Positions 1 to 64,000 of a stretch of 64,000 nucleotides of DNA are shown here, in pieces. The notes below the pieces were generated by a model. That model did no database searches. It was given only the letters and a program-made list of their open reading frames with translations, and was not told where the DNA came from. Source of the DNA: Sulfitobacter sp. M05 (GTDB lineage Bacteria > Pseudomonadota > Alphaproteobacteria > Rhodobacterales > Rhodobacteraceae); assembly GCF_029285175.1 (NCBI RefSeq), contig NZ_JABEDH010000001.1, forward strand, positions 1,178,001-1,242,000. Reading direction: 5' to 3'. A program made the position numbers and the translations under genes. The first letter of the stretch is position 1, and each line of letters opens with the position of its first letter.

Positions 1-611
1 TCCTTCATTGTCTTCAGGCCAACCCACAACCCCGAGAACCGCGACAACGCCCAACCATAGATGCCGTAGTCAAGGATCTCCTGCACGCCTGCCGGGCTGA
101 CCACCGGCATATAGGCATCGACCATGGCCCATTCGGACTGGTGCAGCACGGTCGAGGATTCGCCGGTATGGTCATCCCCCATCGCCATCAACACACCACC
201 ATGGACAGAGCTGCCGGCCATATTCGCGTGGCGCATCACATCACCGGAACGGTCAACCCCCGGTCCCTTGCCGTACCACAGACCAAAAACACCGTCGTAC
301 TTCCCTTCACCGCGCAGCTCCGCCTGTTGCGACCCCCAAAGCGATGTTGCCGCCAGATCCTCGTTCAACCCCGCCTGAAACGTAACCTCATGGGCGCGCA
401 ACACCTTCTCGGCCTTGGACATCTGCAAATCCACCGCCCCAAGAGGCGATCCGCGATACCCTGTTACCAGACCGGCGGTGTTCAACCCCGCCGCCCGGTC
501 GCGCGCAGATTGCATCAACATCATCCGCACCAACGCCTGCGTGCCGTTCAGTAGGACGGTTGACCTCTCCAAATCAAATCGGTCGTTAAGTGAAATCTTC
601 TGGCTGGTCAT
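1..611 (-). CDS. Indolepyruvate ferredoxin oxidoreductase, N-terminal part (cut by window edge)
   Basis: The minus-strand frame opens with ATG at 609-611 and runs open off the left edge for about 203 residues. The N-terminus reads MTSQKISLNDRFDLERSTV and continues with the thiamine-pyrophosphate/pyrimidine-binding pattern GLVTGYRGSPLGAVDLQ, then LNEDLAATSLWGSQQ and GMGDDHTGESST-like segments. These are typical of the large fused IorAB-type enzyme (usually about 1,100 residues in this order), which oxidatively decarboxylates indolepyruvate or related aryl pyruvates from amino-acid breakdown to acyl-CoA, using ferredoxin. It diverges from a LysR regulator at 804, which may control it. The 3' part, with the iron-sulfur and gamma domains, lies outside the window, so only the family is assigned. 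Confidence 0.85.
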   Translation of the reverse strand, partial: MTSQKISLNDRFDLERSTVLLNGTQALVRMMLMQSARDRAAGLNTAGLVTGYRGSPLGAVDLQMSKAEKVLRAHEVTFQAGLNEDLAATSLWGSQQAELRGEGKYDGVFGLWYGKGPGVDRSGDVMRHANMAGSSVHGGVLMAMGDDHTGESSTVLHQSEWAMVDAYMPVVSPAGVQEILDYGIYGWALSRFSGLWVGLKTMK

Positions 612-658
612 GGCGTTCTCCCTCGGTGCGATGATCTGGCGGCAGTTTTGTCAATTAT

Positions 659-677
659 AGGTCATAAATGCTGACCT
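659..677. promoter_or_regulatory. Inverted repeat AGGTCA-N7-TGACCT, candidate operator
   Basis: A perfect 6-bp inverted repeat with a 7-nt spacer lies in the 192-bp gap between the divergent ior gene (start 611) and the LysR gene (start 804). An interrupted dyad in a divergent promoter next to a LysR gene is the usual arrangement for LysR autoregulation and activation. Binding is inferred, not shown. Confidence 0.45.
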
Positions 678-803
678 GTATATAGGATTTTCTGAACTTC
701 TGCCGCTATTATTCCCCTTCCCCCTATGCCTGCGGGGGCACTATAGGATACAAACTGCCCAATCCGGGCATGTGCCGACGGTGCCAATAGGGGACAAAAT
801 CAA

Positions 804-1700
804 ATGGATTGGGACAAGCTAAGGATTTTTCACGCTGTCGCAGATGCCGGTTCCCTCACCCATGCGGGGGACAAGCTGAACCTGTCACAATCCGCGGTTT
901 CCCGACAGATTCGCGGCCTGGAAGAACAGCTGAACACAAACCTGTTCCACCGCCACGCCCGCGGTCTGATCCTGACAGAACAAGGCGAATTGTTATTTGA
1001 TGCCACAAGCGCCATGACAAAACGTCTGGACACCGCTTCTGCGCGAATTCGTGACAGCGAAGAAGAAGTATTCGGCGAATTGCGCGTCACCACGACCACC
1101 GGTTTCGGTACCCTGTGGTTGGCACCGCGCCTGCCAAAACTCTATGAGAAATTTCCAGACCTCAGGGTTGATCTGATGCTTGAGGAACGGGTGCTGGACC
1201 TGCCAATGCGCGAAGCGGATGTCGCGATCCGTATGAAAGAACCCTCGCAGGCCGATTTGATCCGCAAAAAGCTGATGATGATCAAAATGTGCCTCTACGC
1301 CTCGCCTGCCTACATTGAGGCCAACGGCATTCCTGCGACCGTTGAGGGGATGCACGCGCATCGGCTGATCTGCCAGAATACGGAAAGCGATCAGGTTGGT
1401 GCGGGTGTAACCCTGATCCAGCAAGTGATGATGAATGAGGTCCGGTCTCTACTGACCGTAAACAACTATTTCGGCGTGCTGCAAGGTGTGCTGCATGACC
1501 TTGGAATCGGTATCTTGCCTAACTATTTGACCGAGGATTTCCCCGAACTTGTTCAAGTCCTTCCGGAAGTACAATCAGCAGATGTGCCTGTTTTTCTGGC
1601 GTACCCCGCTGAACTGCGCCAATCAAAGCGGGTTTCTGCGTTCAAGGATTTTGTTCAAGACGAAATCATCAGCTACCGTAAGAGATTGAAAGATTTGTAA
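804..1700 (+). CDS. LysR-family transcriptional regulator
   Basis: This 298-residue protein has the usual LysR length. The N-terminal winged helix-turn-helix lies at about residues 3-60 (WDKLRIFHAVADAGSLTHAG, then LNLSQSAVSRQIRGLEEQL). The substrate-binding domain follows from about residue 90 to the end, starting GELRVTTTTGFGTLWLAPRL. The ATG at 804 follows the purine-rich stretch AATAGGGGACAAAATCAA. It is divergent from the indolepyruvate oxidoreductase gene, which suggests local control of that gene, and a dyad operator lies between them. The inducer cannot be read from the sequence. The family call is firm and the target is an inference from position. Confidence 0.92.
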   Translation: MDWDKLRIFHAVADAGSLTHAGDKLNLSQSAVSRQIRGLEEQLNTNLFHRHARGLILTEQGELLFDATSAMTKRLDTASARIRDSEEEVFGELRVTTTTGFGTLWLAPRLPKLYEKFPDLRVDLMLEERVLDLPMREADVAIRMKEPSQADLIRKKLMMIKMCLYASPAYIEANGIPATVEGMHAHRLICQNTESDQVGAGVTLIQQVMMNEVRSLLTVNNYFGVLQGVLHDLGIGILPNYLTEDFPELVQVLPEVQSADVPVFLAYPAELRQSKRVSAFKDFVQDEIISYRKRLKDL

Positions 1701-1796
1701 GTTTCGAAAGGTATGCGTAAAACACATATCGGATATGACGTGAATTAAGCGTTCATGACTTGATCGGGGGCACTTCGCCACTTACTTCATCGGTAT

Positions 1797-1873
1797 AGAG
1801 TTAACGACCGCAAGGTTGTTTCTTTATACCTCCCTGTTGGACTTGGCCGAGCTTTGCGCTCGGCCTTTTTTTT
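1797..1873 (+). ncRNA. Small RNA candidate resembling MmgR/SuhB (alpha-r8) with its terminator
   Basis: Two hairpins stand alone between genes. The first is AACGACC-GCAA-GGTTGTT at about 1802-1819, a 7-bp stem with a GCAA loop. It is followed by the unpaired pyrimidine-rich stretch ACCTCCCTGTTGGACTT. The second is an intrinsic terminator: an 8-bp stem GGCCGAGC/GCTCGGCC at 1845-1865 followed by eight T (1866-1873). This two-hairpin form of about 77 nt, with an exposed CCTCCC motif just before the terminator, matches what I recall of the alphaproteobacterial SuhB/MmgR sRNA family. The 5' end is estimated from that length, since no clear promoter was found. The terminator itself is certain. The family label is from memory. 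Confidence 0.55.
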
Positions 1874-2059
1874 GGCCATTTGGTCCGGCGAGGCCATTTG
1901 CCCCCTGCAAGGATAGCGCTGCATGTTGGCCTCTTGCATCAAAGCAGGCCGCATTCGCTCTGCTCTATTTCGCAATCTAAACCATAAGACACGCCCAGGT
2001 CGGAATTGTCAGATGAGAACATTCCCAAAACAAAACAGTTAGATACGTCGAAGTGCCAC

Positions 2060-2162
2060 CTAGAGCGCCCCACCTTAAACATGAATCGCTTTCGCTGCCT
2101 CTCCCTTTGGTCGAACGCAAAAGCGATATGTGATGGCTCAGGTTAAAGGCGGTACGCTTTAG
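2060..2162 (-). repeat. Copy A of a dispersed 103-104 bp repeat (inverted orientation)
   Basis: Bounded by CTAGAGCG on the left and CGCTTTAG on the right, it contains a strong internal dyad ATCGCTTT (2085-2092) / AAAGCGAT (2120-2127). Its reverse complement aligns with the copies at 32927, 34253 and 43338 with a single one-base gap. Shared blocks are TTAACCTGAG (identical to copy B over the last eight bases), GAGxCATCAC at the same offset as copy C, GAGGCAGCG, and the CGCTCTAG end. No protein is encoded. Its end abuts the MITE-like element that starts at 2160. Confidence 0.7.
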
Positions 2163-2373
2163 GGCCTGTGGACAATCATCCTGCCGCACTGATTTCAGTC
2201 CCAAATTGCTCAGTTCCAGACAAGAAAGCGCAGGACTAACGGGTTAATTCCAGCTTTCTTAACGCAGAACTGGGCAATTTGGGCGAAATCGCTACGCGAC
2301 GCGGTCAATTCGGCTCGCCAGCGGCAAAAGGGGTTTCGCGCCAGTGCGGCAGGATGATTGTCCACAGGCCCTA
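2160..2373. mobile_element. MITE-like element with perfect 32-bp terminal inverted repeats
   Basis: The outer 32 bases at 2160-2191 (TAGGGCCTGTGGACAATCAT and so on) are the exact reverse complement of 2342-2373. The terminal dinucleotide is TA on both sides, consistent with a duplicated TA target included in the repeat. A second, imperfect inverted pair lies inside (2191-2216 with 2267-2290), then a short AGAAAGC/GCTTTCT pair near the centre. The right arm carries 51 extra bases (2291-2341) without a partner. There is no transposase or other credible frame in the 214 bp, so it would be non-autonomous. Ends starting GGGCCTGTGGACAAT recall IS5-type insertion sequences, but this is a recollection. 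Confidence 0.75.
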
Positions 2374-2469
2374 GAATTCCAATAAATTTTGGAACTTTTC
2401 CCACCGGCTGCCTGTTGAATGTCCAAGACCGCAGCAACTGCGGAGCTATTGATACGAAAGGAAGATGAA

Positions 2470-3000
2470 ATGACACGTTCAATTCTCGCGACAACAACAG
2501 CCATTGCAACGCTGGTGACAACCTCTTTCGCCTTTGCTGCCGAAAATGCTGCAAGCGACTTGCAGGGCAATTCTCCAGCAGTCACTGAAGGTGGCAACGC
2601 CAATGTGGTGGGTTCAACGCCAACCTCCGGCGATTTGGCAAGCAAGCGTTTTGGCATTGGCGAATCCGAATATGATCCGACACGTATGGCAATGACGCAA
2701 CAACAGTACGACGCATTGAACGCCGCGATCGGTGCAGAGTTCAAAACCAGTGACGGCAAAGTTCTGGGCATGATCGAAGATGTGACAATCGACGGTCAGG
2801 GCAATCCAAACCTTGAAGTCGATCTGAACGACGACACAAAGATCGACGCCGATAATCTGGTGATCACCCTATTGCCGGACAGCATCGTATTGAAAGAAGG
2901 CAAGATTTTCATCGATACGTCAGAGGACAACCTGTATCTGCAAGCGCAGGACGGCTCGAAAGCGGATGACGAGTCACGCACAACTGTCATCGTGATGTAA
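2470..3000 (+). CDS. Secreted PRC-barrel-like protein
   Basis: A 176-residue protein. The start at 2470 is chosen because GGAAG precedes it by 7-9 nt and because it gives a clean signal peptide ([20 protein letters not shown], cleavage probably after AFA). An in-frame ATG at 2419 would bury that signal. The mature part is acidic. The segment [20 protein letters not shown] has the G-x-x-LG-x-(V/I)-EDV-x-(V/I)-D pattern of PRC-barrel beta domains, followed by repeated beta-strand-like [13 protein letters not shown]. Localisation should be periplasmic, and the function is unknown. The promoter region contains the MITE-like element, which ends about 96 bp before the start. A terminator follows at 3036. 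Confidence 0.8.
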
Positions 3001-3035
3001 GCAGCGCGAAATTTGCCGGCACGTGCAGCTGGCGC

Positions 3036-3067
3036 AGACCGCATCCCGAAAGGGGTGCGGTCTTTTT
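3036..3067 (+). terminator. Intrinsic terminator after the PRC-barrel gene
   Basis: The stem AGACCGCA/TGCGGTCT encloses a CCCGAAAGGG-like top and is followed by a run of T (3061-3067). It lies 36 bp after the stop codon at 3000. Confidence 0.8.
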
Positions 3068-3149
3068 GTATCTGGTTCCGGCTGCCCCCTTCCCCCTTCT
3101 GCACGCTTGCACTAAGAACCGCAGCATCAGCGCCAAGGGGACAAACCGT

Positions 3150-5309
3150 ATGCAAGAACCTGCCATCACCGATGAACTGATCGCCGCTCACGGATTCACC
3201 GCCGACGAATTCGCCGAGGTCAAGAATATCCTTGGCCGCGATCCGAACTATACGGAAATGGGCATCTTTTCAGCGATGTGGAACGAACACTGTTCCTATA
3301 AGTCTTCGAAGAAATGGCTGCGCACCCTGCCCACGGAAGGCCCGCAAGTCATCTGCGGCCCTGGCGAAAACGCCGGCATCGTGGATATTGGTGACGGTCA
3401 GGCGCTGGTCTTCAAAATGGAATCGCATAACCATCCCAGCTATATCGAGCCCTACCAAGGGGCCGCGACCGGGGTCGGCGGCATTTTGCGTGACGTATTT
3501 ACCATGGGCGCGCGCCCCATTGCGGCAATGAACTCGCTCAGCTTTGGCCGCCCCGATCACCCAAAAACCCGCCAGCTGGTGCATGGTGTTGTGGCCGGCG
3601 TTGGCGGCTACGGCAATTGCTTCGGCGTGCCAACCGTTGGTGGCGAAGTGCGGTTTGATACGGCCTATGACGGCAACTGTCTGGTCAATGCTTTCGCAGC
3701 CGGCCTGGCAGACGCGGACAAGATCTTCTACTCGGCAGCTTCTGGTGTTGGGATGCCTGTTGTCTACCTCGGGGCCAAAACGGGCCGCGACGGCGTCGGC
3801 GGTGCAACCATGGCCTCGGCTGAATTCGACGACACAATCGAGGAAAAGCGCCCCACAGTCCAAGTTGGTGACCCCTTCACCGAAAAACGCCTGATGGAAG
3901 CAACGCTGGAACTGATGGCCACCGGTGCCGTAATCTCTATTCAGGATATGGGGGCCGCCGGCCTGACTTGTTCTGCGGTGGAAATGGGCGACAAAGGCGG
4001 GCTCGGCGTGCGTCTGGACCTTGAAAAGGTGCCGACCCGCGAGCTGAACATGACCGCTTATGAAATGATGCTATCAGAGTCTCAGGAACGCATGTTGATG
4101 GTCCTGAAACCCGAACTTGAGGCCGAAGCCAAAGCCGTCTTCGACAAATGGGACCTTGATTTTGCCATCGTTGGCGAAACACTGGCCGAAGACCGCTTCC
4201 TGATCATGCTGAACGGGGAACTCAAGGCGGACCTGCCGCTGAGCAAACTCGCCTCAACCGCCCCGGAATACGACCGCCCCTGGGTCGAAACGCCCGCAGC
4301 CGAACCGCTTGCTGACGTCCCCGGCATTGACCCGATTGACGGGCTTAAGGCGCTGATCTCGGATGTGAATTACGCTGCCAAGAACTGGGTGTTCGAACAA
4401 TATGACACCATGGTGATGGGCGATTCCGCGCGCACGCCCGGCATTGGCGCTGGGATCATCCGGGTGCATGGCACAGAAAAATCCATCGCCTTCACCTCAG
4501 ACGTGACACCACGCTACGTCAAGGCAAACCCGATTGAGGGCGGCAAACAAGCCGTTGCCGAAGCCTATCGCAACTTGACCGCTGTAGGTGCCAAGCCACT
4601 GGCGACAACGGATAACATGAACTTCGGCAACCCCGAAAAACCGCAAATCATGGGCCAGTTCGTCGGTGCAATCAAAGGCATCGGCGAAGCGGTTTCCGCA
4701 TTGGACATGCCCATCGTGTCGGGCAACGTCTCGCTTTATAACGAAACCGATGGTACCGGCATCCTGCCCACCCCGACGATTGGCGCTGTGGGGCTGATCG
4801 AACATCCCGATCACATCATCGGTTGTGACGTGCGCGAGGGCCATGTGGCGCTGGTGCTGGGGGAAACCACAGGCCACCTTGGACAATCTGCCCTGCTGGC
4901 AACCGTCTTTGGCCGCGATGAGGGCGACGCACCTGCGGTCGACCTTGCTTTGGAAAAAGCCCATGGCGATTTCATCCGTGCCAACCGCGAAATGATCAAA
5001 GCCTGTACCGACCTCAGCGATGGCGGCCTTGCACTGGCAGCCTTTGAGCTGGCCGAAACCGCCGACGTCGGCGTCACCCTCGACGCAGCTGATACGCCAA
5101 CCCTGTTCGGCGAAGATCAGGCGCGCTATCTCATCGCCTGCAACTTCGATCAGGCAGAGGCTCTGATGATTGCCGCCACAGCAGCAGGGTTGACCCTGAC
5201 CACCATGGGCAAGTTCGGCGGCAACGATGTCACTATGGGCGGAGTTGGCGCACCTCTTGGCGAACTTTCCGCCCTCTACCGCGGCACGTTCGAAGCAACC
5301 TTTGTCTAA
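3150..5309 (+). CDS. purL: Phosphoribosylformylglycinamidine synthase II
   Basis: 719 residues, the length of the small-type PurL that works with PurS and PurQ in the fourth step of purine synthesis: FGAR plus glutamine-derived ammonia plus ATP give FGAM. The sequence shows the PurL signature [20 protein letters not shown] near the N-terminus, MESHNHPS, the glycine-rich [16 protein letters not shown] nucleotide-binding region, and a second AIRS-like half with [17 protein letters not shown] and [13 protein letters not shown]. The start at 3150 is preferred over an upstream frame opening because AAGGGGA lies about 8 nt before it and the N-terminus [16 protein letters not shown] matches the family. 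It probably has its own promoter after the terminator at 3036. purF and cvpA lie 22 kb away. Confidence 0.97.
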
Positions 5310-5543
5310 ACCACCTGGTTTCGGAGCCGCCCTTGCGTTATACCGGGCGGACGGGGCAGCGGGGTTCTGCCAAGATCAATCGCCGAGGGCCCCGCTTGCG
5401 GGAGACGGCTATTGGTCTTGGCGGGGGCACGATGCTCTGTCAGGCAGGGATGGCGCAAGGGCGGCTTGGAGACCATTTGGTTTTGGTGAGCCCGCAGCGC
5501 CTTTTCTGTCCCCCACAAGCCACAAAGCGCCAAGGTGGGATGC
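5310..5543. other. Intergenic gap with no gene recognised
   Basis: These 234 bp lie between the convergent purL and VWA-protein genes. I found no credible frame, RNA gene or clear terminator. Frames that cross it have atypical composition and no recognisable motif. Confidence 0.6.
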
Positions 5544-6797
5544 TCAAACAGCCGCCATCAGCCGTGCTTTCTCGCCCATATCATCGGTACGCGAAATCAC
5601 CTGCGCCAGTTCCTCAAGCGAGGCAATCGAATGGCCCGCGCGAAAACTGTCCACATGAGGCAACATCGCACGGATACCCGCCGCCTTGGGCGCAAACCCG
5701 TCCCAGCGCAGCAGAGGATTGAGCCAGATCACCCGCCGTGCCGTCAAATGCAGCCGCTGCATCTGGCGTGCCAAATCGTCGGGGGCATCCCGGTCCAGCC
5801 CGTCCGTGATCAGTAAAACAACCGCGCCCTGCCCCATCACACGGCGCGACCAATCGCGGTTGAACGCTTCAATAGAAGCCCCAATCCGCGTGCCGCCCTC
5901 CCAATCCTGCGCCTCTGCCCCTGCCGCCGCGAGTGCCGCATCAACGTCACGTGTCGCCAAATGCCGCGTGATATTCGTGAGCCGGGTGCCAAAGGTAAAA
6001 GCATGGACCTGCGCCCACCCCGCCCCTTTGGCATTGCTGACCGCATGAAGGAAATGCAGGATCACACGGCTGTACTGGCTCATTGATCCGGAGATATCGC
6101 ACAGCACCACAAGGTTGGGATAGCGCGGACGTGGTGTCTTGAACGCCAATTGCTGCATCTCGCCACCACGGCGCAGAGCCGCCCGCAGAGATCGGGCAGC
6201 ATCAATCCGGCCTGTCGGGGCGGCCATCGCCCGCCGCGACGGCAGGGGTTTCACCGGCAGGCTGAGCCGCGCCAACATGCGCTTGGCCTCGGCCATTTCC
6301 GCCAGTGACATCTGTTCAAAATCCAGCGTCCGCAACCGTTCCGTAGATGACATGGTGAAGCTGGCGTCGACCTCGATCAACGCATCCTCCTCTGGTGTTT
6401 CCGCCTCTTCCTCTTTGGGCGGGGCCTCTGCCCCATCCAGCAGCGCCTCGGCTGCGCGTTTTTCAGCCGCCTTGGCGGGGCGATCTTCCTGCACCCCGCG
6501 GATGGCTGGCAGCATCGCAGCCATCATATGCTCAAGATAGCGTGGATCACGCCAATAGAGCCGGAACAGCTGGGCAAAAACAGTGCGGTGCTCGGGGCGG
6601 TTCACAAAACAGGCGTGCAACGTCCAGTAAAAGTCGCGCTTGTCCGAAAACCCCGCCGCCTCGACCGCGCGGATCGCGTCAATAACACGACCCGGCCCGA
6701 TGGGCAGACCCGCGCGGCGCAGGGCGCGGGCAAAATGGGTGATATTACCCGCAAGTTTGGGATCATCCGGCAGGTCGAGGGGTATATGTTCAACCAT
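5544..6797 (-). CDS. CoxE-like VWA domain protein
   Basis: 417 residues. The N-terminal half (about 1-190) is the helical CoxE-type region, with an acidic linker (PPKEEEAETPEED at about 127-139). The VWA fold starts near residue 225 with the metal-site motif DISGSMS at about 234-240, followed by GGTRIGASIEAFN and LLITDGLDRD. The protein probably acts with the MoxR ATPase encoded 60 bp upstream as a AAA+/VWA chaperone pair that inserts metal or activates an enzyme; in carboxydotrophs the related CoxD/CoxE pair matures CO dehydrogenase. No client enzyme lies nearby, so the target is unknown. Its start codon and Shine-Dalgarno region fold into hairpins (see 6791-6824). Confidence 0.88.
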   Translation of the reverse strand: MVEHIPLDLPDDPKLAGNITHFARALRRAGLPIGPGRVIDAIRAVEAAGFSDKRDFYWTLHACFVNRPEHRTVFAQLFRLYWRDPRYLEHMMAAMLPAIRGVQEDRPAKAAEKRAAEALLDGAEAPPKEEEAETPEEDALIEVDASFTMSSTERLRTLDFEQMSLAEMAEAKRMLARLSLPVKPLPSRRAMAAPTGRIDAARSLRAALRRGGEMQQLAFKTPRPRYPNLVVLCDISGSMSQYSRVILHFLHAVSNAKGAGWAQVHAFTFGTRLTNITRHLATRDVDAALAAAGAEAQDWEGGTRIGASIEAFNRDWSRRVMGQGAVVLLITDGLDRDAPDDLARQMQRLHLTARRVIWLNPLLRWDGFAPKAAGIRAMLPHVDSFRAGHSIASLEELAQVISRTDDMGEKARLMAAV

Positions 6798-6824
6798 AAA
6801 TGGTTGATTGGAGGTTCCACCTCC
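6791..6824 (-). promoter_or_regulatory. Paired hairpins covering the ribosome site and start of the VWA gene
   Basis: In the minus-strand transcript GGAGGT-GGA-ACCTCC (6824-6810) is followed at once by CAACCAT-TT-ATGGTTG (6806-6791). The second hairpin contains the ATG start codon in its right arm, and the first contains the only strong Shine-Dalgarno-like sequence close by, so both could be sequestered. Regulation of translation is inferred from the pairing alone. Confidence 0.4.
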
Positions 6825-6857
6825 AAACCTCCGCAGTATTTAAGGCCAAAAAGAGGA

Positions 6858-7766
6858 TCATGCTGGATCGAGGCTTGCTTTGGCCTGATCCAGAATGCGT
6901 TTGGCTTCGGAGCCCTGCAATTTGGCGATGTCATCCTGATACTTGAGGATCGCACCCAGCGTATCCGCGATGACTTCGGGGCTGAGAGTGATCACATCCA
7001 ACGCCAGCAGGCATTTTGCCCAGTCAATAGTTTCAGCTACGCCGGGCTTCTTGAACAAATCCTCTGTTCGCAGTTGCTGCACAAAGGCGACCACCTCGCG
7101 GCTGAGGTTTTCAGCAGCCTCGGGCGCACGGGCCTGCAAAATCTCCATCTCGCGATCAAAATCAGGATAATCCACCCAGTGATACAGGCATCGGCGTTTC
7201 AACGCGTCATGCACTTCGCGGGTGCGGTTCGAGGTCAGGATGACGATCGGTGGATGCGGTGCTGTGATTGTGCCCATTTCGGGGATAGTGACCTGAAAGT
7301 CGCTCAACGCTTCGAGCAGGAAGGCCTCAAACGGGGCATCGGTGCGGTCCAACTCATCAATCAACAGGATCGGCGCGCCGTTTTCATCCGGACGCATCGC
7401 CTCAAGCAGCGGGCGTTCGATCAGATATTTATCGCTAAACAGATCAGCCGTCAGTGCCTCTGTATCTGCACCACCTGCGGCTTCGGCGGCACGGATCGCA
7501 ACCATTTGTGCCGGGAAATTCCATTCATAGACCGCCGAAGAGGCATCAAGCCCTTCGTAACATTGCAAGCGGATCAATTTCCGGTTCAATCCCGCGGCCA
7601 GCGCCTTGGCAATCTCGGTTTTGCCAACCCCTGCCTCGCCCTCCAGAAACAGCGGTCGGCCCAAGCGCAGGCTCAGGAACATCACGGTGCCAAGATCACG
7701 GCCACAGATATACCCCTGATTGCCGAGCATCTCCTGCACCGTATCAATGCTTGTCATTTCAGTCAT
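6858..7766 (-). CDS. MoxR-family AAA+ ATPase
   Basis: 302 residues from the ATG at 7766, chosen because AGGGGG lies about 8 nt upstream; a start 30 nt earlier is possible. Walker A is GEAGVGKTE at about residues 43-51, Walker B is ILLIDELDR, and sensor-1 is IVILTSNRTREV, followed by a C-terminal lid. MoxR ATPases work with a VWA partner in remodelling or metal insertion, and the partner gene follows 60 bp downstream on the same strand. Together they resemble the CoxD/CoxE or NorQ/NorD type of pair. The promoter would lie in the 184-222 bp gap shared with the divergent glycosyltransferase operon. Confidence 0.92.
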   Translation of the reverse strand: MTEMTSIDTVQEMLGNQGYICGRDLGTVMFLSLRLGRPLFLEGEAGVGKTEIAKALAAGLNRKLIRLQCYEGLDASSAVYEWNFPAQMVAIRAAEAAGGADTEALTADLFSDKYLIERPLLEAMRPDENGAPILLIDELDRTDAPFEAFLLEALSDFQVTIPEMGTITAPHPPIVILTSNRTREVHDALKRRCLYHWVDYPDFDREMEILQARAPEAAENLSREVVAFVQQLRTEDLFKKPGVAETIDWAKCLLALDVITLSPEVIADTLGAILKYQDDIAKLQGSEAKRILDQAKASLDPA

Positions 7767-7950
7767 TGCATTCCCCCTGATATGCCAAAGGTGCATCTGC
7801 GCGCGCCGGGGTCAAGTCATCCGATTTGCCTAATTGTCACGCCCTGTGCTGGGACTGCTTCCCAGATTGACGCGATTCGGACAGGCTGGCATAGTCTGGG
7901 AAAAGAAACAGAGGTTCCGGGGCATTGTATTCCCGAACCCGGAGGCGGAC

Positions 7951-7989
7951 ATGGAAACGAGTATCAACTTCCCCCGGATATGCGGGTGA
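7951..7989 (+). CDS. Candidate 12-residue leader peptide (METSINFPRICG)
   Basis: An ATG at 7951 sits 5 nt after GGAGGCGGAC, the strongest ribosome-binding sequence in the region. The frame ends after 12 codons with TGA at 7987-7989, whose last base is the A of the glycosyltransferase ATG (TGATG). The glycosyltransferase itself has little Shine-Dalgarno sequence, so translation of the leader could deliver ribosomes to it. The length, the coupling and the strong site are seen in the sequence; expression is inferred. Confidence 0.4.
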   Translation: METSINFPRICG

Positions 7990-9017
7990 TGGCAGATTTG
8001 CGCATCACAGCTGTCACTTGCGTCAAGAACGAAGGGCCTTTCCTGCTGGAATGGATCGCCTTTAACCGTTGTATTGGCGTAACGGATTTCTTGTTCTATT
8101 CAAATGATTGCACGGATGCGACCGACCTGCTGCTGGACCAGTTGGAAAGCCACGGTCTGCTGGCGCATTTGCCAAACCCCGCAACCAACCGCAATTACCA
8201 GATGCAAGCCTTGAAAGCCGCGCGCCGCCATCCTTTGGTGAAACAAGCCGATTGGGTTTGGATTGCCGACGTTGACGAGTTCCTGAACATTCATACAGGG
8301 GATCACACCATTCCAGACCTGATTGACGCCTGCAACAATCCACAGGCAATTTCAGTTACCTTTCAGTTCATGGCCAACAATGGGGTTGAGAGCTATGTGG
8401 ACGAACCCGTCATTACACAATTCCTGAACAGCCATAACCCCGACATTTGGGGCGCGGATACGGCAATCGAGGTGAAATCACTGGTACGGCGCGATTTTCC
8501 AACCGAGTATTTTGGTGCCCACCGGCCCTTCCACGATGATGAAAAAGCGAAACCGGCATGGACCGACGGATCAGGCCGGCAGGTGCCGCCACCGTTCCGC
8601 AAGGCCGCAGGCAAGCGGCGCATTCGCGCCTTTCCGGCCCGTGACGCCCGTCACCACGCCACCCTGAACCACTATGCCCTGCGCTCGCTTGATAGTTATC
8701 TGGTCAAGAATGACCGCGGGGACGTGAACCGCGAACACCGTGCTTTCGACGACAGCTATTGGCGCGAACGCAATGATCCGGGCTATTTCGACAACAGCAT
8801 TCTGCGCTATGAAACCGCTCTGCGGGCAGAAATGGCACGGCTGATGGCGCTGGAGGGCGTGGCAGATTTGCACGCCCGGGCCGTGGCCCTGCACCGCGAG
8901 AAACGCGACAGCCTGCTGGCGCAGGAAAGCTATCAGCAGATGCGCGAACAGCTGCGCAATGCATCCCACCTCAGCGATGCTGAAGCTTCTATTCTCAAGG
9001 AGCTGACAGGCGCGTGA
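7989..9017 (+). CDS. Glycosyltransferase family 2-type protein (Glyco_tranf_2_4)
   Basis: 342 residues. The N-terminus has the family opening ITAVTCVKNEGPFLLEWIAF, then FYSNDCTDATDLLLDQL, and the metal/nucleotide-binding motif DVDEF at about residues 94-98 followed by HTGDHT. The end carries the NHYALRSLDSYLVKN segment shared with the other two members of this operon. Such proteins transfer sugars in the cytoplasm onto polysaccharide or lipid carriers. The start at 7989 is preferred because it is coupled by TGATG to the leader at 7951; an ATG at 7980 is the alternative. A much longer upstream extension of the same frame is antisense to the MoxR and VWA genes and is not coding. The stop overlaps the next gene by 4 bp (GTGA). 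Confidence 0.87.
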   Translation: MADLRITAVTCVKNEGPFLLEWIAFNRCIGVTDFLFYSNDCTDATDLLLDQLESHGLLAHLPNPATNRNYQMQALKAARRHPLVKQADWVWIADVDEFLNIHTGDHTIPDLIDACNNPQAISVTFQFMANNGVESYVDEPVITQFLNSHNPDIWGADTAIEVKSLVRRDFPTEYFGAHRPFHDDEKAKPAWTDGSGRQVPPPFRKAAGKRRIRAFPARDARHHATLNHYALRSLDSYLVKNDRGDVNREHRAFDDSYWRERNDPGYFDNSILRYETALRAEMARLMALEGVADLHARAVALHREKRDSLLAQESYQQMREQLRNASHLSDAEASILKELTGA

Positions 9018-9676
9018 TCCCGAACCCCATCATCAGCCTGAGCCTGCCCAAATCGGGCACGACCACCCTTGCCACCGCCCTGCGCCGTGCTGGGTTGAAC
9101 GTCATTGACTGGCGCATTCGCGACGCGCAGACCTTTCGCGAAGACCTCAAGGACCAGCTGATCGCGCCACTGATGTATGAGGATTACTTTGACAGCGGCG
9201 ACCCGCTGGCGCGGTTTGACGAATTTCATGCCATTACGGAAATGAGCGCAATCAATGGCAAGTTGAGCATGTGGCCCCAAACCGACAGCGGCATGTTGGG
9301 GGCCATTCTGAAACATCACCCGGGGGCCAAGTTCCTGTTATCAATGCGTGACCCGACAGCGGTTGCAAACAGCATCATGGGCTGGAACAATCTGGGTCAG
9401 GTCCGCCTGCCACGTAACGACGTGCCCGGCCTTCCCCGCCCCTATGGCGGCAACGTCGAAAACCTGACGCAATGGGTTAACGGGCATTATGATTTCTGCT
9501 GCCGCTTCTTTGGCCGCTCACCGAACTTTCTCGCCTACGAGTTGGAGGAAAAGGATGTGCATCTGCGGATCAGCAGGTTCCTGCGCCTTGAACTGCCGTG
9601 GTGGGGCAAAGCCAATATGAATATCCGCCGGAAAGAAGCACCGGATGGCGAAAGCAATGATCATGTCGAAACCTGA
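9014..9676 (+). CDS. Sulfotransferase-family protein
   Basis: 220 residues with a GTG start overlapping the previous stop codon. The N-terminal SLPKSGTTTLATALRRAGL is the 5'-phosphosulfate loop that binds PAPS. FLLSMRDPTAVANSIMGW at about residues 108-125 is the 3'-phosphate-binding element with the conserved Arg and Ser. It probably moves sulfate from PAPS to a sugar hydroxyl made by the neighbouring glycosyltransferases. It is a little short for the family (usually 220-300 residues), but both cofactor motifs are present. The end overlaps the next gene by 14 bp. Confidence 0.8.
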   Translation: MIPNPIISLSLPKSGTTTLATALRRAGLNVIDWRIRDAQTFREDLKDQLIAPLMYEDYFDSGDPLARFDEFHAITEMSAINGKLSMWPQTDSGMLGAILKHHPGAKFLLSMRDPTAVANSIMGWNNLGQVRLPRNDVPGLPRPYGGNVENLTQWVNGHYDFCCRFFGRSPNFLAYELEEKDVHLRISRFLRLELPWWGKANMNIRRKEAPDGESNDHVET

Positions 9677-12029
9677 CCTTACCCTGCTGATCGGGCCGAC
9701 CGAAAAGTCCGCCATGCGTTTTCGCAGCCTGCTCAAGGAAAAATCCGGGCCCTTGGCCAAAAAGGGGATCATCGCCCCGGCATGGAACCATGTGCGCCTT
9801 TATGCCGCCTGCGCCGAGGCCGGCGAAATCACCATGCTGCGCTACCGGCGCGGGTTAGACAATCCACTGGTACAACAGACCCTGACCGCAGAGTTTATCA
9901 ACCTGTTTGAAAAAGAACTGCCTCAGATGGCGGGCAAACATGTGGTCTTGGTTTCGGCGCAACTGGGCAACCTTTTGTTCTCCCCCAACGAAATCGCACG
10001 GCTGCACGAACTGATTACCCCCTATTTCAATCACATCCGTATTGTTGCCCATGTAGAGGAACAGGCCCGCTTCTTGGCACAGCACTATAGCTTTGCCGTG
10101 CTTGAAGGCCGCGACACCCCGCTGGATCAGGAAATGGCACTGGCCGAACAAACAGACTGGTGGGCCGGCGCATTGGCTATGCGGGGAAGGAGCGAACCGC
10201 TGTTTGGTGTCTTTGACGACATTCACGCGCCGCCTTGCTGGCTGGACTACCAGACCCTGCTAAACCTATGGGAAGAGGTTTTTGGCAAAGGCAATGTAGC
10301 GCTGCGCCCCCTTGATCAGACAATGCTTGGCTCGGATGCCGGGATGGATGTGGTCTGTAATGCTTTGGGCATCAAGAACACCTTTGGCAAAGTCGGCACC
10401 GACCGCCCGGCACGGGCAGAACCGGCCGCCTCGCTGGCCCGTATGCGGCAAATGAACGATATGTTGATCCGGTACGGCAAAGTCCGCGACATGATCATCC
10501 CGCGCGACATCTGGACCCAGGTCCACAAAAACGTGCGCACAACCGGGACCGCAATTGAAGCGGGCAGCCTTGCTGTGGTGTCCGACCACTTCGCCGCAGA
10601 TAATGCCGCTCTGGTCAAACGATTTCCCGATCTGGAAAACGTGCTGCGCCCTGATCCGCCACGCGAACCGTGGAAAGAGGCCGAGCCGACAATGGGATTT
10701 CGCGCCAGCCAGTATCTGGCTGCCTTTTCCCATGCCCTGCGCAAGGCCTCGACTTCGGCGGCAGACAAACGTGCCGAAGCAGAAGCGGCACGAAAAGCCG
10801 CAGAAAAATTCGACAGCATTCTGGCAGGCGAAACCACGGACAAGGCCACACAAGAGGCCAACAAACGCTTGCTGAACCGGGTCAAGGTCAACCACCAGAT
10901 GGTAATGTCGACCCAGTTCAAACCGCACAACAATCAGGGGACGGTGAACGAGGAAGAGCTGGCCGCGCCCTATTCCGCCATACCGCCCCGCCCCCTTAAG
11001 GACGGCAGCACCGGCAATGTGATTGTCGGCTGTATGAAAAACGAAGCACCTTATATCGTGGAGTGGATCGCCTATCACCGGGCCATGGGGGTCGATAACT
11101 TCCTGATCTACACAAACGATTGCAGTGATGGCACCGACGACGTGCTGGACCGATTGATGGAAATGGGCATTGTTGAACATCGCAACAATGACAACTGGAA
11201 GGGCAATTCCCCCCAGCAACATGCGCTGAACAAATCACTGAAAGAGCCGCTGATCCAGAACGCAGAGTGGATCGCGCATATTGACGTGGATGAATTCATG
11301 AACGTGCGCACAGGCAACGGCACGTTGGATGATCTATTTGCCGCCGTGCCCGATGCCACCAATATCGCAATGACCTGGCGGTTGTTCGGCCATAATGGCG
11401 TCACGCAGCTGGCGGATGATTTTGTGATCGAGCAGTTTGATGCCTGCGCCCCGAAATACTGTCCCAAGCCGCATACCGTCTGGGGTTTCAAGACCATGTT
11501 CCGCAACATCGGCGCCTATGCCAAGATTTCCTGCCACCGTCCCAACAAGCTGGACGAGAAATTCGAGAGTAAGGTTAAATGGGTGAACGGATCGGGTCAG
11601 GACATGACTGGCGATGCCGCCCATAACGGCTGGCGATCTTCCAAGAAAAACATCGGCTATGACCTGCTGCAATTGAATCACTACGCCCTGCGCAGCGCCG
11701 AAAGCTTCCTGATCAAACGTCAGCGCGGGCGCGCCCTGCATGTGGACCGGTCGATCGGGATCAACTATTGGATTCGTATGGATTGGTCCGATTTCCGTGA
11801 CCTCACGATCAAGCGCAACATCCCGCGCCTGCGCGCTGAATATGACCGCCTGATGCAGGATTCGAAACTGAGACAGGCCCATCGGGACGGGCTTGCCTGG
11901 CACAAGGCCAAGGCCGCGGAGCTGCATGGCAAACCGGAATTTGCCGAGCTTTACAGTCAGGCCCTAGACGTAAAACTGAATGAAACAGAGCGTGTAGCCT
12001 ATGCGCTTTCTCTGGATATGGAGAGCTGA
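9663..12029 (+). CDS. Fusion protein: degenerate sulfotransferase-like domain plus glycosyltransferase
   Basis: 788 residues from ATG 9663 (ATG 9645 is possible). Residues 1 to about 330 follow the plan of roseobacter sulfotransferase-like proteins: LLIGPTEKSAMRFRSLLKEK, then IRIVAHVEEQARFLAQHYS, then LDYQTLLNLWEEVFGKGNVA and VRPFDR-like ALRPLDQTML. The PAPS loop KTGTT is replaced by TEKSA, and the usual Arg-rich RRQ is replaced by EEQ, so this part may be inactive. A charged helix with coiled-coil character (ADKRAEAEAARKAAEKF) lies near residues 365-400. A complete family-2-like glycosyltransferase domain starts near 449 (VIVGCMKNEAPYIVEWIAYH) with IDVDEFMN near 538. It is the third gene of the operon, followed by FkbM after one base. 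Confidence 0.82.
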   Translation: MSKPDLTLLIGPTEKSAMRFRSLLKEKSGPLAKKGIIAPAWNHVRLYAACAEAGEITMLRYRRGLDNPLVQQTLTAEFINLFEKELPQMAGKHVVLVSAQLGNLLFSPNEIARLHELITPYFNHIRIVAHVEEQARFLAQHYSFAVLEGRDTPLDQEMALAEQTDWWAGALAMRGRSEPLFGVFDDIHAPPCWLDYQTLLNLWEEVFGKGNVALRPLDQTMLGSDAGMDVVCNALGIKNTFGKVGTDRPARAEPAASLARMRQMNDMLIRYGKVRDMIIPRDIWTQVHKNVRTTGTAIEAGSLAVVSDHFAADNAALVKRFPDLENVLRPDPPREPWKEAEPTMGFRASQYLAAFSHALRKASTSAADKRAEAEAARKAAEKFDSILAGETTDKATQEANKRLLNRVKVNHQMVMSTQFKPHNNQGTVNEEELAAPYSAIPPRPLKDGSTGNVIVGCMKNEAPYIVEWIAYHRAMGVDNFLIYTNDCSDGTDDVLDRLMEMGIVEHRNNDNWKGNSPQQHALNKSLKEPLIQNAEWIAHIDVDEFMNVRTGNGTLDDLFAAVPDATNIAMTWRLFGHNGVTQLADDFVIEQFDACAPKYCPKPHTVWGFKTMFRNIGAYAKISCHRPNKLDEKFESKVKWVNGSGQDMTGDAAHNGWRSSKKNIGYDLLQLNHYALRSAESFLIKRQRGRALHVDRSIGINYWIRMDWSDFRDLTIKRNIPRLRAEYDRLMQDSKLRQAHRDGLAWHKAKAAELHGKPEFAELYSQALDVKLNETERVAYALSLDMES

Positions 12030-12030
12030 C

Positions 12031-12723
12031 ATGGACGGCGAGACACGGAAAAACAGTGAATTCATCATGTCGCGTGGCATGAAATTCCCACGCCACCCCG
12101 AAATCATGCAGGGCAAGATCCGCCGGATGCTGCGCCGTGGCGTCTATGAACGCAAAGAAAGCGAAGCCGCGCTGCGGGTGGTGCGTGCCGGTGACGTGGT
12201 TGTCGAACTGGGCGGCGGCATCGGCTATATGTCCACATTGGTTGCCACTAAACGCAAGATCGAATCCGTGCATGTGTTTGAGGCAAACGCCAATCTGATC
12301 CCTTACATGAAACAGGTCCACGAAGTGAACGGCGTCACCAACGCCCATGTCACCAATGCCATCCTTGGACCGCGCAAGGGCAAGGTCGACTTTTATGTGC
12401 GCGACCCGATGCTGGGCTCATCCATGGAGATTTTGGAAGGCGAAGTCGATCCCCCCGCGGTCAAGGTTGACGTGCTGGAGGCGAAATCCACCTTCAAAGA
12501 CATCGGGGCAAGCGTGTTGATCTGTGACATCGAAGGGGCCGAGGTTGATCTGATCCCGTCAATCGACCTGACCGGTCTGCGCGCCGCGATCATTGAAACC
12601 CATCCGCAATGGATCGGCCCCGAAGGTATTCAAAAAGTGTTTCGCGCCTTTATGGATGCCGGCCTGACCTATTACCACCGCGGCTCCGAGGGCAAGGTGG
12701 TTGCATTCCGTAACCGCTGGTAA
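12031..12723 (+). CDS. FkbM-family methyltransferase
   Basis: 230 residues. The SAM-binding motif VVELGGGIGYMSTLVA lies at about residues 52-67, then VHVFEANANLIPYM, and the family acidic motif LICDIEGAEVDLI, with IIETHPQW near the end. FkbM enzymes O-methylate sugars or polyketides, and here the likely substrate is the glycan made by the flanking transferases. The start at 12031 is preferred over an upstream in-frame ATG because GGAGAG lies just before it and it follows the previous stop by one base. The stop codon TAA overlaps the next ATG (TAATG). Confidence 0.88.
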   Translation: MDGETRKNSEFIMSRGMKFPRHPEIMQGKIRRMLRRGVYERKESEAALRVVRAGDVVVELGGGIGYMSTLVATKRKIESVHVFEANANLIPYMKQVHEVNGVTNAHVTNAILGPRKGKVDFYVRDPMLGSSMEILEGEVDPPAVKVDVLEAKSTFKDIGASVLICDIEGAEVDLIPSIDLTGLRAAIIETHPQWIGPEGIQKVFRAFMDAGLTYYHRGSEGKVVAFRNRW

Positions 12724-13772
12724 TGGGCCATCTTGCAATCCTTTGTGTGCGAAACGAGGCGGCCTTTCTATTGGAATGGCTGGCCCACCACCGTGCTATT
12801 GGATTTGATGATTTTCTTGTCTTTTCAAATGATTGCACCGATGGCACTGACCTGATGCTGGACCGGTTGGCGCAGATGGGCCTGTTGACCCATGTGCGCA
12901 ACTCCGGTCCTTATGACAAAGGCGGCATCCAGTTCACCGCCATGAAAGCGGCGGCCAATATGGCGCAGGTCAAACAGGCCGAATGGATTTTACCGCTGGA
13001 TGTGGACGAATTTGTCAACATCCACACCGGGGATCACACATTGGCAGCCCTGCACGCCGCTCTGCCCGACGCCAGCGCCATCACCCTGACATGGCGGTTG
13101 TTTGGCACCTCTGGGCAGTCCCGGTATCAGGACATCCCGATCCTTGACACATTTACCAAATGCGCGCCGGTGGTGCTGCACTGGCCGTGGCGTGCGGCGA
13201 TGTTCAAGACGCTGTACCGCAACGATGGCACCTACAAAAAACCCGGTGTGCATCGCCCGCGCGCGCCTGACAAAACCCGCTTGCAAGAGGCCCGTTGGCG
13301 TGATGGCAGTGGGCGCGCCCTGCCCGATCCCTTCAAGACCAAGCGTATCTTTTCCAACTACGGTCAGGACAATTACGCTCTGGCACAGCTGAACCATTAC
13401 CCGCTGGGCGCCTTAGAATCCTATGTGTTGAAGGCCGATCGTGGCCGCGCCGTACATGCGGACGACATGTTGGGACTCGACTATTTTGTCGATCGTAACT
13501 TTAACACAGATACCGATACAACGATCCAGTCGCTGGCCCCGCAACGCGCAGCCGAACGCGCGGCACTGGAAGAGGACGCCACCCTAACGTCCTTGCACAG
13601 TCAAGCCGTTCAATGGCGCAAGACCCGCTTTTCAGAGTTGTTGAAACAAGATGCGTTTCGCGCCCTCTTTGGCCGGCTTCTGATGACGCCGCCAACCCAG
13701 CCCTTGCCGCAAAAGACCGCGCAATTCCTCAGTCGTCACGCCCGCGCAGCGCTGCACCGTAAGATTGAATAG
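12723..13772 (+). CDS. Glycosyltransferase family 2-type protein, last gene of the operon
   Basis: 349 residues, closely related to the product at 7989 and to the C-terminal part of the fusion at 9663. The opening is ILCVRNEAAFLLEWLAHHRA, then FLVFSNDCTDGTDLMLDRL, LPLDVDEFVNIHTGDHT near residue 97, and LNHYPLGALESYVLKADRG near 225. The three paralogous domains in one transcript suggest duplication followed by specialisation for different linkages of one glycan. Its start overlaps the FkbM stop by one base. A weak terminator follows at 13771. Confidence 0.87.
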   Translation: MGHLAILCVRNEAAFLLEWLAHHRAIGFDDFLVFSNDCTDGTDLMLDRLAQMGLLTHVRNSGPYDKGGIQFTAMKAAANMAQVKQAEWILPLDVDEFVNIHTGDHTLAALHAALPDASAITLTWRLFGTSGQSRYQDIPILDTFTKCAPVVLHWPWRAAMFKTLYRNDGTYKKPGVHRPRAPDKTRLQEARWRDGSGRALPDPFKTKRIFSNYGQDNYALAQLNHYPLGALESYVLKADRGRAVHADDMLGLDYFVDRNFNTDTDTTIQSLAPQRAAERAALEEDATLTSLHSQAVQWRKTRFSELLKQDAFRALFGRLLMTPPTQPLPQKTAQFLSRHARAALHRKIE

Positions 13773-13794
13773 CACCGTTTCGGCGCTAATTTTT
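13771..13794 (+). terminator. Weak intrinsic terminator at the end of the glycan operon
   Basis: AGCACCG-TTT-CGGCGCT forms a 7-bp stem with one mismatch, beginning within the stop codon and followed by AATTTTT. It fits the end of the five-gene unit and precedes the promoter region of the gene at 13876. Confidence 0.5.
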
Positions 13795-13875
13795 CTAATT
13801 TCTGCCGCATTACACTTGTAGCACGGCCTTTAAATCGCACATCCAAAAGCGATACGTGGATTTGAGGACGTGGCC

Positions 13876-14832
13876 ATGACAGATGCAACGCCAACACTAG
13901 AGACTTCTTTGCTAGACCTGCCTCGGCGGGAATGGCTGGATACCGTCGAACAGATTGTCGACGAAGATGGCTATCTGGAACCACTGGGCCGACGTCACCA
14001 CGCGATTTTTGTCGAGAAGGGCAACACCCTGCTGGTGACCTTTGAAACCTTGCAAGGCATGCATGCGCTTTCGGATATGGGCCAGCCGCTGGGGTGGGAA
14101 ATGCTACGCGATTACGGCTGGTCACACCTATGTCTGGCCAGCAACGGCGACACCTGGTTTCGCGATCAATCGGTCTATGGCTATTTCGACCGCCTGATTG
14201 ACGACGGCTTCTTTGACGAATTCGACACAGTGATTTTCTACGGTGCAGGCCCCTGTGCCTATGCGGCGGCAGCCTTTTCTGTGGCCTCGCCGGGCGCACG
14301 TGTGCTGGCAATCCAGCCACAGGCGACACTTGATCCGCGCCTGACCGAGTGGGACGATCGTTTCACCGACATGCGGGCACAGGATTTTACCACCCGATAC
14401 GGCTATGCCCCGGAAATGCTGGATGCGGCGGAACGGGCCTATGTCATCTATGATCCGCGGGAACAGCTGGACGCCATGCACGCCGCCATGTTTACCCGCC
14501 CCAACGTCGATAAATTCCGTATGCGGTTTATGGGCAATGCCCTGCAAACCGACCTTTTGGAGATGGGCACATGGGCACCGTTGCTACAGGCTGTGGCGAC
14601 AGATGAATTGACCGTACCGTTCTTTGCCGAACTCTATCGCGCGCGCCGTGATTACCGCCCGTATCTGCGCAACCTGTTGGACACATTCGAGTCCGAAGGG
14701 CGCACTGGTTTGGTCGAAGCCCTATGTGCCAATGTATCAGCCCGGATGCGGGCACCGCGATTCAGGATCACATTGCGCAAATTGCATGACGCCCGCGCTG
14801 CCGCCGCGCAAAGCGAAGCAGATCAGGACTAG
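13876..14832 (+). CDS. Conserved protein of unknown function, alpha/beta-hydrolase-like core
   Basis: 318 residues; the ATG at 13876 follows GAGGA by 7 nt (a GTG at 13870 is also in frame). I do not recognise a named family with certainty. The centre, FYGAGPCAYAAAAFS at about residues 121-135, then GARVLAIQPQATLDPRLTEW, resembles the nucleophile-elbow strand of polysaccharide-associated hydrolases, which read YGSSMGGYAALAFS. Here the Ser of the elbow is replaced by Gly-Pro-Cys. A catalytic role of that type is therefore doubtful unless the Cys serves. There is no signal peptide. It lies between the glycan operon and pyrC and could belong functionally to the former. Proteins of this kind are sometimes labelled phosphoadenosine phosphosulfate reductase, which nothing here supports. 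Confidence 0.6.
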   Translation: MTDATPTLETSLLDLPRREWLDTVEQIVDEDGYLEPLGRRHHAIFVEKGNTLLVTFETLQGMHALSDMGQPLGWEMLRDYGWSHLCLASNGDTWFRDQSVYGYFDRLIDDGFFDEFDTVIFYGAGPCAYAAAAFSVASPGARVLAIQPQATLDPRLTEWDDRFTDMRAQDFTTRYGYAPEMLDAAERAYVIYDPREQLDAMHAAMFTRPNVDKFRMRFMGNALQTDLLEMGTWAPLLQAVATDELTVPFFAELYRARRDYRPYLRNLLDTFESEGRTGLVEALCANVSARMRAPRFRITLRKLHDARAAAAQSEADQD

Positions 14833-14865
14833 TCCTGCGAAGATAGCTGTGCTACCGCCGCACCC

Positions 14866-15900
14866 ATGACAAAAACACTGACGATCCGCCGTCCTGACGA
14901 CTGGCACCTGCATCTGCGCGACGGCGATATGCTGCGCGCTGTTTTGCCTCACACATCCGCCCATTTCGCCCGTGCGATCATCATGCCCAATCTGGTGCCG
15001 CCCGTAGTAACTATGGCGGATGCAACTGCATATCGTGACCGGATTGTCGCGGCTCTGCCCGAGGGTAGCGGGTTTTCTCCGCTGATGACCCTGTATTTGA
15101 CCGAAAATACCGATCCCGAAGACGTGGCCGCCGCCCATGCTGCCGGTCTGATCCATTCCGTGAAACTCTATCCAGCCGGGGCCACCACCAATTCGTCCAG
15201 CGGCGTTGCCAACTTTGATAATGTCGCGCAAACCCTTGAAAAGATGGCCGAGATTGGCCTTCCTCTCTGCACCCACGGCGAAGTTACCGACAGCGACGTG
15301 GATATCTTTGACCGCGAAGCCGTGTTTATCGACCGTGTGCTGGACCCGATCCGCCGCAAACATCCCGATCTGCGCGTGATCATGGAGCATATCACCACAG
15401 CCGATGCCGTCGATTATGTGAAATCGCAACCCAAAAATCTGGCGGCGACCATCACAACCCATCATCTGGTGATCAACCGGAACCATATTCTGGCCGGTGG
15501 TATCAAGCCGCATTATTATTGCCTGCCGGTCGCCAAACGCGAGGTCCATCGCCTTGCCCTGCGCGCCGCTGCAACATCTGGCGATGCACGATATTTCCTT
15601 GGCACGGATTCCGCCCCTCATACTGACGCCAATAAGCTGTTGCCCTGTGGCTGCGCAGGGTGTTTCACCGCAATAAACACCATGTCGATCCTCGCTGAAG
15701 TCTTTGAACAAGACGGCGCGCTGGAGCATCTTGAGGCCTTCGCCAGCCGCAATGGCCCCACGTACTACGGCCTGCCCGTGAACGAGGACACCATCACCCT
15801 GACGCGGCAAGCGCCTGAATATCCAACACATATCGAAACGCCAGACGGTCCTGTCACCGTATTTGACCCTGATATGCCGCTGAATTGGTCCGTTACCTAA
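14866..15900 (+). CDS. pyrC: Dihydroorotase, class II
   Basis: 344 residues, the usual length for the E. coli-type enzyme that cyclises carbamoyl-aspartate to dihydroorotate. Zinc ligands are visible in DWHLHLRDG near residue 12. The carboxylated lysine is in [14 protein letters not shown] near 100, further His ligands are in LCTHGEV and [11 protein letters not shown], and the catalytic Asp is in LGTDSAPH near 250. It starts 33 bp after the preceding gene and is followed 68 bp later by pyrE, forming a pyrimidine pair. Confidence 0.97.
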
Positions 15901-15968
15901 TCACGCCAGCCTTCTGTGGAATACCACCCCTAGGCCAGAGCCACACAATCATCATCCGGAGAACATGC

Positions 15969-16646
15969 ATGATCCCTTCCAGCTACCCTGATGCCGCCGA
16001 ATTGGCCCGCCTGACCGCCCGCATGTTGCTTGAGATTAAGGCGGTGAATTTCAACTCCAAAGACCCGTTTACCCTGTCTTCCGGTCTGCCCAGCCCGACC
16101 TATGTGGATTGCCGCAAGCTGATCAGCTATCCGCGTATCCGCAGCACGCTGATGGATTTTCTGACCGTCACCGTCATGCGCAACGCCGGTTTCGAGGCCT
16201 TTGACAACATCGCTGGCGGCGAAACCGCAGGCATTCCCTTCGCCGCTCTGGTGGCAGAACGTATGGCCCTGCCGATGACCTATGTGCGCAAAAAGCCCAA
16301 AGGTTACGGCAGGAACGCCCGTATCGAAGGGGATATGACCGAGGGCCAACGCGTACTGCTGGTTGAAGATTTGACCACTGACGGCGGCTCGAAACTCAGC
16401 TTTGTTGATGCCATCCGCGAAACCGGGGCCACCTGTGCCCATACCGCTGTGATCTTCTACTATGGCATCTTCCCGCAGACGGAAAAGACCCTTGGCGATC
16501 ACGGGATCGCACTGCACAGCCTTTGCACATGGTGGGACGTTCTGGCCGAAGCCAAGGCGCAAAACGCTTTTGACGCCACCACCCTGCGAGAGGTCGAAGC
16601 CTTTTTGAACGCGCCAACCGAATGGCAGGAGCGCCATAAGAAGTAG
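15969..16646 (+). CDS. pyrE: Orotate phosphoribosyltransferase
   Basis: 225 residues. The start at 15969 is chosen because GGAGA lies 6 nt upstream; the frame is open further upstream into pyrC. The PRPP-binding motif [14 protein letters not shown] is present, as are the substrate loop region [16 protein letters not shown] and the N-terminal [18 protein letters not shown]. It converts orotate and PRPP to OMP, the step after dihydroorotate oxidation, and sits directly behind pyrC. Confidence 0.96.
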
Positions 16647-16741
16647 CGCCTGCGCAAATTTGACGCGCCCTAATAACACCCGATATTGACCGCGACAGCA
16701 CTCTTGAGGCAAGATGTTGTGGCAGTCACGGCTTTTGCGTC

Positions 16742-16750
16742 TTATCCACA
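16742..16750 (+). promoter_or_regulatory. DnaA box TTATCCACA upstream of dnaB
   Basis: A perfect match to the DnaA consensus TTATNCACA, 66 bp before the dnaB start and within the 169-bp pyrE-dnaB gap. A single box suggests transcriptional control by DnaA rather than an origin. Confidence 0.5.
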
Positions 16751-16815
16751 AAACATACAATTTGCGCGATCGCCTCGCGCACTTTAAACGATGCCGTGGG
16801 AAAACGGGTGAACCA

Positions 16816-18312
16816 ATGAACGAAATCACGTCACTGAACGCGAATGATATTGCCGTGCAGGCACCGGAAACGATGCCGCACTCCATCGAGGCCGAACAGC
16901 AGCTTCTGGGCGCAATTCTGACCAACAACGATATTTATGACCGCATCGCTGCGATCATCGGGCCCAAACATTTCTACGACCCTGTACATGCCCGCATTTT
17001 TGACATCGCATCCCAACGCATTGCCAAGAACAACCTCGCCTCGCCCGTGACCCTCAAGGCGTTTATGGAAGACGACGAGGGGCTGAAAGAATTGGGTGGC
17101 CCTGCCTATCTTGCCCGTCTGGCCGGTGCTGCGATCTCAGCTTTTGCCGCGCGTGACTATGCCCAGATGATCTATGATCTGGCGGTGCGTCGCGACCTGA
17201 TCCAATTGGGCCGCGATATCTCTGCCAAGGCCGCGCAAGTCGACGTCTCATCCGAGCCGCGCGAACAAATCGTCGAAGCCGAGCAAGAGCTGTACAAAAT
17301 GGCCGAGCAAGGCCAGACAGAAAGTGGATTTCAGAGCTTTCTCAAAGCGGTAACCGACGCAGTTAATGTGGCCAATACAGCCTATCAACGCGATGGCGGG
17401 CTGTCAGGTGTCTCCACCGGCCTGATCGACATGGATGGCAAGCTGGGCGGTTTGCACCGGTCTGACTTGCTGATCCTTGCGGGTCGTCCCTCCATGGGGA
17501 AAACCTCGCTTGCGACCAACATCGCCTTTAACGTCGCCAAGGCCTACAAACGTGGCCGGCTTGCCGATGGCTCAGAAGGGGCCGTCGAGGGTGGGGTTGT
17601 CGGGTTTTACTCGCTGGAAATGAGCGCCGAACAGCTGGCCGCCCGTATCCTATCCGAAGCGGCCGAAATCCCGTCTCAGCAGATCCGCTCAGGCGATATG
17701 TCAGAAACCGAGTTCCGCCGGTTTGTCGATGCGGCCAAGGCGCTGGAGGCCTGTCCGCTTTATATCGACGACACGCCTGCCCTGCCAATCAGCCAGCTTG
17801 CCGCGCGCGCGCGCCGTCTGAAGCGGACCCACGGGTTGGACGTGTTGATCATCGACTATCTGCAACTGGTGCGCGGCACCGGGAAATCCGACAACCGGGT
17901 CAATGAAATCTCGGAAATCACCATGGGCCTCAAGGCGATTGCCAAGGAATTGGACATTCCCGTAATCGCCCTGTCGCAGCTGTCGCGCCAGGTCGAAAAC
18001 CGCGAAGATAAACGCCCGCAGCTGAGCGATCTGCGGGAATCCGGATCGATCGAACAGGACGCCGACGTTGTGATGTTCGTGTTCCGCGAGGAATACTATA
18101 AAGAACGCGAAAAGCCTGGCGATCACGACCTTGAGGCGATGGCCCGCTGGCAAGAAGATATGGAACGGCTGCATGGCCGCGCCGAGGTTGTCATCGGCAA
18201 ACAGCGCCACGGCCCCATCGGCACAGTCGAGCTGAGCTTTGAAGGGCGTTTCACCCGGTTTGGTAACCTTGCCAAACCTTGGCAACAGGGCGGTGGCGAG
18301 CAGGAATTCTAA
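16816..18312 (+). CDS. dnaB: Replicative DNA helicase
   Basis: 498 residues. The N-terminal helical domain starts MPHSIEAEQQLLGAILTNND, and the RecA-like helicase core has Walker A AGRPSMGKTSLATN near residue 218, Walker B VLIIDYLQLV, then IALSQLSRQVENREDKRP and LRESGSIEQDADVV. This is the hexameric helicase that unwinds the fork and contacts primase. No intein is present. The start at 16816 is chosen because the N-terminus then matches the family; the frame stays open upstream over the DnaA box. No other replication gene lies nearby. Confidence 0.97.
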   Translation: MNEITSLNANDIAVQAPETMPHSIEAEQQLLGAILTNNDIYDRIAAIIGPKHFYDPVHARIFDIASQRIAKNNLASPVTLKAFMEDDEGLKELGGPAYLARLAGAAISAFAARDYAQMIYDLAVRRDLIQLGRDISAKAAQVDVSSEPREQIVEAEQELYKMAEQGQTESGFQSFLKAVTDAVNVANTAYQRDGGLSGVSTGLIDMDGKLGGLHRSDLLILAGRPSMGKTSLATNIAFNVAKAYKRGRLADGSEGAVEGGVVGFYSLEMSAEQLAARILSEAAEIPSQQIRSGDMSETEFRRFVDAAKALEACPLYIDDTPALPISQLAARARRLKRTHGLDVLIIDYLQLVRGTGKSDNRVNEISEITMGLKAIAKELDIPVIALSQLSRQVENREDKRPQLSDLRESGSIEQDADVVMFVFREEYYKEREKPGDHDLEAMARWQEDMERLHGRAEVVIGKQRHGPIGTVELSFEGRFTRFGNLAKPWQQGGGEQEF

Positions 18313-18345
18313 CCTTGGGTTGATTTTCTCCACAGGACAAAAAGC

Positions 18346-18372
18346 AACCTCTACCCAAACCGGGCAGAGGTT
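18346..18372. terminator. Hairpin between convergent dnaB and hydrolase genes
   Basis: AACCTCT-A-CCC and GGG-C-AGAGGTT pair around AAACC. It is flanked by A-rich sequence on the left and TTTCACTTT on the right, so it could end transcription from either side. The T-runs are imperfect. Confidence 0.5.
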
Positions 18373-18455
18373 TCACTTTGAAAAGCCGTGGTTTCCCATA
18401 GATTTGCGCAACACAGTCCACCTTACTGAAAAGTTACCACGCAAACCGCCTGAAA

Positions 18456-19778
18456 TCAGTCCACCGACTTAACCTCATAGCGCAAGCCAACCGCCGTGCC
18501 TTGGGCAAAGCCTTTCCATGCGCTATGGTCTGCCTTGGGGGTGCCGTCCTCATTCATTGACCAGACACCACCATTGGAGTTCTCGATCAGCTCAAGATAG
18601 GCCCCTTTGTCAGCATCCGCTTTCAGGCCACGATCCAGCCAGGCCGTCACAAAATGCTGGGCGATATTGTTCATGCGGACCGTGTCCCAAACCGGGTCTG
18701 TGTAATGCGACGAGATGTCAAACCCCTTGTCTTCGTTGAAGTAGAAACTTTCGGCAGGGGCCGGCATCGGGGCTGCGGTGTTGTGACCACCATTTTCAAA
18801 GGTCAGTAGGGCATGTGGCAGGTCTGAGGCATTTTCCCAAATCGCACGCACCCCTTTTTCGTACAGCGATACGGAATCCTGCGACCCTGCGATAAACAAC
18901 ATCGGGATGCCGATACCGGCCAGCCCATCGGCGTCCCAGAACCCCGTGTTCATCCCCCAAGGGCCGATGGCAACGGCGGTTTTGATCCGTGGGTCCGGCA
19001 GCTCCTTATGGGTCGCACTGCCAGCTTGGTGGATGCCCAAGGTGCCATGCGGCCCACCCCAAGGATACGCAACCGACGCTTCGGTCACACCGCCGCCTGC
19101 TGTGATAATCGCACCGTATCCGCCCATGGAATACCCAATAAGGCCCGTGTTATCCGCGTCATAGAGACCTGCAAAATCACCGCCCTCCGCCGCCAGTTTG
19201 ACCATCTCCTCCAGCACGAACAGCTGGTCCAGCGAACGGTTCACCAAGGTAGAGCCGAAAGCGGCCTGTGTGCGGTAAGTGCTGTCAGTGTGATCAATCG
19301 AGGCCACAACATACCCTTTGGAGGCGATGTTTTCAGCCAGATGCGACAACAAGAAACGGTTGCCGGGATACCCATGGCTGATCAGTACCAGCGGATAGCC
19401 TACCGCCGCTGCCGGGGTGGCATCGCGCAGGGCACGACCTGTCAGGGAAACCTCGGTGGTGCCATCGCGCAGATAGGCCTTCAATCTGGTGTCCCCCGTT
19501 GCACCCTCAGCCGCAGGATACCACATTTCGACAGTCAGCGGACGATCATAGGTCGGCAGCTCTGCCGGTTTATCCGCAGCCGGATCGATGGACAAAATGT
19601 CGATCTGGCCCGGATTTACCATGTCCAGTTGGCGCACCCCAACAGGCAGCGCCCCGTAGGCGGCCAGTTCCGGGGCGGTGGGCAATTGGGTGTCGATGCG
19701 GTTTTCCGCCAAGCCAGCGGTTGCGGCAAGGCCAAGCGCCACGGCAATCGGGGCTCTGTTCAAAGATGTCTTCAGCAT
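18456..19778 (-). CDS. Secreted alpha/beta hydrolase (PAF-acetylhydrolase/dienelactone-hydrolase-like)
   Basis: 440 residues. The start at 19778 follows GAGGAGGAAAAC and gives a signal peptide (MLKTSLNRAPIAVALGLAAT, ending AGLA). The catalytic triad can be proposed: Ser in GLIGYSMGGYGA, Asp in LFIAGSQDS, and His in FENGGHNTAAP, in the usual order. LVLISHGYPGNRFLLSHLAE supplies the oxyanion region. It should act in the periplasm on an ester or lactone; the substrate is unknown. It is a single gene, convergent with dnaB and divergent from alr. Confidence 0.87.
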   Translation of the reverse strand: MLKTSLNRAPIAVALGLAATAGLAENRIDTQLPTAPELAAYGALPVGVRQLDMVNPGQIDILSIDPAADKPAELPTYDRPLTVEMWYPAAEGATGDTRLKAYLRDGTTEVSLTGRALRDATPAAAVGYPLVLISHGYPGNRFLLSHLAENIASKGYVVASIDHTDSTYRTQAAFGSTLVNRSLDQLFVLEEMVKLAAEGGDFAGLYDADNTGLIGYSMGGYGAIITAGGGVTEASVAYPWGGPHGTLGIHQAGSATHKELPDPRIKTAVAIGPWGMNTGFWDADGLAGIGIPMLFIAGSQDSVSLYEKGVRAIWENASDLPHALLTFENGGHNTAAPMPAPAESFYFNEDKGFDISSHYTDPVWDTVRMNNIAQHFVTAWLDRGLKADADKGAYLELIENSNGGVWSMNEDGTPKADHSAWKGFAQGTAVGLRYEVKSVD

Positions 19779-20020
19779 GTTTTCCTCCTCAGGTTGGGCA
19801 CAGCCTTGCGCGGGGATGACTGTAGGGCAAGTATCGATTCCGTGACGTTGCATCCCATCAGCGCATATTAACATCACAGGAATGTATTACGGTTCAGCGT
19901 CACTGCCTTGCGCGCAGCCCTTGGGCCTGCTTGTTCCTGTTGCCCGATTTGGTTAAGTCAGTCACAGGTCGGGCCACATCCCGCCCCTGCCCGTACCAAC
20001 TGCCACAGGACCCTAGCACC

Positions 20021-21055
20021 ATGACCACCGCGACCCTGACGATCGACCTCACGGCGATCGCCGCAAACTGGCAGGCACTGGACAAGATGACCAACAGTGA
20101 AACCGCTGCTGTGATCAAGGCCGACGCTTACGGGCTGGGCATCGCCAAGGTTGGTCCGGCACTGGCCAATGCCGGCGCACGCGGGTTCTTTGTGGCCGCT
20201 GCCGAAGAAGGTGTCGCATTGCGCCGCGCACTTGGGTCCGGCCCGGACATCTGCGTCTTTTCGGGCCATATGCCGGGAGATGCGGACATGATCCGCTCGG
20301 CGGCCCTAACCCCGATGATCAACTCTGTCGACCAGTTGCTGACCCATGTCGAGGCCCTGCCGGGCCATCCTTTCGGGATACAGCTGGACACCGGTATGAA
20401 CCGGCTGGGGATGGAGCCTGCGGAATGGTCTGCCGTGCGCGACATTGCGGTTGCCCAGCAGCCCGTGGTGATCATGTCACATCTGGCCTGTGCGGATGAT
20501 CCTGACCACGTGATGAACCAGATGCAACTTGATTGCTTTAACGATATGACGCAAGGCCTTGATATTCCAAGATCCCTATCGGCAACCGGCGGCATCCTGT
20601 TGGGCGAGAAGTACCACTTTGACATCACCCGCCCCGGCGTCGGTCTCTATGGTGGCCTGCCATTTATTGATGCCACGCCAGTGGTCACGCTGGACATTCC
20701 CGTGATCCAGATTCGCGATGTGGCAGCGGGGGAAAGTGTCGGCTATGCCAATGCCTTTGTCGCCAAGACAGAAACCCGCGTGGCCACCATTGCGGCCGGT
20801 TATGCCGACGGGTTGATCCGCGCTATGGGCCAAGGCGCAACCTTGACATATGACGGCCAGCCAGTGCCGGTGATCGGGCGGGTCTCTATGGATATGATCA
20901 CAGTGGATATCAGCCGCCTGTCGCAAGTACCTGAACATTTGCAGCTGATCGGCCTGCACCAGTCCGTTGATACGGTGGCCGGATTTGCCGGGACAATCGG
21001 ATATGAAATCCTGACATCGCTGGGTGCGCGCTATGATCGTGTTTATCTGACGTGA
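20021..21055 (+). CDS. alr: Alanine racemase
   Basis: 344 residues from ATG 20021; an upstream extension of the frame has no family similarity. The PLP lysine is K33 in [12 protein letters not shown], and the second catalytic residue is the Tyr in [12 protein letters not shown]. The C-terminal domain has the substrate-site motif [13 protein letters not shown] and ends with [18 protein letters not shown]. The enzyme makes D-alanine for peptidoglycan, or can be catabolic. The stop codon overlaps the next gene by 4 bp. Confidence 0.95.
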
Positions 21056-21501
21056 GCCGGCACAACAGGATCATCACCATCCTGAACCTTGGCCTGCTGG
21101 TGGCCTATCCGGTCGCATGGTGGGCCCCGTTGATGCGGGCCGGTTTGCTGCCGCTATTTTCCCTCAACGAAATCTCGGTGCTGACCGGGCTGCAATCGCT
21201 TTGGGCCTCGGATATCTTTCTGGCGCTGGTGGTCACACTGTTTGCGCTCTTTGCCCCCTACCTCAAAACAATCGCGCTGGCCTTGGTGCATTTCGGCCTG
21301 CTGAGCCGCGTTGCCCTGCCAGCGCTGAATGTCTTGGGCAAGCTGGCGATGGCAGACATCTTTTTGATCGCACTTTATATTACCCTGTCCAAAGGCATTG
21401 GTCTGGGCCGGATCGAGGTCGCATGGGGGCTATACTTGTTCACCGGTTGCATTCTGACCTCGCTGTGGATCAGTTGGAAAACAGGACAATCTTTGGATTA
21501 G
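21052..21501 (+). CDS. PqiA-like inner-membrane protein (single module)
   Basis: 149 residues, GTG start overlapping the alr stop (GTGA). It has four hydrophobic segments: about 7-25, 52-72, 77-97 and 122-142. The pattern [16 protein letters not shown] near the start and the [14 protein letters not shown] region fit one module of paraquat-inducible protein A, though the usual N-terminal CxxC zinc motif of full-length PqiA is absent. Such proteins form part of membrane lipid or stress systems, but no pqiB or MCE gene is present here, so the role is open. Confidence 0.75.
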
Positions 21502-21546
21502 CGATTGATTGCGCCGAATTCAGAAACAAACCACGGATTAACTGTG

Positions 21547-21588
21547 GCATTTGCGACATTTTGCCATGACGACCGCCGCATTTGCGAC
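21547..21588. repeat. Tandem GCATTTGCGAC repeat upstream of the membrane coiled-coil gene
   Basis: The 11-mer GCATTTGCGAC occurs at 21547 and again at 21578, exactly 31 bp apart (about three helical turns), each followed by a T-rich stretch and CATG. The site is 60-100 bp before the start at 21648 and could bind a regulator on one face of the DNA. Confidence 0.4.
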
Positions 21589-21647
21589 TTTTTTCATGCA
21601 AATAATGATGACCAAGCGTAAACTTGCCGACAGATGCTTCCGGGGGG

Positions 21648-22430
21648 ATGTCTTTGTCTACGTTTCGCACACTTGCGTATTTTGTTCAGTTTTTGCTGCA
21701 ACGTCTCGCGTTTGTCGTTTTCCTTTTTAGCGCTCTGGCCTTGATTGGGGCCAGCGCAATGGCGGCACTTGGATTATGGTCCTGGATTGACCTGAACTTG
21801 GGATATCAGGGCCAACAAATCGAAAACGCTGGTATGTATGTGCAGATCGGCCTGAGTATTCTGGCCCTTGGCCTGTGCTTTTTCTTGCCTTCCAACCGGC
21901 GCATCATGGTCCTTGAGAACTCTCACCGCCGCTTTTCTATCGGAATGCAAGACGTCGCTCAGGCCTATAGTGCCGCTCATGCGGCGGACCGCGCGGAAAC
22001 CTTTCAATTAAGTTCGGAATTCGATGCGGTGCGCGAACGTCTGGCCTATCTGCGTGACCACCCAGACCTTAGCACGCTGGAGCCGGCCCTGCTGGAGGTT
22101 GCGGCCCAGATGAGCCATATCAGCCGTGAACTGGCAGAGGTTTATTCCGACGACAAAATCGCCCGTGCCCGCAGTTTCCTCAAAGAACGCCAGCAAGAGA
22201 TTGCCCTGTTCAACAGCCGCTTGGAGCAAGCCAAGGGCATCAGCACCGATTTAAAACACTGGCTGCATGAGGTGGAGCTGGAGGAAAGCGTGGCCGTGGC
22301 GCAATTGGAACGGCTACGCGCAGAGATGCAGGAAATCCTGCCGGAGCTGGGTCTTGAAAGCCGGCATAAGGCGGATCAGGCTGCATTGGACAATACCATC
22401 GTTGATCTACAGCCCAAGGCCGCCGAATAG
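21648..22430 (+). CDS. Membrane-anchored coiled-coil protein of unknown function
   Basis: 260 residues from ATG 21648 (a TTG at 21624 is in frame; GGGGGG abuts the ATG). Two hydrophobic segments lie at about 10-45 and 60-82. They are followed by a long charged helical region with the segments RIMVLENSHRRFSIGMQDVA, LSSEFDAVRERLAYLRDHPD, SHISRELAEVYSDDKIARAR and LKHWLHEVELEESVAVAQLE. I recall this type as widely conserved in Rhodobacterales and often labelled DNA repair protein, but nothing in the sequence supports that label. The topology is consistent with an inner-membrane anchor and a cytoplasmic coiled coil. It is preceded by a tandem repeat that may be regulatory. Confidence 0.7.
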   Translation: MSLSTFRTLAYFVQFLLQRLAFVVFLFSALALIGASAMAALGLWSWIDLNLGYQGQQIENAGMYVQIGLSILALGLCFFLPSNRRIMVLENSHRRFSIGMQDVAQAYSAAHAADRAETFQLSSEFDAVRERLAYLRDHPDLSTLEPALLEVAAQMSHISRELAEVYSDDKIARARSFLKERQQEIALFNSRLEQAKGISTDLKHWLHEVELEESVAVAQLERLRAEMQEILPELGLESRHKADQAALDNTIVDLQPKAAE

Positions 22431-22561
22431 CCAAGCGGACGGGCAGCGGTTTATCATCGAAAACCCTTGGCCGTCGCATTTGGGTCTTGGCAAAATTCGG
22501 CGTTAAAACAAGCTGGACGGGAACCCGGCACCGCACAGGGACGCGCGGTGCCGGGCTTTGT

Positions 22562-23950
22562 TCAGGTCAGGCTGCGACGCAGCTTTGGCAAACGGGACAA
22601 GATCAACGTGTCCAATACAAGCACGGCAAGCAGAGCCAGACCGGCCATCGGAAAGGCCATTGAAACACCCAGACCGACCAGCACCGCACCTTGCCACAGA
22701 GGCAGCTCTTTCGGCATCGGTGGCGCGGCAAGGCGCCCCGCCTTGGTCGGACGTCGCTTCCACCACAGGACGATTGAACTGACGCACAGGAACAAGACCG
22801 ACAAACAGACAACCGTGTTGGCAAGCACGCTGAGGAAGCCCAGCGTTCCCATGTGCAGGGCAATACCCACGGCCATGGCCTTGCCCGCCAGCGAATAGTC
22901 TTCATAGCGCACATCCGCCAGAACCTTGCCGGTGTACTGATCAACATGGACAGTCCGGTCGGACATTGGATCAGTGCTATCCGTGCTCATCGAGTCGCGG
23001 CTCATCGTCCACACACCGGTTTCGTTTTGCGGCACGTTGAGTTGATAGCGGGCGTCGAACCCGATTTCCCGCGCAAGAGCATCGACTGTATCAAGAGTGA
23101 CGGCACCCGTTTGCACACCAGCGGTCCCAACATCACTGCCGGATGCAGGCATTGGCGTTTGCTCCAGCGCCCAAGGCACTTCGCGGCGGTCGTGGTTCAT
23201 GCTGGCGTGGGTCTCGTCCGACAAGGGGACATTATCCCATTTATCCGCAGGAAACTGGCTCCAGGCCTGCACCACCTTGCCCCCCCAGATACCGGCCCAA
23301 GCCAGCCCGGAAATCAAGAAGAAGACCAAAAAGAAGGAAAGCCAAATGCCGACGACCCCATGCAGGGATTTCCACAAAGCACGCCCGCGGCCAAAGCTGG
23401 GGATCAACGCATGTCGCCAGCCCGCCGCGCGTGGCCACCACATATAAAGCCCGGTTGCGATGAGAACCAACGAAAGAGAAGCCGCTGTTTCAAGCATCCT
23501 GTCACCGGTAACGCCCAGCATCAGGTCACTGTGAATGTTATCTACGAAATCATACCACCCGCTGCGGCGCGGAAATGTCTCGATCACTTGCGCGGTATAA
23601 GGATCGACAGCCACCATTGTGGCATTCCCCTCCGCGTCAACGCGAAACAGCGCCGCCAGATTCTCGGTTCTAGGGGCGACATATTGTTTTAATACACCGT
23701 TCGGGATGGCAGACACGGCAGCGTCAGCTTGCGCTGATACGGGCTGCACAATGGCCTGCGGCACAACTTCGGTGCGCTCCCCGTCACGCCCGTCGACCCA
23801 TGCAATCCACAGCATGGCCATGCCAGTAATTGCAAGAACCGTCAAAAACGGAATGACGAAAAGTCCGGCATAAAAATGCCAGCGCCAAGCTGCAAAATAG
23901 AGTTTGTTCGCACCGCCCTCGGGCTGCGCGTTGGTTTCAGTCGATGTCAT
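22562..23950 (-). CDS. PepSY-associated membrane protein
   Basis: 462 residues. It has the family plan of an N-terminal membrane helix after YFAAWRWHFYAGLFVIPFLT, a large periplasmic PepSY part with DPYTAQVIETFPRRSGWYDF and VDQYTGKVLADVRYEDYS, and further helices around HGVVGIWLSFFLVFFLIS and ALHMGTLGFLSVLANTVVCL. The His residues in WHFYAGL, NIHSDLM, KSLHGV and ALHMG are the conserved ones seen in PiuB-like proteins, thought to act as inner-membrane ferric-siderophore reductases or electron carriers. The next gene upstream encodes a DUF2946 protein, a common partner in metal uptake loci. No TonB receptor is in the window. Confidence 0.88.
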   Translation of the reverse strand: MTSTETNAQPEGGANKLYFAAWRWHFYAGLFVIPFLTVLAITGMAMLWIAWVDGRDGERTEVVPQAIVQPVSAQADAAVSAIPNGVLKQYVAPRTENLAALFRVDAEGNATMVAVDPYTAQVIETFPRRSGWYDFVDNIHSDLMLGVTGDRMLETAASLSLVLIATGLYMWWPRAAGWRHALIPSFGRGRALWKSLHGVVGIWLSFFLVFFLISGLAWAGIWGGKVVQAWSQFPADKWDNVPLSDETHASMNHDRREVPWALEQTPMPASGSDVGTAGVQTGAVTLDTVDALAREIGFDARYQLNVPQNETGVWTMSRDSMSTDSTDPMSDRTVHVDQYTGKVLADVRYEDYSLAGKAMAVGIALHMGTLGFLSVLANTVVCLSVLFLCVSSIVLWWKRRPTKAGRLAAPPMPKELPLWQGAVLVGLGVSMAFPMAGLALLAVLVLDTLILSRLPKLRRSLT

Positions 23951-24014
23951 GTGTTGGCTCCAAGCCTTTTTGACCGCAAAATCGCGGGTGAAATTAGAAT
24001 TCAGGTTGTCGAAT

Positions 24015-24380
24015 TCAGGCTGTGGGGGGCGCGCGCGTCAGACGTGTTGGATCAAGCGGTCGCGTATGGTGAAGCCGCTTGGCGACAAAGGTCAGAACCC
24101 GCGTCTGATCAGAAATCAAAAGCGGAACCCCATGACAGTTGCGTGGTACAAGCACCGCACCAATCAAGCGGCAGGCTTCACATTTTTGGCCGGATGCGCT
24201 GCCCTTTTCGTCGGAACCGCCACAGATATCGGCAAGCGAACCACCTGCTGCAACATAAATCGCAAGCTCGGGTGACATCGCTCTCTTTGGACCAGAATGG
24301 GCAAAGCCGGATGCAGCCATCGCAAAGATTAATGCGAGAGGTGTAAGGTATCTGCAAAGGAAAGGCAGCGCGTTTAACAT
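24015..24380 (-). CDS. DUF2946-like small secreted Cys-rich protein
   Basis: 121 residues from ATG 24380; longer upstream frames run antisense into radA and are not credible. The N-terminus is a signal or membrane segment (LTPLALIFAMAASGFAHS). The family feature is ADICGGSDEKGSASGQKCEACRL-like spacing, with two Cys in KCEACR after an earlier Cys at DICGG. DUF2946 proteins often sit beside TonB-dependent receptors and PepSY proteins and may bind metal; the role is not established. It is followed 64 bp later by the PepSY gene on the same strand and diverges from radA. Confidence 0.72.
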   Translation of the reverse strand: MLNALPFLCRYLTPLALIFAMAASGFAHSGPKRAMSPELAIYVAAGGSLADICGGSDEKGSASGQKCEACRLIGAVLVPRNCHGVPLLISDQTRVLTFVAKRLHHTRPLDPTRLTRAPPTA

Positions 24381-24510
24381 GCTAAGGCTCTTAGAAGGTT
24401 TTGCGCGAACGCACCAGAAGGGGAACCGAAAAAGCTCGTCTTTTTGGCACAGCACCGCAGTACCACTTTTCCCTTTGACGCCCCGCCCCCTCTGCGCCAC
24501 AACCCTTGCC

Positions 24511-25878
24511 ATGGCAAAACCCGTCAAGACATTCTCCTGCACCGCATGTGGTGCCAGTTTCACCAAATGGTCGGGCCGCTGTGACGGTTGCGGCGATTGG
24601 AATACCATTCAGGAAGACAAAGGCATTTCTGCCGGTCCGCCCAGCAAATCCCTGGGCGCGCGGCGCGGCTCTTCTGTCCAGCTGACCGATCTTTCCACCG
24701 AAGAAGCCCCGCCACCGCGCAGTTTTTCACGCATCGGCGAACTTGACCGCGTGTTGGGCGGCGGGTTGGTGGCCGGCTCTGCCATTCTGGTCGGCGGCGA
24801 CCCCGGCATCGGGAAATCCACCCTATTGCTGCAAGCCGCTGCGCATTTTGCAAAGGCCGGTTTGCAAACAATTTATGTCTCTGGCGAAGAGGCCTCGGCG
24901 CAGGTCCGAATGCGCGCGCAACGCCTTGGCCTTTCAGATGCGCCGGTGCAGCTGGCGGCGGAAACCAACCTGCGCGATATCCTGACCACGCTGGACAAGG
25001 AACGCCCACAGCTTGCCATCATCGATTCGATTCAAACCATGTGGGCCGACAACGTCGAAAGCGCCCCCGGTTCGGTGTCCCAGGTACGCGCAGCCAGTCA
25101 TGAGCTGACCGCATTTGCAAAACGCACCGGCACCTCAGTGATCCTTGTCGGCCATGTCACCAAGGAAGGCGCGATTGCCGGGCCGCGGGTTGTCGAACAT
25201 ATGGTCGACACGGTCCTCTATTTTGAAGGCGAACGCGGCCACCAGTTCCGTATCCTGCGCAGCGTCAAAAACCGCTTTGGTCCTGCGGATGAAATCGGTG
25301 TATTTGAAATGACCGGCAAGGGGCTGGCTGAGGTGACCAACCCTTCTGCCTTGTTCCTCTCAGAGCGCGGCCAACCCGCCGCCGGATCGGTTGTATTTGC
25401 CGGAATCGAGGGCACCCGCCCTGTGCTGGTCGAGCTACAGGCCCTTGTCGCCCCCTCACCCCACTCACAGGCGCGTCGCACCGTTGTCGGTTGGGATTCT
25501 GGTCGCCTTGCCATGATCCTCGCTGTGCTTGAAGCGCGATGTGGCATTCCTTTTGCCGGTCTGGACGTCTATCTAAACGTTGCCGGTGGCATGAAAATAT
25601 CCGAACCCGCCGCCGATCTGGCTGTCGCTGCCGCCTTGTTAAGCGCGCGGGAAGACACGGCATTGCCCGCCGAAACCGTGGTTTTTGGCGAAATCAGCCT
25701 ATCCGGTGCGCTTAGACCGGCCAGCCAGACCGAAAACAGGTTGAAAGAAGCGCAAAAACTTGGTTTTACCAGCGCTATCGCTCCTGCCGGTGGCAAAACC
25801 GCAGCGGCGAGTGGCATATCGCTGAATACAATGAGCGATCTGACCGGCTTTGTTGGTGAAATTTTTGGCGCGGGATAA
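24511..25878 (+). CDS. radA: DNA repair protein RadA/Sms
   Basis: 455 residues. The start is ATG 24511, giving the typical MAKPVKTFSCTACGASFTKW opening. The C4 zinc motif CTAC...CDGC is followed by Walker A GGDPGIGKSTLLLQ, the RadA-specific KNRFGPADEIG motif near residue 250, and a C-terminal Lon-like domain with YLNVAGGMKISEPAADLAVA. RadA is a DnaB-like hexamer that drives branch migration in recombination. cvpA follows 30 bp downstream, probably in one transcript. Confidence 0.96.
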   Translation: MAKPVKTFSCTACGASFTKWSGRCDGCGDWNTIQEDKGISAGPPSKSLGARRGSSVQLTDLSTEEAPPPRSFSRIGELDRVLGGGLVAGSAILVGGDPGIGKSTLLLQAAAHFAKAGLQTIYVSGEEASAQVRMRAQRLGLSDAPVQLAAETNLRDILTTLDKERPQLAIIDSIQTMWADNVESAPGSVSQVRAASHELTAFAKRTGTSVILVGHVTKEGAIAGPRVVEHMVDTVLYFEGERGHQFRILRSVKNRFGPADEIGVFEMTGKGLAEVTNPSALFLSERGQPAAGSVVFAGIEGTRPVLVELQALVAPSPHSQARRTVVGWDSGRLAMILAVLEARCGIPFAGLDVYLNVAGGMKISEPAADLAVAAALLSAREDTALPAETVVFGEISLSGALRPASQTENRLKEAQKLGFTSAIAPAGGKTAAASGISLNTMSDLTGFVGEIFGAG

Positions 25879-25908
25879 CGCGCCTATCGGGTAAGGGGCA
25901 GGACGACA

Positions 25909-26463
25909 ATGGAAGGTTTTACGATTATTGACGGCGTGGTGGCGCTGGTCATCATCCTTTCAGCCTTGCTGGCCTATGGTCGCGGTCTTGTGCGCGAAGC
26001 CATGGCGATTGTCGGCTGGATTGCTGCCGCCATTCTTGCATTTTTATTCGCACCGCGGGTCGAACCCATGGTCAGCGAACTTCCGGTGGTGGGCGAATTT
26101 TTGGCGGACAGCTGTGAATTGTCGATCATTGGTGCATTCGCAGTGGTGTTTTCCATTGCCCTGATCGTGGTGTCACTGTTCACTCCGCTGTTTTCATCTC
26201 TTGTGCAACGTTCTGTTTTGGGCGGGCTTGATCAAGGACTTGGGTTTATTTTCGGTGTGGCCCGCGGGATCCTGTTGGTGGCGATTGCATTTTTTGTCTA
26301 CAAAACCGTGATCACCGGCCAGCAGTTTACAATCGTAGACGAAAGCCGCTCTGCGGTGGTGTTCTCGCGCTTTACCGGCCAGATCGAAGAACAAAACCCC
26401 GAAGCGGCCCTTGGCTGGATCACCACGCGCTATGAAGCGCTCGTCGGGACCTGCGGCGAATAA
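25909..26463 (+). CDS. cvpA: CvpA-family membrane protein
   Basis: 184 residues with four hydrophobic segments (about 6-22, 28-46, 70-95, 105-125) and the family opening FTIIDGVVALVIILSALLAY followed by GLVREAMAIVGWI. CvpA homologues are inner-membrane proteins often co-transcribed with purF and needed for colicin V export or envelope tolerance. Here a histidine kinase gene separates it from purF. The start ATG 25909 follows AAGGGGCAGGACGACA. Confidence 0.9.
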   Translation: MEGFTIIDGVVALVIILSALLAYGRGLVREAMAIVGWIAAAILAFLFAPRVEPMVSELPVVGEFLADSCELSIIGAFAVVFSIALIVVSLFTPLFSSLVQRSVLGGLDQGLGFIFGVARGILLVAIAFFVYKTVITGQQFTIVDESRSAVVFSRFTGQIEEQNPEAALGWITTRYEALVGTCGE

Positions 26464-26571
26464 GCCGACAGGCGCAGCGAAAGCGTTCCGAAACCGCTAT
26501 TTTTTCGGGGTGAGTAATCCCTCGTTAACGATGTTGTAGTAGCTGTCAGGTCACCGGAAAAGGGGCACTTG

Positions 26572-27690
26572 GTGACTTCTCAGCACTCATATCGTGATTT
26601 CAACTTGGTATCGGCGCCTGTTTTTGTCCTGCACATTGATGACGCCGGCGAGCCAGTTTACGCAGCGGTCAACGACTTTGCGCTTCGCAAATCGGCTCGC
26701 CCCCTGTCGGATTATCTGGGCCGCACCGCGCTAGACGTTTATCCTCAGGCCTACGGGCGCAGGGCCTATGCCTGCCATTGCAGTGCGCGCGATAGCGGTA
26801 AGGTATCAACTTACCAACTTGACCTGCCTGTCGCGGGTATCACGCGCAGCTTTCGCACAACCCTATGCCCAGATATGGACAGAGATGGGAAGGTAACCCG
26901 GTTGGTAGGATATTCGACGGATCTGACCACAGAGCAGAATGCACAGGACGCGGAAGTACAGTTCAAAACCCTTGCGGCTGAGATGGAGCAGTTTATCGCC
27001 CTCGCGGCCCATGATCTGCGCGCACCCATGCGCCAGATTTCAGCCATCACTGCTTTGTTGCGCGAAGAACCCGACGAAAAAAGCACCAGTACGACTGAAC
27101 TGCTGGATGCGCTCAACCGCATCGCAACAAAGACGATGGATCTGGTGTCAGAGGTATTGCAACACGTCGAGGTTGCCTCCGAAGGTAATCCGGAAACTGT
27201 CTTCAGTTTCCCCGCATTATGTCAGACTATTCTCGAAACACTCGACCCGACTCACATCCATGACGTTACGACATCTGTTGCCACGATAAGCACTGACCGT
27301 ACCGTGATGCAGATCGCGCTGCACAACATGATCGAAAATGCCCTGAAGCACGGGCAACGTGACCGGATGAAGATCAGGATCGACATACGCCAGGGACGGA
27401 CCGGGATGCTGGAAGTGACCCTGACCGACAACGGCAAAGGGTTTTCGCACGACGCCTTGAAAGTCATGAACCACAGCCAGTTCCGTGCCGAAAGCGGCTA
27501 TGGCCTGTTTGCGGTCAAACGGCTGATTTCGGCCCGCGGCGGCACCCTGGCCGCGCAAAACCGACCCGATCAATCCGGCGCAGAGGCTCGTTTTTCCGTA
27601 CCTGGCTTCTGCGTCGGCCAGTCGCCGAAATCGGGCGACGCCCCCAGCGCAGACCAACGGGGGCGAACCAACCGCCCCCGCTGCGCCTGA
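26572..27690 (+). CDS. Orphan PAS-domain sensor histidine kinase (cytoplasmic)
   Basis: 372 residues. GTG at 26572 is preferred because AAAAGGGG lies about 6 nt before it; TTG at 26569 is the alternative. There is no membrane segment. A PAS-like sensor spans about 10-125 (APVFVLHIDDAGEPVYAAVN, ending GYSTDLTTEQ). The phosphoacceptor box is LAAHDLRAPMRQISA near residue 145. The ATPase domain has N-box NMIENALKHG, G1 DNGKGF and G2 GYGLFAVKRLI. No response regulator gene is adjacent. The gene sits between cvpA and purF. The last 15 or so codons (QSPKSGDAPSADQRGRTNRP) are low in conservation and overlap a GC-rich hairpin. Confidence 0.88.
   Translation: MTSQHSYRDFNLVSAPVFVLHIDDAGEPVYAAVNDFALRKSARPLSDYLGRTALDVYPQAYGRRAYACHCSARDSGKVSTYQLDLPVAGITRSFRTTLCPDMDRDGKVTRLVGYSTDLTTEQNAQDAEVQFKTLAAEMEQFIALAAHDLRAPMRQISAITALLREEPDEKSTSTTELLDALNRIATKTMDLVSEVLQHVEVASEGNPETVFSFPALCQTILETLDPTHIHDVTTSVATISTDRTVMQIALHNMIENALKHGQRDRMKIRIDIRQGRTGMLEVTLTDNGKGFSHDALKVMNHSQFRAESGYGLFAVKRLISARGGTLAAQNRPDQSGAEARFSVPGFCVGQSPKSGDAPSADQRGRTNRPRCA
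27659..27679 (+). terminator. GC-rich hairpin at the end of the histidine kinase gene
   Basis: GGGGGCG-AACCAAC-CGCCCCC is a perfect 7-bp stem inside the last codons. A T-run (CATTTTTGC) follows only about 20 nt later, so termination is possible but not typical. Confidence 0.35.
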
Positions 27691-27850
27691 TCCCGCATTT
27701 TTGCACCCTTTGGCACAAGCTGACCGGATTTACACAAATTTTACATATGCTGCGCTGCGGGGTGACACCGGGGATTAATCCTCCTACATAGTGTCCGTCC
27801 CCAACTGGATTCGGAGCAGCCCACCCGTGCCCAAGATTTCCCCGAAAATC

Positions 27851-29335
27851 ATGCCCCCCGCCCATCCCTTTGATACGTCCTATCTGCGTGACGCAGGCGA
27901 CGATGATAAACTGAAAGAAGAATGCGGCGTTTTTGGTGTGATCGGCGTGGCCGATGCCTCGAATTTCGTCGCCCTCGGCCTCCATGCCTTGCAGCATCGC
28001 GGTCAGGAGGCCGGCGGTATCGTCAGCCACGACCCAGAAGCCGGTTTTCAATCCGCCCGCCGCTTTGGCTATGTGCGCGACAATTTTACATCGCAAAAAG
28101 TGATGGAGACCTTGCCAGGAGAATTGGCAATCGGCCATGTGCGCTACTCCACCTCAGGCTCGAAGGGGCCAACCGCGATCCGCGACGTACAGCCGTTTTT
28201 CGGTGAATTCGCCATGGGCGGTGCGGCCATTGCACATAACGGCAACATCACCAATGCCAATGCCCTGCGCCGCGAACTGATCGAACGGGGCAGTATTTTT
28301 CAGTCCTCCTCGGACAGTGAATGTATCATCCACCTGATGGCCCGTTCCTTGCAACGCACGATCCCTGAACGAATGGAAGATGCGCTGCGCCGTGTTGAGG
28401 GGGCATTCTCTGTTGTGGCGATGACGCGCACAAAACTGATCGGTGTGCGTGATCCACTGGGCGTGCGTCCGCTGGTGCTTGGCAAGGTCGGAGACGGCTG
28501 GGCGCTCAGCTCGGAAACCTGCGCGCTGGATATCATCGGTGCCGAATTCGTCCGCGAAATTGAACCCGGCGAGATGATTGTGATCACGCCCAAGGGCATC
28601 GAATCTCAGTTCCCGTTCCGCCGTCAGGAATCGCGCTTCTGCATCTTTGAACATGTCTATTTCAGCCGGCCTGACAGCATCCTCGGAGGGCGTTCTGTTT
28701 ACGAAACCCGCGAGGCGATCGGCCGTGAACTGGCCAAGGAAAGCCCCGTCGAGGCCGATCTAGTCTGTCCCGTGCCCGATTCCGGCACGCCGGCGGCGAT
28801 TGGCTTCAGCCTTGAATCCGGTATTCCCTATGCCATGGGCATCATCCGCAATCAGTATATGGGCCGCACCTTTATCGAACCGACAGAGCAGATTCGTAAC
28901 ATGGGTGTGCGTCTGAAACTCAATGTGAACCGCGCCCTGATCAAGGATAAGCGGGTCATTCTGGTTGACGACAGCGTTGTACGCGGCACCACCAGCCGCA
29001 AGATAAAAGAAATGATCCTCGATGCCGGTGCCAAGGAGGTGCATTTCCGCATTGCCTCGCCACCCACCGCATGGCCTTGTTTTTATGGCGTGGATACACC
29101 GCAGCGCGACAAATTGCTGGCCGCGACCATGACCGAAGAGGAAATGCGCGACCATCTGAATGTCGACAGTCTCAAGTTTATCTCGCTTGACGGGCTCTAC
29201 CGCGCGGTTGGCGAAGCCGGCGGGCGCAATGCAAAGTGCCCGCAGTATTGTGACGCCTGTTTCTCGGGTGATTATCCGGTTTCTCCCGCCGACCAGGTAG
29301 ATAAGGGATTCCAGATGAAACCGGCGGCAGAGTAA
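27851..29335 (+). CDS. purF: Amidophosphoribosyltransferase
   Basis: 494 residues from ATG 27851; GTG 27827 with GGAG further upstream is an alternative. The catalytic N-terminal Cys (exposed after propeptide removal) is C25 in LKEECGVFGVIG. The glutaminase half contains GHVRYSTSGSKG, and the phosphoribosyltransferase half contains the PRPP loop VILVDDSVVRGTTSRKI near residue 375. Cys residues in RFCIFEH, WPCFYG and CPQYCDACF match the [4Fe-4S] type of the Bacillus enzyme. It catalyses the first step of purine synthesis. An SDR gene follows 42 bp downstream. Confidence 0.96.
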   Translation: MPPAHPFDTSYLRDAGDDDKLKEECGVFGVIGVADASNFVALGLHALQHRGQEAGGIVSHDPEAGFQSARRFGYVRDNFTSQKVMETLPGELAIGHVRYSTSGSKGPTAIRDVQPFFGEFAMGGAAIAHNGNITNANALRRELIERGSIFQSSSDSECIIHLMARSLQRTIPERMEDALRRVEGAFSVVAMTRTKLIGVRDPLGVRPLVLGKVGDGWALSSETCALDIIGAEFVREIEPGEMIVITPKGIESQFPFRRQESRFCIFEHVYFSRPDSILGGRSVYETREAIGRELAKESPVEADLVCPVPDSGTPAAIGFSLESGIPYAMGIIRNQYMGRTFIEPTEQIRNMGVRLKLNVNRALIKDKRVILVDDSVVRGTTSRKIKEMILDAGAKEVHFRIASPPTAWPCFYGVDTPQRDKLLAATMTEEEMRDHLNVDSLKFISLDGLYRAVGEAGGRNAKCPQYCDACFSGDYPVSPADQVDKGFQMKPAAE

Positions 29336-29377
29336 CCTGCCCGCCTTCTCAAACCACCAGAAAACAAGCAGATAACC

Positions 29378-30013
29378 ATGACCAAAACAGCATTGATCAC
29401 CGGCGCGTCCCGCGGGTTGGGTGCCGCCCTTGCCGAAGCGCTGGCTACAACCCATCACATCATCGCTGTGGGACGCACCACCGGTGCGCTTGAGGAACTG
29501 GATGATCGCATTCAGGCCAAAGGCGGTGCCGCGACCCTGGCACCGATGGATGTGACAAGTGCTGACGCCATGGCAGTGCTGTGTCGCGGCATTCATGACC
29601 GTTGGGGCAGCCTTGATATGTGGCTGCACTGCGCGATCCATGCCGCGCCCCTTGCGCCCGCGGATCACATCGATGCCAAGGACATGGCGAAATCTGTCGC
29701 CGGCAATGTCACCGCAACCTCAACCCTGATCACCTATGTCGCGCCTTTGCTGGGCCAGTCCGGTCAGGCGGTGTTTTTCGACGATCCCCGTTTGGACCAG
29801 AAATTTTTCGGAGCCTACGGCGCGACAAAGGCGGCGCAAATCGCATTGGCGCGCGCATGGGCTGCCGAAACGGCGAACATCGGTCCTAAGGTCAGCATCC
29901 TGACCCCCGCGCCGATGCCAACAGCAACCCGCGCAAGATTCTTTCCCGGTGAATCCCGCGACGGCCTGAGCGATATCCACACGCAAGCCGCTGCGGTTTT
30001 GGCGCAACTTTAG
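29378..30013 (+). CDS. Short-chain dehydrogenase/reductase
   Basis: 211 residues. NAD(P)-binding motif TGASRGLGAALAEAL near residue 8, then the active-site region with YGATKAAQIALARAW (Tyr-x-x-x-Lys) near 148. The canonical NNAG is replaced by HCAIHAAP and the usual catalytic Ser region reads AVFFDDPRLDQ, so the active site is unusual and the substrate is unknown. It probably shares a transcript with purF. Confidence 0.85.
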   Translation: MTKTALITGASRGLGAALAEALATTHHIIAVGRTTGALEELDDRIQAKGGAATLAPMDVTSADAMAVLCRGIHDRWGSLDMWLHCAIHAAPLAPADHIDAKDMAKSVAGNVTATSTLITYVAPLLGQSGQAVFFDDPRLDQKFFGAYGATKAAQIALARAWAAETANIGPKVSILTPAPMPTATRARFFPGESRDGLSDIHTQAAAVLAQL

Positions 30014-30186
30014 TCTGTTGTCGCCAAGCCGGCGCTTGCCGCGCACTGCCCCCTCACCTATTCAAGACCAAAGCGTTTCGATTTTGATCCCGTTGCCCGC
30101 ACGTTCCCCCATTCCACGGGATTGAGCATTCGGCGCGACATGGGCTTTTCTGGAAAATGCAGAACGCTATGGAAAAGGGCTTGGAC

Positions 30187-30972
30187 ATGCGCATTCTCAT
30201 CACCAATGACGACGGGATCACGGCACCGGGGCTTGAAACCCTACATGCCATCGCAACCGATCTGGCCGGACCGGAGGGCGAAGTCTGGACCGTGGCGCCC
30301 GCCTTTGAACAATCCGGCGTTGGTCATTGCATCAACTATGTCCATCCCACGATGATGTCCCAGTTGGGGGAGCGCCGCTATGCCGCCGAAGGCTCTCCTG
30401 CGGATTGTGTGCTGGTCGCGGTGCATGACGTGATGAAAGACTGCCCGCCCGATCTGGTGCTGTCCGGTGTCAACCGTGGCAACAACTCTGCCGAAAACAC
30501 GCTCTATTCCGGCACCATTGGTGGTGCGATGGAAGCTGCGCTTCAGGGCTTGCCGGCGATTGCCTTGTCTCAATACTTTGGCCCGGCCAACCGCGAACTG
30601 GATGACCCTTTTGAGGCCGCCTTAAAACACGGTGCAGCCGTATTGCGCCGCATCCTGCGCAACACACCGGACGAGGATGCCGATTACCCGCTGTTTTACA
30701 ACGTGAATTTTCCTCCCGTCGCGGCGGGCAACGTGAAAGGGACGCGGCTTGCCACCCAAGGGCGCAGGCCCGGTGTGGTCTTTGGCACCGAACCCCATAC
30801 CGCACCTTCGGGGCGGCGGTTTTCATGGATCAAAGGCGGGGATCAACAAGTCAAGACCGCCCAAGGGTCTGATGCGGCCTACAACCTTGAGGGATATATC
30901 TCCGTCACGCCGATGCGCGCTGATTTGACCGCACATGACATGATGGAGGGCCTTGCTGGCATCAACTCATGA
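30187..30972 (+). CDS. surE: 5'/3'-nucleotidase SurE
   Basis: 261 residues starting with the canonical [27 protein letters not shown] lies 6 nt before ATG 30187. The metal site Asp-Asp (NDDG), Ser in EQSGVGHCI and Asn in [18 protein letters not shown] are all present. SurE is a divalent-metal phosphatase acting on nucleoside monophosphates, commonly linked to pcm in stationary-phase survival. The stop overlaps the pcm ATG by 4 bp. Confidence 0.96.
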
Positions 30973-31631
30973 CAGACGACGACGCAGACCACTCGACCGC
31001 TGAGCGCAAAATGCAGTTTCTCTATGCGCTGCGTTCAAAAGGCGTGACCGACAGCCGCGTCCTTGAAGCGATGGAAAATGTTGACCGCGGCCCCTTTATC
31101 AAGGGCCTGTTTTCCGGGCGCGCCTATGAGGACATGCCGCTGCCCATCGCCTGCGGCCAGACGATCAGCCAACCGTCCGTTGTCGGCCTCATGACACAGG
31201 CCCTTGAGGTTAGCCCCCGTGACAAGGTGTTGGAGGTTGGCACGGGATCCGGCTATCAGGCCGCCATCCTCAGCAAACTGGCGCGACGGGTCTATACCAT
31301 CGACCGCCACCGCCGTCTGGTCCATGAGGCGCGCGGAATTTTTCAGGATCTTGATCTGGTCAATATCACCGCCATCACCGCAGACGGCAGTTTCGGATTG
31401 GCCGAACAGGCACCGTTTGACCGGATCATCGTGACCGCCGCCGCCGAAGATCCCCCCGGCCCGCTGCTGGCACAGCTCAAGGAGGGCGGCATCATGGTGT
31501 TGCCCGTGGGACAGTCGGATGCGGTACAGCACCTGATCCGTGTGCGAAAAACCGCAAGCGGGCTTGAATATGACGAAATGCGTTCTGTCCGTTTTGTTCC
31601 TCTGCTAGAGGGCTTGGGCAAAGACGGATAA
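30969..31631 (+). CDS. pcm: Protein-L-isoaspartate O-methyltransferase
   Basis: 220 residues. SAM-binding motif [19 protein letters not shown] near residue 82, preceded by the family segment [20 protein letters not shown] and followed by [14 protein letters not shown]. It repairs isoaspartyl residues in damaged proteins. It is translationally coupled to surE (ATGA) and followed by a LysM/M23 lipoprotein gene, the same order as the surE-pcm-nlpD set in other Proteobacteria. Confidence 0.96.
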
Positions 31632-31693
31632 TAAGTTAAAAGAACCAGAACCTCCGGACACACGGGGGACCCGAGTGTAAAGAGGACAAGCAG

Positions 31694-32920
31694 ATGCGCC
31701 CTTCCCATATGCGCCGTAAGGTTCGGTTGAGCCTGCTGGCCACCGCCAGCGCCACCCTTCTGACGGCCTGCGGTGATCAACCGCTCGACTTTGATCTGCG
31801 CGGCATCGGCGGCGGCTTTTCAACCGCAAGTGCCGCAACTGGCCCGCTGGCCAACCGCCCCCGGCCCGATGACCGTGGGGTGATCTCATACCCCAACTAC
31901 CAGGTCGCCGTGGCCCGTCGCGGTGACACCCTGGCAGACGTGGCAAACCGGGTAAACGTAGACCCCGAGGCATTGGCGCGCTTTAACGGTATCAATGTCG
32001 ACGACGCCCTGCGCAAAGACGAAATCATCGCCCTGCCCGGTCGCGTGGCAGAACCATCCCCCGCCACCGGTGCCGCTGCAAGTGGTCCGATCCAGCCTGT
32101 GGACATTAGCTCTCTTGCAGGCGGTGCCATCGACCGCGCGCCCGCAACACCCGGTGTGCAAACCGCCGCTCTGCCCCCCGTACCGTCCCCCGCGCCTGTG
32201 CAGACAGGACAGGAACCGGTGCGCCACAAGGTAGAGCGTGGGGAAACCGCCTATACGGTTGCACGCCTCTATAATGTGCCGGTCAAAGCCCTGTCAGAAT
32301 GGAACGGTCTGGGGGCGGATTTCGCCGTGCGCGCGGGCCAGTATCTGTTGATCCCTGTGGCCAAGCAGAACCCACCGGCCCGCAAAGCAACACCAGCCGA
32401 GAGCGCTGCGGCGACAACCACAGCACCGGGCATCGGCACCCCCACTCCAACACCGCCCTCGGCGACCAAACCCCTGCCGCAGGATGAAGCCGCGAAACCG
32501 GCACCGGCAGCGACCAAGGCTCCCTCCAAACCCGTGGCAGATGTCGGCAAGACAACCAAACCGGCCAAGGCAACCAAGATGACCACCCCGGTCACCGGCA
32601 GCATCATTCGCGGCTATGCCAAGGGCCGCAACGAAGGCATCAACATCAAAGCGGCTGACGGCTCGCCCGTAAAAGCCGCTGACAGCGGCACAGTGGCGGC
32701 GATAACCAAAAGCGCCGAAGGGGTTCCGATTGTCGTCGTGCGCCATACCGGAAACCTGTTAACCGTCTATGCCAATGTGACCGATGTGACGGTTTCCAAA
32801 GGGGACAGCGTGGGCCGTGGCCAACAGATTGCAAAGCTGCGCAACGGTGATGATGCCTATGTGCATTTCGAGGTGCGCAAAGGCTTTGACAGTGTGGACC
32901 CTGCGCCCTTCCTGAACTGA
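31694..32920 (+). CDS. LysM and M23-type envelope lipoprotein (NlpD-like)
   Basis: 408 residues. A lipobox LLTAC near residue 26 follows a charged start (MRPSHMRRKVRLSLLATASA). There are two LysM modules: ISYPNYQVAVARRGDTLADV at about 62-105 and KVERGETAYTVARLYNVPVK at about 178-222. A Pro/Ala-rich linker follows, then a C-terminal M23 (LytM) domain with IIRGYAKGRNEGINIKAADG, GNLLTVYANVTDVTVSKGD and AYVHFEVRKGFDSVDPAPFL. The zinc-binding His-x-His of active M23 enzymes appears altered (YVHFEVRK has one His and the first HxxxD His reads NEGIN). That points to an activator of amidases, like NlpD, rather than an active peptidase. Confidence 0.88.
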   Translation: MRPSHMRRKVRLSLLATASATLLTACGDQPLDFDLRGIGGGFSTASAATGPLANRPRPDDRGVISYPNYQVAVARRGDTLADVANRVNVDPEALARFNGINVDDALRKDEIIALPGRVAEPSPATGAAASGPIQPVDISSLAGGAIDRAPATPGVQTAALPPVPSPAPVQTGQEPVRHKVERGETAYTVARLYNVPVKALSEWNGLGADFAVRAGQYLLIPVAKQNPPARKATPAESAAATTTAPGIGTPTPTPPSATKPLPQDEAAKPAPAATKAPSKPVADVGKTTKPAKATKMTTPVTGSIIRGYAKGRNEGINIKAADGSPVKAADSGTVAAITKSAEGVPIVVVRHTGNLLTVYANVTDVTVSKGDSVGRGQQIAKLRNGDDAYVHFEVRKGFDSVDPAPFLN

Positions 32921-32926
32921 TCCAGA

Positions 32927-33030
32927 CCAAAGCTTTTCACGCTCAACCTGAGATACCACGCCCCTATTCGCGTTCAGTCAGAAAGAGAGGCCGCGAGCAG
33001 GGGATTCAAGTTTTACGCGAAACGCTACAA
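32927..33030 (+). repeat. Copy B of the dispersed 104-bp repeat
   Basis: Starts CCAAAGC six bases after the stop of the LysM/M23 gene. It aligns at the same offset with copy A over AACCTGAG (bases 19-26), then GCGTTC, GAGAGGCCGCG and GATTCAAG. It matches copy C over CACGCC (bases 31-36) and GTTTTACxCGAAACGCT (bases 48-64 of the second part). The terminal CTAG of the other copies is lost (CTACAA). Confidence 0.6.
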
Positions 33031-33170
33031 GCTGGCCCAATGGGCCGGCTTCACGCCAATTTACCCCTAAATTGCCCCAAGTTTGCCTCAAACTGTGCGG
33101 TTCTGCCCTCATCACGCCCCGTTGCTGAAATAGAAACAATTCAACGCATCAAATGCGATTGGATTGAACA

Positions 33171-33314
33171 ATGTTTGACGACTACAATTTCAAAGAGATG
33201 GAATGCGGCGCAGATGGCCCCGTTCGCCCCGTGTTTTCACCCCCCGCAAGCAATGTGCAAGCTGCGAAAAATGCCTGTGTCCCGGAATCGGGTGCACATC
33301 GGATTGGGAGATAA
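33171..33314 (+). CDS. Candidate 47-residue protein upstream of the first Hint gene
   Basis: An ATG at 33171 opens a 47-codon frame (MFDDYNFKEMECGADGPVRP, ending SGAHRIGR) that stops with TAA at 33312-33314, three bases before the Hint ATG. The ribosome site of the Hint gene (GGGAG) lies inside its last codons, as in coupled operons. There is no strong Shine-Dalgarno sequence before the ATG. It has no recognised family and two Cys. The support is frame length, position and protein-like composition only. Confidence 0.35.
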   Translation: MFDDYNFKEMECGADGPVRPVFSPPASNVQAAKNACVPESGAHRIGR

Positions 33315-33317
33315 CCC

Positions 33318-34256
33318 ATGCCAACCTATAATGGCATCGGCTATCGCTGGACCGGATATAACATCCCCTCCACCCCTGAACTGACAATTACCATCACCGA
33401 TGATGATGCGCAGATGGATTGGTTTGGCTCGGGCGATTCCAACCAACTTGTCACCACATCAGATGGCAATCACACCAACGCAGTCGTAAACGGCGGTTCC
33501 ATCCTCAATGTGCGGATGGATACGGATAACGATGGCGTAGAGGACGTTGTCGAACCTGTTGCCTTTTTTCAGGTAGCCGGCCAATGGTACTGGCTCCCTA
33601 CGCCGGGGTCCTCCTTTGAAACAGGGGATACCCTGTTGGGCAACGCCGGTGGTTGGGTGGATAGCGGCACCGGTTGGGATTACGAGGATATCACCTGCTT
33701 TGGAGCTGATACCCTAATTGATACCCCCCAAGGCCCGCGTCGGATTGAAGATCTGTCCGAGGGTGATCTGGTCAACACCGACAACGGTGGCGTACAGGCC
33801 ATCGAATGGATTGGAAAAAGCACCGTGAAAGCCGATGGTGACCTTGCCCCGATCATCATCAGCAAAGGTACATTTAACAACGATCGTGACATCGCAGTCT
33901 CTCCGAACCACGCAATCCTTGTCGAAGACTGGCGGGCGGAATTACTGTTGGGAACCGATGCAGCCTTTATTCGGGCCAAAGACCTGCTAAACGGTGATAC
34001 AATCTACCGGATGCCACAGCCGGAGTTCACCTATTGCCATCTGCTTTTGGACGGCCATTTTGTCTTGCAAACCAGCGGCATGTTGAGCGAAAGTTTCTAT
34101 CCCGGTCCCGCCGCGATGCAGGCCCTCTCGCTGGCCTCAAAAAACGAAATTTTCCGGCGGTTTCCCGCACTCTGTATGGATACAGACAGCTTTGGCCCGC
34201 AGGCATTTGTTGTTGCAAAATCTTATGAAGCCGCCTGTCTTCCGACCTATGCCTAG
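33318..34256 (+). CDS. Hint (Hedgehog/intein)-domain protein 1
   Basis: 312 residues with GGGAG 7 nt before ATG. Residues 1 to about 125 form a non-conserved, probably beta-rich domain with acidic DMDTDNDGVEDVVE-like segments. The Hint_2-type domain follows: the nucleophile Cys C127 in ITCFGADTLIDTPQGPRRIE, then LSEGDLVNTDNGGVQAIEWI, and the TxxH-like motif VSPNHAILVEDWRAELLLG with H198. No extein-like continuation follows the domain, and no signal peptide is visible. Hint-domain proteins of this build are abundant in roseobacters and may be exported by other routes, but their function is unknown. The stop codon TAG lies inside repeat copy C. Confidence 0.82.
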   Translation: MPTYNGIGYRWTGYNIPSTPELTITITDDDAQMDWFGSGDSNQLVTTSDGNHTNAVVNGGSILNVRMDTDNDGVEDVVEPVAFFQVAGQWYWLPTPGSSFETGDTLLGNAGGWVDSGTGWDYEDITCFGADTLIDTPQGPRRIEDLSEGDLVNTDNGGVQAIEWIGKSTVKADGDLAPIIISKGTFNNDRDIAVSPNHAILVEDWRAELLLGTDAAFIRAKDLLNGDTIYRMPQPEFTYCHLLLDGHFVLQTSGMLSESFYPGPAAMQALSLASKNEIFRRFPALCMDTDSFGPQAFVVAKSYEAACLPTYA

Positions 34257-34356
34257 AGTTTTTCGAGATTAAATCGAGACATCACGCCGCCCTTTTCGAA
34301 TTCAAACATGGCGGGAGGCAGCGCACGAAGGGGCCGTTTTACTCGAAACGCTCTAG
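34253..34356 (+). repeat. Copy C of the dispersed 104-bp repeat, overlapping two stop codons
   Basis: Bounded by CTAG at both ends with 15-bp terminal inverted repeats: CTAGAGTTTTTCGAG at 34253-34267 and CTCGAAACGCTCTAG at 34342-34356 (13 of 15 paired). Bases 25-35 (AGACATCACGC) are identical to copy D at the same offset. The left CTAG provides the TAG stop of the Hint gene (34254-34256), and the right CTAG provides the TAG stop of the DUF815 gene on the other strand (34353-34355). Confidence 0.75.
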
Positions 34357-35207
34357 CGGAGGGGCACACCTTTGCGGCCTGCCAAATCCACAAAATACTG
34401 CCAAGCAACGCGGCCAGAGCGCGACCCGCGTGTCGCCTGCCATTCGATGGCTTCCGCGCGCAGGGTCTCGTCGTCAATCGGCACACCATGGGCGTCACAA
34501 TAGCCACGGATCATGGCAAGGTATTGGTCCTGATCACACGGATGGAACCCCAACCACAGACCGAACCGATCCGACAGGGACACTTTTTCCTCGACCGCCT
34601 CAGCTGGATTAATCGCTGATCCGCGTTCATTTTCGATCATGTCACGCGGCATCAGGTGGCGGCGGTTTGACGTGGCATAAAGCACAACGTTGTCTGGCCG
34701 CCCTTCGATCCCGCCATCCAGCACCGCCTTGAGCGATTTGTAATGCGCATCGTCATTGCCAAAGCTCAGATCATCACAGAACAGGATGAATCGCTGCGAC
34801 GCGCCGCGCAGAAGGTTCAGTAAACGGCCCACCGATGGCAGGTCTTCACGTTGTAACTCAACGATCCGCAATGCCTCATGTGTTGCGACAACATCAGCGT
34901 GTATCGCTTTGACAAGGCTTGATTTTCCCATGCCTCGCGCGCCCCAGAGCAAGGCGTTGTTTGCCGGCAATCCAGCAGCAAACTGGCGCGTATTCTGCAA
35001 CAAGGTATCGCGCGACCGATCCACCCCCAGCAGCAAGGACAGATCCACCCGGCTGACTTTGCCCACCGGTTCCAGACGGTCGGGTTCAGTCTGCCAGACA
35101 AAGGCCGTCGCCGCGTCAAAGTCGGGGGCCGCAAGCGGTGCCGGTGCCATCCGCTCAAGTGCGGCGGCGATCCGGTCCATGGGGTCATCGATCATCGCGT
35201 TTGGCAT
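34353..35207 (-). CDS. DUF815-family P-loop ATPase
   Basis: 284 residues. Walker A is LLWGARGMGKSSLVKAIH near residue 85 and Walker B is RFILFCDDLSFG near 140, then VVLYATSNRRHLMPRDM and the C-terminal DRFGLWLGFHPCDQDQYLAM. This is the YcfH-distant, AAA-like DUF815 family found in many Proteobacteria; the function is not established. It starts 13 bp after tatC on the same strand, so it is probably expressed with the tat genes. Its last codons run into repeat copy C, which supplies the stop. Confidence 0.88.
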   Translation of the reverse strand: MPNAMIDDPMDRIAAALERMAPAPLAAPDFDAATAFVWQTEPDRLEPVGKVSRVDLSLLLGVDRSRDTLLQNTRQFAAGLPANNALLWGARGMGKSSLVKAIHADVVATHEALRIVELQREDLPSVGRLLNLLRGASQRFILFCDDLSFGNDDAHYKSLKAVLDGGIEGRPDNVVLYATSNRRHLMPRDMIENERGSAINPAEAVEEKVSLSDRFGLWLGFHPCDQDQYLAMIRGYCDAHGVPIDDETLRAEAIEWQATRGSRSGRVAWQYFVDLAGRKGVPLR

Positions 35208-35220
35208 AGATACGGCCCCT

Positions 35221-36099
35221 TCACTTCAAGTCATCTTCGTCGTCGTCAAACTCGGCCAGCAGGTCTTCATCTTCGTCATAGAAACCTTCGGCCCGCAGCT
35301 TGGCTTCGCGCTGCCTTTCAACCCGTTTCACCAATTGGATAGACAGCTCATAAAGTCCGTAAACCACCACAAACAGGATCACTTGGGTAATCACATCCGG
35401 TGGCGTGACCAACGCCGCCAGCACCAGAATCGCAACAACCGCATATTTGCGCACATTGCCCAGCCCCTCAGCGCTGACCAACCCGGCCTTGCCCATCAGC
35501 GTCAACAGCACAGGCAATTGGAAACACAGACCAAAGGCCACGATGAATTTTATTGTCAGGCTCAGGTATTCCTGCGCTGATCCCTGAAAGGCGATGCCGG
35601 CCACACCGTTCGCCACCGCTTCCGAGTCGTCACCGGTTAGTGATCCCTGCTGGAACCCCAGAAAGAAATCAAACGCTAGCGGGGTGACCACGTAGAACGC
35701 AAACGACGCGCCGATGAAGAACATGATGGGCGAAGCGACTAGAAACGGTAGGAACGCGCCCTTTTCGTTCTTATACAGCCCCGGCGCCACAAACCGCCAC
35801 ATCTGGTAGCTGATATAGGGAAAGCCCAGGACCAACCCGCCCAGAAGCGAGATCGAGATGGCAACAAAGAAGCCCTCTTGCAGCTTGATCAGGATCAGCC
35901 CGCAATCTTCCTGCCCACGCTCTGCCATGGCCGAACAGAGAGGACTGGTCAAAAAGTTGAAAATCGGGTTCCAAACCGTAAAGCAGATCACCATCCCGAT
36001 GATAAAGGCAATCACGGAATGGATCAGCCGCGTGCGCAGCTCTGCCAGATGTTCGATCAGCGGCGCTGCGCTGTCGTCAATATCGTCTGTCGCGCTCAT
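35221..36099 (-). CDS. tatC: Twin-arginine translocase subunit TatC
   Basis: 292 residues, six membrane segments. The N-terminal [20 protein letters not shown] and the Pro/Glu-containing loop [20 protein letters not shown] followed by [19 protein letters not shown] are the conserved receptor surface for twin-arginine signals. An acidic cytoplasmic tail ([18 protein letters not shown]) extends beyond the usual end. It follows tatB by 3 bp. Confidence 0.97.
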
Positions 36100-36102
36100 G
36101 TG

Positions 36103-36561
36103 TTACTCTTTTTCCGCTGCCGGGGGTTTTGCTGCCGCCTCAAGCTCTTCAGCTTTGGCCATCGCTTCCGCCGCTTCCCGCTGCTTGCGTTCTGCCGCTG
36201 CACGTGCCCCTGCCGCCTGAATTTTCTTAGCGTTTGCCGCACGTTCCGCCGACAATTTGCCGGTTTCGCTTTCCGGGTCCAGATCGGTCAGCGACTTGGC
36301 CGCAGATTTCACCCCATCCATCGCCGTGCCCACCGGATTGGTCGCCGCCTTGAGCGATTTATTGATCGACGTGGACATTTCGCGCATACCGCTATCGTCC
36401 GCCGCATCATTCATCGCAGAAGAGAACTCGCGTGCCATGCCTTTGGCTTTGCCGACAAACTGTCCGACCTTACGAAACAGGATCGGCAGGTCCTTGGGGC
36501 CGACAACAATCAGCGCCACGATCCCGATGACCAGCAGTTCGGTCCAGCCCAGATCGAACAT
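36103..36561 (-). CDS. tatB: Twin-arginine translocase subunit TatB
   Basis: 152 residues. It opens [20 protein letters not shown], one membrane helix followed by the conserved [20 protein letters not shown] amphipathic helix, then a long charged Ala/Glu-rich tail ([20 protein letters not shown]). This is longer than TatA and has the TatB-type Glu in the helix. It follows tatA by 3 bp. Confidence 0.95.
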
Positions 36562-36564
36562 GGA

Positions 36565-36786
36565 TTAAACCTTGTCTTTGGTCGTATCGTTTTCGGCGAC
36601 AACCTCGGTCTCAACGGTGTTGGACTCATCCGCCAGTTCTTTTTCGCCTTCGTTGATGCCCTTCTTAAAGCTGGTGATGCCCTTGCCGACTTCACCCATC
36701 AGGCTGGAAATCTTGCCGCGCCCGAACAGCACCAGAACCACAACCGCAATCAGCAAAAGGCCCGGCAAACCAATATTATTCAACAT
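36565..36786 (-). CDS. tatA: Twin-arginine translocase subunit TatA
   Basis: 73 residues from ATG 36786, chosen because AAAAGGAG lies 6 nt upstream; the frame is open further upstream without similarity. One membrane helix ([20 protein letters not shown]) carries the FGRGKI hinge, then the amphipathic helix [20 protein letters not shown]. It forms the size-adjustable channel with TatC and is the first gene of tatABC-DUF815. Confidence 0.95.
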
Positions 36787-36941
36787 GTCATTTCTCCTTT
36801 TGGGACAGGCATATCGACGCCACGCCCGATCTGTTATTTCAATTTCTGTTTTAGGTAGCTGCGTGCGCAAGGCAAAGTGGCAAAGCCGTTTCGCCCGTGC
36901 GTTTCGGGCACCGGCGCAAAAATAATCACCCCTTGCCGCAC

Positions 36942-36967
36942 CCAACTGACAGGTTTATGTCAGTTGG
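36942..36967. promoter_or_regulatory. Perfect inverted repeat CCAACTGACA-N6-TGTCAGTTGG, likely WYL operator
   Basis: Ten-base arms with a 6-nt spacer, 43 bp before the ATG of the gene at 37010, which is coupled to a WYL regulator. No T-run follows, so a terminator is unlikely. CTGACA/TGTCAG dyads are typical of YafY-like regulator sites as I recall. Autoregulation is inferred. Confidence 0.6.
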
Positions 36968-37009
36968 CATCCCCTAGATGGGTCTCACACATGACCAAAG
37001 GAGTTTCTC

Positions 37010-37333
37010 ATGTCCCAGACCCAAGTCCAAACTGCAACTGTCGCCGAAATCGTGACATTTCGCCTGATCGAAGGTACCGAGCCTGCGGATTTTGTCAGCG
37101 CGGCCCGTGCGATTGAACCGATACTCAAGGCCAGCGGCACCGTCCTTGGTCGCACCCTGTCTTGCGATGACGCGGGCACATGGAACGATCACATCACATG
37201 GACCACAATGGCGGCGGCCAAATCCACCGCTGAGGCGATGATGGCCGATCCCATTGCCGCCCCGATGCTGCAGATGATTGACCCCGCGCATGTCTCGATG
37301 CGTCACGGGTTGATCAAATACCAACAGGAGTAA
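37010..37333 (+). CDS. Small protein with ferredoxin-like (antibiotic-monooxygenase-type) fold, unknown function
   Basis: 107 residues, preceded by AAGGAG. The pattern VAEIVTFRLIEGTEPADFVS, then AIEPILKASGTVLGRTLSCD, then HITWTTMAAAKSTAEAMMAD suggests a beta-alpha-beta dimeric alpha/beta barrel as in ABM-like proteins. The regulator gene starts one base after its stop, and a dyad operator lies in its promoter. It is therefore the likely target of that regulator, perhaps a detoxification function. No substrate can be named. Confidence 0.7.
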   Translation: MSQTQVQTATVAEIVTFRLIEGTEPADFVSAARAIEPILKASGTVLGRTLSCDDAGTWNDHITWTTMAAAKSTAEAMMADPIAAPMLQMIDPAHVSMRHGLIKYQQE

Positions 37334-37334
37334 C

Positions 37335-38000
37335 ATGCGCCGCACTGATCGTCTTTTTGACATCATCCAGATCCTGCGCGACGGTAAACTTTACCGCGCG
37401 CAGGACATTGCCGAACGGCTAGAGGTATCCACACGCACCATCTACCGCGATATGGACACGCTCAGCGCATCGGGGGTGCCCATCGAGGGCGAGCGCGGAG
37501 TGGGCTATATGATTACCCAAGCGATCAGCTTGCCGCCCCTGACCTTGACCGCCTCCGAGCTTGAGGCGCTGAACCTTGGGCTGGCAATTGTCGGCCAAGC
37601 CGCTGATGATGCATTAAAAACCGCGTCGGAAACACTGGCAGACAAGATCGACGCCGTACTGCCCGCCCAGACCATTGCCGAAGCAGAAGCGTGGAAATTC
37701 GCGGTTTACCCCTTTGCCGATCCGACGCGCAACCTCACGCATATGCCGCTGCTGCGCTCTGCGGTCAAAGCCCGCCAAAAAGTGCGCCTGACCTACACCT
37801 CGCGCGAAAATGCTGTGACCAGCCGTGTGATCCGGCCACTGCATATGGAGTATTGGGGCCGCGTCTGGACCCTGACCTCGTGGTGTGAATTGCGCGAGGG
37901 TTTTCGCGTCTTCCGCCTTGATCTGATCGAAAGCGCCGAGGCCCTGCCCGACCTGTTTGTCGATGAGCCGGGCAAGACGCTGGCGGATTACGTGCCTTAG
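37335..38000 (+). CDS. YafY-type WYL-domain transcriptional regulator
   Basis: 221 residues. The N-terminal winged helix MRRTDRLFDIIQILRDGKLY includes the recognition region LEVSTRTIYRDMDTLSASG. The C-terminal WYL domain reads VKARQKVRLTYTSRE and VIRPLHMEYWGRVWTLTSWC. WYL domains sense small ligands. The gene follows its neighbour by one base. Its stop overlaps by three bases the stop of the convergent Lin0512 gene at 37997. Confidence 0.92.
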   Translation: MRRTDRLFDIIQILRDGKLYRAQDIAERLEVSTRTIYRDMDTLSASGVPIEGERGVGYMITQAISLPPLTLTASELEALNLGLAIVGQAADDALKTASETLADKIDAVLPAQTIAEAEAWKFAVYPFADPTRNLTHMPLLRSAVKARQKVRLTYTSRENAVTSRVIRPLHMEYWGRVWTLTSWCELREGFRVFRLDLIESAEALPDLFVDEPGKTLADYVP

Positions 38001-38365
38001 GGTTTCAGCTTCCAGCCGGATTGCGGTGGCAAAAACGCCTCTACGCTCGCCTGTGCAACCACGATCGTTTCGCCCCCTGCTGGCACGTTCAACCCGCCAT
38101 GAACCGCGCGTACCTCGGCCTTGCCGCGTGGCAGCTTTGCCGTCAGCGCCACCAAGTCCAGCTTGTCCGGCTCTTGAACACCGATTGTCACCTGCACCCG
38201 CATCTCTTCATGCGACAAGTCCGTTACCGCGAAAAGCGGCAAAGATGAGTGACGCAGCGCGTCTTCAATCGCGCGGCTCGCTGCTTTGGTGTAATCCATC
38301 CCGTGCAGGTCATTGCCCATGCCCATCTCTATGATGACGCGGTGCATCGTTGTCAGATCACCCAT
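37997..38365 (-). CDS. Lin0512-family protein, second of a tandem pair
   Basis: 122 residues. ATG 38365 is preferred (GGAG 7 nt upstream, 8-bp overlap with the preceding gene); ATG 38347 is the alternative. The family features are VIIEMGMGNDLHGMDYTKAA near the N-terminus and VQVTIGVQEPDKLDLVALTA followed by VHGGLNVPAGGE. It is clearly paralogous to the product of the next gene upstream. The family has no firm function. Pairing suggests a hetero-oligomer. The operon continues upstream to an ABC ATPase and a symporter. Confidence 0.8.
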   Translation of the reverse strand: MGDLTTMHRVIIEMGMGNDLHGMDYTKAASRAIEDALRHSSLPLFAVTDLSHEEMRVQVTIGVQEPDKLDLVALTAKLPRGKAEVRAVHGGLNVPAGGETIVVAQASVEAFLPPQSGWKLKP

Positions 38366-38720
38366 CTGCCCGCTCCATATCAAACCCAACGGACAGCGCG
38401 ACATTGGCCATCACGGTGGGATGCCCGCCCCCCTCTTGCCCCACAGGTCGCGGCACATCCAGACCGCCTTGCGATACATTCACCGTCACATTGCCATAGG
38501 GAAACACCGCTTTCAGCACCTCGACATCCACGCGGTCCGGCTGCTGTACGCCAACGTCCAGCGTGATCTGCATCGCGGTTTTGTCAAATCCAAAGAGTTC
38601 CGCCAGATTGATCGAGTTGTGCCACAGCGCATCGCGCACCGCCCGCTCTGCCGCTTGGGTATAGTCCCCCCGCCGCAGCGACGATCCCATTCCAAACTCA
38701 ACAAGCAACGTGTCAGCCAT
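38358..38720 (-). CDS. Lin0512-family protein, first of a tandem pair
   Basis: 120 residues from ATG 38720 (GTG 38723 in frame). LLVEFGMGSSLRRGDYTQAA and LDVGVQQPDRVDVEVLKAVF, then VSQGGLDVPRPVG, align with the downstream paralogue throughout, with the shared pattern E-x-GMG-x-x-L-x-x-x-DYTxAAxRAxxDAL. It begins 9 bp after the ABC ATPase stop. Function unknown. Confidence 0.8.
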   Translation of the reverse strand: MADTLLVEFGMGSSLRRGDYTQAAERAVRDALWHNSINLAELFGFDKTAMQITLDVGVQQPDRVDVEVLKAVFPYGNVTVNVSQGGLDVPRPVGQEGGGHPTVMANVALSVGFDMERADG

Positions 38721-38729
38721 CACAAAATC

Positions 38730-39839
38730 CTATTCATCAAACGGAAATACAAAACACCGGTCGCGCGGGATCGTCAGCCACATCACCGCACCGGGTTGCG
38801 GCAAAAATACATTCGGCACCGTCGCCCGCAGGGTAGATCCGTCATGGTCCAATACAAATTCAACCAGACTTTCCGACCCCATAAACCGCGCCCGCGAGAC
38901 CACAGCCCGTGCCGGCATCCCCTCTTTTGCTGTGGGGTTTGGCCCCTTGCCCGCACGGTCAAAATCGATCCGCACATGTTGCGGGCGAAACACGATCTGC
39001 ACCCGCGTACCATCCGCCACACCGGGGGCCAGAAACCGCCCGAAGGCTGTTTGCGCAAGCGCTCCCTCGACGGTCGCCTCGATCACATTTGCATCCGAGA
39101 AAAACGCAACCGCCGCGCGGTCCAAAGGCCGAGTGTAAACATTGTAAGGGGCACCCTGCTGCACAATCTTGCCGTCGCGCATCAATGCGATTTCATCCGC
39201 CATTCGCATGGCCTCGTCCGGTTCATGGGTGACCAGCAGAACGGCGGTATCTTCTTCTTTGAGGATACTAAGGGTTTCGTCGCGGATGCCGTCGCGCAGG
39301 CGGTTGTCCAACCCCGAAAACGGTTCATCCATCAACATGATACGTGGCTTGGGGGCCAATGCCCGTGCCAGCGCAACGCGTTGTTGTTCGCCCCCTGACA
39401 ACTGGTGCGGATAGCCGTCGATAAAGCGCAACAGATCAACCCGCGCCAGCAGTTCTTCTACCCGGACGCGTTTCTCTGCCTTTGATCCCTTCAGGCCAAA
39501 GGCCACATTATCCGCCACCGACAGATGCGGAAACAGGGCAAAGTCCTGAAACATCAAGCCAATTTCGCGCCGCTCGGGCGGGATGCGAAACACCGTGTCA
39601 CAGATCAGCTTGCCATCCACATGGATTGTCCCACTGTCCTGCATTTCGACACCGGCAATCATCCGCAAGGTCGTGGATTTACCGCACCCCGAAGGCCCCA
39701 GCAGGCAGGTTACCTGACCCGGCATAATTTGCAGTGACACACCATCAACAACCGGACGGTCCGCAAAGGAACGACGCAGGTCCTTGATTTCAAGGCGCGG
39801 AACTACCGGTTGGTCCGGCGTAGAGGCAACAAGGGTCAT
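38730..39839 (-). CDS. ABC transporter ATP-binding protein (FbpC/PotA-like)
   Basis: 369 residues. Walker A is LLGPSGCGKSTTLRMIAG, Q-loop MFQDFALFPH, signature LSGGEQQRVALARAL, Walker B RIMLMDEPFSGLD and the switch His in VLLVTHEPDEAMRMA. The C-terminal TOBE-like domain (IVFRPQHVRIDFD, ARFMGSESLVEFVL) places it with importers for iron(III), spermidine or sulfate. No permease or binding-protein gene is nearby. Instead it sits between a sodium:solute symporter gene and the Lin0512 pair, so either it serves a transporter encoded elsewhere or this is an unusual association. Confidence 0.92.
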   Translation of the reverse strand: MTLVASTPDQPVVPRLEIKDLRRSFADRPVVDGVSLQIMPGQVTCLLGPSGCGKSTTLRMIAGVEMQDSGTIHVDGKLICDTVFRIPPERREIGLMFQDFALFPHLSVADNVAFGLKGSKAEKRVRVEELLARVDLLRFIDGYPHQLSGGEQQRVALARALAPKPRIMLMDEPFSGLDNRLRDGIRDETLSILKEEDTAVLLVTHEPDEAMRMADEIALMRDGKIVQQGAPYNVYTRPLDRAAVAFFSDANVIEATVEGALAQTAFGRFLAPGVADGTRVQIVFRPQHVRIDFDRAGKGPNPTAKEGMPARAVVSRARFMGSESLVEFVLDHDGSTLRATVPNVFLPQPGAVMWLTIPRDRCFVFPFDE

Positions 39840-39873
39840 AGATATCCGATGGAATTACTCGGAAAAACTGCTA

Positions 39874-41232
39874 TCAGCCCCGCCGCACCGCCGCAAGCAC
39901 TCCGGCAAAGCCGACCAGCAGAACAGCCAGACAAATCACCAACAGCTGTTCGTATTTGTGCCCCTCGGGCAGGACAGCGGCCACCATCGCCCAGCTGCGC
40001 CCGAAATAGGCAATAGCGCCTACTACCGCCGCACCAAAGGCAACAAGGTATCCCCATAGCGCCACGTCGCGGCCCATCACCAGCCCGACAACCAAGACCG
40101 GCGTCAGGAACATCGACGCAGTACCACTGACCGCGACCGCATCAAACAGCGAGGCATTGCCCCAAAGCGTCAATCCCGTGCCCGCCACCATAAAACCCAG
40201 CATCACAAGACGCCCGCCCGCCAGCGTGCGCGGCGCAAGGCGCAGCTCTTCGACCACCAAACGTGCAGCAGAAGCCAAGGCCGAATCCAGTGTGCTCAGG
40301 GCGGACACCAACAGGGAAATCATCAGGGCAACAAAGACCCAAGGCGGGAACATCACGGCCCATGTGCCGATCAACTGTCCCTCGTAGGCCGCCCCGGTCA
40401 GGCTGGCCTGGATACCAAAGAAGCCAAAGCCGATGATACACAGCGTGGAAATCCAGAACGCATGTAGAAACGAGGCCTTGGTGGTCGCCTCATCGGCGAT
40501 AAATCCACGGTCCATCATCACCGGATCATGGGCGGGATAAGAGAACACCTGCAACGCAGCCACCGCCAGCAACACCCATCCGTTATAGGCCCCCGATGCC
40601 CCCGGTGCCGTCACCACCGCGCCCAAATCAAATCCGGGGCTGGCGATCAACGCAATAAAGGCCACACCAAAAACCGCCAGAAACACCGACATCTGCACAA
40701 CATCCGTGCGCAAGGCCGCCGACAGCCCGCCCCAAGCGGAATAGGCCAGCCCCAAAACAGCAACGATCATGATGGCCGTGGCACCACTGCCGGCGAGTAC
40801 TGCGTTAAAGATCAACCCAACAACCAGTAGATTGGCAAACACTTCGGACAAAAGCCGCAGCGCAATCACCAGATTGTAACAGAGGTTCCCTGCCGCACCA
40901 AAATGGGCACCAAGCCAATCTTGCATCGACCGCGCCCCTTTCGCCCGAAGCCGCGCCACGATGAAACCGCCGGTCAGGAAGGACCCGTAATAGGCCGCAT
41001 AGGCCAGTGTCCCTGCGATTCCGTAGTAATATCCCAGAATGGCAGCGTTCATCAGGGAACGTGCAAAAATCCACGTGGTGACCTGTGATAGAACCAACAC
41101 CCAAAGCCCTGGTGCCCGCCCTTCAGCACTAAGCCCGCCAAAAAACCCGTCGATTGACGCGCGTTTAGGCGCAGCCAGAAGACTGGCAACCAGAATGGCC
41201 GCTAACAGTGAAATCAGAACAGTGGTTTGCAT
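39874..41232 (-). CDS. Sodium:solute symporter family protein
   Basis: 452 residues with about 12-13 hydrophobic segments and the SSS family features SQVTTWIFARSLMNAAILGY near residue 50, ARSMQDWLGAHFGAAGNL, YSAWGGLSAALRTDVVQMSV near 165 and SALSTLDSALASAARLVVEE near 320. The solute is unknown. It is the first gene of the symporter-ATPase-Lin0512-Lin0512 unit (34 bp gap to the ATPase). Confidence 0.9.
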   Translation of the reverse strand: MQTTVLISLLAAILVASLLAAPKRASIDGFFGGLSAEGRAPGLWVLVLSQVTTWIFARSLMNAAILGYYYGIAGTLAYAAYYGSFLTGGFIVARLRAKGARSMQDWLGAHFGAAGNLCYNLVIALRLLSEVFANLLVVGLIFNAVLAGSGATAIMIVAVLGLAYSAWGGLSAALRTDVVQMSVFLAVFGVAFIALIASPGFDLGAVVTAPGASGAYNGWVLLAVAALQVFSYPAHDPVMMDRGFIADEATTKASFLHAFWISTLCIIGFGFFGIQASLTGAAYEGQLIGTWAVMFPPWVFVALMISLLVSALSTLDSALASAARLVVEELRLAPRTLAGGRLVMLGFMVAGTGLTLWGNASLFDAVAVSGTASMFLTPVLVVGLVMGRDVALWGYLVAFGAAVVGAIAYFGRSWAMVAAVLPEGHKYEQLLVICLAVLLVGFAGVLAAVRRG

Positions 41233-41330
41233 CGGGCGGCCCTTTAACTGGTGGTGATTAGCGCAGGATTAGCTGCCAATGCCACAAACGACCACCGGTG
41301 ATCCCCTTTTGTCCCGCAAATGTGATCGGC

Positions 41331-42452
41331 CTATGCGGTCAGCTGGAAACCGGCACGGGCCAGATCCTGGCCATTGACCTGCACAACCACCTCATGCTGC
41401 CCGGGATACAGGGTGAAAGTTGTCGCGTCCCCTTTGAGGAAATGGTTTTTCGACAGGCTGAGCGTTTTGCCTTGCTTGATCTCTGACACCTTGAGTTTGA
41501 ACACTTTCTCCGCCGTCTTGCCGCCTGCACGGGCAAAGATGATGCGGTAATCTACCATCACCGGCAGGGTCTGATCCGCCGACAATTCACAGGCTATCGC
41601 CAGCCGGTCCCCGATGGCATAGCTCTCTGCCCCCAAGGTCAGCTTGGCCTGTACAGGCACATCACCGCGATAGCCTAGCAACTCCAAAGCGCCGGAATGC
41701 CCCTGTTTTACCAAGACCCGCAGGGCATGGCGCGTCATCCACGCCAGTTCCTTGGCATCCTGACGCCCCGCGCGCTGCCAGTCCTGCAACAACCCGATCA
41801 CCAGATCTGGCTCTTGCTTTGCAATATCGTTCAGATGGTTCGCCACCGACCGCGTGACATAACGGGTCTTGTCCGCATGGAGCTGTGTCAGGAACGGCAC
41901 CCGCTGCGCAGTTTCCAGCGTGACCGACTTGGCCCATGGCAGACGCGGGCGCGTGCCCTCGCTAACCAACCGGCGCACATGGTAGTTATCGTCCTGCGCC
42001 CAAAGCGCCAGACGGGCCAGCGTTTCGTCCGGCCAGCGGTTCAGGAAGGGCCGGATATAAAACTCCATCGAAAAACGCTTTGTCGCCTCATAAAGCAGGT
42101 CAAGCGCCCGTTCGCGGTGGTTTTCAAGCCCATGGCGCACGGCCAGAATACCGGGCACGGCGTGGATGAAATGGCCGAAATCATCGTCGCGCAAGGATGG
42201 ATCAAGCGGCGCAGGCAGTGCTGCTTCCAACTGGCTTGCCATGGTCGGGAAATCCGCCGCCAACTGCGCCTCTGCGCAATCGGCCATCCATTCCAGCCGC
42301 TCCATCAATTCGCGCTCGGCAAAACCTGACAGGGCCTTGGCCTGAAAACCGGAAGCATCAAAAGAAGGCACGCCGGCGGCAAACTCCGCCGCCAGCTGCG
42401 CAATAGTCTGCGGATTGAACAGGTGATCCTTGAGCGAGAATTTTTCAGCCAT
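41331..42452 (-). CDS. DNA alkylation repair protein (AlkC/AlkD-like HEAT repeats)
   Basis: 373 residues from ATG 42452; the frame is open upstream over the SDR gene without similarity. Helical repeat character runs through about residues 80-260, including LLYEATKRFSMEFYIRPFLN and ARLALWAQDDNYHVRRLVSE (HEAT-like), then THLNDIAKQEP-like VANHLNDIAKQEPDLVIGLL. The last 100 residues are a beta-sandwich-like extension (YAIGDRLAIACELSADQTLP, HEVVVQVNGQDLARAGFQL). AlkC-type enzymes excise 3-methyladenine. It follows the SDR gene by 5 bp, probably one transcript. Confidence 0.85.
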   Translation of the reverse strand: MAEKFSLKDHLFNPQTIAQLAAEFAAGVPSFDASGFQAKALSGFAERELMERLEWMADCAEAQLAADFPTMASQLEAALPAPLDPSLRDDDFGHFIHAVPGILAVRHGLENHRERALDLLYEATKRFSMEFYIRPFLNRWPDETLARLALWAQDDNYHVRRLVSEGTRPRLPWAKSVTLETAQRVPFLTQLHADKTRYVTRSVANHLNDIAKQEPDLVIGLLQDWQRAGRQDAKELAWMTRHALRVLVKQGHSGALELLGYRGDVPVQAKLTLGAESYAIGDRLAIACELSADQTLPVMVDYRIIFARAGGKTAEKVFKLKVSEIKQGKTLSLSKNHFLKGDATTFTLYPGQHEVVVQVNGQDLARAGFQLTA

Positions 42453-42457
42453 ATCAA

Positions 42458-43237
42458 TTACATCGTCAGGTTGGTTGCGCCACCATCCAGCAGCAAATTC
42501 TGGCCCACGATGAACCCGGCATGGGTGGAACACAAAAACGCACAAGCTGCGCCGAATTCCTGACGGGTGCCATAACGACCGGCTGGAATGGTTGCGGCCC
42601 TTTCACTGCGCGCATCCTCAAGCGAAATGTTACGCGATTTCACCACCGCCCCGTCCAGCGCATCAGCGCGATCTGTGGCGTGGATGCCGGGCAACAGGTT
42701 GTTGATTGTCACGCCTGATCCCGCCACTTGCCGTGATGTGCCTGCGACATAGCCGGTCAGACCGGTGCGGGCCGAATTGCTAAGGCCCAGAACACCAATC
42801 GGCGCGCGCACGGATTGCGAGGTAATGTTGACCACCCGGCCCCAGCCACGCTCCATCATGCCGGGCACCAGTGCTTTGATCAGGGAAATCGGGGCCAGCA
42901 TATTGGCATCCAGCGCCTTGATGAAATCCTCGCGGTCCCAGTCGGACCACATACCGGGAGGTGGGCCGCCCGCGTTGTTGACCAGAATATCCACGTCACC
43001 TGCCGCCGCGATCACAGCCGCCTGCCCTTCGGCGGTGGCGACATCTGCGGCCACAGTGGTGACTGAAACGCCATAGCTGCTGCGCAACCGTTCGGCTGCA
43101 GCCTCAAGCGCGTCACTGCCGCGGGCATTCATCACCAGATCGACACCCGCCTCCGCCAATGCTTCGGCACAGCCCAGCCCCAACCCTTTGGATGACGCAC
43201 AAACCAGTGCTGTTTTCCCTTTGATTCCCAAATCCAT
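42458..43237 (-). CDS. Short-chain dehydrogenase/reductase
   Basis: 259 residues from ATG 43237 (GGGGAA upstream). TGxxxGxG motif reads CASSKGLGLGCAEALAEAG, NNAG is present in DILVNNAGGPPPGMW, and the active-site Ser is in VVNITSQSVRAP. The Tyr-x-x-x-Lys position reads SNSARTGLTGYVAGTSRQ, so the usual Tyr and Lys are not where expected and the protein may be catalytically altered, as in some SDRs annotated 3-oxoacyl reductases. It ends FIVGQNLLLDGGATNLTM. First gene of a pair with the alkylation repair gene. Confidence 0.88.
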   Translation of the reverse strand: MDLGIKGKTALVCASSKGLGLGCAEALAEAGVDLVMNARGSDALEAAAERLRSSYGVSVTTVAADVATAEGQAAVIAAAGDVDILVNNAGGPPPGMWSDWDREDFIKALDANMLAPISLIKALVPGMMERGWGRVVNITSQSVRAPIGVLGLSNSARTGLTGYVAGTSRQVAGSGVTINNLLPGIHATDRADALDGAVVKSRNISLEDARSERAATIPAGRYGTRQEFGAACAFLCSTHAGFIVGQNLLLDGGATNLTM

Positions 43238-43337
43238 GGCGCGATTCCCCTGTTTCTGTTTCCCCAGACCTATCACGCCAACCGTCAACCGCCAGCAAAA
43301 CACCGCAGCCTTGACCCAGCCCCGACACAATCCTGGC

Positions 43338-43441
43338 CTAAACCTCCCTGAGTTTAACCCTAGACATCACGCACCTCCCATTTCCTCAATCAGAGCGAGA
43401 AGTGGCGATCAATCTTACAATTTTTACCCGAATTGCGATAG
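43338..43441 (+). repeat. Copy D of the dispersed 104-bp repeat
   Basis: Runs from CTA to TAG over exactly 104 bp and ends 33 bp before the second Hint gene. AGACATCACGC at 43362-43372 lies at the same offset (bases 25-35) as in copy C, and TTTTACCCGAATTGCGATAG at the right end aligns ungapped with the TTTTACTCGAAACGCTCTAG of copy C. The middle is more diverged. Confidence 0.6.
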
Positions 43442-43474
43442 GCTGCCGCCAGCCCCAAAGCACAGAGGACCAGA

Positions 43475-44488
43475 ATGGCACGTTCACGCCCCGCCCCCGC
43501 ACAAGTATTGGCGGTCTACCCTGCACAAGGCTTTGTCGCCACGGATGGTGCAAACACGGGCGATCCGGTGTCCTTTGCCCGCGAGCTGGTGCTGGATGAC
43601 ATCTATGAACTGCCCTACGGCATCACGACCCAGCGCCTTGGTGTGCTTGACGGTCCCGACAGCCATTTCCGCATCGCGTCAGACTCTGGTGTTGGCACGC
43701 CGCGCTCGACGCTTGTACTTGACAGCGCGCTTAGTTTTATGGCCGGCGACGGCGGCATTCACGAGGCGTTGCTGTTGGTCGAGGTCGACGCAAAGGGTGA
43801 TGCCGCCGCCGTTTATCTGCTTCCCTTGACCGCCCTGCACAGCGGTGTCGAATACCGTCTGGTCGGCATTGACACCACCACCGCGCAGCAAAAATTCGCG
43901 CAGGTCGGTTGTGTGTCCTTTACCTGGGGCACCCACATCACGCTGGCGACCGGTGAGCAGCGGCTGATCGAAGACCTTGCCGTCGGGGATTCTATCCTGA
44001 CCCGCGATGACGGCGTGCAACCGCTGCGTTGGATCGGCCAGACCACCGTGCGCGCGCTGGGGGAATTCGCGCCAGTCAAGATTCTCGCCGGCACTCTTAA
44101 CAACGATCACGACCTGATCGTCAGCCCCGATCATCGGCTGTTTATTTATCAACGCAGCGACGAACTGGGGGCGGGACGTGCCGAAATTCTGGTCAAAGCC
44201 CGCCATCTAGTAAATGGCACTTCAGTGACCGTGATGGATGGCGGATTTGTCGACTACTTCCAACTGCTGTTTGACAGTCACCAGATCGTCTATGCCGAGG
44301 GCATCGCAGCGGAAACCATGCTGATCGACATGCGTACCAAACCGGTCCTGCCCAAAGCTCTATCTGCGGCCATGGGCGATGTGATCCCCGGCCACTCCGA
44401 CCTGCCCCATGCCGGACTGGACGTCAGTGAGTCCCTGTTGGACCGCCACGACATTGCAGAGCTGCTGCGCAAAGCCTCAGGGCGCTAA
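43475..44488 (+). CDS. Hint (Hedgehog/intein)-domain protein 2
   Basis: 337 residues, with AGAGGA before ATG 43475. Residues 10-145 form a beta-rich roseobacter-type N-terminal domain (AVYPAQGFVATDGANTGDPV, ELVLDDIYELPYGITTQRL). The Hint domain starts SFTWGTHITLATGEQRLIED near 148, continues LAVGDSILTRDDGVQPLRWI and IVSPDHRLFIYQRSDELG, with the FQLLFDSHQIVYAEG segment near 265. The position usually held by Cys in CFTxGT is Ser (S148), with a Cys two residues earlier. Whether it self-processes is uncertain. It differs from Hint 1 in its N-terminal domain. Confidence 0.85.
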   Translation: MARSRPAPAQVLAVYPAQGFVATDGANTGDPVSFARELVLDDIYELPYGITTQRLGVLDGPDSHFRIASDSGVGTPRSTLVLDSALSFMAGDGGIHEALLLVEVDAKGDAAAVYLLPLTALHSGVEYRLVGIDTTTAQQKFAQVGCVSFTWGTHITLATGEQRLIEDLAVGDSILTRDDGVQPLRWIGQTTVRALGEFAPVKILAGTLNNDHDLIVSPDHRLFIYQRSDELGAGRAEILVKARHLVNGTSVTVMDGGFVDYFQLLFDSHQIVYAEGIAAETMLIDMRTKPVLPKALSAAMGDVIPGHSDLPHAGLDVSESLLDRHDIAELLRKASGR

Positions 44489-44677
44489 AACTGACCGACA
44501 CTGCCTTGTCGTTGATTGGCAGCGCGTGGCCCTGTGCCCCGTCGAAAAACACCACAACCCTTGTTTCCACTGGTATCTAGGGTATGTGTACGCCCGATGA
44601 ACGCAGGGTGACAAACAACCCGACATTTACCTTTCCCCGACCTATCGGTGAGAAACACATGAGGAACGGCACGCAAG

Positions 44678-46285
44678 ATGTTGGACACACAGAATAACCG
44701 CCCCGATCTACCGGTTGAAATAGCCCGCCGCCGAACCTTTGCCATCATCAGCCACCCGGATGCTGGCAAAACCACGCTGACAGAGAAATTCCTTCTGTTT
44801 GGTGGCGCGATCCAGATGGCCGGTCAGGTGCGTGCCAAAGGCGAAGCCCGCCGCACCCGCTCTGACTTTATGGCGATGGAAAAAGACCGCGGCATCTCTG
44901 TTTCAGCCTCGGCCATGTCGTTTGACTTCAAAGAGTTCCGTTTTAACCTTGTTGACACACCCGGCCACTCGGATTTCTCAGAAGATACCTATCGCACACT
45001 GACGGCTGTGGATGCTGCCGTGATGGTGATCGACGGGGCCAAGGGCGTGGAAAGCCAAACGCAAAAGCTGTTTGAAGTCTGCCGGATGCGTGACCTGCCA
45101 ATCCTGACCTTCTGTAACAAGATGGACCGCGAAAGCCGCGATGTGTTTGAGATCATCGACGAAATTCAGCAAAACCTTGCGATTGACGTGACCCCAGCCA
45201 GTTGGCCAATCGGGGTTGGCCGTGATTTCATCGGCTGTTACGATATTTTGCGCGACCGACTTGAAGTGATGGACCGCGCCGACCGGAATAAAGTTTCTGA
45301 ATCTATTGAAATCAACGGCTTGGATGACCCAAAACTGGCCGAACATGTGCCTGCCGATCTGCTTGAAAAGCTGCGTGAAGACCTTGAGATGGTACGCGAG
45401 TTGATGCCGCCACTCGACGCTGAGTTGATGGCGGAAGGGTCACTGACCCCGATCTGGTTTGGCTCCGCAATCAATTCCTTCGGCGTCAAGGAGTTGATGG
45501 AAGGCATCGCCAAATTTGGCCCCGAACCACAGATCCAAAAAGCAGAGCCCCGTCAGATTCTGCCCGAAGAGACCAAAGTGTCCGGCTTTGTTTTCAAGGT
45601 TCAGGCCAATATGGACCCAAAGCACCGCGACCGCGTCGCCTTTGTGCGCCTCGCCTCGGGGCACTTTTTGCGCGGCATGAAGATGACCCATGTGCGCACC
45701 AAGAAACCGATGGCGATCACCAATCCGGTGATGTTTCTTGCCTCCGATCGGGAGCTCGCAGAAGAGGCCTGGGCCGGCGATATCATCGGCATTCCCAACC
45801 ACGGGCAATTGCGGATCGGTGACACGTTAACCGAAGGGGAAGCTTTGCGCGTTACAGGTATCCCGTCCTTCGCGCCCGAACTCCTCCAAGGCGTGCGTGC
45901 GGGCGATCCGTTGAAGTCAAAGCATCTGGAAAAAGCCCTGATGCAATTTGCCGAAGAAGGGGCCGCAAAAGTATTTAAACCCTCCATCGGCTCCGGCTTT
46001 GTCGTGGGCGTGGTGGGCCAGTTGCAGTTCGAAGTTCTGGCCAGCCGGATCGAGCTGGAATATGGCCTGCCGGTCCGGTTTGAACAGTCGCAGTTCACCT
46101 CTGCGCGGTGGGTGAATGGGGAAAAACTGGCGGTGGACAAGTTTACCCAGGCCAACCCGCAACATATCGCCCATGACCATGATGGTGACATTGTTTACCT
46201 GACGCGGCTGCAATGGGACATCGACCGGGTCGAGCGTGATTATCCCGATGTACGACTGACATCGACCAAGGAAATGATGGTGTGA
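44678..46285 (+). CDS. prfC: Peptide chain release factor 3
   Basis: 535 residues. GTPase motifs are SHPDAGKTTLTEKFLLFGGA (G1), GISVSASAM (switch region), LVDTPGHSDFSEDT (G3) and FCNKMDRESRD (G4). EF-G-like domains II and III follow with GLPVRFEQSQFTSARWV near the end. RF3 recycles RF1/RF2 from the ribosome with GTP. The stop overlaps the next gene by 4 bp (GTGA), an unusual coupling for prfC. Confidence 0.96.
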   Translation: MLDTQNNRPDLPVEIARRRTFAIISHPDAGKTTLTEKFLLFGGAIQMAGQVRAKGEARRTRSDFMAMEKDRGISVSASAMSFDFKEFRFNLVDTPGHSDFSEDTYRTLTAVDAAVMVIDGAKGVESQTQKLFEVCRMRDLPILTFCNKMDRESRDVFEIIDEIQQNLAIDVTPASWPIGVGRDFIGCYDILRDRLEVMDRADRNKVSESIEINGLDDPKLAEHVPADLLEKLREDLEMVRELMPPLDAELMAEGSLTPIWFGSAINSFGVKELMEGIAKFGPEPQIQKAEPRQILPEETKVSGFVFKVQANMDPKHRDRVAFVRLASGHFLRGMKMTHVRTKKPMAITNPVMFLASDRELAEEAWAGDIIGIPNHGQLRIGDTLTEGEALRVTGIPSFAPELLQGVRAGDPLKSKHLEKALMQFAEEGAAKVFKPSIGSGFVVGVVGQLQFEVLASRIELEYGLPVRFEQSQFTSARWVNGEKLAVDKFTQANPQHIAHDHDGDIVYLTRLQWDIDRVERDYPDVRLTSTKEMMV

Positions 46286-47202
46286 CAGCGACCTGGGGGA
46301 TCAGCGCCACGATCCTCGCGCCGGTTCGCGACATTCTGGCCTTTGCCGCCTACCACCTCGAGGCGGGCGCGCATAGGCTGTACATCTATCTGGATGACGA
46401 CAATCAGGCCGCCTTTGATGCGCTCAAGGCGCACCCCAAGATACGCCCGACGCTTTGTAATGAGGCATGGTGGAACGGCAAACCGCCAAAGAAACATCAG
46501 GTGCGCCAAACCCGCAATGCCACCCATGCCTATGGTCGGCGCGCCGAGGTGGATTGGCTGATTCACATGGATGTGGATGAATTCCTTGTTGCGCAACAGC
46601 CGGTCGCCGCAGTTCTTGCCGCCCTCCCCCCAGAGCAGAAGATCGCCCGCATCCGCCCGATGGAACAACTGGCGGGCGATGGGACCAGTTTTAAGGCCTT
46701 TGTCCCCAACGGGCCCGACCGCCAGAAAATCGTGGCCGGGCTTTATCCGACCTATGGCCCCTATCTGAAGGGCGGATTCCTCAGCCATCTGGCAGGAAAG
46801 TGCTTTGTGCGCAGCGGGTTGAGTGGTGTGCGGGTGCAAATCCACAACGCATTCCAGCACGACGAGATGCTTCAGGGGCCAGAAACAACGCCTGACATTG
46901 ACCTTGCCCATTGCCACGCAAGTGATTGGGACGATTGGTATTCATCCTATCGCCACCGGCTGGAAAAAGGGTCTTACCGCGCTGAACTGGCCCCCAACCG
47001 CCCCCGCGATAAAGGTGGGTTGTCGATGCATGAACTGTTTCAAATGATCGAAGCAGAGGGCGGCAAGACCGCGCTGGAGGCCTTCTTTGACGAGGTGTGC
47101 CGCGATACCCCCGCCCTACGGCAGCGGCTGTCCGCACAGGGGCTGCTGAAACGGGCAAACCTTGACCTAAATACCACAATTCCCAAGCATTTTCCGCGCT
47201 GA
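46282..47202 (+). CDS. Glycosyltransferase-like protein (Glyco_tranf_2_4 type)
   Basis: 306 residues, GTG start inside the prfC stop. ISATILAPVRDILAFAAYHL, then LYIYLDDDNQAAFDALKAHP, and WLIHMDVDEFLVAQQPVAAV near residue 95 carry the family's DVDEF motif; HNAFQHDEML and LAHCHASDWDDWYSSYRHRL follow. It is a distant relative of the three transferases at 7989-13772 but lacks their NHYALRS segment. The coupling to prfC suggests constitutive expression. Acceptor and donor are unknown. Confidence 0.82.
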   Translation: MTATWGISATILAPVRDILAFAAYHLEAGAHRLYIYLDDDNQAAFDALKAHPKIRPTLCNEAWWNGKPPKKHQVRQTRNATHAYGRRAEVDWLIHMDVDEFLVAQQPVAAVLAALPPEQKIARIRPMEQLAGDGTSFKAFVPNGPDRQKIVAGLYPTYGPYLKGGFLSHLAGKCFVRSGLSGVRVQIHNAFQHDEMLQGPETTPDIDLAHCHASDWDDWYSSYRHRLEKGSYRAELAPNRPRDKGGLSMHELFQMIEAEGGKTALEAFFDEVCRDTPALRQRLSAQGLLKRANLDLNTTIPKHFPR

Positions 47203-47234
47203 ACGCCAAAGACAGGCCCAAATAAGCGATCTAT

Positions 47235-47263
47235 TTGACGTGCGCGGTGCAAGTTGTTATCGG
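47235..47263 (+). promoter_or_regulatory. Candidate sigma-70 promoter before the DEAD-box gene
   Basis: TTGACG at 47235-47240 and TATCGG at 47258-47263 are separated by 17 bp. The -35 is good and the -10 is weak. Position fits either proposed start of the helicase. Confidence 0.3.
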
Positions 47264-47359
47264 TGCGCAACATGTCGCGGCAGGTGCCGCCCTTGGGCCA
47301 AGAAGGCCGATATGACTGATGCAGCGGGCCAAATCAGCGTCCGCAATAACCGGACACAT

Positions 47360-48934
47360 ATGACAAAATTTTCTGATCTAAAGCTCAGCCCCAAAGTGCT
47401 CAAGGCCATCGACGAGGCCGGGTACGAATCCCCGACACCCATTCAGGCCGGTGCGATCCCCCCTGCCCTTGAAGGCCGCGATGTCCTTGGCATTGCCCAG
47501 ACCGGCACAGGTAAAACCGCCAGTTTCACCCTTCCAATGATCACCATGCTGGCCCGTGGCCGCGCCCGCGCGCGGATGCCACGGTCTCTGGTGTTGTGCC
47601 CGACACGGGAACTGGCCGCGCAGGTTGCTGAAAACTTCGACACGTATGCGCAGCATGTGAAGCTGACCAAGGCGCTGTTGATCGGGGGTGTTTCGTTCAA
47701 GGAACAGGACATTCTGATCGACAAGGGGGTTGATGTTCTGATCGCGACACCGGGCCGCCTTCTGGATCATTTCGAACGCGGCAAACTGATCCTGAATGAT
47801 GTAAAAATCATGGTGGTGGACGAAGCCGACCGGATGCTGGATATGGGGTTCATCCCCGATATCGAACGCATCTTTGGCCTGACACCATTCACCCGCCAGA
47901 CCCTGTTCTTTTCAGCCACGATGGCCCCCGAGATCGAACGGATCACCAATACGTTTTTGTCCAACCCTGAGCGGATCGAAGTCGCCCGTCAGGCCACGAC
48001 AAACAAGAATATCACCCAAGGGGTTCTTGAGTTCAAAGCATCGCGCAAGGACCGTGAAGGGTCTGAAAAGCGCAAGGTTTTGCGGGCGCTGATTGATGCC
48101 GAAGGCGAAAAGTGCAGCAATGCCATCATCTTTTGCAACCGCAAGATGGATGTGGATATTGTCGCCAAGTCGTTGAAAAAATACGGCTATGATGCGGCCC
48201 CGATCCATGGTGATCTGGACCAGAGCCAGCGCACCAAGACGCTTGAGGGCTTCCGCGAGGGCGACCTGCGTTTTCTGGTGGCTTCTGATGTGGCTGCGCG
48301 CGGTCTGGATGTGCCTTCTGTCAGCCACGTCTATAACTTCGATGTGCCCAGTCACGCCGAAGACTATGTTCACCGCATTGGCCGGACCGGTCGCGCCGGT
48401 CGGGATGGCACCGCAATCATGATCTGCACGCCACGCGACGAAAAGAACCTCGAAGACGTCGAACGTCTGGTGCAGCATCAGATCCCGCGTCTGGAAAACC
48501 CGCTTGGTGCTGGCAAAGCTCCTGAAAATAACGCTGCCAAACCGGCAGAGGATGCTGAGGTAAAGACCGACAAGCCAAAGCGCACAAGGTCGCGTAGCCG
48601 TAAGACGGATGATGCCCCCAAGGCAGCAGATGCACCGCAGGTCGAAGATACCTCAAACGCAGGCACCAAGACGGAAGCGCCCAAGCGCGAGGCAAAACCA
48701 GCCGCCGCCAAAGCGCCGTCAAAGTCACGTTCCGACACTCAGGAAAACCGTTCCGACAACAACCGCAATAACAACGCCTCCTCTTCACGTGGGCGCAATG
48801 ACAATCGCGGCGGGCGTAACGACAACCGTGGTGGACGGGGCAACAACGATCGGGGCGACAACAGGGTTGTCGGTCTTGGCGATCACACGCCCGAGTTCAT
48901 CGAACTGAGCTTTGCCGACCGGCCAGCAAGCTAG
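47360..48934 (+). CDS. DEAD-box RNA helicase
   Basis: 524 residues from ATG 47360, which begins the conserved MTKFSDLKLSPKVLKAIDEA; ATG 47312 (preceded by AAGAAGG) would add 16 residues. Q-motif YESPTPIQAGAIP, Walker A AQTGTGKT, PTRELA, VDEADRMLD, SAT and HRIGRTGRAGRDGTA are all present, with one insertion SRKDREGSEKRKV between the lobes. The C-terminal 130 residues are low-complexity: Lys/Ala/Thr-rich, then Asn/Arg/Gly-rich (NRNNNASSSRGRNDNRGGRN), typical of RNA-binding tails in RhlE-like cold-response helicases. A strong terminator follows. Confidence 0.94.
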   Translation: MTKFSDLKLSPKVLKAIDEAGYESPTPIQAGAIPPALEGRDVLGIAQTGTGKTASFTLPMITMLARGRARARMPRSLVLCPTRELAAQVAENFDTYAQHVKLTKALLIGGVSFKEQDILIDKGVDVLIATPGRLLDHFERGKLILNDVKIMVVDEADRMLDMGFIPDIERIFGLTPFTRQTLFFSATMAPEIERITNTFLSNPERIEVARQATTNKNITQGVLEFKASRKDREGSEKRKVLRALIDAEGEKCSNAIIFCNRKMDVDIVAKSLKKYGYDAAPIHGDLDQSQRTKTLEGFREGDLRFLVASDVAARGLDVPSVSHVYNFDVPSHAEDYVHRIGRTGRAGRDGTAIMICTPRDEKNLEDVERLVQHQIPRLENPLGAGKAPENNAAKPAEDAEVKTDKPKRTRSRSRKTDDAPKAADAPQVEDTSNAGTKTEAPKREAKPAAAKAPSKSRSDTQENRSDNNRNNNASSSRGRNDNRGGRNDNRGGRGNNDRGDNRVVGLGDHTPEFIELSFADRPAS

Positions 48935-48955
48935 GTAGGCCTCGAACAAAACAAA

Positions 48956-48997
48956 CAAGAAAGGCCCCTCAGATCACTGCGGGGCCTTTCTTGTTTT
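48956..48997. terminator. Strong bidirectional terminator
   Basis: CAAGAAAGGCCCC (48956-48968) pairs perfectly with GGGGCCTTTCTTG (48981-48993), followed by TTTT; the other strand also ends in TTGTTTG. It separates the convergent helicase gene and the nuo-birA-coaX-RNase J operon. Confidence 0.88.
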
Positions 48998-49020
48998 CAC
49001 CCTGTGGCGTTGTGCTGTGA

Positions 49021-50691
49021 TCAGCTTAACCGGCTGACCACCACCGTTACCTCTGGTTTCTTACCAATTTCATCATTGGCAGACTGACGCACGACCCGTT
49101 TCAAGCCGTCGTTCAACTTGGTATCATCCCGCAGGGTTGCCGCCTTGGACCGTCCCAGAAACTGGCTCAGGTCTTCTTCCAGCACATCGACCAAGGATGC
49201 ACCGGATTTCCCTGTGTCTGGCAAGCCCATGGCATCCACCCAAGGATCGCCCAATGGTTCGTCCTCATCGTCAAGGATCACCGTCACGGTAACATGCCCG
49301 TTCAAAGCCATGCGAATACGATCACGGACCACCCCGTCCAGCGCACCGATCTGCACCGAACCGTCGATATAGGTGCGGCCCGTCTCGATATACTCTGCCA
49401 CTTTCGGCGTATTGCCGGACAGATCAATCATCATGCCGTTCACGGCCAGCACACCTTTGATGCCTTTAGCGTCGGCAATTTTGGCATGTTCACGCAGATG
49501 GCGGTGTTCGCCATGCATCGGGATCAGGATTTGTGGTTTAACCACATCATGCAGAATTTCGAGGTCGGGACGGTTGGCATGGCCCGACACGTGGTAATGC
49601 CCGCCCGAAGATTCATCCACCACATCGACACCGCGTTCAGAGAACTGGTTGATGATGCGGATCACACCTTTTTCGTTGCCGGGAATGGTCTTGGAGGAAA
49701 ATAGGAACATGTCCCCTTCCTTCATCTCGATCCCTTGGAACTTGCCACGGGCCAGCTGCGCACTTGCCGCGCGGCGTTCGCCCTGTGATCCGGTCACCAG
49801 CAACATCAGGTTTTCGCGTGGAATGCCGCGGGCATCCTCTGGGCTGACCACCGGAGGAAAATCCTTCATCACACCGGTTTCAAGCGAGGCCTCGACCATG
49901 CGTTTCATTGCACGTCCAAGCAAGACAACCGAACGCCCCGCCTTGTCCGCCGCAACTGCCAGCGTTTTCACCCGCGCCACGTTAGAGGCGAATGTTGTCG
50001 CAACAACCATGCCCTCGGCGCTGCTGACCAGTTCTTCAATCGCCGGGCCAACCGTTGCTTCGGAACGACCGGGATTCCGAGAGAACACATTTGTACTGTC
50101 GCAGACCAGTGCCTTGACGCCATCCTTACAGACCTCGGCCCAAAGCTCTGGATCATAGGCTTCGCCCACACCCGGTGTCAGGTCGATCTTGAAGTCACCG
50201 GAATGGATCACACGCCCTTCCGGGGTGTCGATGACCAAAGCCGAGCTTTCAGGGATGGAATGGGAAATCGGCAGGAAACCTACTGTGAATGGGCCAACCG
50301 TTACCTGATGCGGCCAGGCTGACGTCACATGGATTGCATCTGCGGGATGGCCATGTTCGTCCATTTTGCGGGCCGCAATATTGGCCGTGAACTTGCGCGC
50401 ATAGATAGGCGCTTGCAACTGTCCGTAGGTATGGGCAATGCCGCCTACGTGGTCTTCGTGGGCATGGGTGACAAACACCGCCTCGATGCGATCCTTGCGG
50501 TCACGCAGCCAAGCGATGTCCGCAATGATCAAATCCACACCCGGACTGCCGTCCATATCCGGAAAGGCCACGCCCAGATCGACAACGATCAAACGCTCCT
50601 TGCCCGGCTTACCGTAGCCATACACATAGGCATTCATGCCTATCTCACCTGCCCCACCGAGGGGCAGATAGATCAATCGTTCACTGCTCAT
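49021..50691 (-). CDS. rnj: Ribonuclease J
   Basis: 556 residues. Metallo-beta-lactamase motif VFVTHAHEDHVGGIAHTYG near residue 77, SGDFKIDLTP, then beta-CASP features CDSTNVFSRNPGRSE, VVATTFASNVARV, LVTGSQGERRAASAQLARG and VSGHANRPDLEIL, and PMHGEHRHLREHAKIA for the last metal ligand. It has 5'-3' exo- and endonuclease activity in RNA maturation and turnover; in alphaproteobacteria it acts on rRNA and mRNA. ATG overlaps the coaX stop (TAATG). Last gene of the operon. Confidence 0.95.
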   Translation of the reverse strand: MSSERLIYLPLGGAGEIGMNAYVYGYGKPGKERLIVVDLGVAFPDMDGSPGVDLIIADIAWLRDRKDRIEAVFVTHAHEDHVGGIAHTYGQLQAPIYARKFTANIAARKMDEHGHPADAIHVTSAWPHQVTVGPFTVGFLPISHSIPESSALVIDTPEGRVIHSGDFKIDLTPGVGEAYDPELWAEVCKDGVKALVCDSTNVFSRNPGRSEATVGPAIEELVSSAEGMVVATTFASNVARVKTLAVAADKAGRSVVLLGRAMKRMVEASLETGVMKDFPPVVSPEDARGIPRENLMLLVTGSQGERRAASAQLARGKFQGIEMKEGDMFLFSSKTIPGNEKGVIRIINQFSERGVDVVDESSGGHYHVSGHANRPDLEILHDVVKPQILIPMHGEHRHLREHAKIADAKGIKGVLAVNGMMIDLSGNTPKVAEYIETGRTYIDGSVQIGALDGVVRDRIRMALNGHVTVTVILDDEDEPLGDPWVDAMGLPDTGKSGASLVDVLEEDLSQFLGRSKAATLRDDTKLNDGLKRVVRQSANDEIGKKPEVTVVVSRLS

Positions 50692-51467
50692 TAGTCAGCT
50701 AAATCCTTGTTATACTTATATATCACGGTCAAACCGTGCATCGTCAGGTCATCGCGAAATTCATCAAACAGGTCTACTGCCTGCTGAAATAGCGGGGCCA
50801 GACCACCGGTGGAAATCACGCGCATCTCGCGGCCACGTTCCGCCTTTATCTGCGCACATATCTCACGAACCAGTCCGACGTAACCCCAGAAAACACCGGA
50901 TTGCATACAGGCAACAGTGTTGGTGCCAACGATACGTTGCGGTTGGCTGATATCGACATGGGGCAAGGCCGCCGCCGCATTGTGCAGCGCCTCAAGCGAC
51001 AGGTTTACTCCCGGCGCAATCACGCCACCAACATAGGCCCCATCCGTGTCCACCACATCAAAGGTGGTTGCAGTGCCAAAGTCGACCACAATCAGATCAC
51101 CGCCAAACAGGTCATTCCCGGCGACAGTATTCACCAGACGATCCGGCCCCACGGCGGTTCCTTCATCGACCCGCACATCGACAGGCAAGGTACATCCCGC
51201 CTTGCCCACCACCATAGGTCGGGTGTTGAAATATCTGTCCGCAAAAACCCGCAGGTTAAACACCACACGCGGGACCGTAGATGAAATGATGACATCGGTA
51301 ATATCAGCGGTAACCTCTTCAAATCGCATCAGGGACACCAGCCAGACATAGTATTGATCCGCTGTGCGCTTCCAATCGGTTGCCGTGCGCCATGTGGCAA
51401 TGAATTCAGACCCGTCGTAGATCGAAAAAACCGTATTGGTATTGCCGCAATCAATCGCCAAAAGCAT
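50691..51467 (-). CDS. coaX: Type III pantothenate kinase
   Basis: 258 residues from ATG 51467 (GGAG 7 nt upstream). MLLAIDCGNTNTVFSIYDGS is the phosphate-binding start, GPDRLVNTVAGNDLFGGDLI the substrate region, and VVDFGTATTFDVVDTDGAYV and GGVIAPGVNLSLEALHNAAA the remaining family motifs. It catalyses the first step of CoA synthesis. It follows birA by 13 bp; birA-coaX-rnj next to nuoN is a usual order in this group. Confidence 0.95.
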   Translation of the reverse strand: MLLAIDCGNTNTVFSIYDGSEFIATWRTATDWKRTADQYYVWLVSLMRFEEVTADITDVIISSTVPRVVFNLRVFADRYFNTRPMVVGKAGCTLPVDVRVDEGTAVGPDRLVNTVAGNDLFGGDLIVVDFGTATTFDVVDTDGAYVGGVIAPGVNLSLEALHNAAAALPHVDISQPQRIVGTNTVACMQSGVFWGYVGLVREICAQIKAERGREMRVISTGGLAPLFQQAVDLFDEFRDDLTMHGLTVIYKYNKDLAD

Positions 51468-51480
51468 TACAAAACTCCGT

Positions 51481-52215
51481 TTAGAAAAACACGTCCGCGG
51501 CTGCAATCAGCACCGCACCCTTGGATGTTTGCAGGATCAGGTTGCCGCTCTCGTCGATCCCGTCAAAAGTGCCTACGGTCTCGTCGCGCATCGTACGAGC
51601 GGTGATCACCTCGCCCAATTTCGCCGCGTGGTCCAACCATGCGCGGCGGATCGGGGCGAAACCATGGGTGCGAAACTGTACATCCAAAAGTGCGTATTCG
51701 CCTGCGAGTACATCCAGAAAAACCTCAGGGGCGACCTCAATGTCAAGGTCACGGGCAAGGCTCATTGGTTTGAGCGCCCGCGCCTCGACCTGATCGGGAT
51801 CTGGGGCATGTGCAAGATTGACGCCAATACCGGTGACCAGATGCTCACCAACGCTTTCCAGCAAAATCCCTGCCACCTTGCCGCCGTACAGCAACACGTC
51901 ATTGGGCCATTTCAGAGAAAACGCATCGGCCATCCCCGTCACCGCGACAAAGGTGCGATATAGGGCAAGCGAGGTAGCAAAGGAGCGCAGCGCCGCGACT
52001 GCTGGTGTCTCGACGCGCCGCATCACCAATGTGCCGGCAAAGTTCCCTCTGGGGGTGGCCCATGCCCGCCCGCGGCGTCCACGTGCGGCTGTTTGTTCGA
52101 GTGCAAGGATCCACGTCGGGCCCGATAGTGTCGGCAGCATCCGCGCCGCTTCGGCGAGGGTACTGTCAACCACATCCAGCACATGGCGGGAATATCCCTC
52201 CGGCCAGTCGCTCAT
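51481..52215 (-). CDS. birA: Biotin--[acetyl-CoA-carboxylase] ligase
   Basis: 244 residues. The biotinyl-AMP loop motif is seen as TAARGRRGRAWATPRGNFAG near residue 41, with SLKWPNDVLLYGGKVAGILL near 97 and the C-terminal SH3-like part VGTFDGIDESGNLILQT. No DNA-binding N-terminal domain is present, so it is a monofunctional ligase rather than a repressor. It lies 49 bp after nuoN. Confidence 0.94.
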   Translation of the reverse strand: MSDWPEGYSRHVLDVVDSTLAEAARMLPTLSGPTWILALEQTAARGRRGRAWATPRGNFAGTLVMRRVETPAVAALRSFATSLALYRTFVAVTGMADAFSLKWPNDVLLYGGKVAGILLESVGEHLVTGIGVNLAHAPDPDQVEARALKPMSLARDLDIEVAPEVFLDVLAGEYALLDVQFRTHGFAPIRRAWLDHAAKLGEVITARTMRDETVGTFDGIDESGNLILQTSKGAVLIAAADVFF

Positions 52216-52264
52216 CGCGACCGAACCCAGAGGTCATTCATACCGAAGATCGGCCGCAGCCCGC

Positions 52265-53707
52265 TCAATTCACCAGCGCGCCGGCTGCTTCCAATGCGGC
52301 GGCTTCGACGCCAAACATGTTGATGATACCCAAGACCATGATCAGGGCAGACACCGTAAGGAACACAGGCAGGATACGACCGGAAGACTGGTCAAGCTGC
52401 TCGCTCTGCTCTTCACCGAAGTACATATAGAACACGATCCGAATATAGTAATATGCACCGATCACCGAGGCGATCACACCGGCAATAGCCAACCATGCAA
52501 GCCCGGCATCATAGGCGGCACGCAGCACGTAGAACTTGCCAAAGAAGCCCAACATCGGCGGCACGCCAGCCAGTGAGAACAACAGAACCAGCATCGACAT
52601 GGCGCGGCCCGGGTGGCTTTTGGCATACATGTTCAGCGCACTGATGTCCGTCACAGGCGCACCGTCTTTCTGCATCATCAGAATAAAGGCAAATGTCCCG
52701 ACGTTCATCGTTACATAGATGGCCATATAGACCAGCATTGCCTGCACCCCAAAGGCCGTGCCTGCCGCCAGCCCCATCAGAGCATACCCCATATGGGCGA
52801 TGGAAGAGAATGCCATCAGGCGTTTGATATTGGTCTGGCCAATCGCGGCAACCGCGCCCAGAAACATCGACAGCAAGGAAAGAAGCGCAACAATCTGGCT
52901 CCAGTCGCTGACCGCATTGCCAAAGGCGTCATGCATCACACGGGCAAACAGCGCCATCGCTGCAACCTTCGGGGCCGTGGCAAAGAATGCCGTGACCGGT
53001 GTGGGCGAACCTTCATAAACATCTGGTGTCCACATGTGGAACGGCACGGCGGATACCTTGAACGCCAGACCTGAAATCAGGAACACAATACCCAGCAACA
53101 TACCGATGGAGGTTTCGCCAGCTTGCGCCGTGGTGATAATGCCCGAGAACAACGTGGTGCCTGCGTAGCCGTAGACCAGCGACGCGCCATACAGCAACAG
53201 ACCAGAGGACAGCGCCCCCAGCACAAAATACTTCAGGCCCGCCTCGGTCGAGCGCACAGAGTCGCGGCGCAGCGAAGCCACAACATAAAGCGCCAGCGAT
53301 TGCAGCTCCAACCCCATGTAAAGCGCCATCAGATCCCCTGCCGACACCATCATCATCATCCCAACCGCGCTAAGCGCCACCAGAATGGGGTATTCAAAGC
53401 GCAGCAAACCACGGGTCCGCATATAGCTTTCGGACATCACCAGAACCGCCGCTGCGGACAACAGGATGGTCACCTTTGCAAACCGGGCAAAGCCGTCCTG
53501 CACAAACATGCCATTGAACGCGATCTGCGTCCCCTCACCTGTGCTGCCGATCCATGTCGCCAGCAAGACAAACACAAGGGCCGTGGCCCAGACCAGCATT
53601 CCGCCGACCTTGTCCTTTGTAGTGTAGACAGCCACCAGCAACCCAGCCAGCGCAAAGGCAGACAACAGGATTTCGGGCAGAATGACGTTCAGGTCTGCGG
53701 TAATCAT
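52265..53707 (-). CDS. nuoN: NADH-quinone oxidoreductase subunit N
   Basis: 480 residues, about 14 membrane helices. Proton-pumping features include [22 protein letters not shown] near residue 224 and [20 protein letters not shown] near 300. It is one of three antiporter-like subunits of complex I in the inner membrane. It follows nuoM by 11 bp. Confidence 0.96.
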
Positions 53708-53718
53708 CGCATCTATCC

Positions 53719-55281
53719 TTAGTGTGAAGCAGCGGCGGACTGAATGGCGGTGTCAGCCGCCTCCACCGCGCTTGCGTAGTTTTCGACCAGAGCTGTTACA
53801 GAGGGGCCGATCATATCAAGCACCAGCGCCGGGTAGACGCCCAGAAGCAGGGTCATCACAACCAGCGGCGCAACAATCCATTTTTCGCGCGCACTCATGT
53901 CCTTGATGCCTTTCAGGCTTTCCTTAATCAGCTCGCCCATGACGACGCGGCGATAGAGCCACAAAGCATAGGCCGCCGAGAAGATCACACCGGTTGCAGC
54001 AACGGCGGCGACCCATGTGTTCACCTGGAAGACCGCAACCAGCGTCAGGAATTCACCGACAAAACCAGAGGTTCCCGGCAGGCCGACATTGGCCATGGTG
54101 AAGAACAGGAAAATCAGCGCGTAGACCGGCATCCGGTTAACCAAACCGCCATAAGCGTCGATCTCGCGGGTATGCATCCGGTCATAGATCACGCCCACCG
54201 CAAGGAACAACGCACCAGAGATAAACCCGTGGCTGATCATCTGGAAAATTGCCCCGTCAATGCCCTGCTGATTTGCCGCAAAGATACCCATGGTCACGAA
54301 ACCCATATGTGCAACCGATGAATAGGCAATCAACTTTTTCATGTCTTCCTGCACCAGTGCAACCAGCGAGGTATAGACAATGGCAATCGCCGACATCCAC
54401 AACACCATCGGTGCCATGACATCCGACCCTACCGGGAACATCGGCAGCGAAAAGCGCAAGAAGCCATAGCCGCCCATTTTCAGCAGGATAGCCGCAAGGA
54501 CAACAGACCCCGCTGTTGGCGCCTGTACGTGGGCATCGGGCAACCATGTATGCACTGGCCACATCGGCATTTTAACCGCGAAGCTGGCAAAGAAGGCGAG
54601 GAACATCAGGGTCTGCATACCGCCGACAATCTGAATGCCCAGCAAGCTAAAGCTCTCGGAACCGAACTGATGGTTCAGCAGGCTGACGTCGCAGCCGCCG
54701 ATGCAGGTTGTACCCGCGTCTGCAAACATTGCAACCATCGCGACCAACATCAGAACCGACCCGAAGAAGGTGTAAAGGAAGAACTTGAAGCTGGCGTAAA
54801 TCCGGTTCGCACCGCCCCAGATGCCAATGATAAGGAACATCGGGATAAGGCCTGCCTCGAAGAACAGGTAGAACAGGATCAGGTCCAGCGCCATGAACAC
54901 GCCCAGCATCAGCGTTTCCAACAGCAGGAAGGCGATCATGTATTCTTTGACGCGCTTGTCGACATTCCACGACGCGGCAATCACCAGCGGCATCATAAAG
55001 GTGGTCAGCATAACGAACAGGATGGAAATCCCATCAACACCAAGGCGGTATTTCAGGCCCAGCAACCACTCTGCCTCAGTTACGAATTGGAAGCCCGGGT
55101 TTTGCGGGTCGAATTCGAACAACACAAACAGCGAGATCACAAAAGTCGCTGTGGTGGTGATCAGCGCCAGCCATTTGGCATTGCGCTGCGCGTCTGCATC
55201 ATCGCCGCGCAGGAAAACGGCAAGGATCACTGCCGCTAGAGCCGGCAAAAACGTGATAATGGAAAGCAAGTGGGTGTCCAT
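53719..55281 (-). CDS. nuoM: NADH-quinone oxidoreductase subunit M
   Basis: 520 residues from ATG 55281, whose A overlaps the nuoL stop (TAATG); an in-frame start 30 nt earlier lies within nuoL. Typical segments are [20 protein letters not shown] near 235 and [20 protein letters not shown] near 320. It is an antiporter-like proton channel of complex I. Confidence 0.96.
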
Positions 55282-57380
55282 TAGTGCGCCCCTCCGGACA
55301 TCGTCATCCATGTCACCAGCACCGCGATGCCGATCACCATGGCGAAAGCATAGGTGAAGATATAGCCAGACTGCGCCTTACCGGCGAGCCGTGTGAAAAA
55401 CGGGACAATGCCCATGGCGATGCCATTCAGTGAACCGTCGATGACGTTGCCATCACCACGTTTCCAGAAAAACCGACCGATCGCTTTGGCGGGTTTGACA
55501 AAGACCACATTATACAGCTCGTCAAAGTACCATTTGTTCAGGAAGAACAGGTAAAGCGGCTTTTGGTTCTCGGCCAGTCTCTTGGGCAGGCTTGGGTTCC
55601 AGATGTAGAACCAAAGCGCCATGATCAGGCCGAACAACATTGCGATGAACGGTGCAACCTTGACCCACTTGGGCGCGCCATGGGCATCCGCCAATACCGT
55701 GTTGTCAGGACCAAAGAACAAAGCCCCCTCACCCGGCGCGCCGCCAAAGGCCGCATGGTGACCGGTGTGGGCATCGTGCCCTTCATCGGATTTGCCGTGG
55801 CTGTCCTCGGCACCGCTTGCATGGGTGTCAGAACCTTCGGCCATTTCCACCAGCGGGATGTTGTAAAAGTCCGCGACATATTTGTGATCGCCAAAGAATG
55901 GCTTGAACCAGATCATACCGGCAAAGATCGCCCCAACGGCCAGCACTGCCAGAGGCACAAGCATCACCATCGGGCTTTCATGCGCATGTTCATGCGTATG
56001 TTTGTCGCCGCGCGCGGTGCCATAGAAAGTAAGGAAGATCAGGCGCCAGCTGTAAAAGCTGGTCATCGCTGCGGCTACCACCAGCAACCAGAACCCATAC
56101 ATAGAACCACCGGCCCAAGCGCTTTCAATAATCGCATCCTTGGACAGGAAACCGGCAAAGCCGAAATGCGTCAATGGAATGCCAACACCGGTGATCGCCA
56201 AGGTGCCGATCATCATCGCAGCGAAGGTAAACGGGATCTTTTTGCGCAGCGCGCCATAATTCCGCATGTCCTGTTCGTGGTGCATCGCGTGGATGACCGA
56301 CCCTGCGCCAAGGAACAACATCGCCTTGAAAAACGCGTGGGTGAACAGGTGGAACATCGCTGCTGAATACATGCCAACACCAGCGGCAACGAACATATAC
56401 CCCAACTGCGAACAGGTGGAATAGGCGATGACCCGTTTGATATCAGTCTGCACCAGCCCGACAGTTGCGGCAAAGAATGCCGTGGTTGCACCGATGAAGG
56501 TGACAAACATCATGGCTTCTGGTGCGAATTCCATCAAAGGTGACATACGACACACAAGGAAGACGCCCGCCGTAACCATTGTGGCCGCGTGGATCAGGGC
56601 GGACACTGGTGTCGGACCTTCCATCGCATCAGGCAACCAAGTGTGCAGGAACAACTGCGCCGATTTACCCATCGCCCCGATGAACAACAGGAAGGCAATC
56701 AGGTTTGCCGCGTTCCAATCGGTCCACAAAAAGCTGATAGTTTGCTCGGCCAGATCAGGGGCCGCCGCGAAAATATCATCAAAGCGGATGCTGTCCGTCA
56801 TAAAGTACAGCGCCATGATACCCAGGATAAAGCCGAAATCCCCTACCCTGTTGACCACAAAGGCCTTGATCGCAGCCGCATTGGCGCTGGGTTTTTTGTA
56901 ATAGAAACCGATCAGCAGATAGGAGGCAACGCCCACACCTTCCCAGCCAAAGAACATCTGGACAAGGTTATCCGCCGTCACCAGCATCAGCATCGCAAAA
57001 GTAAAGAACGACAGATAGGCAAAGAAGCGCGCGCGATAGCTTTCGCCTTCGCCGTTGAAATTGTCGTCATGCGCCATGTAGCCGAAGGAATAGAGATGCA
57101 CGAGCGCCGAAACCGAGGTGACAACAATCAACATGATCGCGGTCAGCCGGTCCATGCGAATGGACCAATCCGTGCTGATTGTTCCGGATTCAATGAACCG
57201 CAAGATCTGGATGTGTTCGGTCGGCCCTTCCAGCGTCAGGAAGACGACCCAAGACAGGGCCGCAGCCAGAAACAACAAGCCGGTGGTCAACCACTGGGCT
57301 GTCGCCTCGCCGATGATCTTCCAACCGAAGCCGGCAACGATGGCCCCGACAAGGGGTGCGAAAAGGATGATGGTTTCCAT
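55281..57380 (-). CDS. nuoL: NADH-quinone oxidoreductase subunit L
   Basis: 699 residues. Core motifs are [20 protein letters not shown] near 148 and [20 protein letters not shown] near 250, then [20 protein letters not shown] near 325. The C-terminal lateral helix is present. A His/Asp-rich loop ([20 protein letters not shown], near 555) could bind metal or simply be a surface loop of this order. It is the distal proton channel of complex I and follows nuoK by 4 bp. Confidence 0.96.
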
Positions 57381-57384
57381 GTGG

Positions 57385-57690
57385 TTAGCCCTTCATCACA
57401 TTGACATCTTCAACCGCGATAGTGCCACGGTTGCGGAAGAAACAAACAAGGATGGCAAGACCGATCGCGGCCTCTGCCGCTGCAACGGTCAGCACGAACA
57501 GTGTGAAAACCTGCCCCACCATATCCCCAAGGAAACTGGAGAAAGCGACCAGATTGATATTCACCGCCAAAAGCATCAATTCGATGCTCATCAACAGAAT
57601 GATCACGTTCTTCCGGTTTAGGAATAGCCCGAAGATGCCGATGACAAATAGCGTTGCCGCCACTGTCAGGTAATGTTCAAGTCCGATCAT
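57385..57690 (-). CDS. nuoK: NADH-quinone oxidoreductase subunit K
   Basis: 101 residues with three helices. [20 protein letters not shown] opens the protein, with the conserved Glu in [20 protein letters not shown] and the second in [20 protein letters not shown]. The proton-translocating membrane module of complex I includes it. A 74-bp gap with two palindromes separates it from nuoJ. Confidence 0.96.
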
Positions 57691-57715
57691 CGTTCACTGT
57701 CTTTCCGTCGTTATT

Positions 57716-57757
57716 CGTTTTCTTCAAAAGAAAACGGTAGGAATTTTTAAAAATTCC
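57716..57757. promoter_or_regulatory. Two adjacent palindromes in the nuoJ-nuoK gap
   Basis: CGTTTTCTT-CAA-AAGAAAACG (57716-57736) and the perfect 18-bp GGAATTTTTAAAAATTCC (57740-57757) fill most of the only sizeable gap between nuoG and nuoN. They could form stacked mRNA hairpins that affect processing or partial termination inside the operon. Confidence 0.45.
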
Positions 57758-57764
57758 AGGTCCC

Positions 57765-58367
57765 TCAAAGCCCTTGCCCAGGCTTCACATCTTTCAGTTC
57801 CATCGTCTTGGCCGGATCACGCATCATCTGCGCGACGACATCCTGACGTTTGACATCCACACGATGGCGCAGGGTCAAGACAATCGCACCGATCATCGCC
57901 ACCAGCAGGATCATGCCCGCCAGTTGGAAGATCAGGAAATAGTCATCATACAGGATCAGACCTAAAGCCGCAGTGTTTTGCACATCAAGATCAGTGACCT
58001 GCGTGCGCAATCCTTCGGCCGCGGCATTGGTTTCCCATGCGCCAAAGGCCATCACGAACTGCATCAGAATGATCATCCCGATCAGCAAGGCCAGCGGCAT
58101 GTATTTGGCCATCTCTGCCTTCAGTTCGGCAAAGTCGACATCCAGCATCATCACCACAAACAGGAACAACACGGCCACCGCGCCGACGTAGACAATGATC
58201 AACAACATCGCCACGAATTCCGCACCCAACAGCACGAACAGACCTGCCGAAGACAGGAATGCGAGGATCAGCCACAATACGGAATGCACTGGGTTACGGC
58301 TGACCACGGTGAACAGCCCCCCGGTAATTACGCAAATCGAAAACAGGTAAAATGCAAAAACAATCAT
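57765..58367 (-). CDS. nuoJ: NADH-quinone oxidoreductase subunit J
   Basis: 200 residues, five helices. Family segments are [20 protein letters not shown] and [20 protein letters not shown] (the pi-bulge helix), [11 protein letters not shown], and [20 protein letters not shown]. It is a membrane subunit next to the quinone site of complex I. ATG overlaps the preceding stop by 4 bp. Confidence 0.95.
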
Positions 58368-58795
58368 GCTCCGCTGCCCTTCATGTCGTCGCCCTTCATG
58401 TCGTTTTCTTTCTCGTCCATGGCCTGATTGGCCAGCTCCGTCGCACGGGTCATCGCCGGCAGACCGGCAAAGACAGACATTTGTGCAATTGTTTCAGTTA
58501 CATGCTGTCGTGTGGCCCCTGCCTCGATCGCATGGCGCACTGTTTGACGGACTGCAACATCATTTTGTGCGCCCTGCATTGTCAGACCGGCCAGCGTTAG
58601 CAACAGTCGCGTCCGCGCGTCCAGACCACCAGCATTCAGACCGTTGCCGAACATCATTTCCATCATGTCCTTTGGCATCGTGCCCATCATGGCTTCGAAC
58701 ACCTTCGGCGAAAAAGCATCCATCGCAGGCACGGCTTTCGCCATTTCCTGCGCCTGCTTCATCATCGCTTCAAAGGGGTTGCTCGGATCGCTCAT
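58364..58795 (-). CDS. Carboxymuconolactone-decarboxylase-like protein inside the nuo operon
   Basis: 143 residues, Met-rich N-terminus ([20 protein letters not shown]). The core [20 protein letters not shown], then [20 protein letters not shown] and [20 protein letters not shown], is the AhpD/CMD helical fold. The peroxidatic CxxC of AhpD is absent. Both ends overlap neighbours by 4 bp (nuoI stop, nuoJ start), so it is made with complex I and may help its assembly or protection; this is inference. Confidence 0.8.
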
Positions 58796-59286
58796 CGGTA
58801 AGGTGCATCCATTTCGAGGTTGCGGGCAATCTCGGCTTCCCAGCGGGCACCGTTGTCCAGCAACTTGTCCTTGTCATAATACAGCTCTTCGCGCGTCTCG
58901 GTCGAGAACTCGAAATTCGGCCCTTCGACAATCGCATCCACGGGACAAGCTTCTTGGCAGAAACCGCAGTAGATGCATTTGGTCATGTCGATGTCGTAAC
59001 GTGTTGTGCGACGGCTGCCGTCATCCCGCGGCTCGGCATCAATTGTGATGGCCTGCGCAGGACACACGGCTTCACACAGTTTACAGGCAATACAGCGCTC
59101 CTCCCCGTTGGGATAGCGACGCAGCGCATGTTCACCGCGAAAACGCGGGCTCAGCGGCCCTTTTTCGTGGGGATAGTTCAGCGTGACCTTGGGCGCGAAG
59201 AAGTAACGCATGCCCAGCATGAAGCCTTTGACATAGTCAGTGAGCAGGAAATATCCGGCTTTGCGGGAAAAATCGGTTTGACTCAT
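58792..59286 (-). CDS. nuoI: NADH-quinone oxidoreductase subunit I
   Basis: 164 residues from ATG 59286 (the upstream frame runs into nuoH). Two ferredoxin-type [4Fe-4S] motifs, [16 protein letters not shown] and [16 protein letters not shown], bind clusters N6a and N6b. [16 protein letters not shown] precedes them. The subunit passes electrons to N2 in the peripheral arm of complex I. It begins 7 bp after nuoH. Confidence 0.97.
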
Positions 59287-59293
59287 ATCATCC

Positions 59294-60328
59294 TCACATC
59301 GGCCAGCGGGCGTAGATGCCCCAGAACCATTCGAATTTCGCCGCGAAGGCCACAAACACCACCCAGAACAATGAGAACGGCAGGAAGACTTTCCACCCCA
59401 GACGCATCAGTTGGTCATATCGGTAGCGCGGGGTGATTGCCTTCACCATTGAGAAGACAAAGAACACGCCCAACATCTTGATGAACATCCAGAAGAAGCC
59501 ATCCGGCAGGAACGCCACAGGTGACAGCCAACCACCAAGGAACAGGAGCGACACCAGCGCACACATCAGCACAACTGCAACCAATTCACCGATCATGAAC
59601 AACAGAAACGGCGTGGATGAATATTCAACCTGATAGCCGGCAACCAGTTCTGATTCCGCCTCTGGCAAATCGAACGGCGGACGGTTGGTTTCAGCCAAGG
59701 CGCTGATAAAGAACAGGATCAGCATCGGGAAATGCGGCAGGAAGTACCAGTGTAGCAGACCGCCACCGCCCTCTTGTGCCTGAACGATCGCGCCAAAGTT
59801 CATCGACCCCGTTGAGATAATCACACCGATGATGATCAAACCAATTGAGACCTCGTAAGAGATCATCTGCGCCGCAGAGCGCAGCGAGCCAAGGAACGGG
59901 TATTTCGAGTTGGATGCCCAACCGCCCATGATCACACCATATACTTCAAGCGAGGAAATCGCGAAGACATAGAGGATTGCGACATTGATATCGGCGAGAA
60001 TCCAGTTTTCATTAAACGGGATAACCGCCCATGCAATCATTGCCATGACGAAAGAAATCATCGGGGCCAGGAAGAACACCGCGCGGTCGGCACCGGCGGG
60101 CACGACGACCTCTTTAACGATATATTTCAGGAAGTCCGCAAAGGACTGTAGCAGGCCAAATACGCCAACCACGTTGGGGCCGCGCCGCATCATAACAGCG
60201 GCCCAGATCTTGCGGTCTGCATACATCAGAAACGCCAATGCCAGCAGCAAAGGCACCACCAACAGCAACACCTGCCCGACCAACAAAAGCCCCATGCCGA
60301 GGCCGGTTTGTGTAAAGAATTCAACCAT
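59294..60328 (-). CDS. nuoH: NADH-quinone oxidoreductase subunit H
   Basis: 344 residues, eight helices. [20 protein letters not shown] near 48, [20 protein letters not shown] near 210 (the quinone-chamber loop) and [20 protein letters not shown] near 300 are all conserved. It forms the quinone entry chamber of complex I with NuoB and NuoD. A small lipoprotein gene precedes it. Confidence 0.97.
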
Positions 60329-60334
60329 TGTTTG

Positions 60335-60730
60335 TCATACCCTCGGAATGCCCTTTTCGACGCAATGTGCAACGGTCACTTCGGCATCGATTGTCTTTAT
60401 GCCACGTGGCAAGCTCGGCGAGATCGTATAAACAGCATCGCCCCGCCAAAGGCCAGCCTCTTGCGCCACATTTGTGCGCACATGTCGTGCAAATCCGTAT
60501 CCACGGATAAGCGTGTATTGCGCCGCCGCACATTCCGCATAGTCAGCCACGTCCTGACCGCTTTGTGCTTTGGTCATTGCAACATTGAATTGCACCAGAT
60601 CCCCATCCAGAAGCGCGGTTTCTACGCCCCTATATTCAGGGATAAAATCCGATGCAAGCGGCGCTTGCGGCGCGCAACCAGCCAGCCCCATTGCGGCCGT
60701 TGAGAGGGCAAAGGCTGCCATCGTTCTCAC
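60335..60730 (-). CDS. Small lipoprotein between nuoG and nuoH
   Basis: 131 residues from GTG 60730, which overlaps the nuoG stop (GTGA) and supplies the positive N-region [22 protein letters not shown] 60721 is the alternative. LAGC is a lipobox. The mature part has Cys in ECAAAQY and AHCVEKG, possibly a disulfide. No family is recognised. Position suggests a complex I-associated or simply co-transcribed envelope protein. Confidence 0.72.
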
Positions 60731-62742
60731 TCGGCTGCCAAAGGTGCCGCAGCCCGCGCCGCCGCATTGGCGGATAGCTCGGCCATCAGCTGGCTGGCCC
60801 GTGCAATCGGGTTGCTAAGATAGAAATCGGCAATCGCCGGCACGAAAGGATCAGAGCCAACCTTGCCACGTGCAAGGGGCTGCCAATCGTTTTGCGCCAC
60901 CACGTCAACCTGCCCAAGATGCGGTACATCCTTGACCAAGGCCTTGCGCAAATCGGCAAGGGAATCGAACGGCAGTGTCACCTCCAGTTCCGCAGACAGG
61001 GCCCGCAGGATTGCCCAGTTTTCCTTGGCCTGCCCCGGTGCAAAACTTGCCCGCGCGGCCAATTGTGGGCGTCCTTCAGTATTCACAAAAAGACCGGCCT
61101 CTTCGGTATAGGCGGCACCGGGCAGAATGATATCCGCGCGATGTGCGCCACGATCCCCGTGCGAACCTTGATAAATCACAAATGGTCCGGCAGGAATGTC
61201 ACCCTCGTCGGCACCAAGGTTATAGATAACCTCTGCCGCCAGCACATCGGTAATGCCATTTTCGCTTGTTGCGCCGACATCCATCGCGCCAACACGGCCC
61301 GCTGCCGTATGCAGCACCATGAAGGTGGATTTGGTCGATTCGGCCAGTGCCATCGCTTCGGCCAGGATCGCCGCGCCATCCTCACGGCACAGGGCCGCCT
61401 GCCCGATGATAATCACAGACGGCTTGTCCTGCACCTCGGAATGATCCCGCGACAATAGTTCTGTCATCATCGCCGGATCATCGCTGATGTGCATGGTTTC
61501 ATAAGTCAGGTCAGCTTTAGGACCGACCACGCCAATACCGCAGCCTTTGGTCCAGGCTTTGCGAATGCGTGCGTTCAACACCGGCGCTTCGACCGCAGGA
61601 TTCGCGCCAATCAGCATGATCGCCTGTGCATTGTCCAGATCTTCAACCGTCGCCGTCCCAACATAGCCAGAGCGGTTACCGGCGGGCAGTTTCGCACCAT
61701 CGGTGCGGCATTCAACAGAACCGCCCTGCCCCTCGATCAACGCCTTCAGCGCATAGGCCGCTTCCGCAGAGGCCAGATCACCGACCAGACCGCCGACTTT
61801 CTTGCCCTTCATCGCCGCAGCCGCAGCCGCCAGCGCTTCGGGCCAGTCCGCTTTGCGCAGTTTACCGTTTTCACGAATATAAGGTGTGTCCAGACGCTGG
61901 CGACGCAGACCGTCCCAGACGAAGCGGGTTTTGTCGGAAATCCATTCCTCATTCACGCCGTCATGGTTGCGCGGCAGAATCCGCATCACTTCACGACCTT
62001 TGGTATCCACACGGATGTTGGACCCCAGTGCATCCATCACGTCGATGGATTCGGTCTTGGTCAATTCCCAAGGCCGCGCGGTAAAGGCATATGGTTTACT
62101 GACCAGCGCGCCAACCGGACACAGGTCAATGATGTTGCCCTGCAAGTTCGAATCAAGTGTCTGACCCAGATAGGACGTAATCTCGGCATCTTCGCCACGC
62201 CCCGTCTGACCCATCATATGCAGGCCAGCCACTTCGGTGGTAAAACGGACGCAACGCGTGCAGGAGATACAGCGCGTCATATGGGTTTCAACCAAAGGAC
62301 CCAGATCAAGATCTTCGGTCGCCCGCTTCGGCTCGCGATAACGGCTGAAGTCGACACCGTATGCCATCGCCTGATCCTGCAAGTCACATTCGCCGCCCTG
62401 ATCGCAAATCGGGCAATCCAGCGGATGGTTGATCAACAGGAATTCCATCACCCCTTCGCGGGCCTTTTTCACCATAGGTGAATTGGTCTTTACAACCGGC
62501 GGCTGACCTTCGGGACCGGGGCGCAAATCCTTGACCTGCATCGCACAGGAGGCTGCGGGTTTTGGCGGCCCACCGACAACCTCGACCAGACACATGCGGC
62601 AGTTGCCCGCAATCGACAGGCGTTCGTGGTAACAGAAACGCGGAATTTCGACCCCCGCTTGCTCACACGCCTGAATGAGCGTCATCGCCCCCTCAGTTTC
62701 AACTTCTTTACCGTCGATGATGATCTTGCGCAGGTCGCTCAT
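60727..62742 (-). CDS. nuoG: NADH-quinone oxidoreductase subunit G
   Basis: 671 residues. The [2Fe-2S] ligands are in [20 protein letters not shown] plus a Cys at PAASC. The His/Cys-ligated N5 site is in [20 protein letters not shown], and the [4Fe-4S] motif is [13 protein letters not shown]. The molybdopterin-oxidoreductase-like domain follows and lacks a molybdenum active site in the family. The extra N7 cluster Cys set of the E. coli protein is not seen. It is the largest peripheral-arm subunit. Confidence 0.96.
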
Positions 62743-62746
62743 TGGT

Positions 62747-63148
62747 TCACTTTGCTCTTAGTAACGAACCGATCCGGCTCGATTTTTGAATCTCTTGCTG
62801 TCCTAACGCACAATAGCTTTGCGGGTCAGAAGTATCGACCCCCCGTGCGCGGAAAAATTCAGCCGCTTTTGCGCGCAGCCGGTCCTTTTCGACATCACTG
62901 TCCGTATAGGCTTCAATCTCTGCCTGAGTATACCCCATGTCGCGGGCTTTTTTCTCCAAATTTCGGACATACCCGATGGCCCGGAACATCCGGGCGCTGA
63001 TCACTGGGCAATTCTTACGGATACGGTCGGCGATACCTAGATCAAACAAGGCATCGTCAATGGCGGCGACCTCCCGAAGGGGCGGTTTGGCAATGGCCGG
63101 AACGGCCAGCAGGCTTGCGCCCAGAAATGCTGCAACCAGAATTTTCAT
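62747..63148 (-). CDS. DUF5333-like secreted protein upstream of nuoG
   Basis: 133 residues from ATG 63148 (GTG 63151 in frame; AGGAA upstream). A signal peptide [20 protein letters not shown] is clear. The mature part has a conserved-looking [20 protein letters not shown], a Cys pair (KNCPV, SYCALG) and [21 protein letters not shown] recall this type inside nuo operons of Rhodobacterales as DUF5333. It should be periplasmic; function unknown. Confidence 0.78.
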
Positions 63149-63264
63149 CACTTAGTTCCTCATGTAGTGCGGGCGAGTTTGCCCTTGTCCCACATGGGTT
63201 TGGCCCCATTGTTATGCAATAACAGGTCCCTAACCTGCCATCAACGCCCCCGTGTCGCCGGGTT

Positions 63265-63597
63265 TCAAAGCTGAGGGCAAGCCCCCTGAAACACCAGCGT
63301 ATTATCCGTGATCTGCAATTGCTCGGGTGGTGTGTCCGGCCCCACCGCCCAAGTGATCTTGGAACTGCCATAATGTTCGACACAATAAGCTGTGCCTGCA
63401 TGGCGTCCCGCCTCGCGCGCGCCATCAAGCGACCGCGCCACATCGCGAATGCGCACAGAGAACACATCCCTCTGCCCATCAACCTTGGCCACTTTCACGC
63501 GGAAGTACTGGCCGTCAAAGGCAATGCGGTTCTTGCTGTCTGTACAGCCTGCCATCACCCCCAATATCAGGGCAATCGTTAAACAACGCTTCTTCAT
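63265..63597 (-). CDS. Small lipoprotein
   Basis: 110 residues. Lipobox MAGC after MKKRCLTIALILGV. The mature part reads like a compact beta-rich domain (IAFDGQYFRVKVAKVDGQRD, SVRIRDVARSLDGAREAGRH) with two Cys (AYCVEHYG, QGACPQL). A similar build is often encoded near nuo genes in this order. Its ATG overlaps the stop of the 43-residue frame upstream (ATGA). Confidence 0.7.
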   Translation of the reverse strand: MKKRCLTIALILGVMAGCTDSKNRIAFDGQYFRVKVAKVDGQRDVFSVRIRDVARSLDGAREAGRHAGTAYCVEHYGSSKITWAVGPDTPPEQLQITDNTLVFQGACPQL

Positions 63598-63725
63598 TTC
63601 TGCGCCCTCTTCATTTCTAAACTCTTGCTTGGTTTAGCCTGCGGTCCGCTACCTTTGAGGGAATCGGAACCATCTTTTGACTGGCTTTCCTGTTCTTGTT
63701 CATGGGTTTTCCATTTGCCCCACAT
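63594..63725 (-). CDS. Candidate 43-residue protein coupled to the lipoprotein gene
   Basis: ATG at 63725 opens a frame (MWGKWKTHEQEQESQSKDGS, then LKGSGPQAKPSKSLEM, ending KRAQK) that stops with TGA at 63594-63596 inside the ATGA overlap with the lipoprotein start. It is highly charged and Ser/Gln/Lys-rich, with no family recognised and no strong ribosome site. The four-base coupling, common in this operon, is the main support. Confidence 0.35.
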   Translation of the reverse strand: MWGKWKTHEQEQESQSKDGSDSLKGSGPQAKPSKSLEMKRAQK

Positions 63726-63806
63726 ATTTGCTAAATTCGCGCGTCAGGCAACCTTTGTATCGTCACCGCTTTCGCACTCGCCTTCTGCCGTGCCCCCCCG
63801 GCCCCT

Positions 63807-64000
63807 TCATTGCGCGACAATCTTTAACATCCGCCCAATTGGCGTGCGCCACTCGGCAGCCGCATATCCCGCGTTGCAATACCCTTGCTGGGGGCTGTCT
63901 TCTGTCAGGTCATATTTTTTTAGAAAGGCGGCGAAATAGGGATCATAACGTTCAGGAGCCACTGGGGCGAAATAGGTGCCCAATTCGCGCGCCGGAATGC
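63807..64000 (-). CDS. C-terminal part of an unrecognised nuo-operon protein (cut by window edge)
   Basis: Reading the minus strand from the right edge gives 64 codons in an open frame ending with TGA at 63807-63809. The peptide ends with CNAGYAAAEWRTPIGRMLKI followed by VAQ, preceded by GTYFAPVAPERYDPYFAAFL. No family is recognised from this fragment. It may be one of the accessory proteins encoded between nuoF and nuoG in this order. Confidence 0.5.
   Translation of the reverse strand, partial: IPARELGTYFAPVAPERYDPYFAAFLKKYDLTEDSPQQGYCNAGYAAAEWRTPIGRMLKIVAQ

Follow-up and report, generated by a model that had tools for sequence, protein, structure and literature searches.

A dispersed family of about 105-bp repeats in Sulfitobacter sp. 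M05 that very probably represents MITEs of an IS630 subgroup

The short repeats dispersed over the genome of Sulfitobacter sp. M05 are very probably parasitic, non-autonomous MITEs of a Rhodobacterales subgroup of IS630 (Tc1/mariner) elements, presumably moved in trans. For the copies in the 64-kb window (the whole stretch of DNA analysed), the initial annotation had offered a MITE, a REP-like unit or a structured RNA. The first of these is favoured by the exact ends, by duplication of TA at YTAR sites, by empty sites in the relative G008 and by IS630-family elements with the same ends, and it is from the combination of empty and filled sites with the same ends on IS630 elements that we conclude on an IS630 derivation. 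This reading gives a common class of intergenic repeats in Rhodobacterales a likely source and explains why their length is fixed and their ends are unequal. No published name for the family was found in the literature at title and abstract level.

Results

The genome-wide profile search on which the initial annotation had staked the existence of the family found 103 distinct places in the 4.07-Mb genome at E ≤ 0.001. The covariance model used (R2) was built from 76 copies with window copy 4 left out; it gave 110 matches, the other 7 lying on the opposite strand of a place already counted. It replaced a model made from the four window copies (R1; 117 matches over the two strands at E ≤ 1) because of the poor 8-bp structure of the latter. 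The motif GAGNCATCACG occurred 11 times in the genome compared to 0 for the reversed control, and 7 of these 11 matches carried a whole or partial element, as judged by eye. The family was absent from the largest 20 of at least 60 direct-repeat families returned by an ungapped repeat finder. The element carries no gene, and 81 of 90 fetched copies were 99 to 110 bp long, the majority 103 to 107. Three subfamilies, A, B and C, could be distinguished, with one fold common to all.

In the window, which has a coding density of 94% by ORF calling, the four copies first described were verified in their positions and their end-to-end alignment was reproduced (Table 1). The fifth, proposed with doubt, proved to be real, as G008 lacks about 103 bp exactly at its place. 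The place of copy 4 is an empty CTAG site in the same relative, so that both weakly scoring copies are independently supported. Copies 1, 2 and 3 have no clean empty sites in G008 because their flanks have diverged; for copy 2 the syntenic place lacks the element, with a junction that is not clean. Copy 2 starts 6 bp 3' of the stop of the ORF at 31694-32920. Copy 3 fits exactly between two convergent ORFs, both of whose stops (34254-34256 on the + strand and 34353-34355 on the - strand) come from its terminal CTAGs. The description of all copies as intergenic therefore needs the qualifier that copy 3 contacts both adjacent ORFs.

Table 1. Copies of the repeat in the 64-kb window
Copy	Position	Strand	Assignment	Length	R2 score
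1	2060..2162	-	subfamily B, Y-TA...TA-R ends	103 bp	106.4 bits
2	32927..33030	+	subfamily A	104 bp	75.3 bits
3	34253..34356	+	subfamily A	104 bp	68.0 bits
4	43338..43441	+	diverged, outside subfamily assignment		15.9 bits, E 0.094
5	30068..30171	+	strongly diverged		12.5 bits

The ends were sharp (Y-TA...TA-R) in 79 full-length copies, with random flanks (≤0.19 bit per column). They show the motifs TA-RAGCGTnnCGnn and TTTAACYTGA plus a subterminal box that is unlike between both ends; the terminal box of Rhodobacterales ends reads TAAAGCG...TTTAACCTGA. G008 gave no R2 match at all, yet this relative offers empty sites: the 10 junctions inspected included four clean empty/filled pairs, all with YTAR before and Y-TA[element]TA-R after, and with agreement of the outer Y and R in 4/4. 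The empty sites that had been suggested as a check were thus found, and the junctions fit insertion into the TA of YTAR with duplication of the TA. A duplication of 4 bp was considered as well; TA duplication is preferred because three loci (L045, L047 and L017) have an outer Y and R as in the empty site and inner bases that differ. A 4-bp duplication or duplication-free insertion is still compatible with some single sites. Head-to-tail pairs of elements in G007 and G053 overlap by exactly 4 bp. Of 90 copies, 44 lay exactly in a stop codon that was regenerated by the element, and 54 of 87 stood between convergent genes versus 20% expected, probably because insertions there cost least.

The unequal ends of the repeats are also present on IS630-family insertion sequences of about 1.06 kb in Rhodobacterales, among them a 1053-bp element of Paracoccus sp. 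PAMC 22219 (L236) with the same ends. A scan for TA-inverted pairs, unseeded by the repeat, recovered such ends at 13 of 30 IS loci, while plain shuffles of these loci gave an inverted pair at 1; TA[AGT]AG began 25 of 26 IS ends. Within the genus, ends matched at 4 of 12 IS loci (L341, L345, L347 and, less alike, L346). The G023 element, whose ends read CCCGCC, is a candidate for an IS630 element with matching ends. In all three subfamilies the left arm of the MITE was closer to one IS end and the right arm to the other (10 IS compared), and a GANTC at position 23 of one and the same end is shared by 12 of 13 IS with the consensus sequences of A, B and C. The IS elements contain transposase reading frames, with DDE_3 over the cut-off and HTH matches under it.

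High copy numbers were found in five genomes of the genus, M05 itself, G007, G011, G043 and G053. The M05 genome gave no match to the IS630 family (PF13358) and no transposase of the matching kind, and the transposase segment had no match in M05, G011 or G053; G043 contained one fragment and G007 two diverged matches. The general DDE_3 family matched three times in G007 and once in G053. These loci were rejected as source of the mobiliser, two of the four having other ends and two no inverted pair. Seven genomes of the genus contain IS matches at or above about 65% identity, and these hold just 0 to 2 repeats each; across the genus sample, no genome combines good IS copies with a large number of repeats. 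This and the lack of a mobiliser in M05 count against the IS630 reading. As the high-copy genomes lack a good transposase, the mobiliser was deduced from the ends, which point to IS630-type transposases as putative movers.

R2 detected the family in 29 of 58 genomes of the genus, with patchy copy number, and in 3 of 289 genomes of a class sample, in which strict filters and 13 scored candidates per genome gave none outside Rhodobacteraceae. An exact 33-base scan of a collection of genome contigs returned no match, a degenerate 22-base scan at least 117 stretches; R2 applied to 80 of these (L173-L252) matched in 66. Stretches from Neopusillimonas and Staphylococcus in the 22-base scan had no visible element and look like chance matches. 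A Verrucomicrobia MAG, perhaps mis-binned, contained two copies. Roseovarius and Celeribacter carry a class of 116-118 bp, each end of which is able to form its own hairpin, as judged by eye.

It is conceivable, if rather unlikely, that the repeats are members of the Caulobacter CcrM-associated intergenic repeats (CIR), which would be compatible with their being IS630 MITEs. CIR1-4 of Caulobacter and Brucella (Chen and Shapiro 2003) are about 110 bp long with GANTC and TA termini, in the summary given in PMC2229807, and as far as that summary goes the size, terminal TA and alphaproteobacterial host are alike, with GANTC in the consensus of each subfamily; the 116-118-bp class may add a two-arm form. 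Against membership stand the absence of R2 matches outside Rhodobacteraceae in the class sample and the retention of GANTC in just 38 of 76 copies (9/26 in A, 14/29 in B and 15/21 in C).

On either strand, the folds of copies 1-3 were better than those of shuffles (z -2.3 to -4.9), and copy 4 barely stood out (z -1.8 and -0.9). The outer stem has about 20 pairs, with the ends of the element pairing with each other in subfamilies A-C, and the stems are lineage-specific and common to both ends. Covariation was 0.288 versus 0.161 when shuffled. In the whole set, 26 double-change pairs compared to 21.5 in shuffles, 15 of 500 of which reach 26, a modest excess. These folds and their covariation, the position of copies after stops between convergent genes and the compensated changes in excess (24 against an expected 15.1 in subfamily A, 13 against 5.4 in C) would suit a family of terminators or functional structured RNAs maintained by selection at each site. 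Sub-lineages may, however, account for the excess in A and C, and in subfamily B pairs are broken by 127 single changes and preserved by 4 double ones (6.3 expected). Furthermore, G008 has no R2 match, copies 2-4 lack an intrinsic-terminator-like site, and the sole Rfam match of the window at gathering score was SorX (1788-1871), with none at the copies. We consider this explanation very improbable, and for the dispersed copies the structured RNA of the initial annotation is not supported, subfamily B losing pairs with no excess of compensation. Copies mostly decay after insertion, and the full-length paired fold exceeds what an IS630 end needs, a point against the IS630 reading.

A single copy in the virB operon of Rhodobacterales conjugative plasmids, between virB5/6-like and virB8 genes, also favours an RNA function, its hairpin being strongly conserved, above synonymous sites. 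This copy looks domesticated; it may have turned into a structured RNA and perhaps tunes the operon mRNA, which makes it a candidate MITE-turned-regulatory RNA in conjugation.

Finally, the least probable explanation is that of REP/REPIN-like palindromes moved as single-stranded DNA by a Y1 (RAYT) transposase with the hairpin as recognition element: the hairpin conserved in three subfamilies with covariation between them, the possible hairpin at each end of the 116-118-bp class and Y1_Tnp matches in 4/5 high-copy genus genomes (sub-cut-off in G053) versus 14/53 others (p 0.03) would agree with it, but over the cut-off the counts are 3/5 and 12/53 (p 0.10), a copy interrupts the Y1 gene of G043, the approximately 3 kb inspected at the Y1 loci of G007, G011 and G053 contain none, the target YTAR is palindromic and a TA flanks the element at either end, and the ends match IS630. 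The REP-like option is thus not supported, the M05 genome having no Y1_Tnp (PF01797) despite its approximately 103 copies.

Discussion

In the mechanism proposed for these IS630-derived MITEs, an IS630-type transposase acting in trans would recognise both ends of the element and shift a core of about 102 bp to the TA within a YTAR site, with duplication of that dinucleotide. A TAR stop would be rebuilt as TA plus the first base of the element (A or G), so that YTAR could serve both as target and as stop codon and insertion would leave the protein unaltered. The long hairpin was presumably constrained during mobility, and copies mostly decay once inserted. A wider scenario, possible rather than probable, joins harmless stop-codon insertion, domestication of copies such as the virB hairpin, a mobiliser gained and then lost, and maybe the same origin for CIR. 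Harmless insertion would let the element reach high copy number by occupying the ends of convergent genes, and a mobiliser that arrives and then vanishes would leave bursts without a resident transposase. The stop-codon insertions show a route to about 100 transposon copies in a dense genome at little cost.

Among the closest known elements are the IS630-family IS of Rhodobacterales (L236, and L341 and L345 in the genus), which have the same terminal repeats, unequal ends and GANTC at position 23; they differ in carrying transposase frames over their approximately 1.06 kb, whereas the repeats are gene-free. Bru-RS1 and Bru-RS2 of Brucella, reportedly described by Halling and Bricker in 1994, are said to measure 103 and 105 bp; by description they are palindromic, of like size and alphaproteobacterial, and R2 had no match outside Rhodobacteraceae in the class sample. 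MITEPye1 of Paracoccus yeei is, in the part of its description used here (PMC11578231), likewise a non-autonomous Rhodobacterales MITE with a long stem-loop, but it has IS1182-family ends and 1-3 chromosomal copies.

By analogy, the mode of working would be like that of RUP, the repeat unit of pneumococcus, for which IS630-Spn1 is the proposed mobiliser (PMC2229807, PMC3049150). According to the sections of these papers drawn on here, RUP resembles the present repeats in length (107 bp), copy number (108-110), IS630-like ends, a TA target, ends paired in the fold and enrichment between convergent genes, and differs in its Streptococcus host and in having 9 contiguous TIR pairs compared to the outer stem of about 20 pairs. 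The comparison concerns the mode of action. Stop-codon regeneration is unmentioned for RUP in those sections, which state that 36 genes get their stop codon from BOX repeats. For CIR, the part of the 2007 review concerned describes no known mobiliser and mobility as open (PMC2229807). The two-arm folds of CIR1-4, likened here by description, would resemble those seen by eye in the Roseovarius-type class, and an IS630 origin is a testable proposal for these repeats as well.

Copies and subfamilies

The four copies of the repeat lie where the initial annotation had placed them and align end to end (table); the window corresponds to C1:1178001-1242000 of the genome. Because the copies resemble each other only moderately, the family was missed by simple repeat finding. 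The motif GAGNCATCACG gave 11 matches in the 4.07-Mb genome of Sulfitobacter sp. M05 versus none for the reversed control, and by eye a whole or partial element was present at seven of them. Counting both strands, a covariance model of the four copies (R1) matched 117 times at E ≤ 1. The genome-wide profile search suggested at the outset did reveal further copies: the better model R2, built from 76 copies, gave 110 rows at E ≤ 0.001, which correspond to 103 separate places.

Ninety R1 places were taken with their flanks, leaving out the weaker remainder. The length was 99-110 bp in 81 of these copies, 79 of which formed one cluster. After L017 (copy 4), L076, L078, L091 and L100 had been dropped, 76 copies were assigned to subfamilies A (n = 26), B (n = 29) and C (n = 21), with mean internal identities of 0.69, 0.85 and 0.85. 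Two loci of the same genome, L092 and L096, appeared by eye to be internal-deletion derivatives of 46 and 55 bp with both ends retained, L096 with a matched change on both arms.

Coordinates of the repeat copies and neighboring features (window positions unless a contig or locus is named)
Feature	Position	Remarks
Copy 1	2060-2162 (-)	
Copy 2	32927-33030	
Copy 3	34253-34356	
Copy 4	43338-43441	
Copy 5	30068-30171	strongly diverged candidate
214-bp element	2160-2373	unrelated to the family
214-bp element, further copies	C9:61468-61737; C7:932574-932843	
SorX small RNA (Rfam RF02784)	1788-1871	53.1 bits; ~190 bp from copy 1
Copy in Y1 gene of relative G043	L161:390-495	gene of IS200/RAYT type
virB5/6-like/virB8 copies	L324, L326, L328-L336	plasmids of nine genera

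The second small element listed, with perfect 32-bp inverted ends (TAGGGCCTGTGGACA...), lies directly beside copy 1.

Ends, insertion and distribution

In the 79 clustered copies, information content was 0.44-1.56 bits in the outermost 16 columns of either end, versus 0.01 (left) and 0.14 (right) for the first base outside and at most 0.19 for all outside columns. The left end read Y-TA (C in 55, T in 21) and the right end TA-R (G in 46, A in 26); no duplication longer than TA was seen at the ends of these 79 copies.

Empty sites were found in G008, the closest genome in DNA over the window region, which gave no R2 match. Hits for 13 of the 90 loci fell within nine G008 stretches, and four of the ten junctions inspected were clean (L037, copy 4, L047 and L045). 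All four had YTAR in G008 and C-TA[element]TA-R in the Sulfitobacter sp. M05 genome, with identical outer bases, as fits a duplication of the TA. The fifth copy, initially offered as a possibility, is likewise absent from G008 at the matching place. Among the matches listed for the high-copy relatives G007, G043 and G053, none fell within the intervals bracketed by the alignments at copies 2 and 3. Head-to-tail copies sharing exactly 4 bp occurred in G007 and G053.

R2 matches at E ≤ 0.001 were present in 29 of 58 genus genomes: four had at least 67, one 41, one 10 and the others 0-3. In the class sample, where 13 candidates per genome were scored under strict filters, 3 of 289 genomes matched at E ≤ 1e-4, all from the same bacterial family.

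Probable origin from IS630 elements

A degenerate scan of named genomes yielded at least 117 stretches; of those listed, 80 were scored and 66 contained an R2 match (132 matches, both strands counted). Among the 80 was L236 (Paracoccus sp. PAMC 22219), an element of 1053 bp that combines the family's ends with transposase reading frames matching DDE_3 above the cut-off and HTH models below it. Relatives of its transposase segment occurred in 55 of 295 genomes of the bacterial family. When 30 loci with these relatives were scanned for inverted pairs flanked by TA, without using the repeat as a seed, such ends turned up at 13 and none at the remaining 17; plain shuffles of the 30 loci gave a pair at 1. 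The genus also has such insertion sequences (CCCGCC at both ends of L341; TTTCTA in L345 and L347). From the empty and filled YTAR sites and the IS630 ends, the family is best explained as a set of IS630-derived MITEs; a MITE was one of the options of the initial annotation.

The IS ends are lineage-specific and change largely together (CCCGCC, TTTCGAG, TTTCGG and others), as in subfamilies A and B. The arms were compared with ten IS, nine of the 13 plus L236, omitting four more diverged ones and setting end identity by eye. The left arm scored 23.2, 22.3 and 20.9 (A, B and C; means of 29) on its better-fitting IS end versus 18.0, 18.5 and 18.3 on the other, and the right arm fitted the opposite end better than the left arm's (20.3, 20.3 and 16.8 versus 17.6, 17.5 and 14.5). 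Since the arms fit different IS ends, the one-sided bulge of the fold probably reflects unequal ends of the parent. Twelve of the 13 IS had the CcrM site GANTC at position 23 of one end, and by hand count it was also in the right end of all three consensus sequences; in the copies it was kept no better than other columns.

Taken alone, the co-occurrence of Y1 (RAYT) transposases would favor a REP-like reading: a Y1 match was found in 4 of 5 high-copy genomes versus 14 of 53 others (p 0.03; p 0.10 above the cut-off). However, the Sulfitobacter sp. M05 genome has no Y1 match, the Y1 gene of G043 is itself interrupted by a family copy, and no copy lies in the ~3 kb covered at the Y1 loci of the other three genomes. 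Against the IS630 reading, no transposase of this kind was found in this genome, and the repeats number 0-2 in each of the seven genomes of the genus whose IS matches reach ~65% identity or above; we therefore infer from the ends of the repeat that its mobilizer would be IS630-type.

Fold

Consensus A, B and C have a common fold in which an outer stem of ~20 pairs, interrupted by single mismatches, leads to an inner stem and a loop; a bulge of ~10 nt occurs on the left side alone. Over the whole set the covariation score was 0.288 versus 0.161 shuffled and 81% of cells paired versus 34-46% when slid; double-change pairs were in modest excess only (26 versus 21.5 in shuffles), and covariation lay mainly between subfamilies. 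Pair-breaking changes numbered 157, 127 and 54 in A, B and C, and pair-keeping double changes 24, 4 and 13 (15.1, 6.3 and 5.4 expected). From these counts most copies decay, B most plainly, and the fold is best interpreted as belonging to the mobile form; sub-lineages may account for the excess in A and C. At loci L146 (G007), L147 (G053) and L148 (G043) of relatives, inspection by eye showed a B-type outer stem joined to a C-type inner stem, and because of these recombined stem types the element looks modular.

Genomic position and plasmid copies

By our own codon-score ORF calls, 54 of 87 two-sided copies lay between convergent, 28 between tandem and 5 between divergent genes; the convergent share expected from YTAR sites was 20% (29 of 147, in 180 kb of G008). 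Of the other three copies, one overlaps an ORF and two are flanked by a gene on a single side. In 44 of the 90 copies the terminal TAR coincided exactly with a stop codon, involving 47 of the 135 gene ends that face an element. Omitting the two one-sided copies and with target preference unweighted, this is 44 of 88 versus 25% of non-coding YTAR sites (51 of 201; p 6e-7). At L037 and L045 the protein end is identical in the Sulfitobacter sp. M05 genome and G008, TAA having become TAG on insertion at L045. The enrichment may reflect selection rather than targeting.

A blast search of plasmids with consensus B gave 25 records, 17 of which were fetched. In 11 of them a family copy separates virB8 of a conjugation operon from a virB5/6-like gene; in four others (L325, L337, L339, L340) the copy is near virB4 and in two (L327, L338) elsewhere; all five fetched plasmids tested matched R2 (49-66 bits). 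Among the 11, mean identity was 0.890 in the gap and 0.883 and 0.885 in the whole flanking stretches, with third codon positions of virB8 lower than the gap (~0.710). The inner stem is nearly invariant and the bulge variable. Judged from this sequence pattern, the virB copy is possibly a domesticated member of the family.

Comparison with known repeats

The family was not found under any name in the titles and abstracts searched, and it may be related to the CIR repeats. A class of 116-118 bp with the same ends (L192, L193, L194, L223, L227 and L252, from Pelagivirga, Roseovarius and Celeribacter), in which each end could by eye form its own hairpin, is a possible bridge to them. One study (PMC3049150) describes RUP and other repeats as enriched between convergent genes, a feature that they share with the present family, and BOX repeats as supplying the stop codons of 36 genes.
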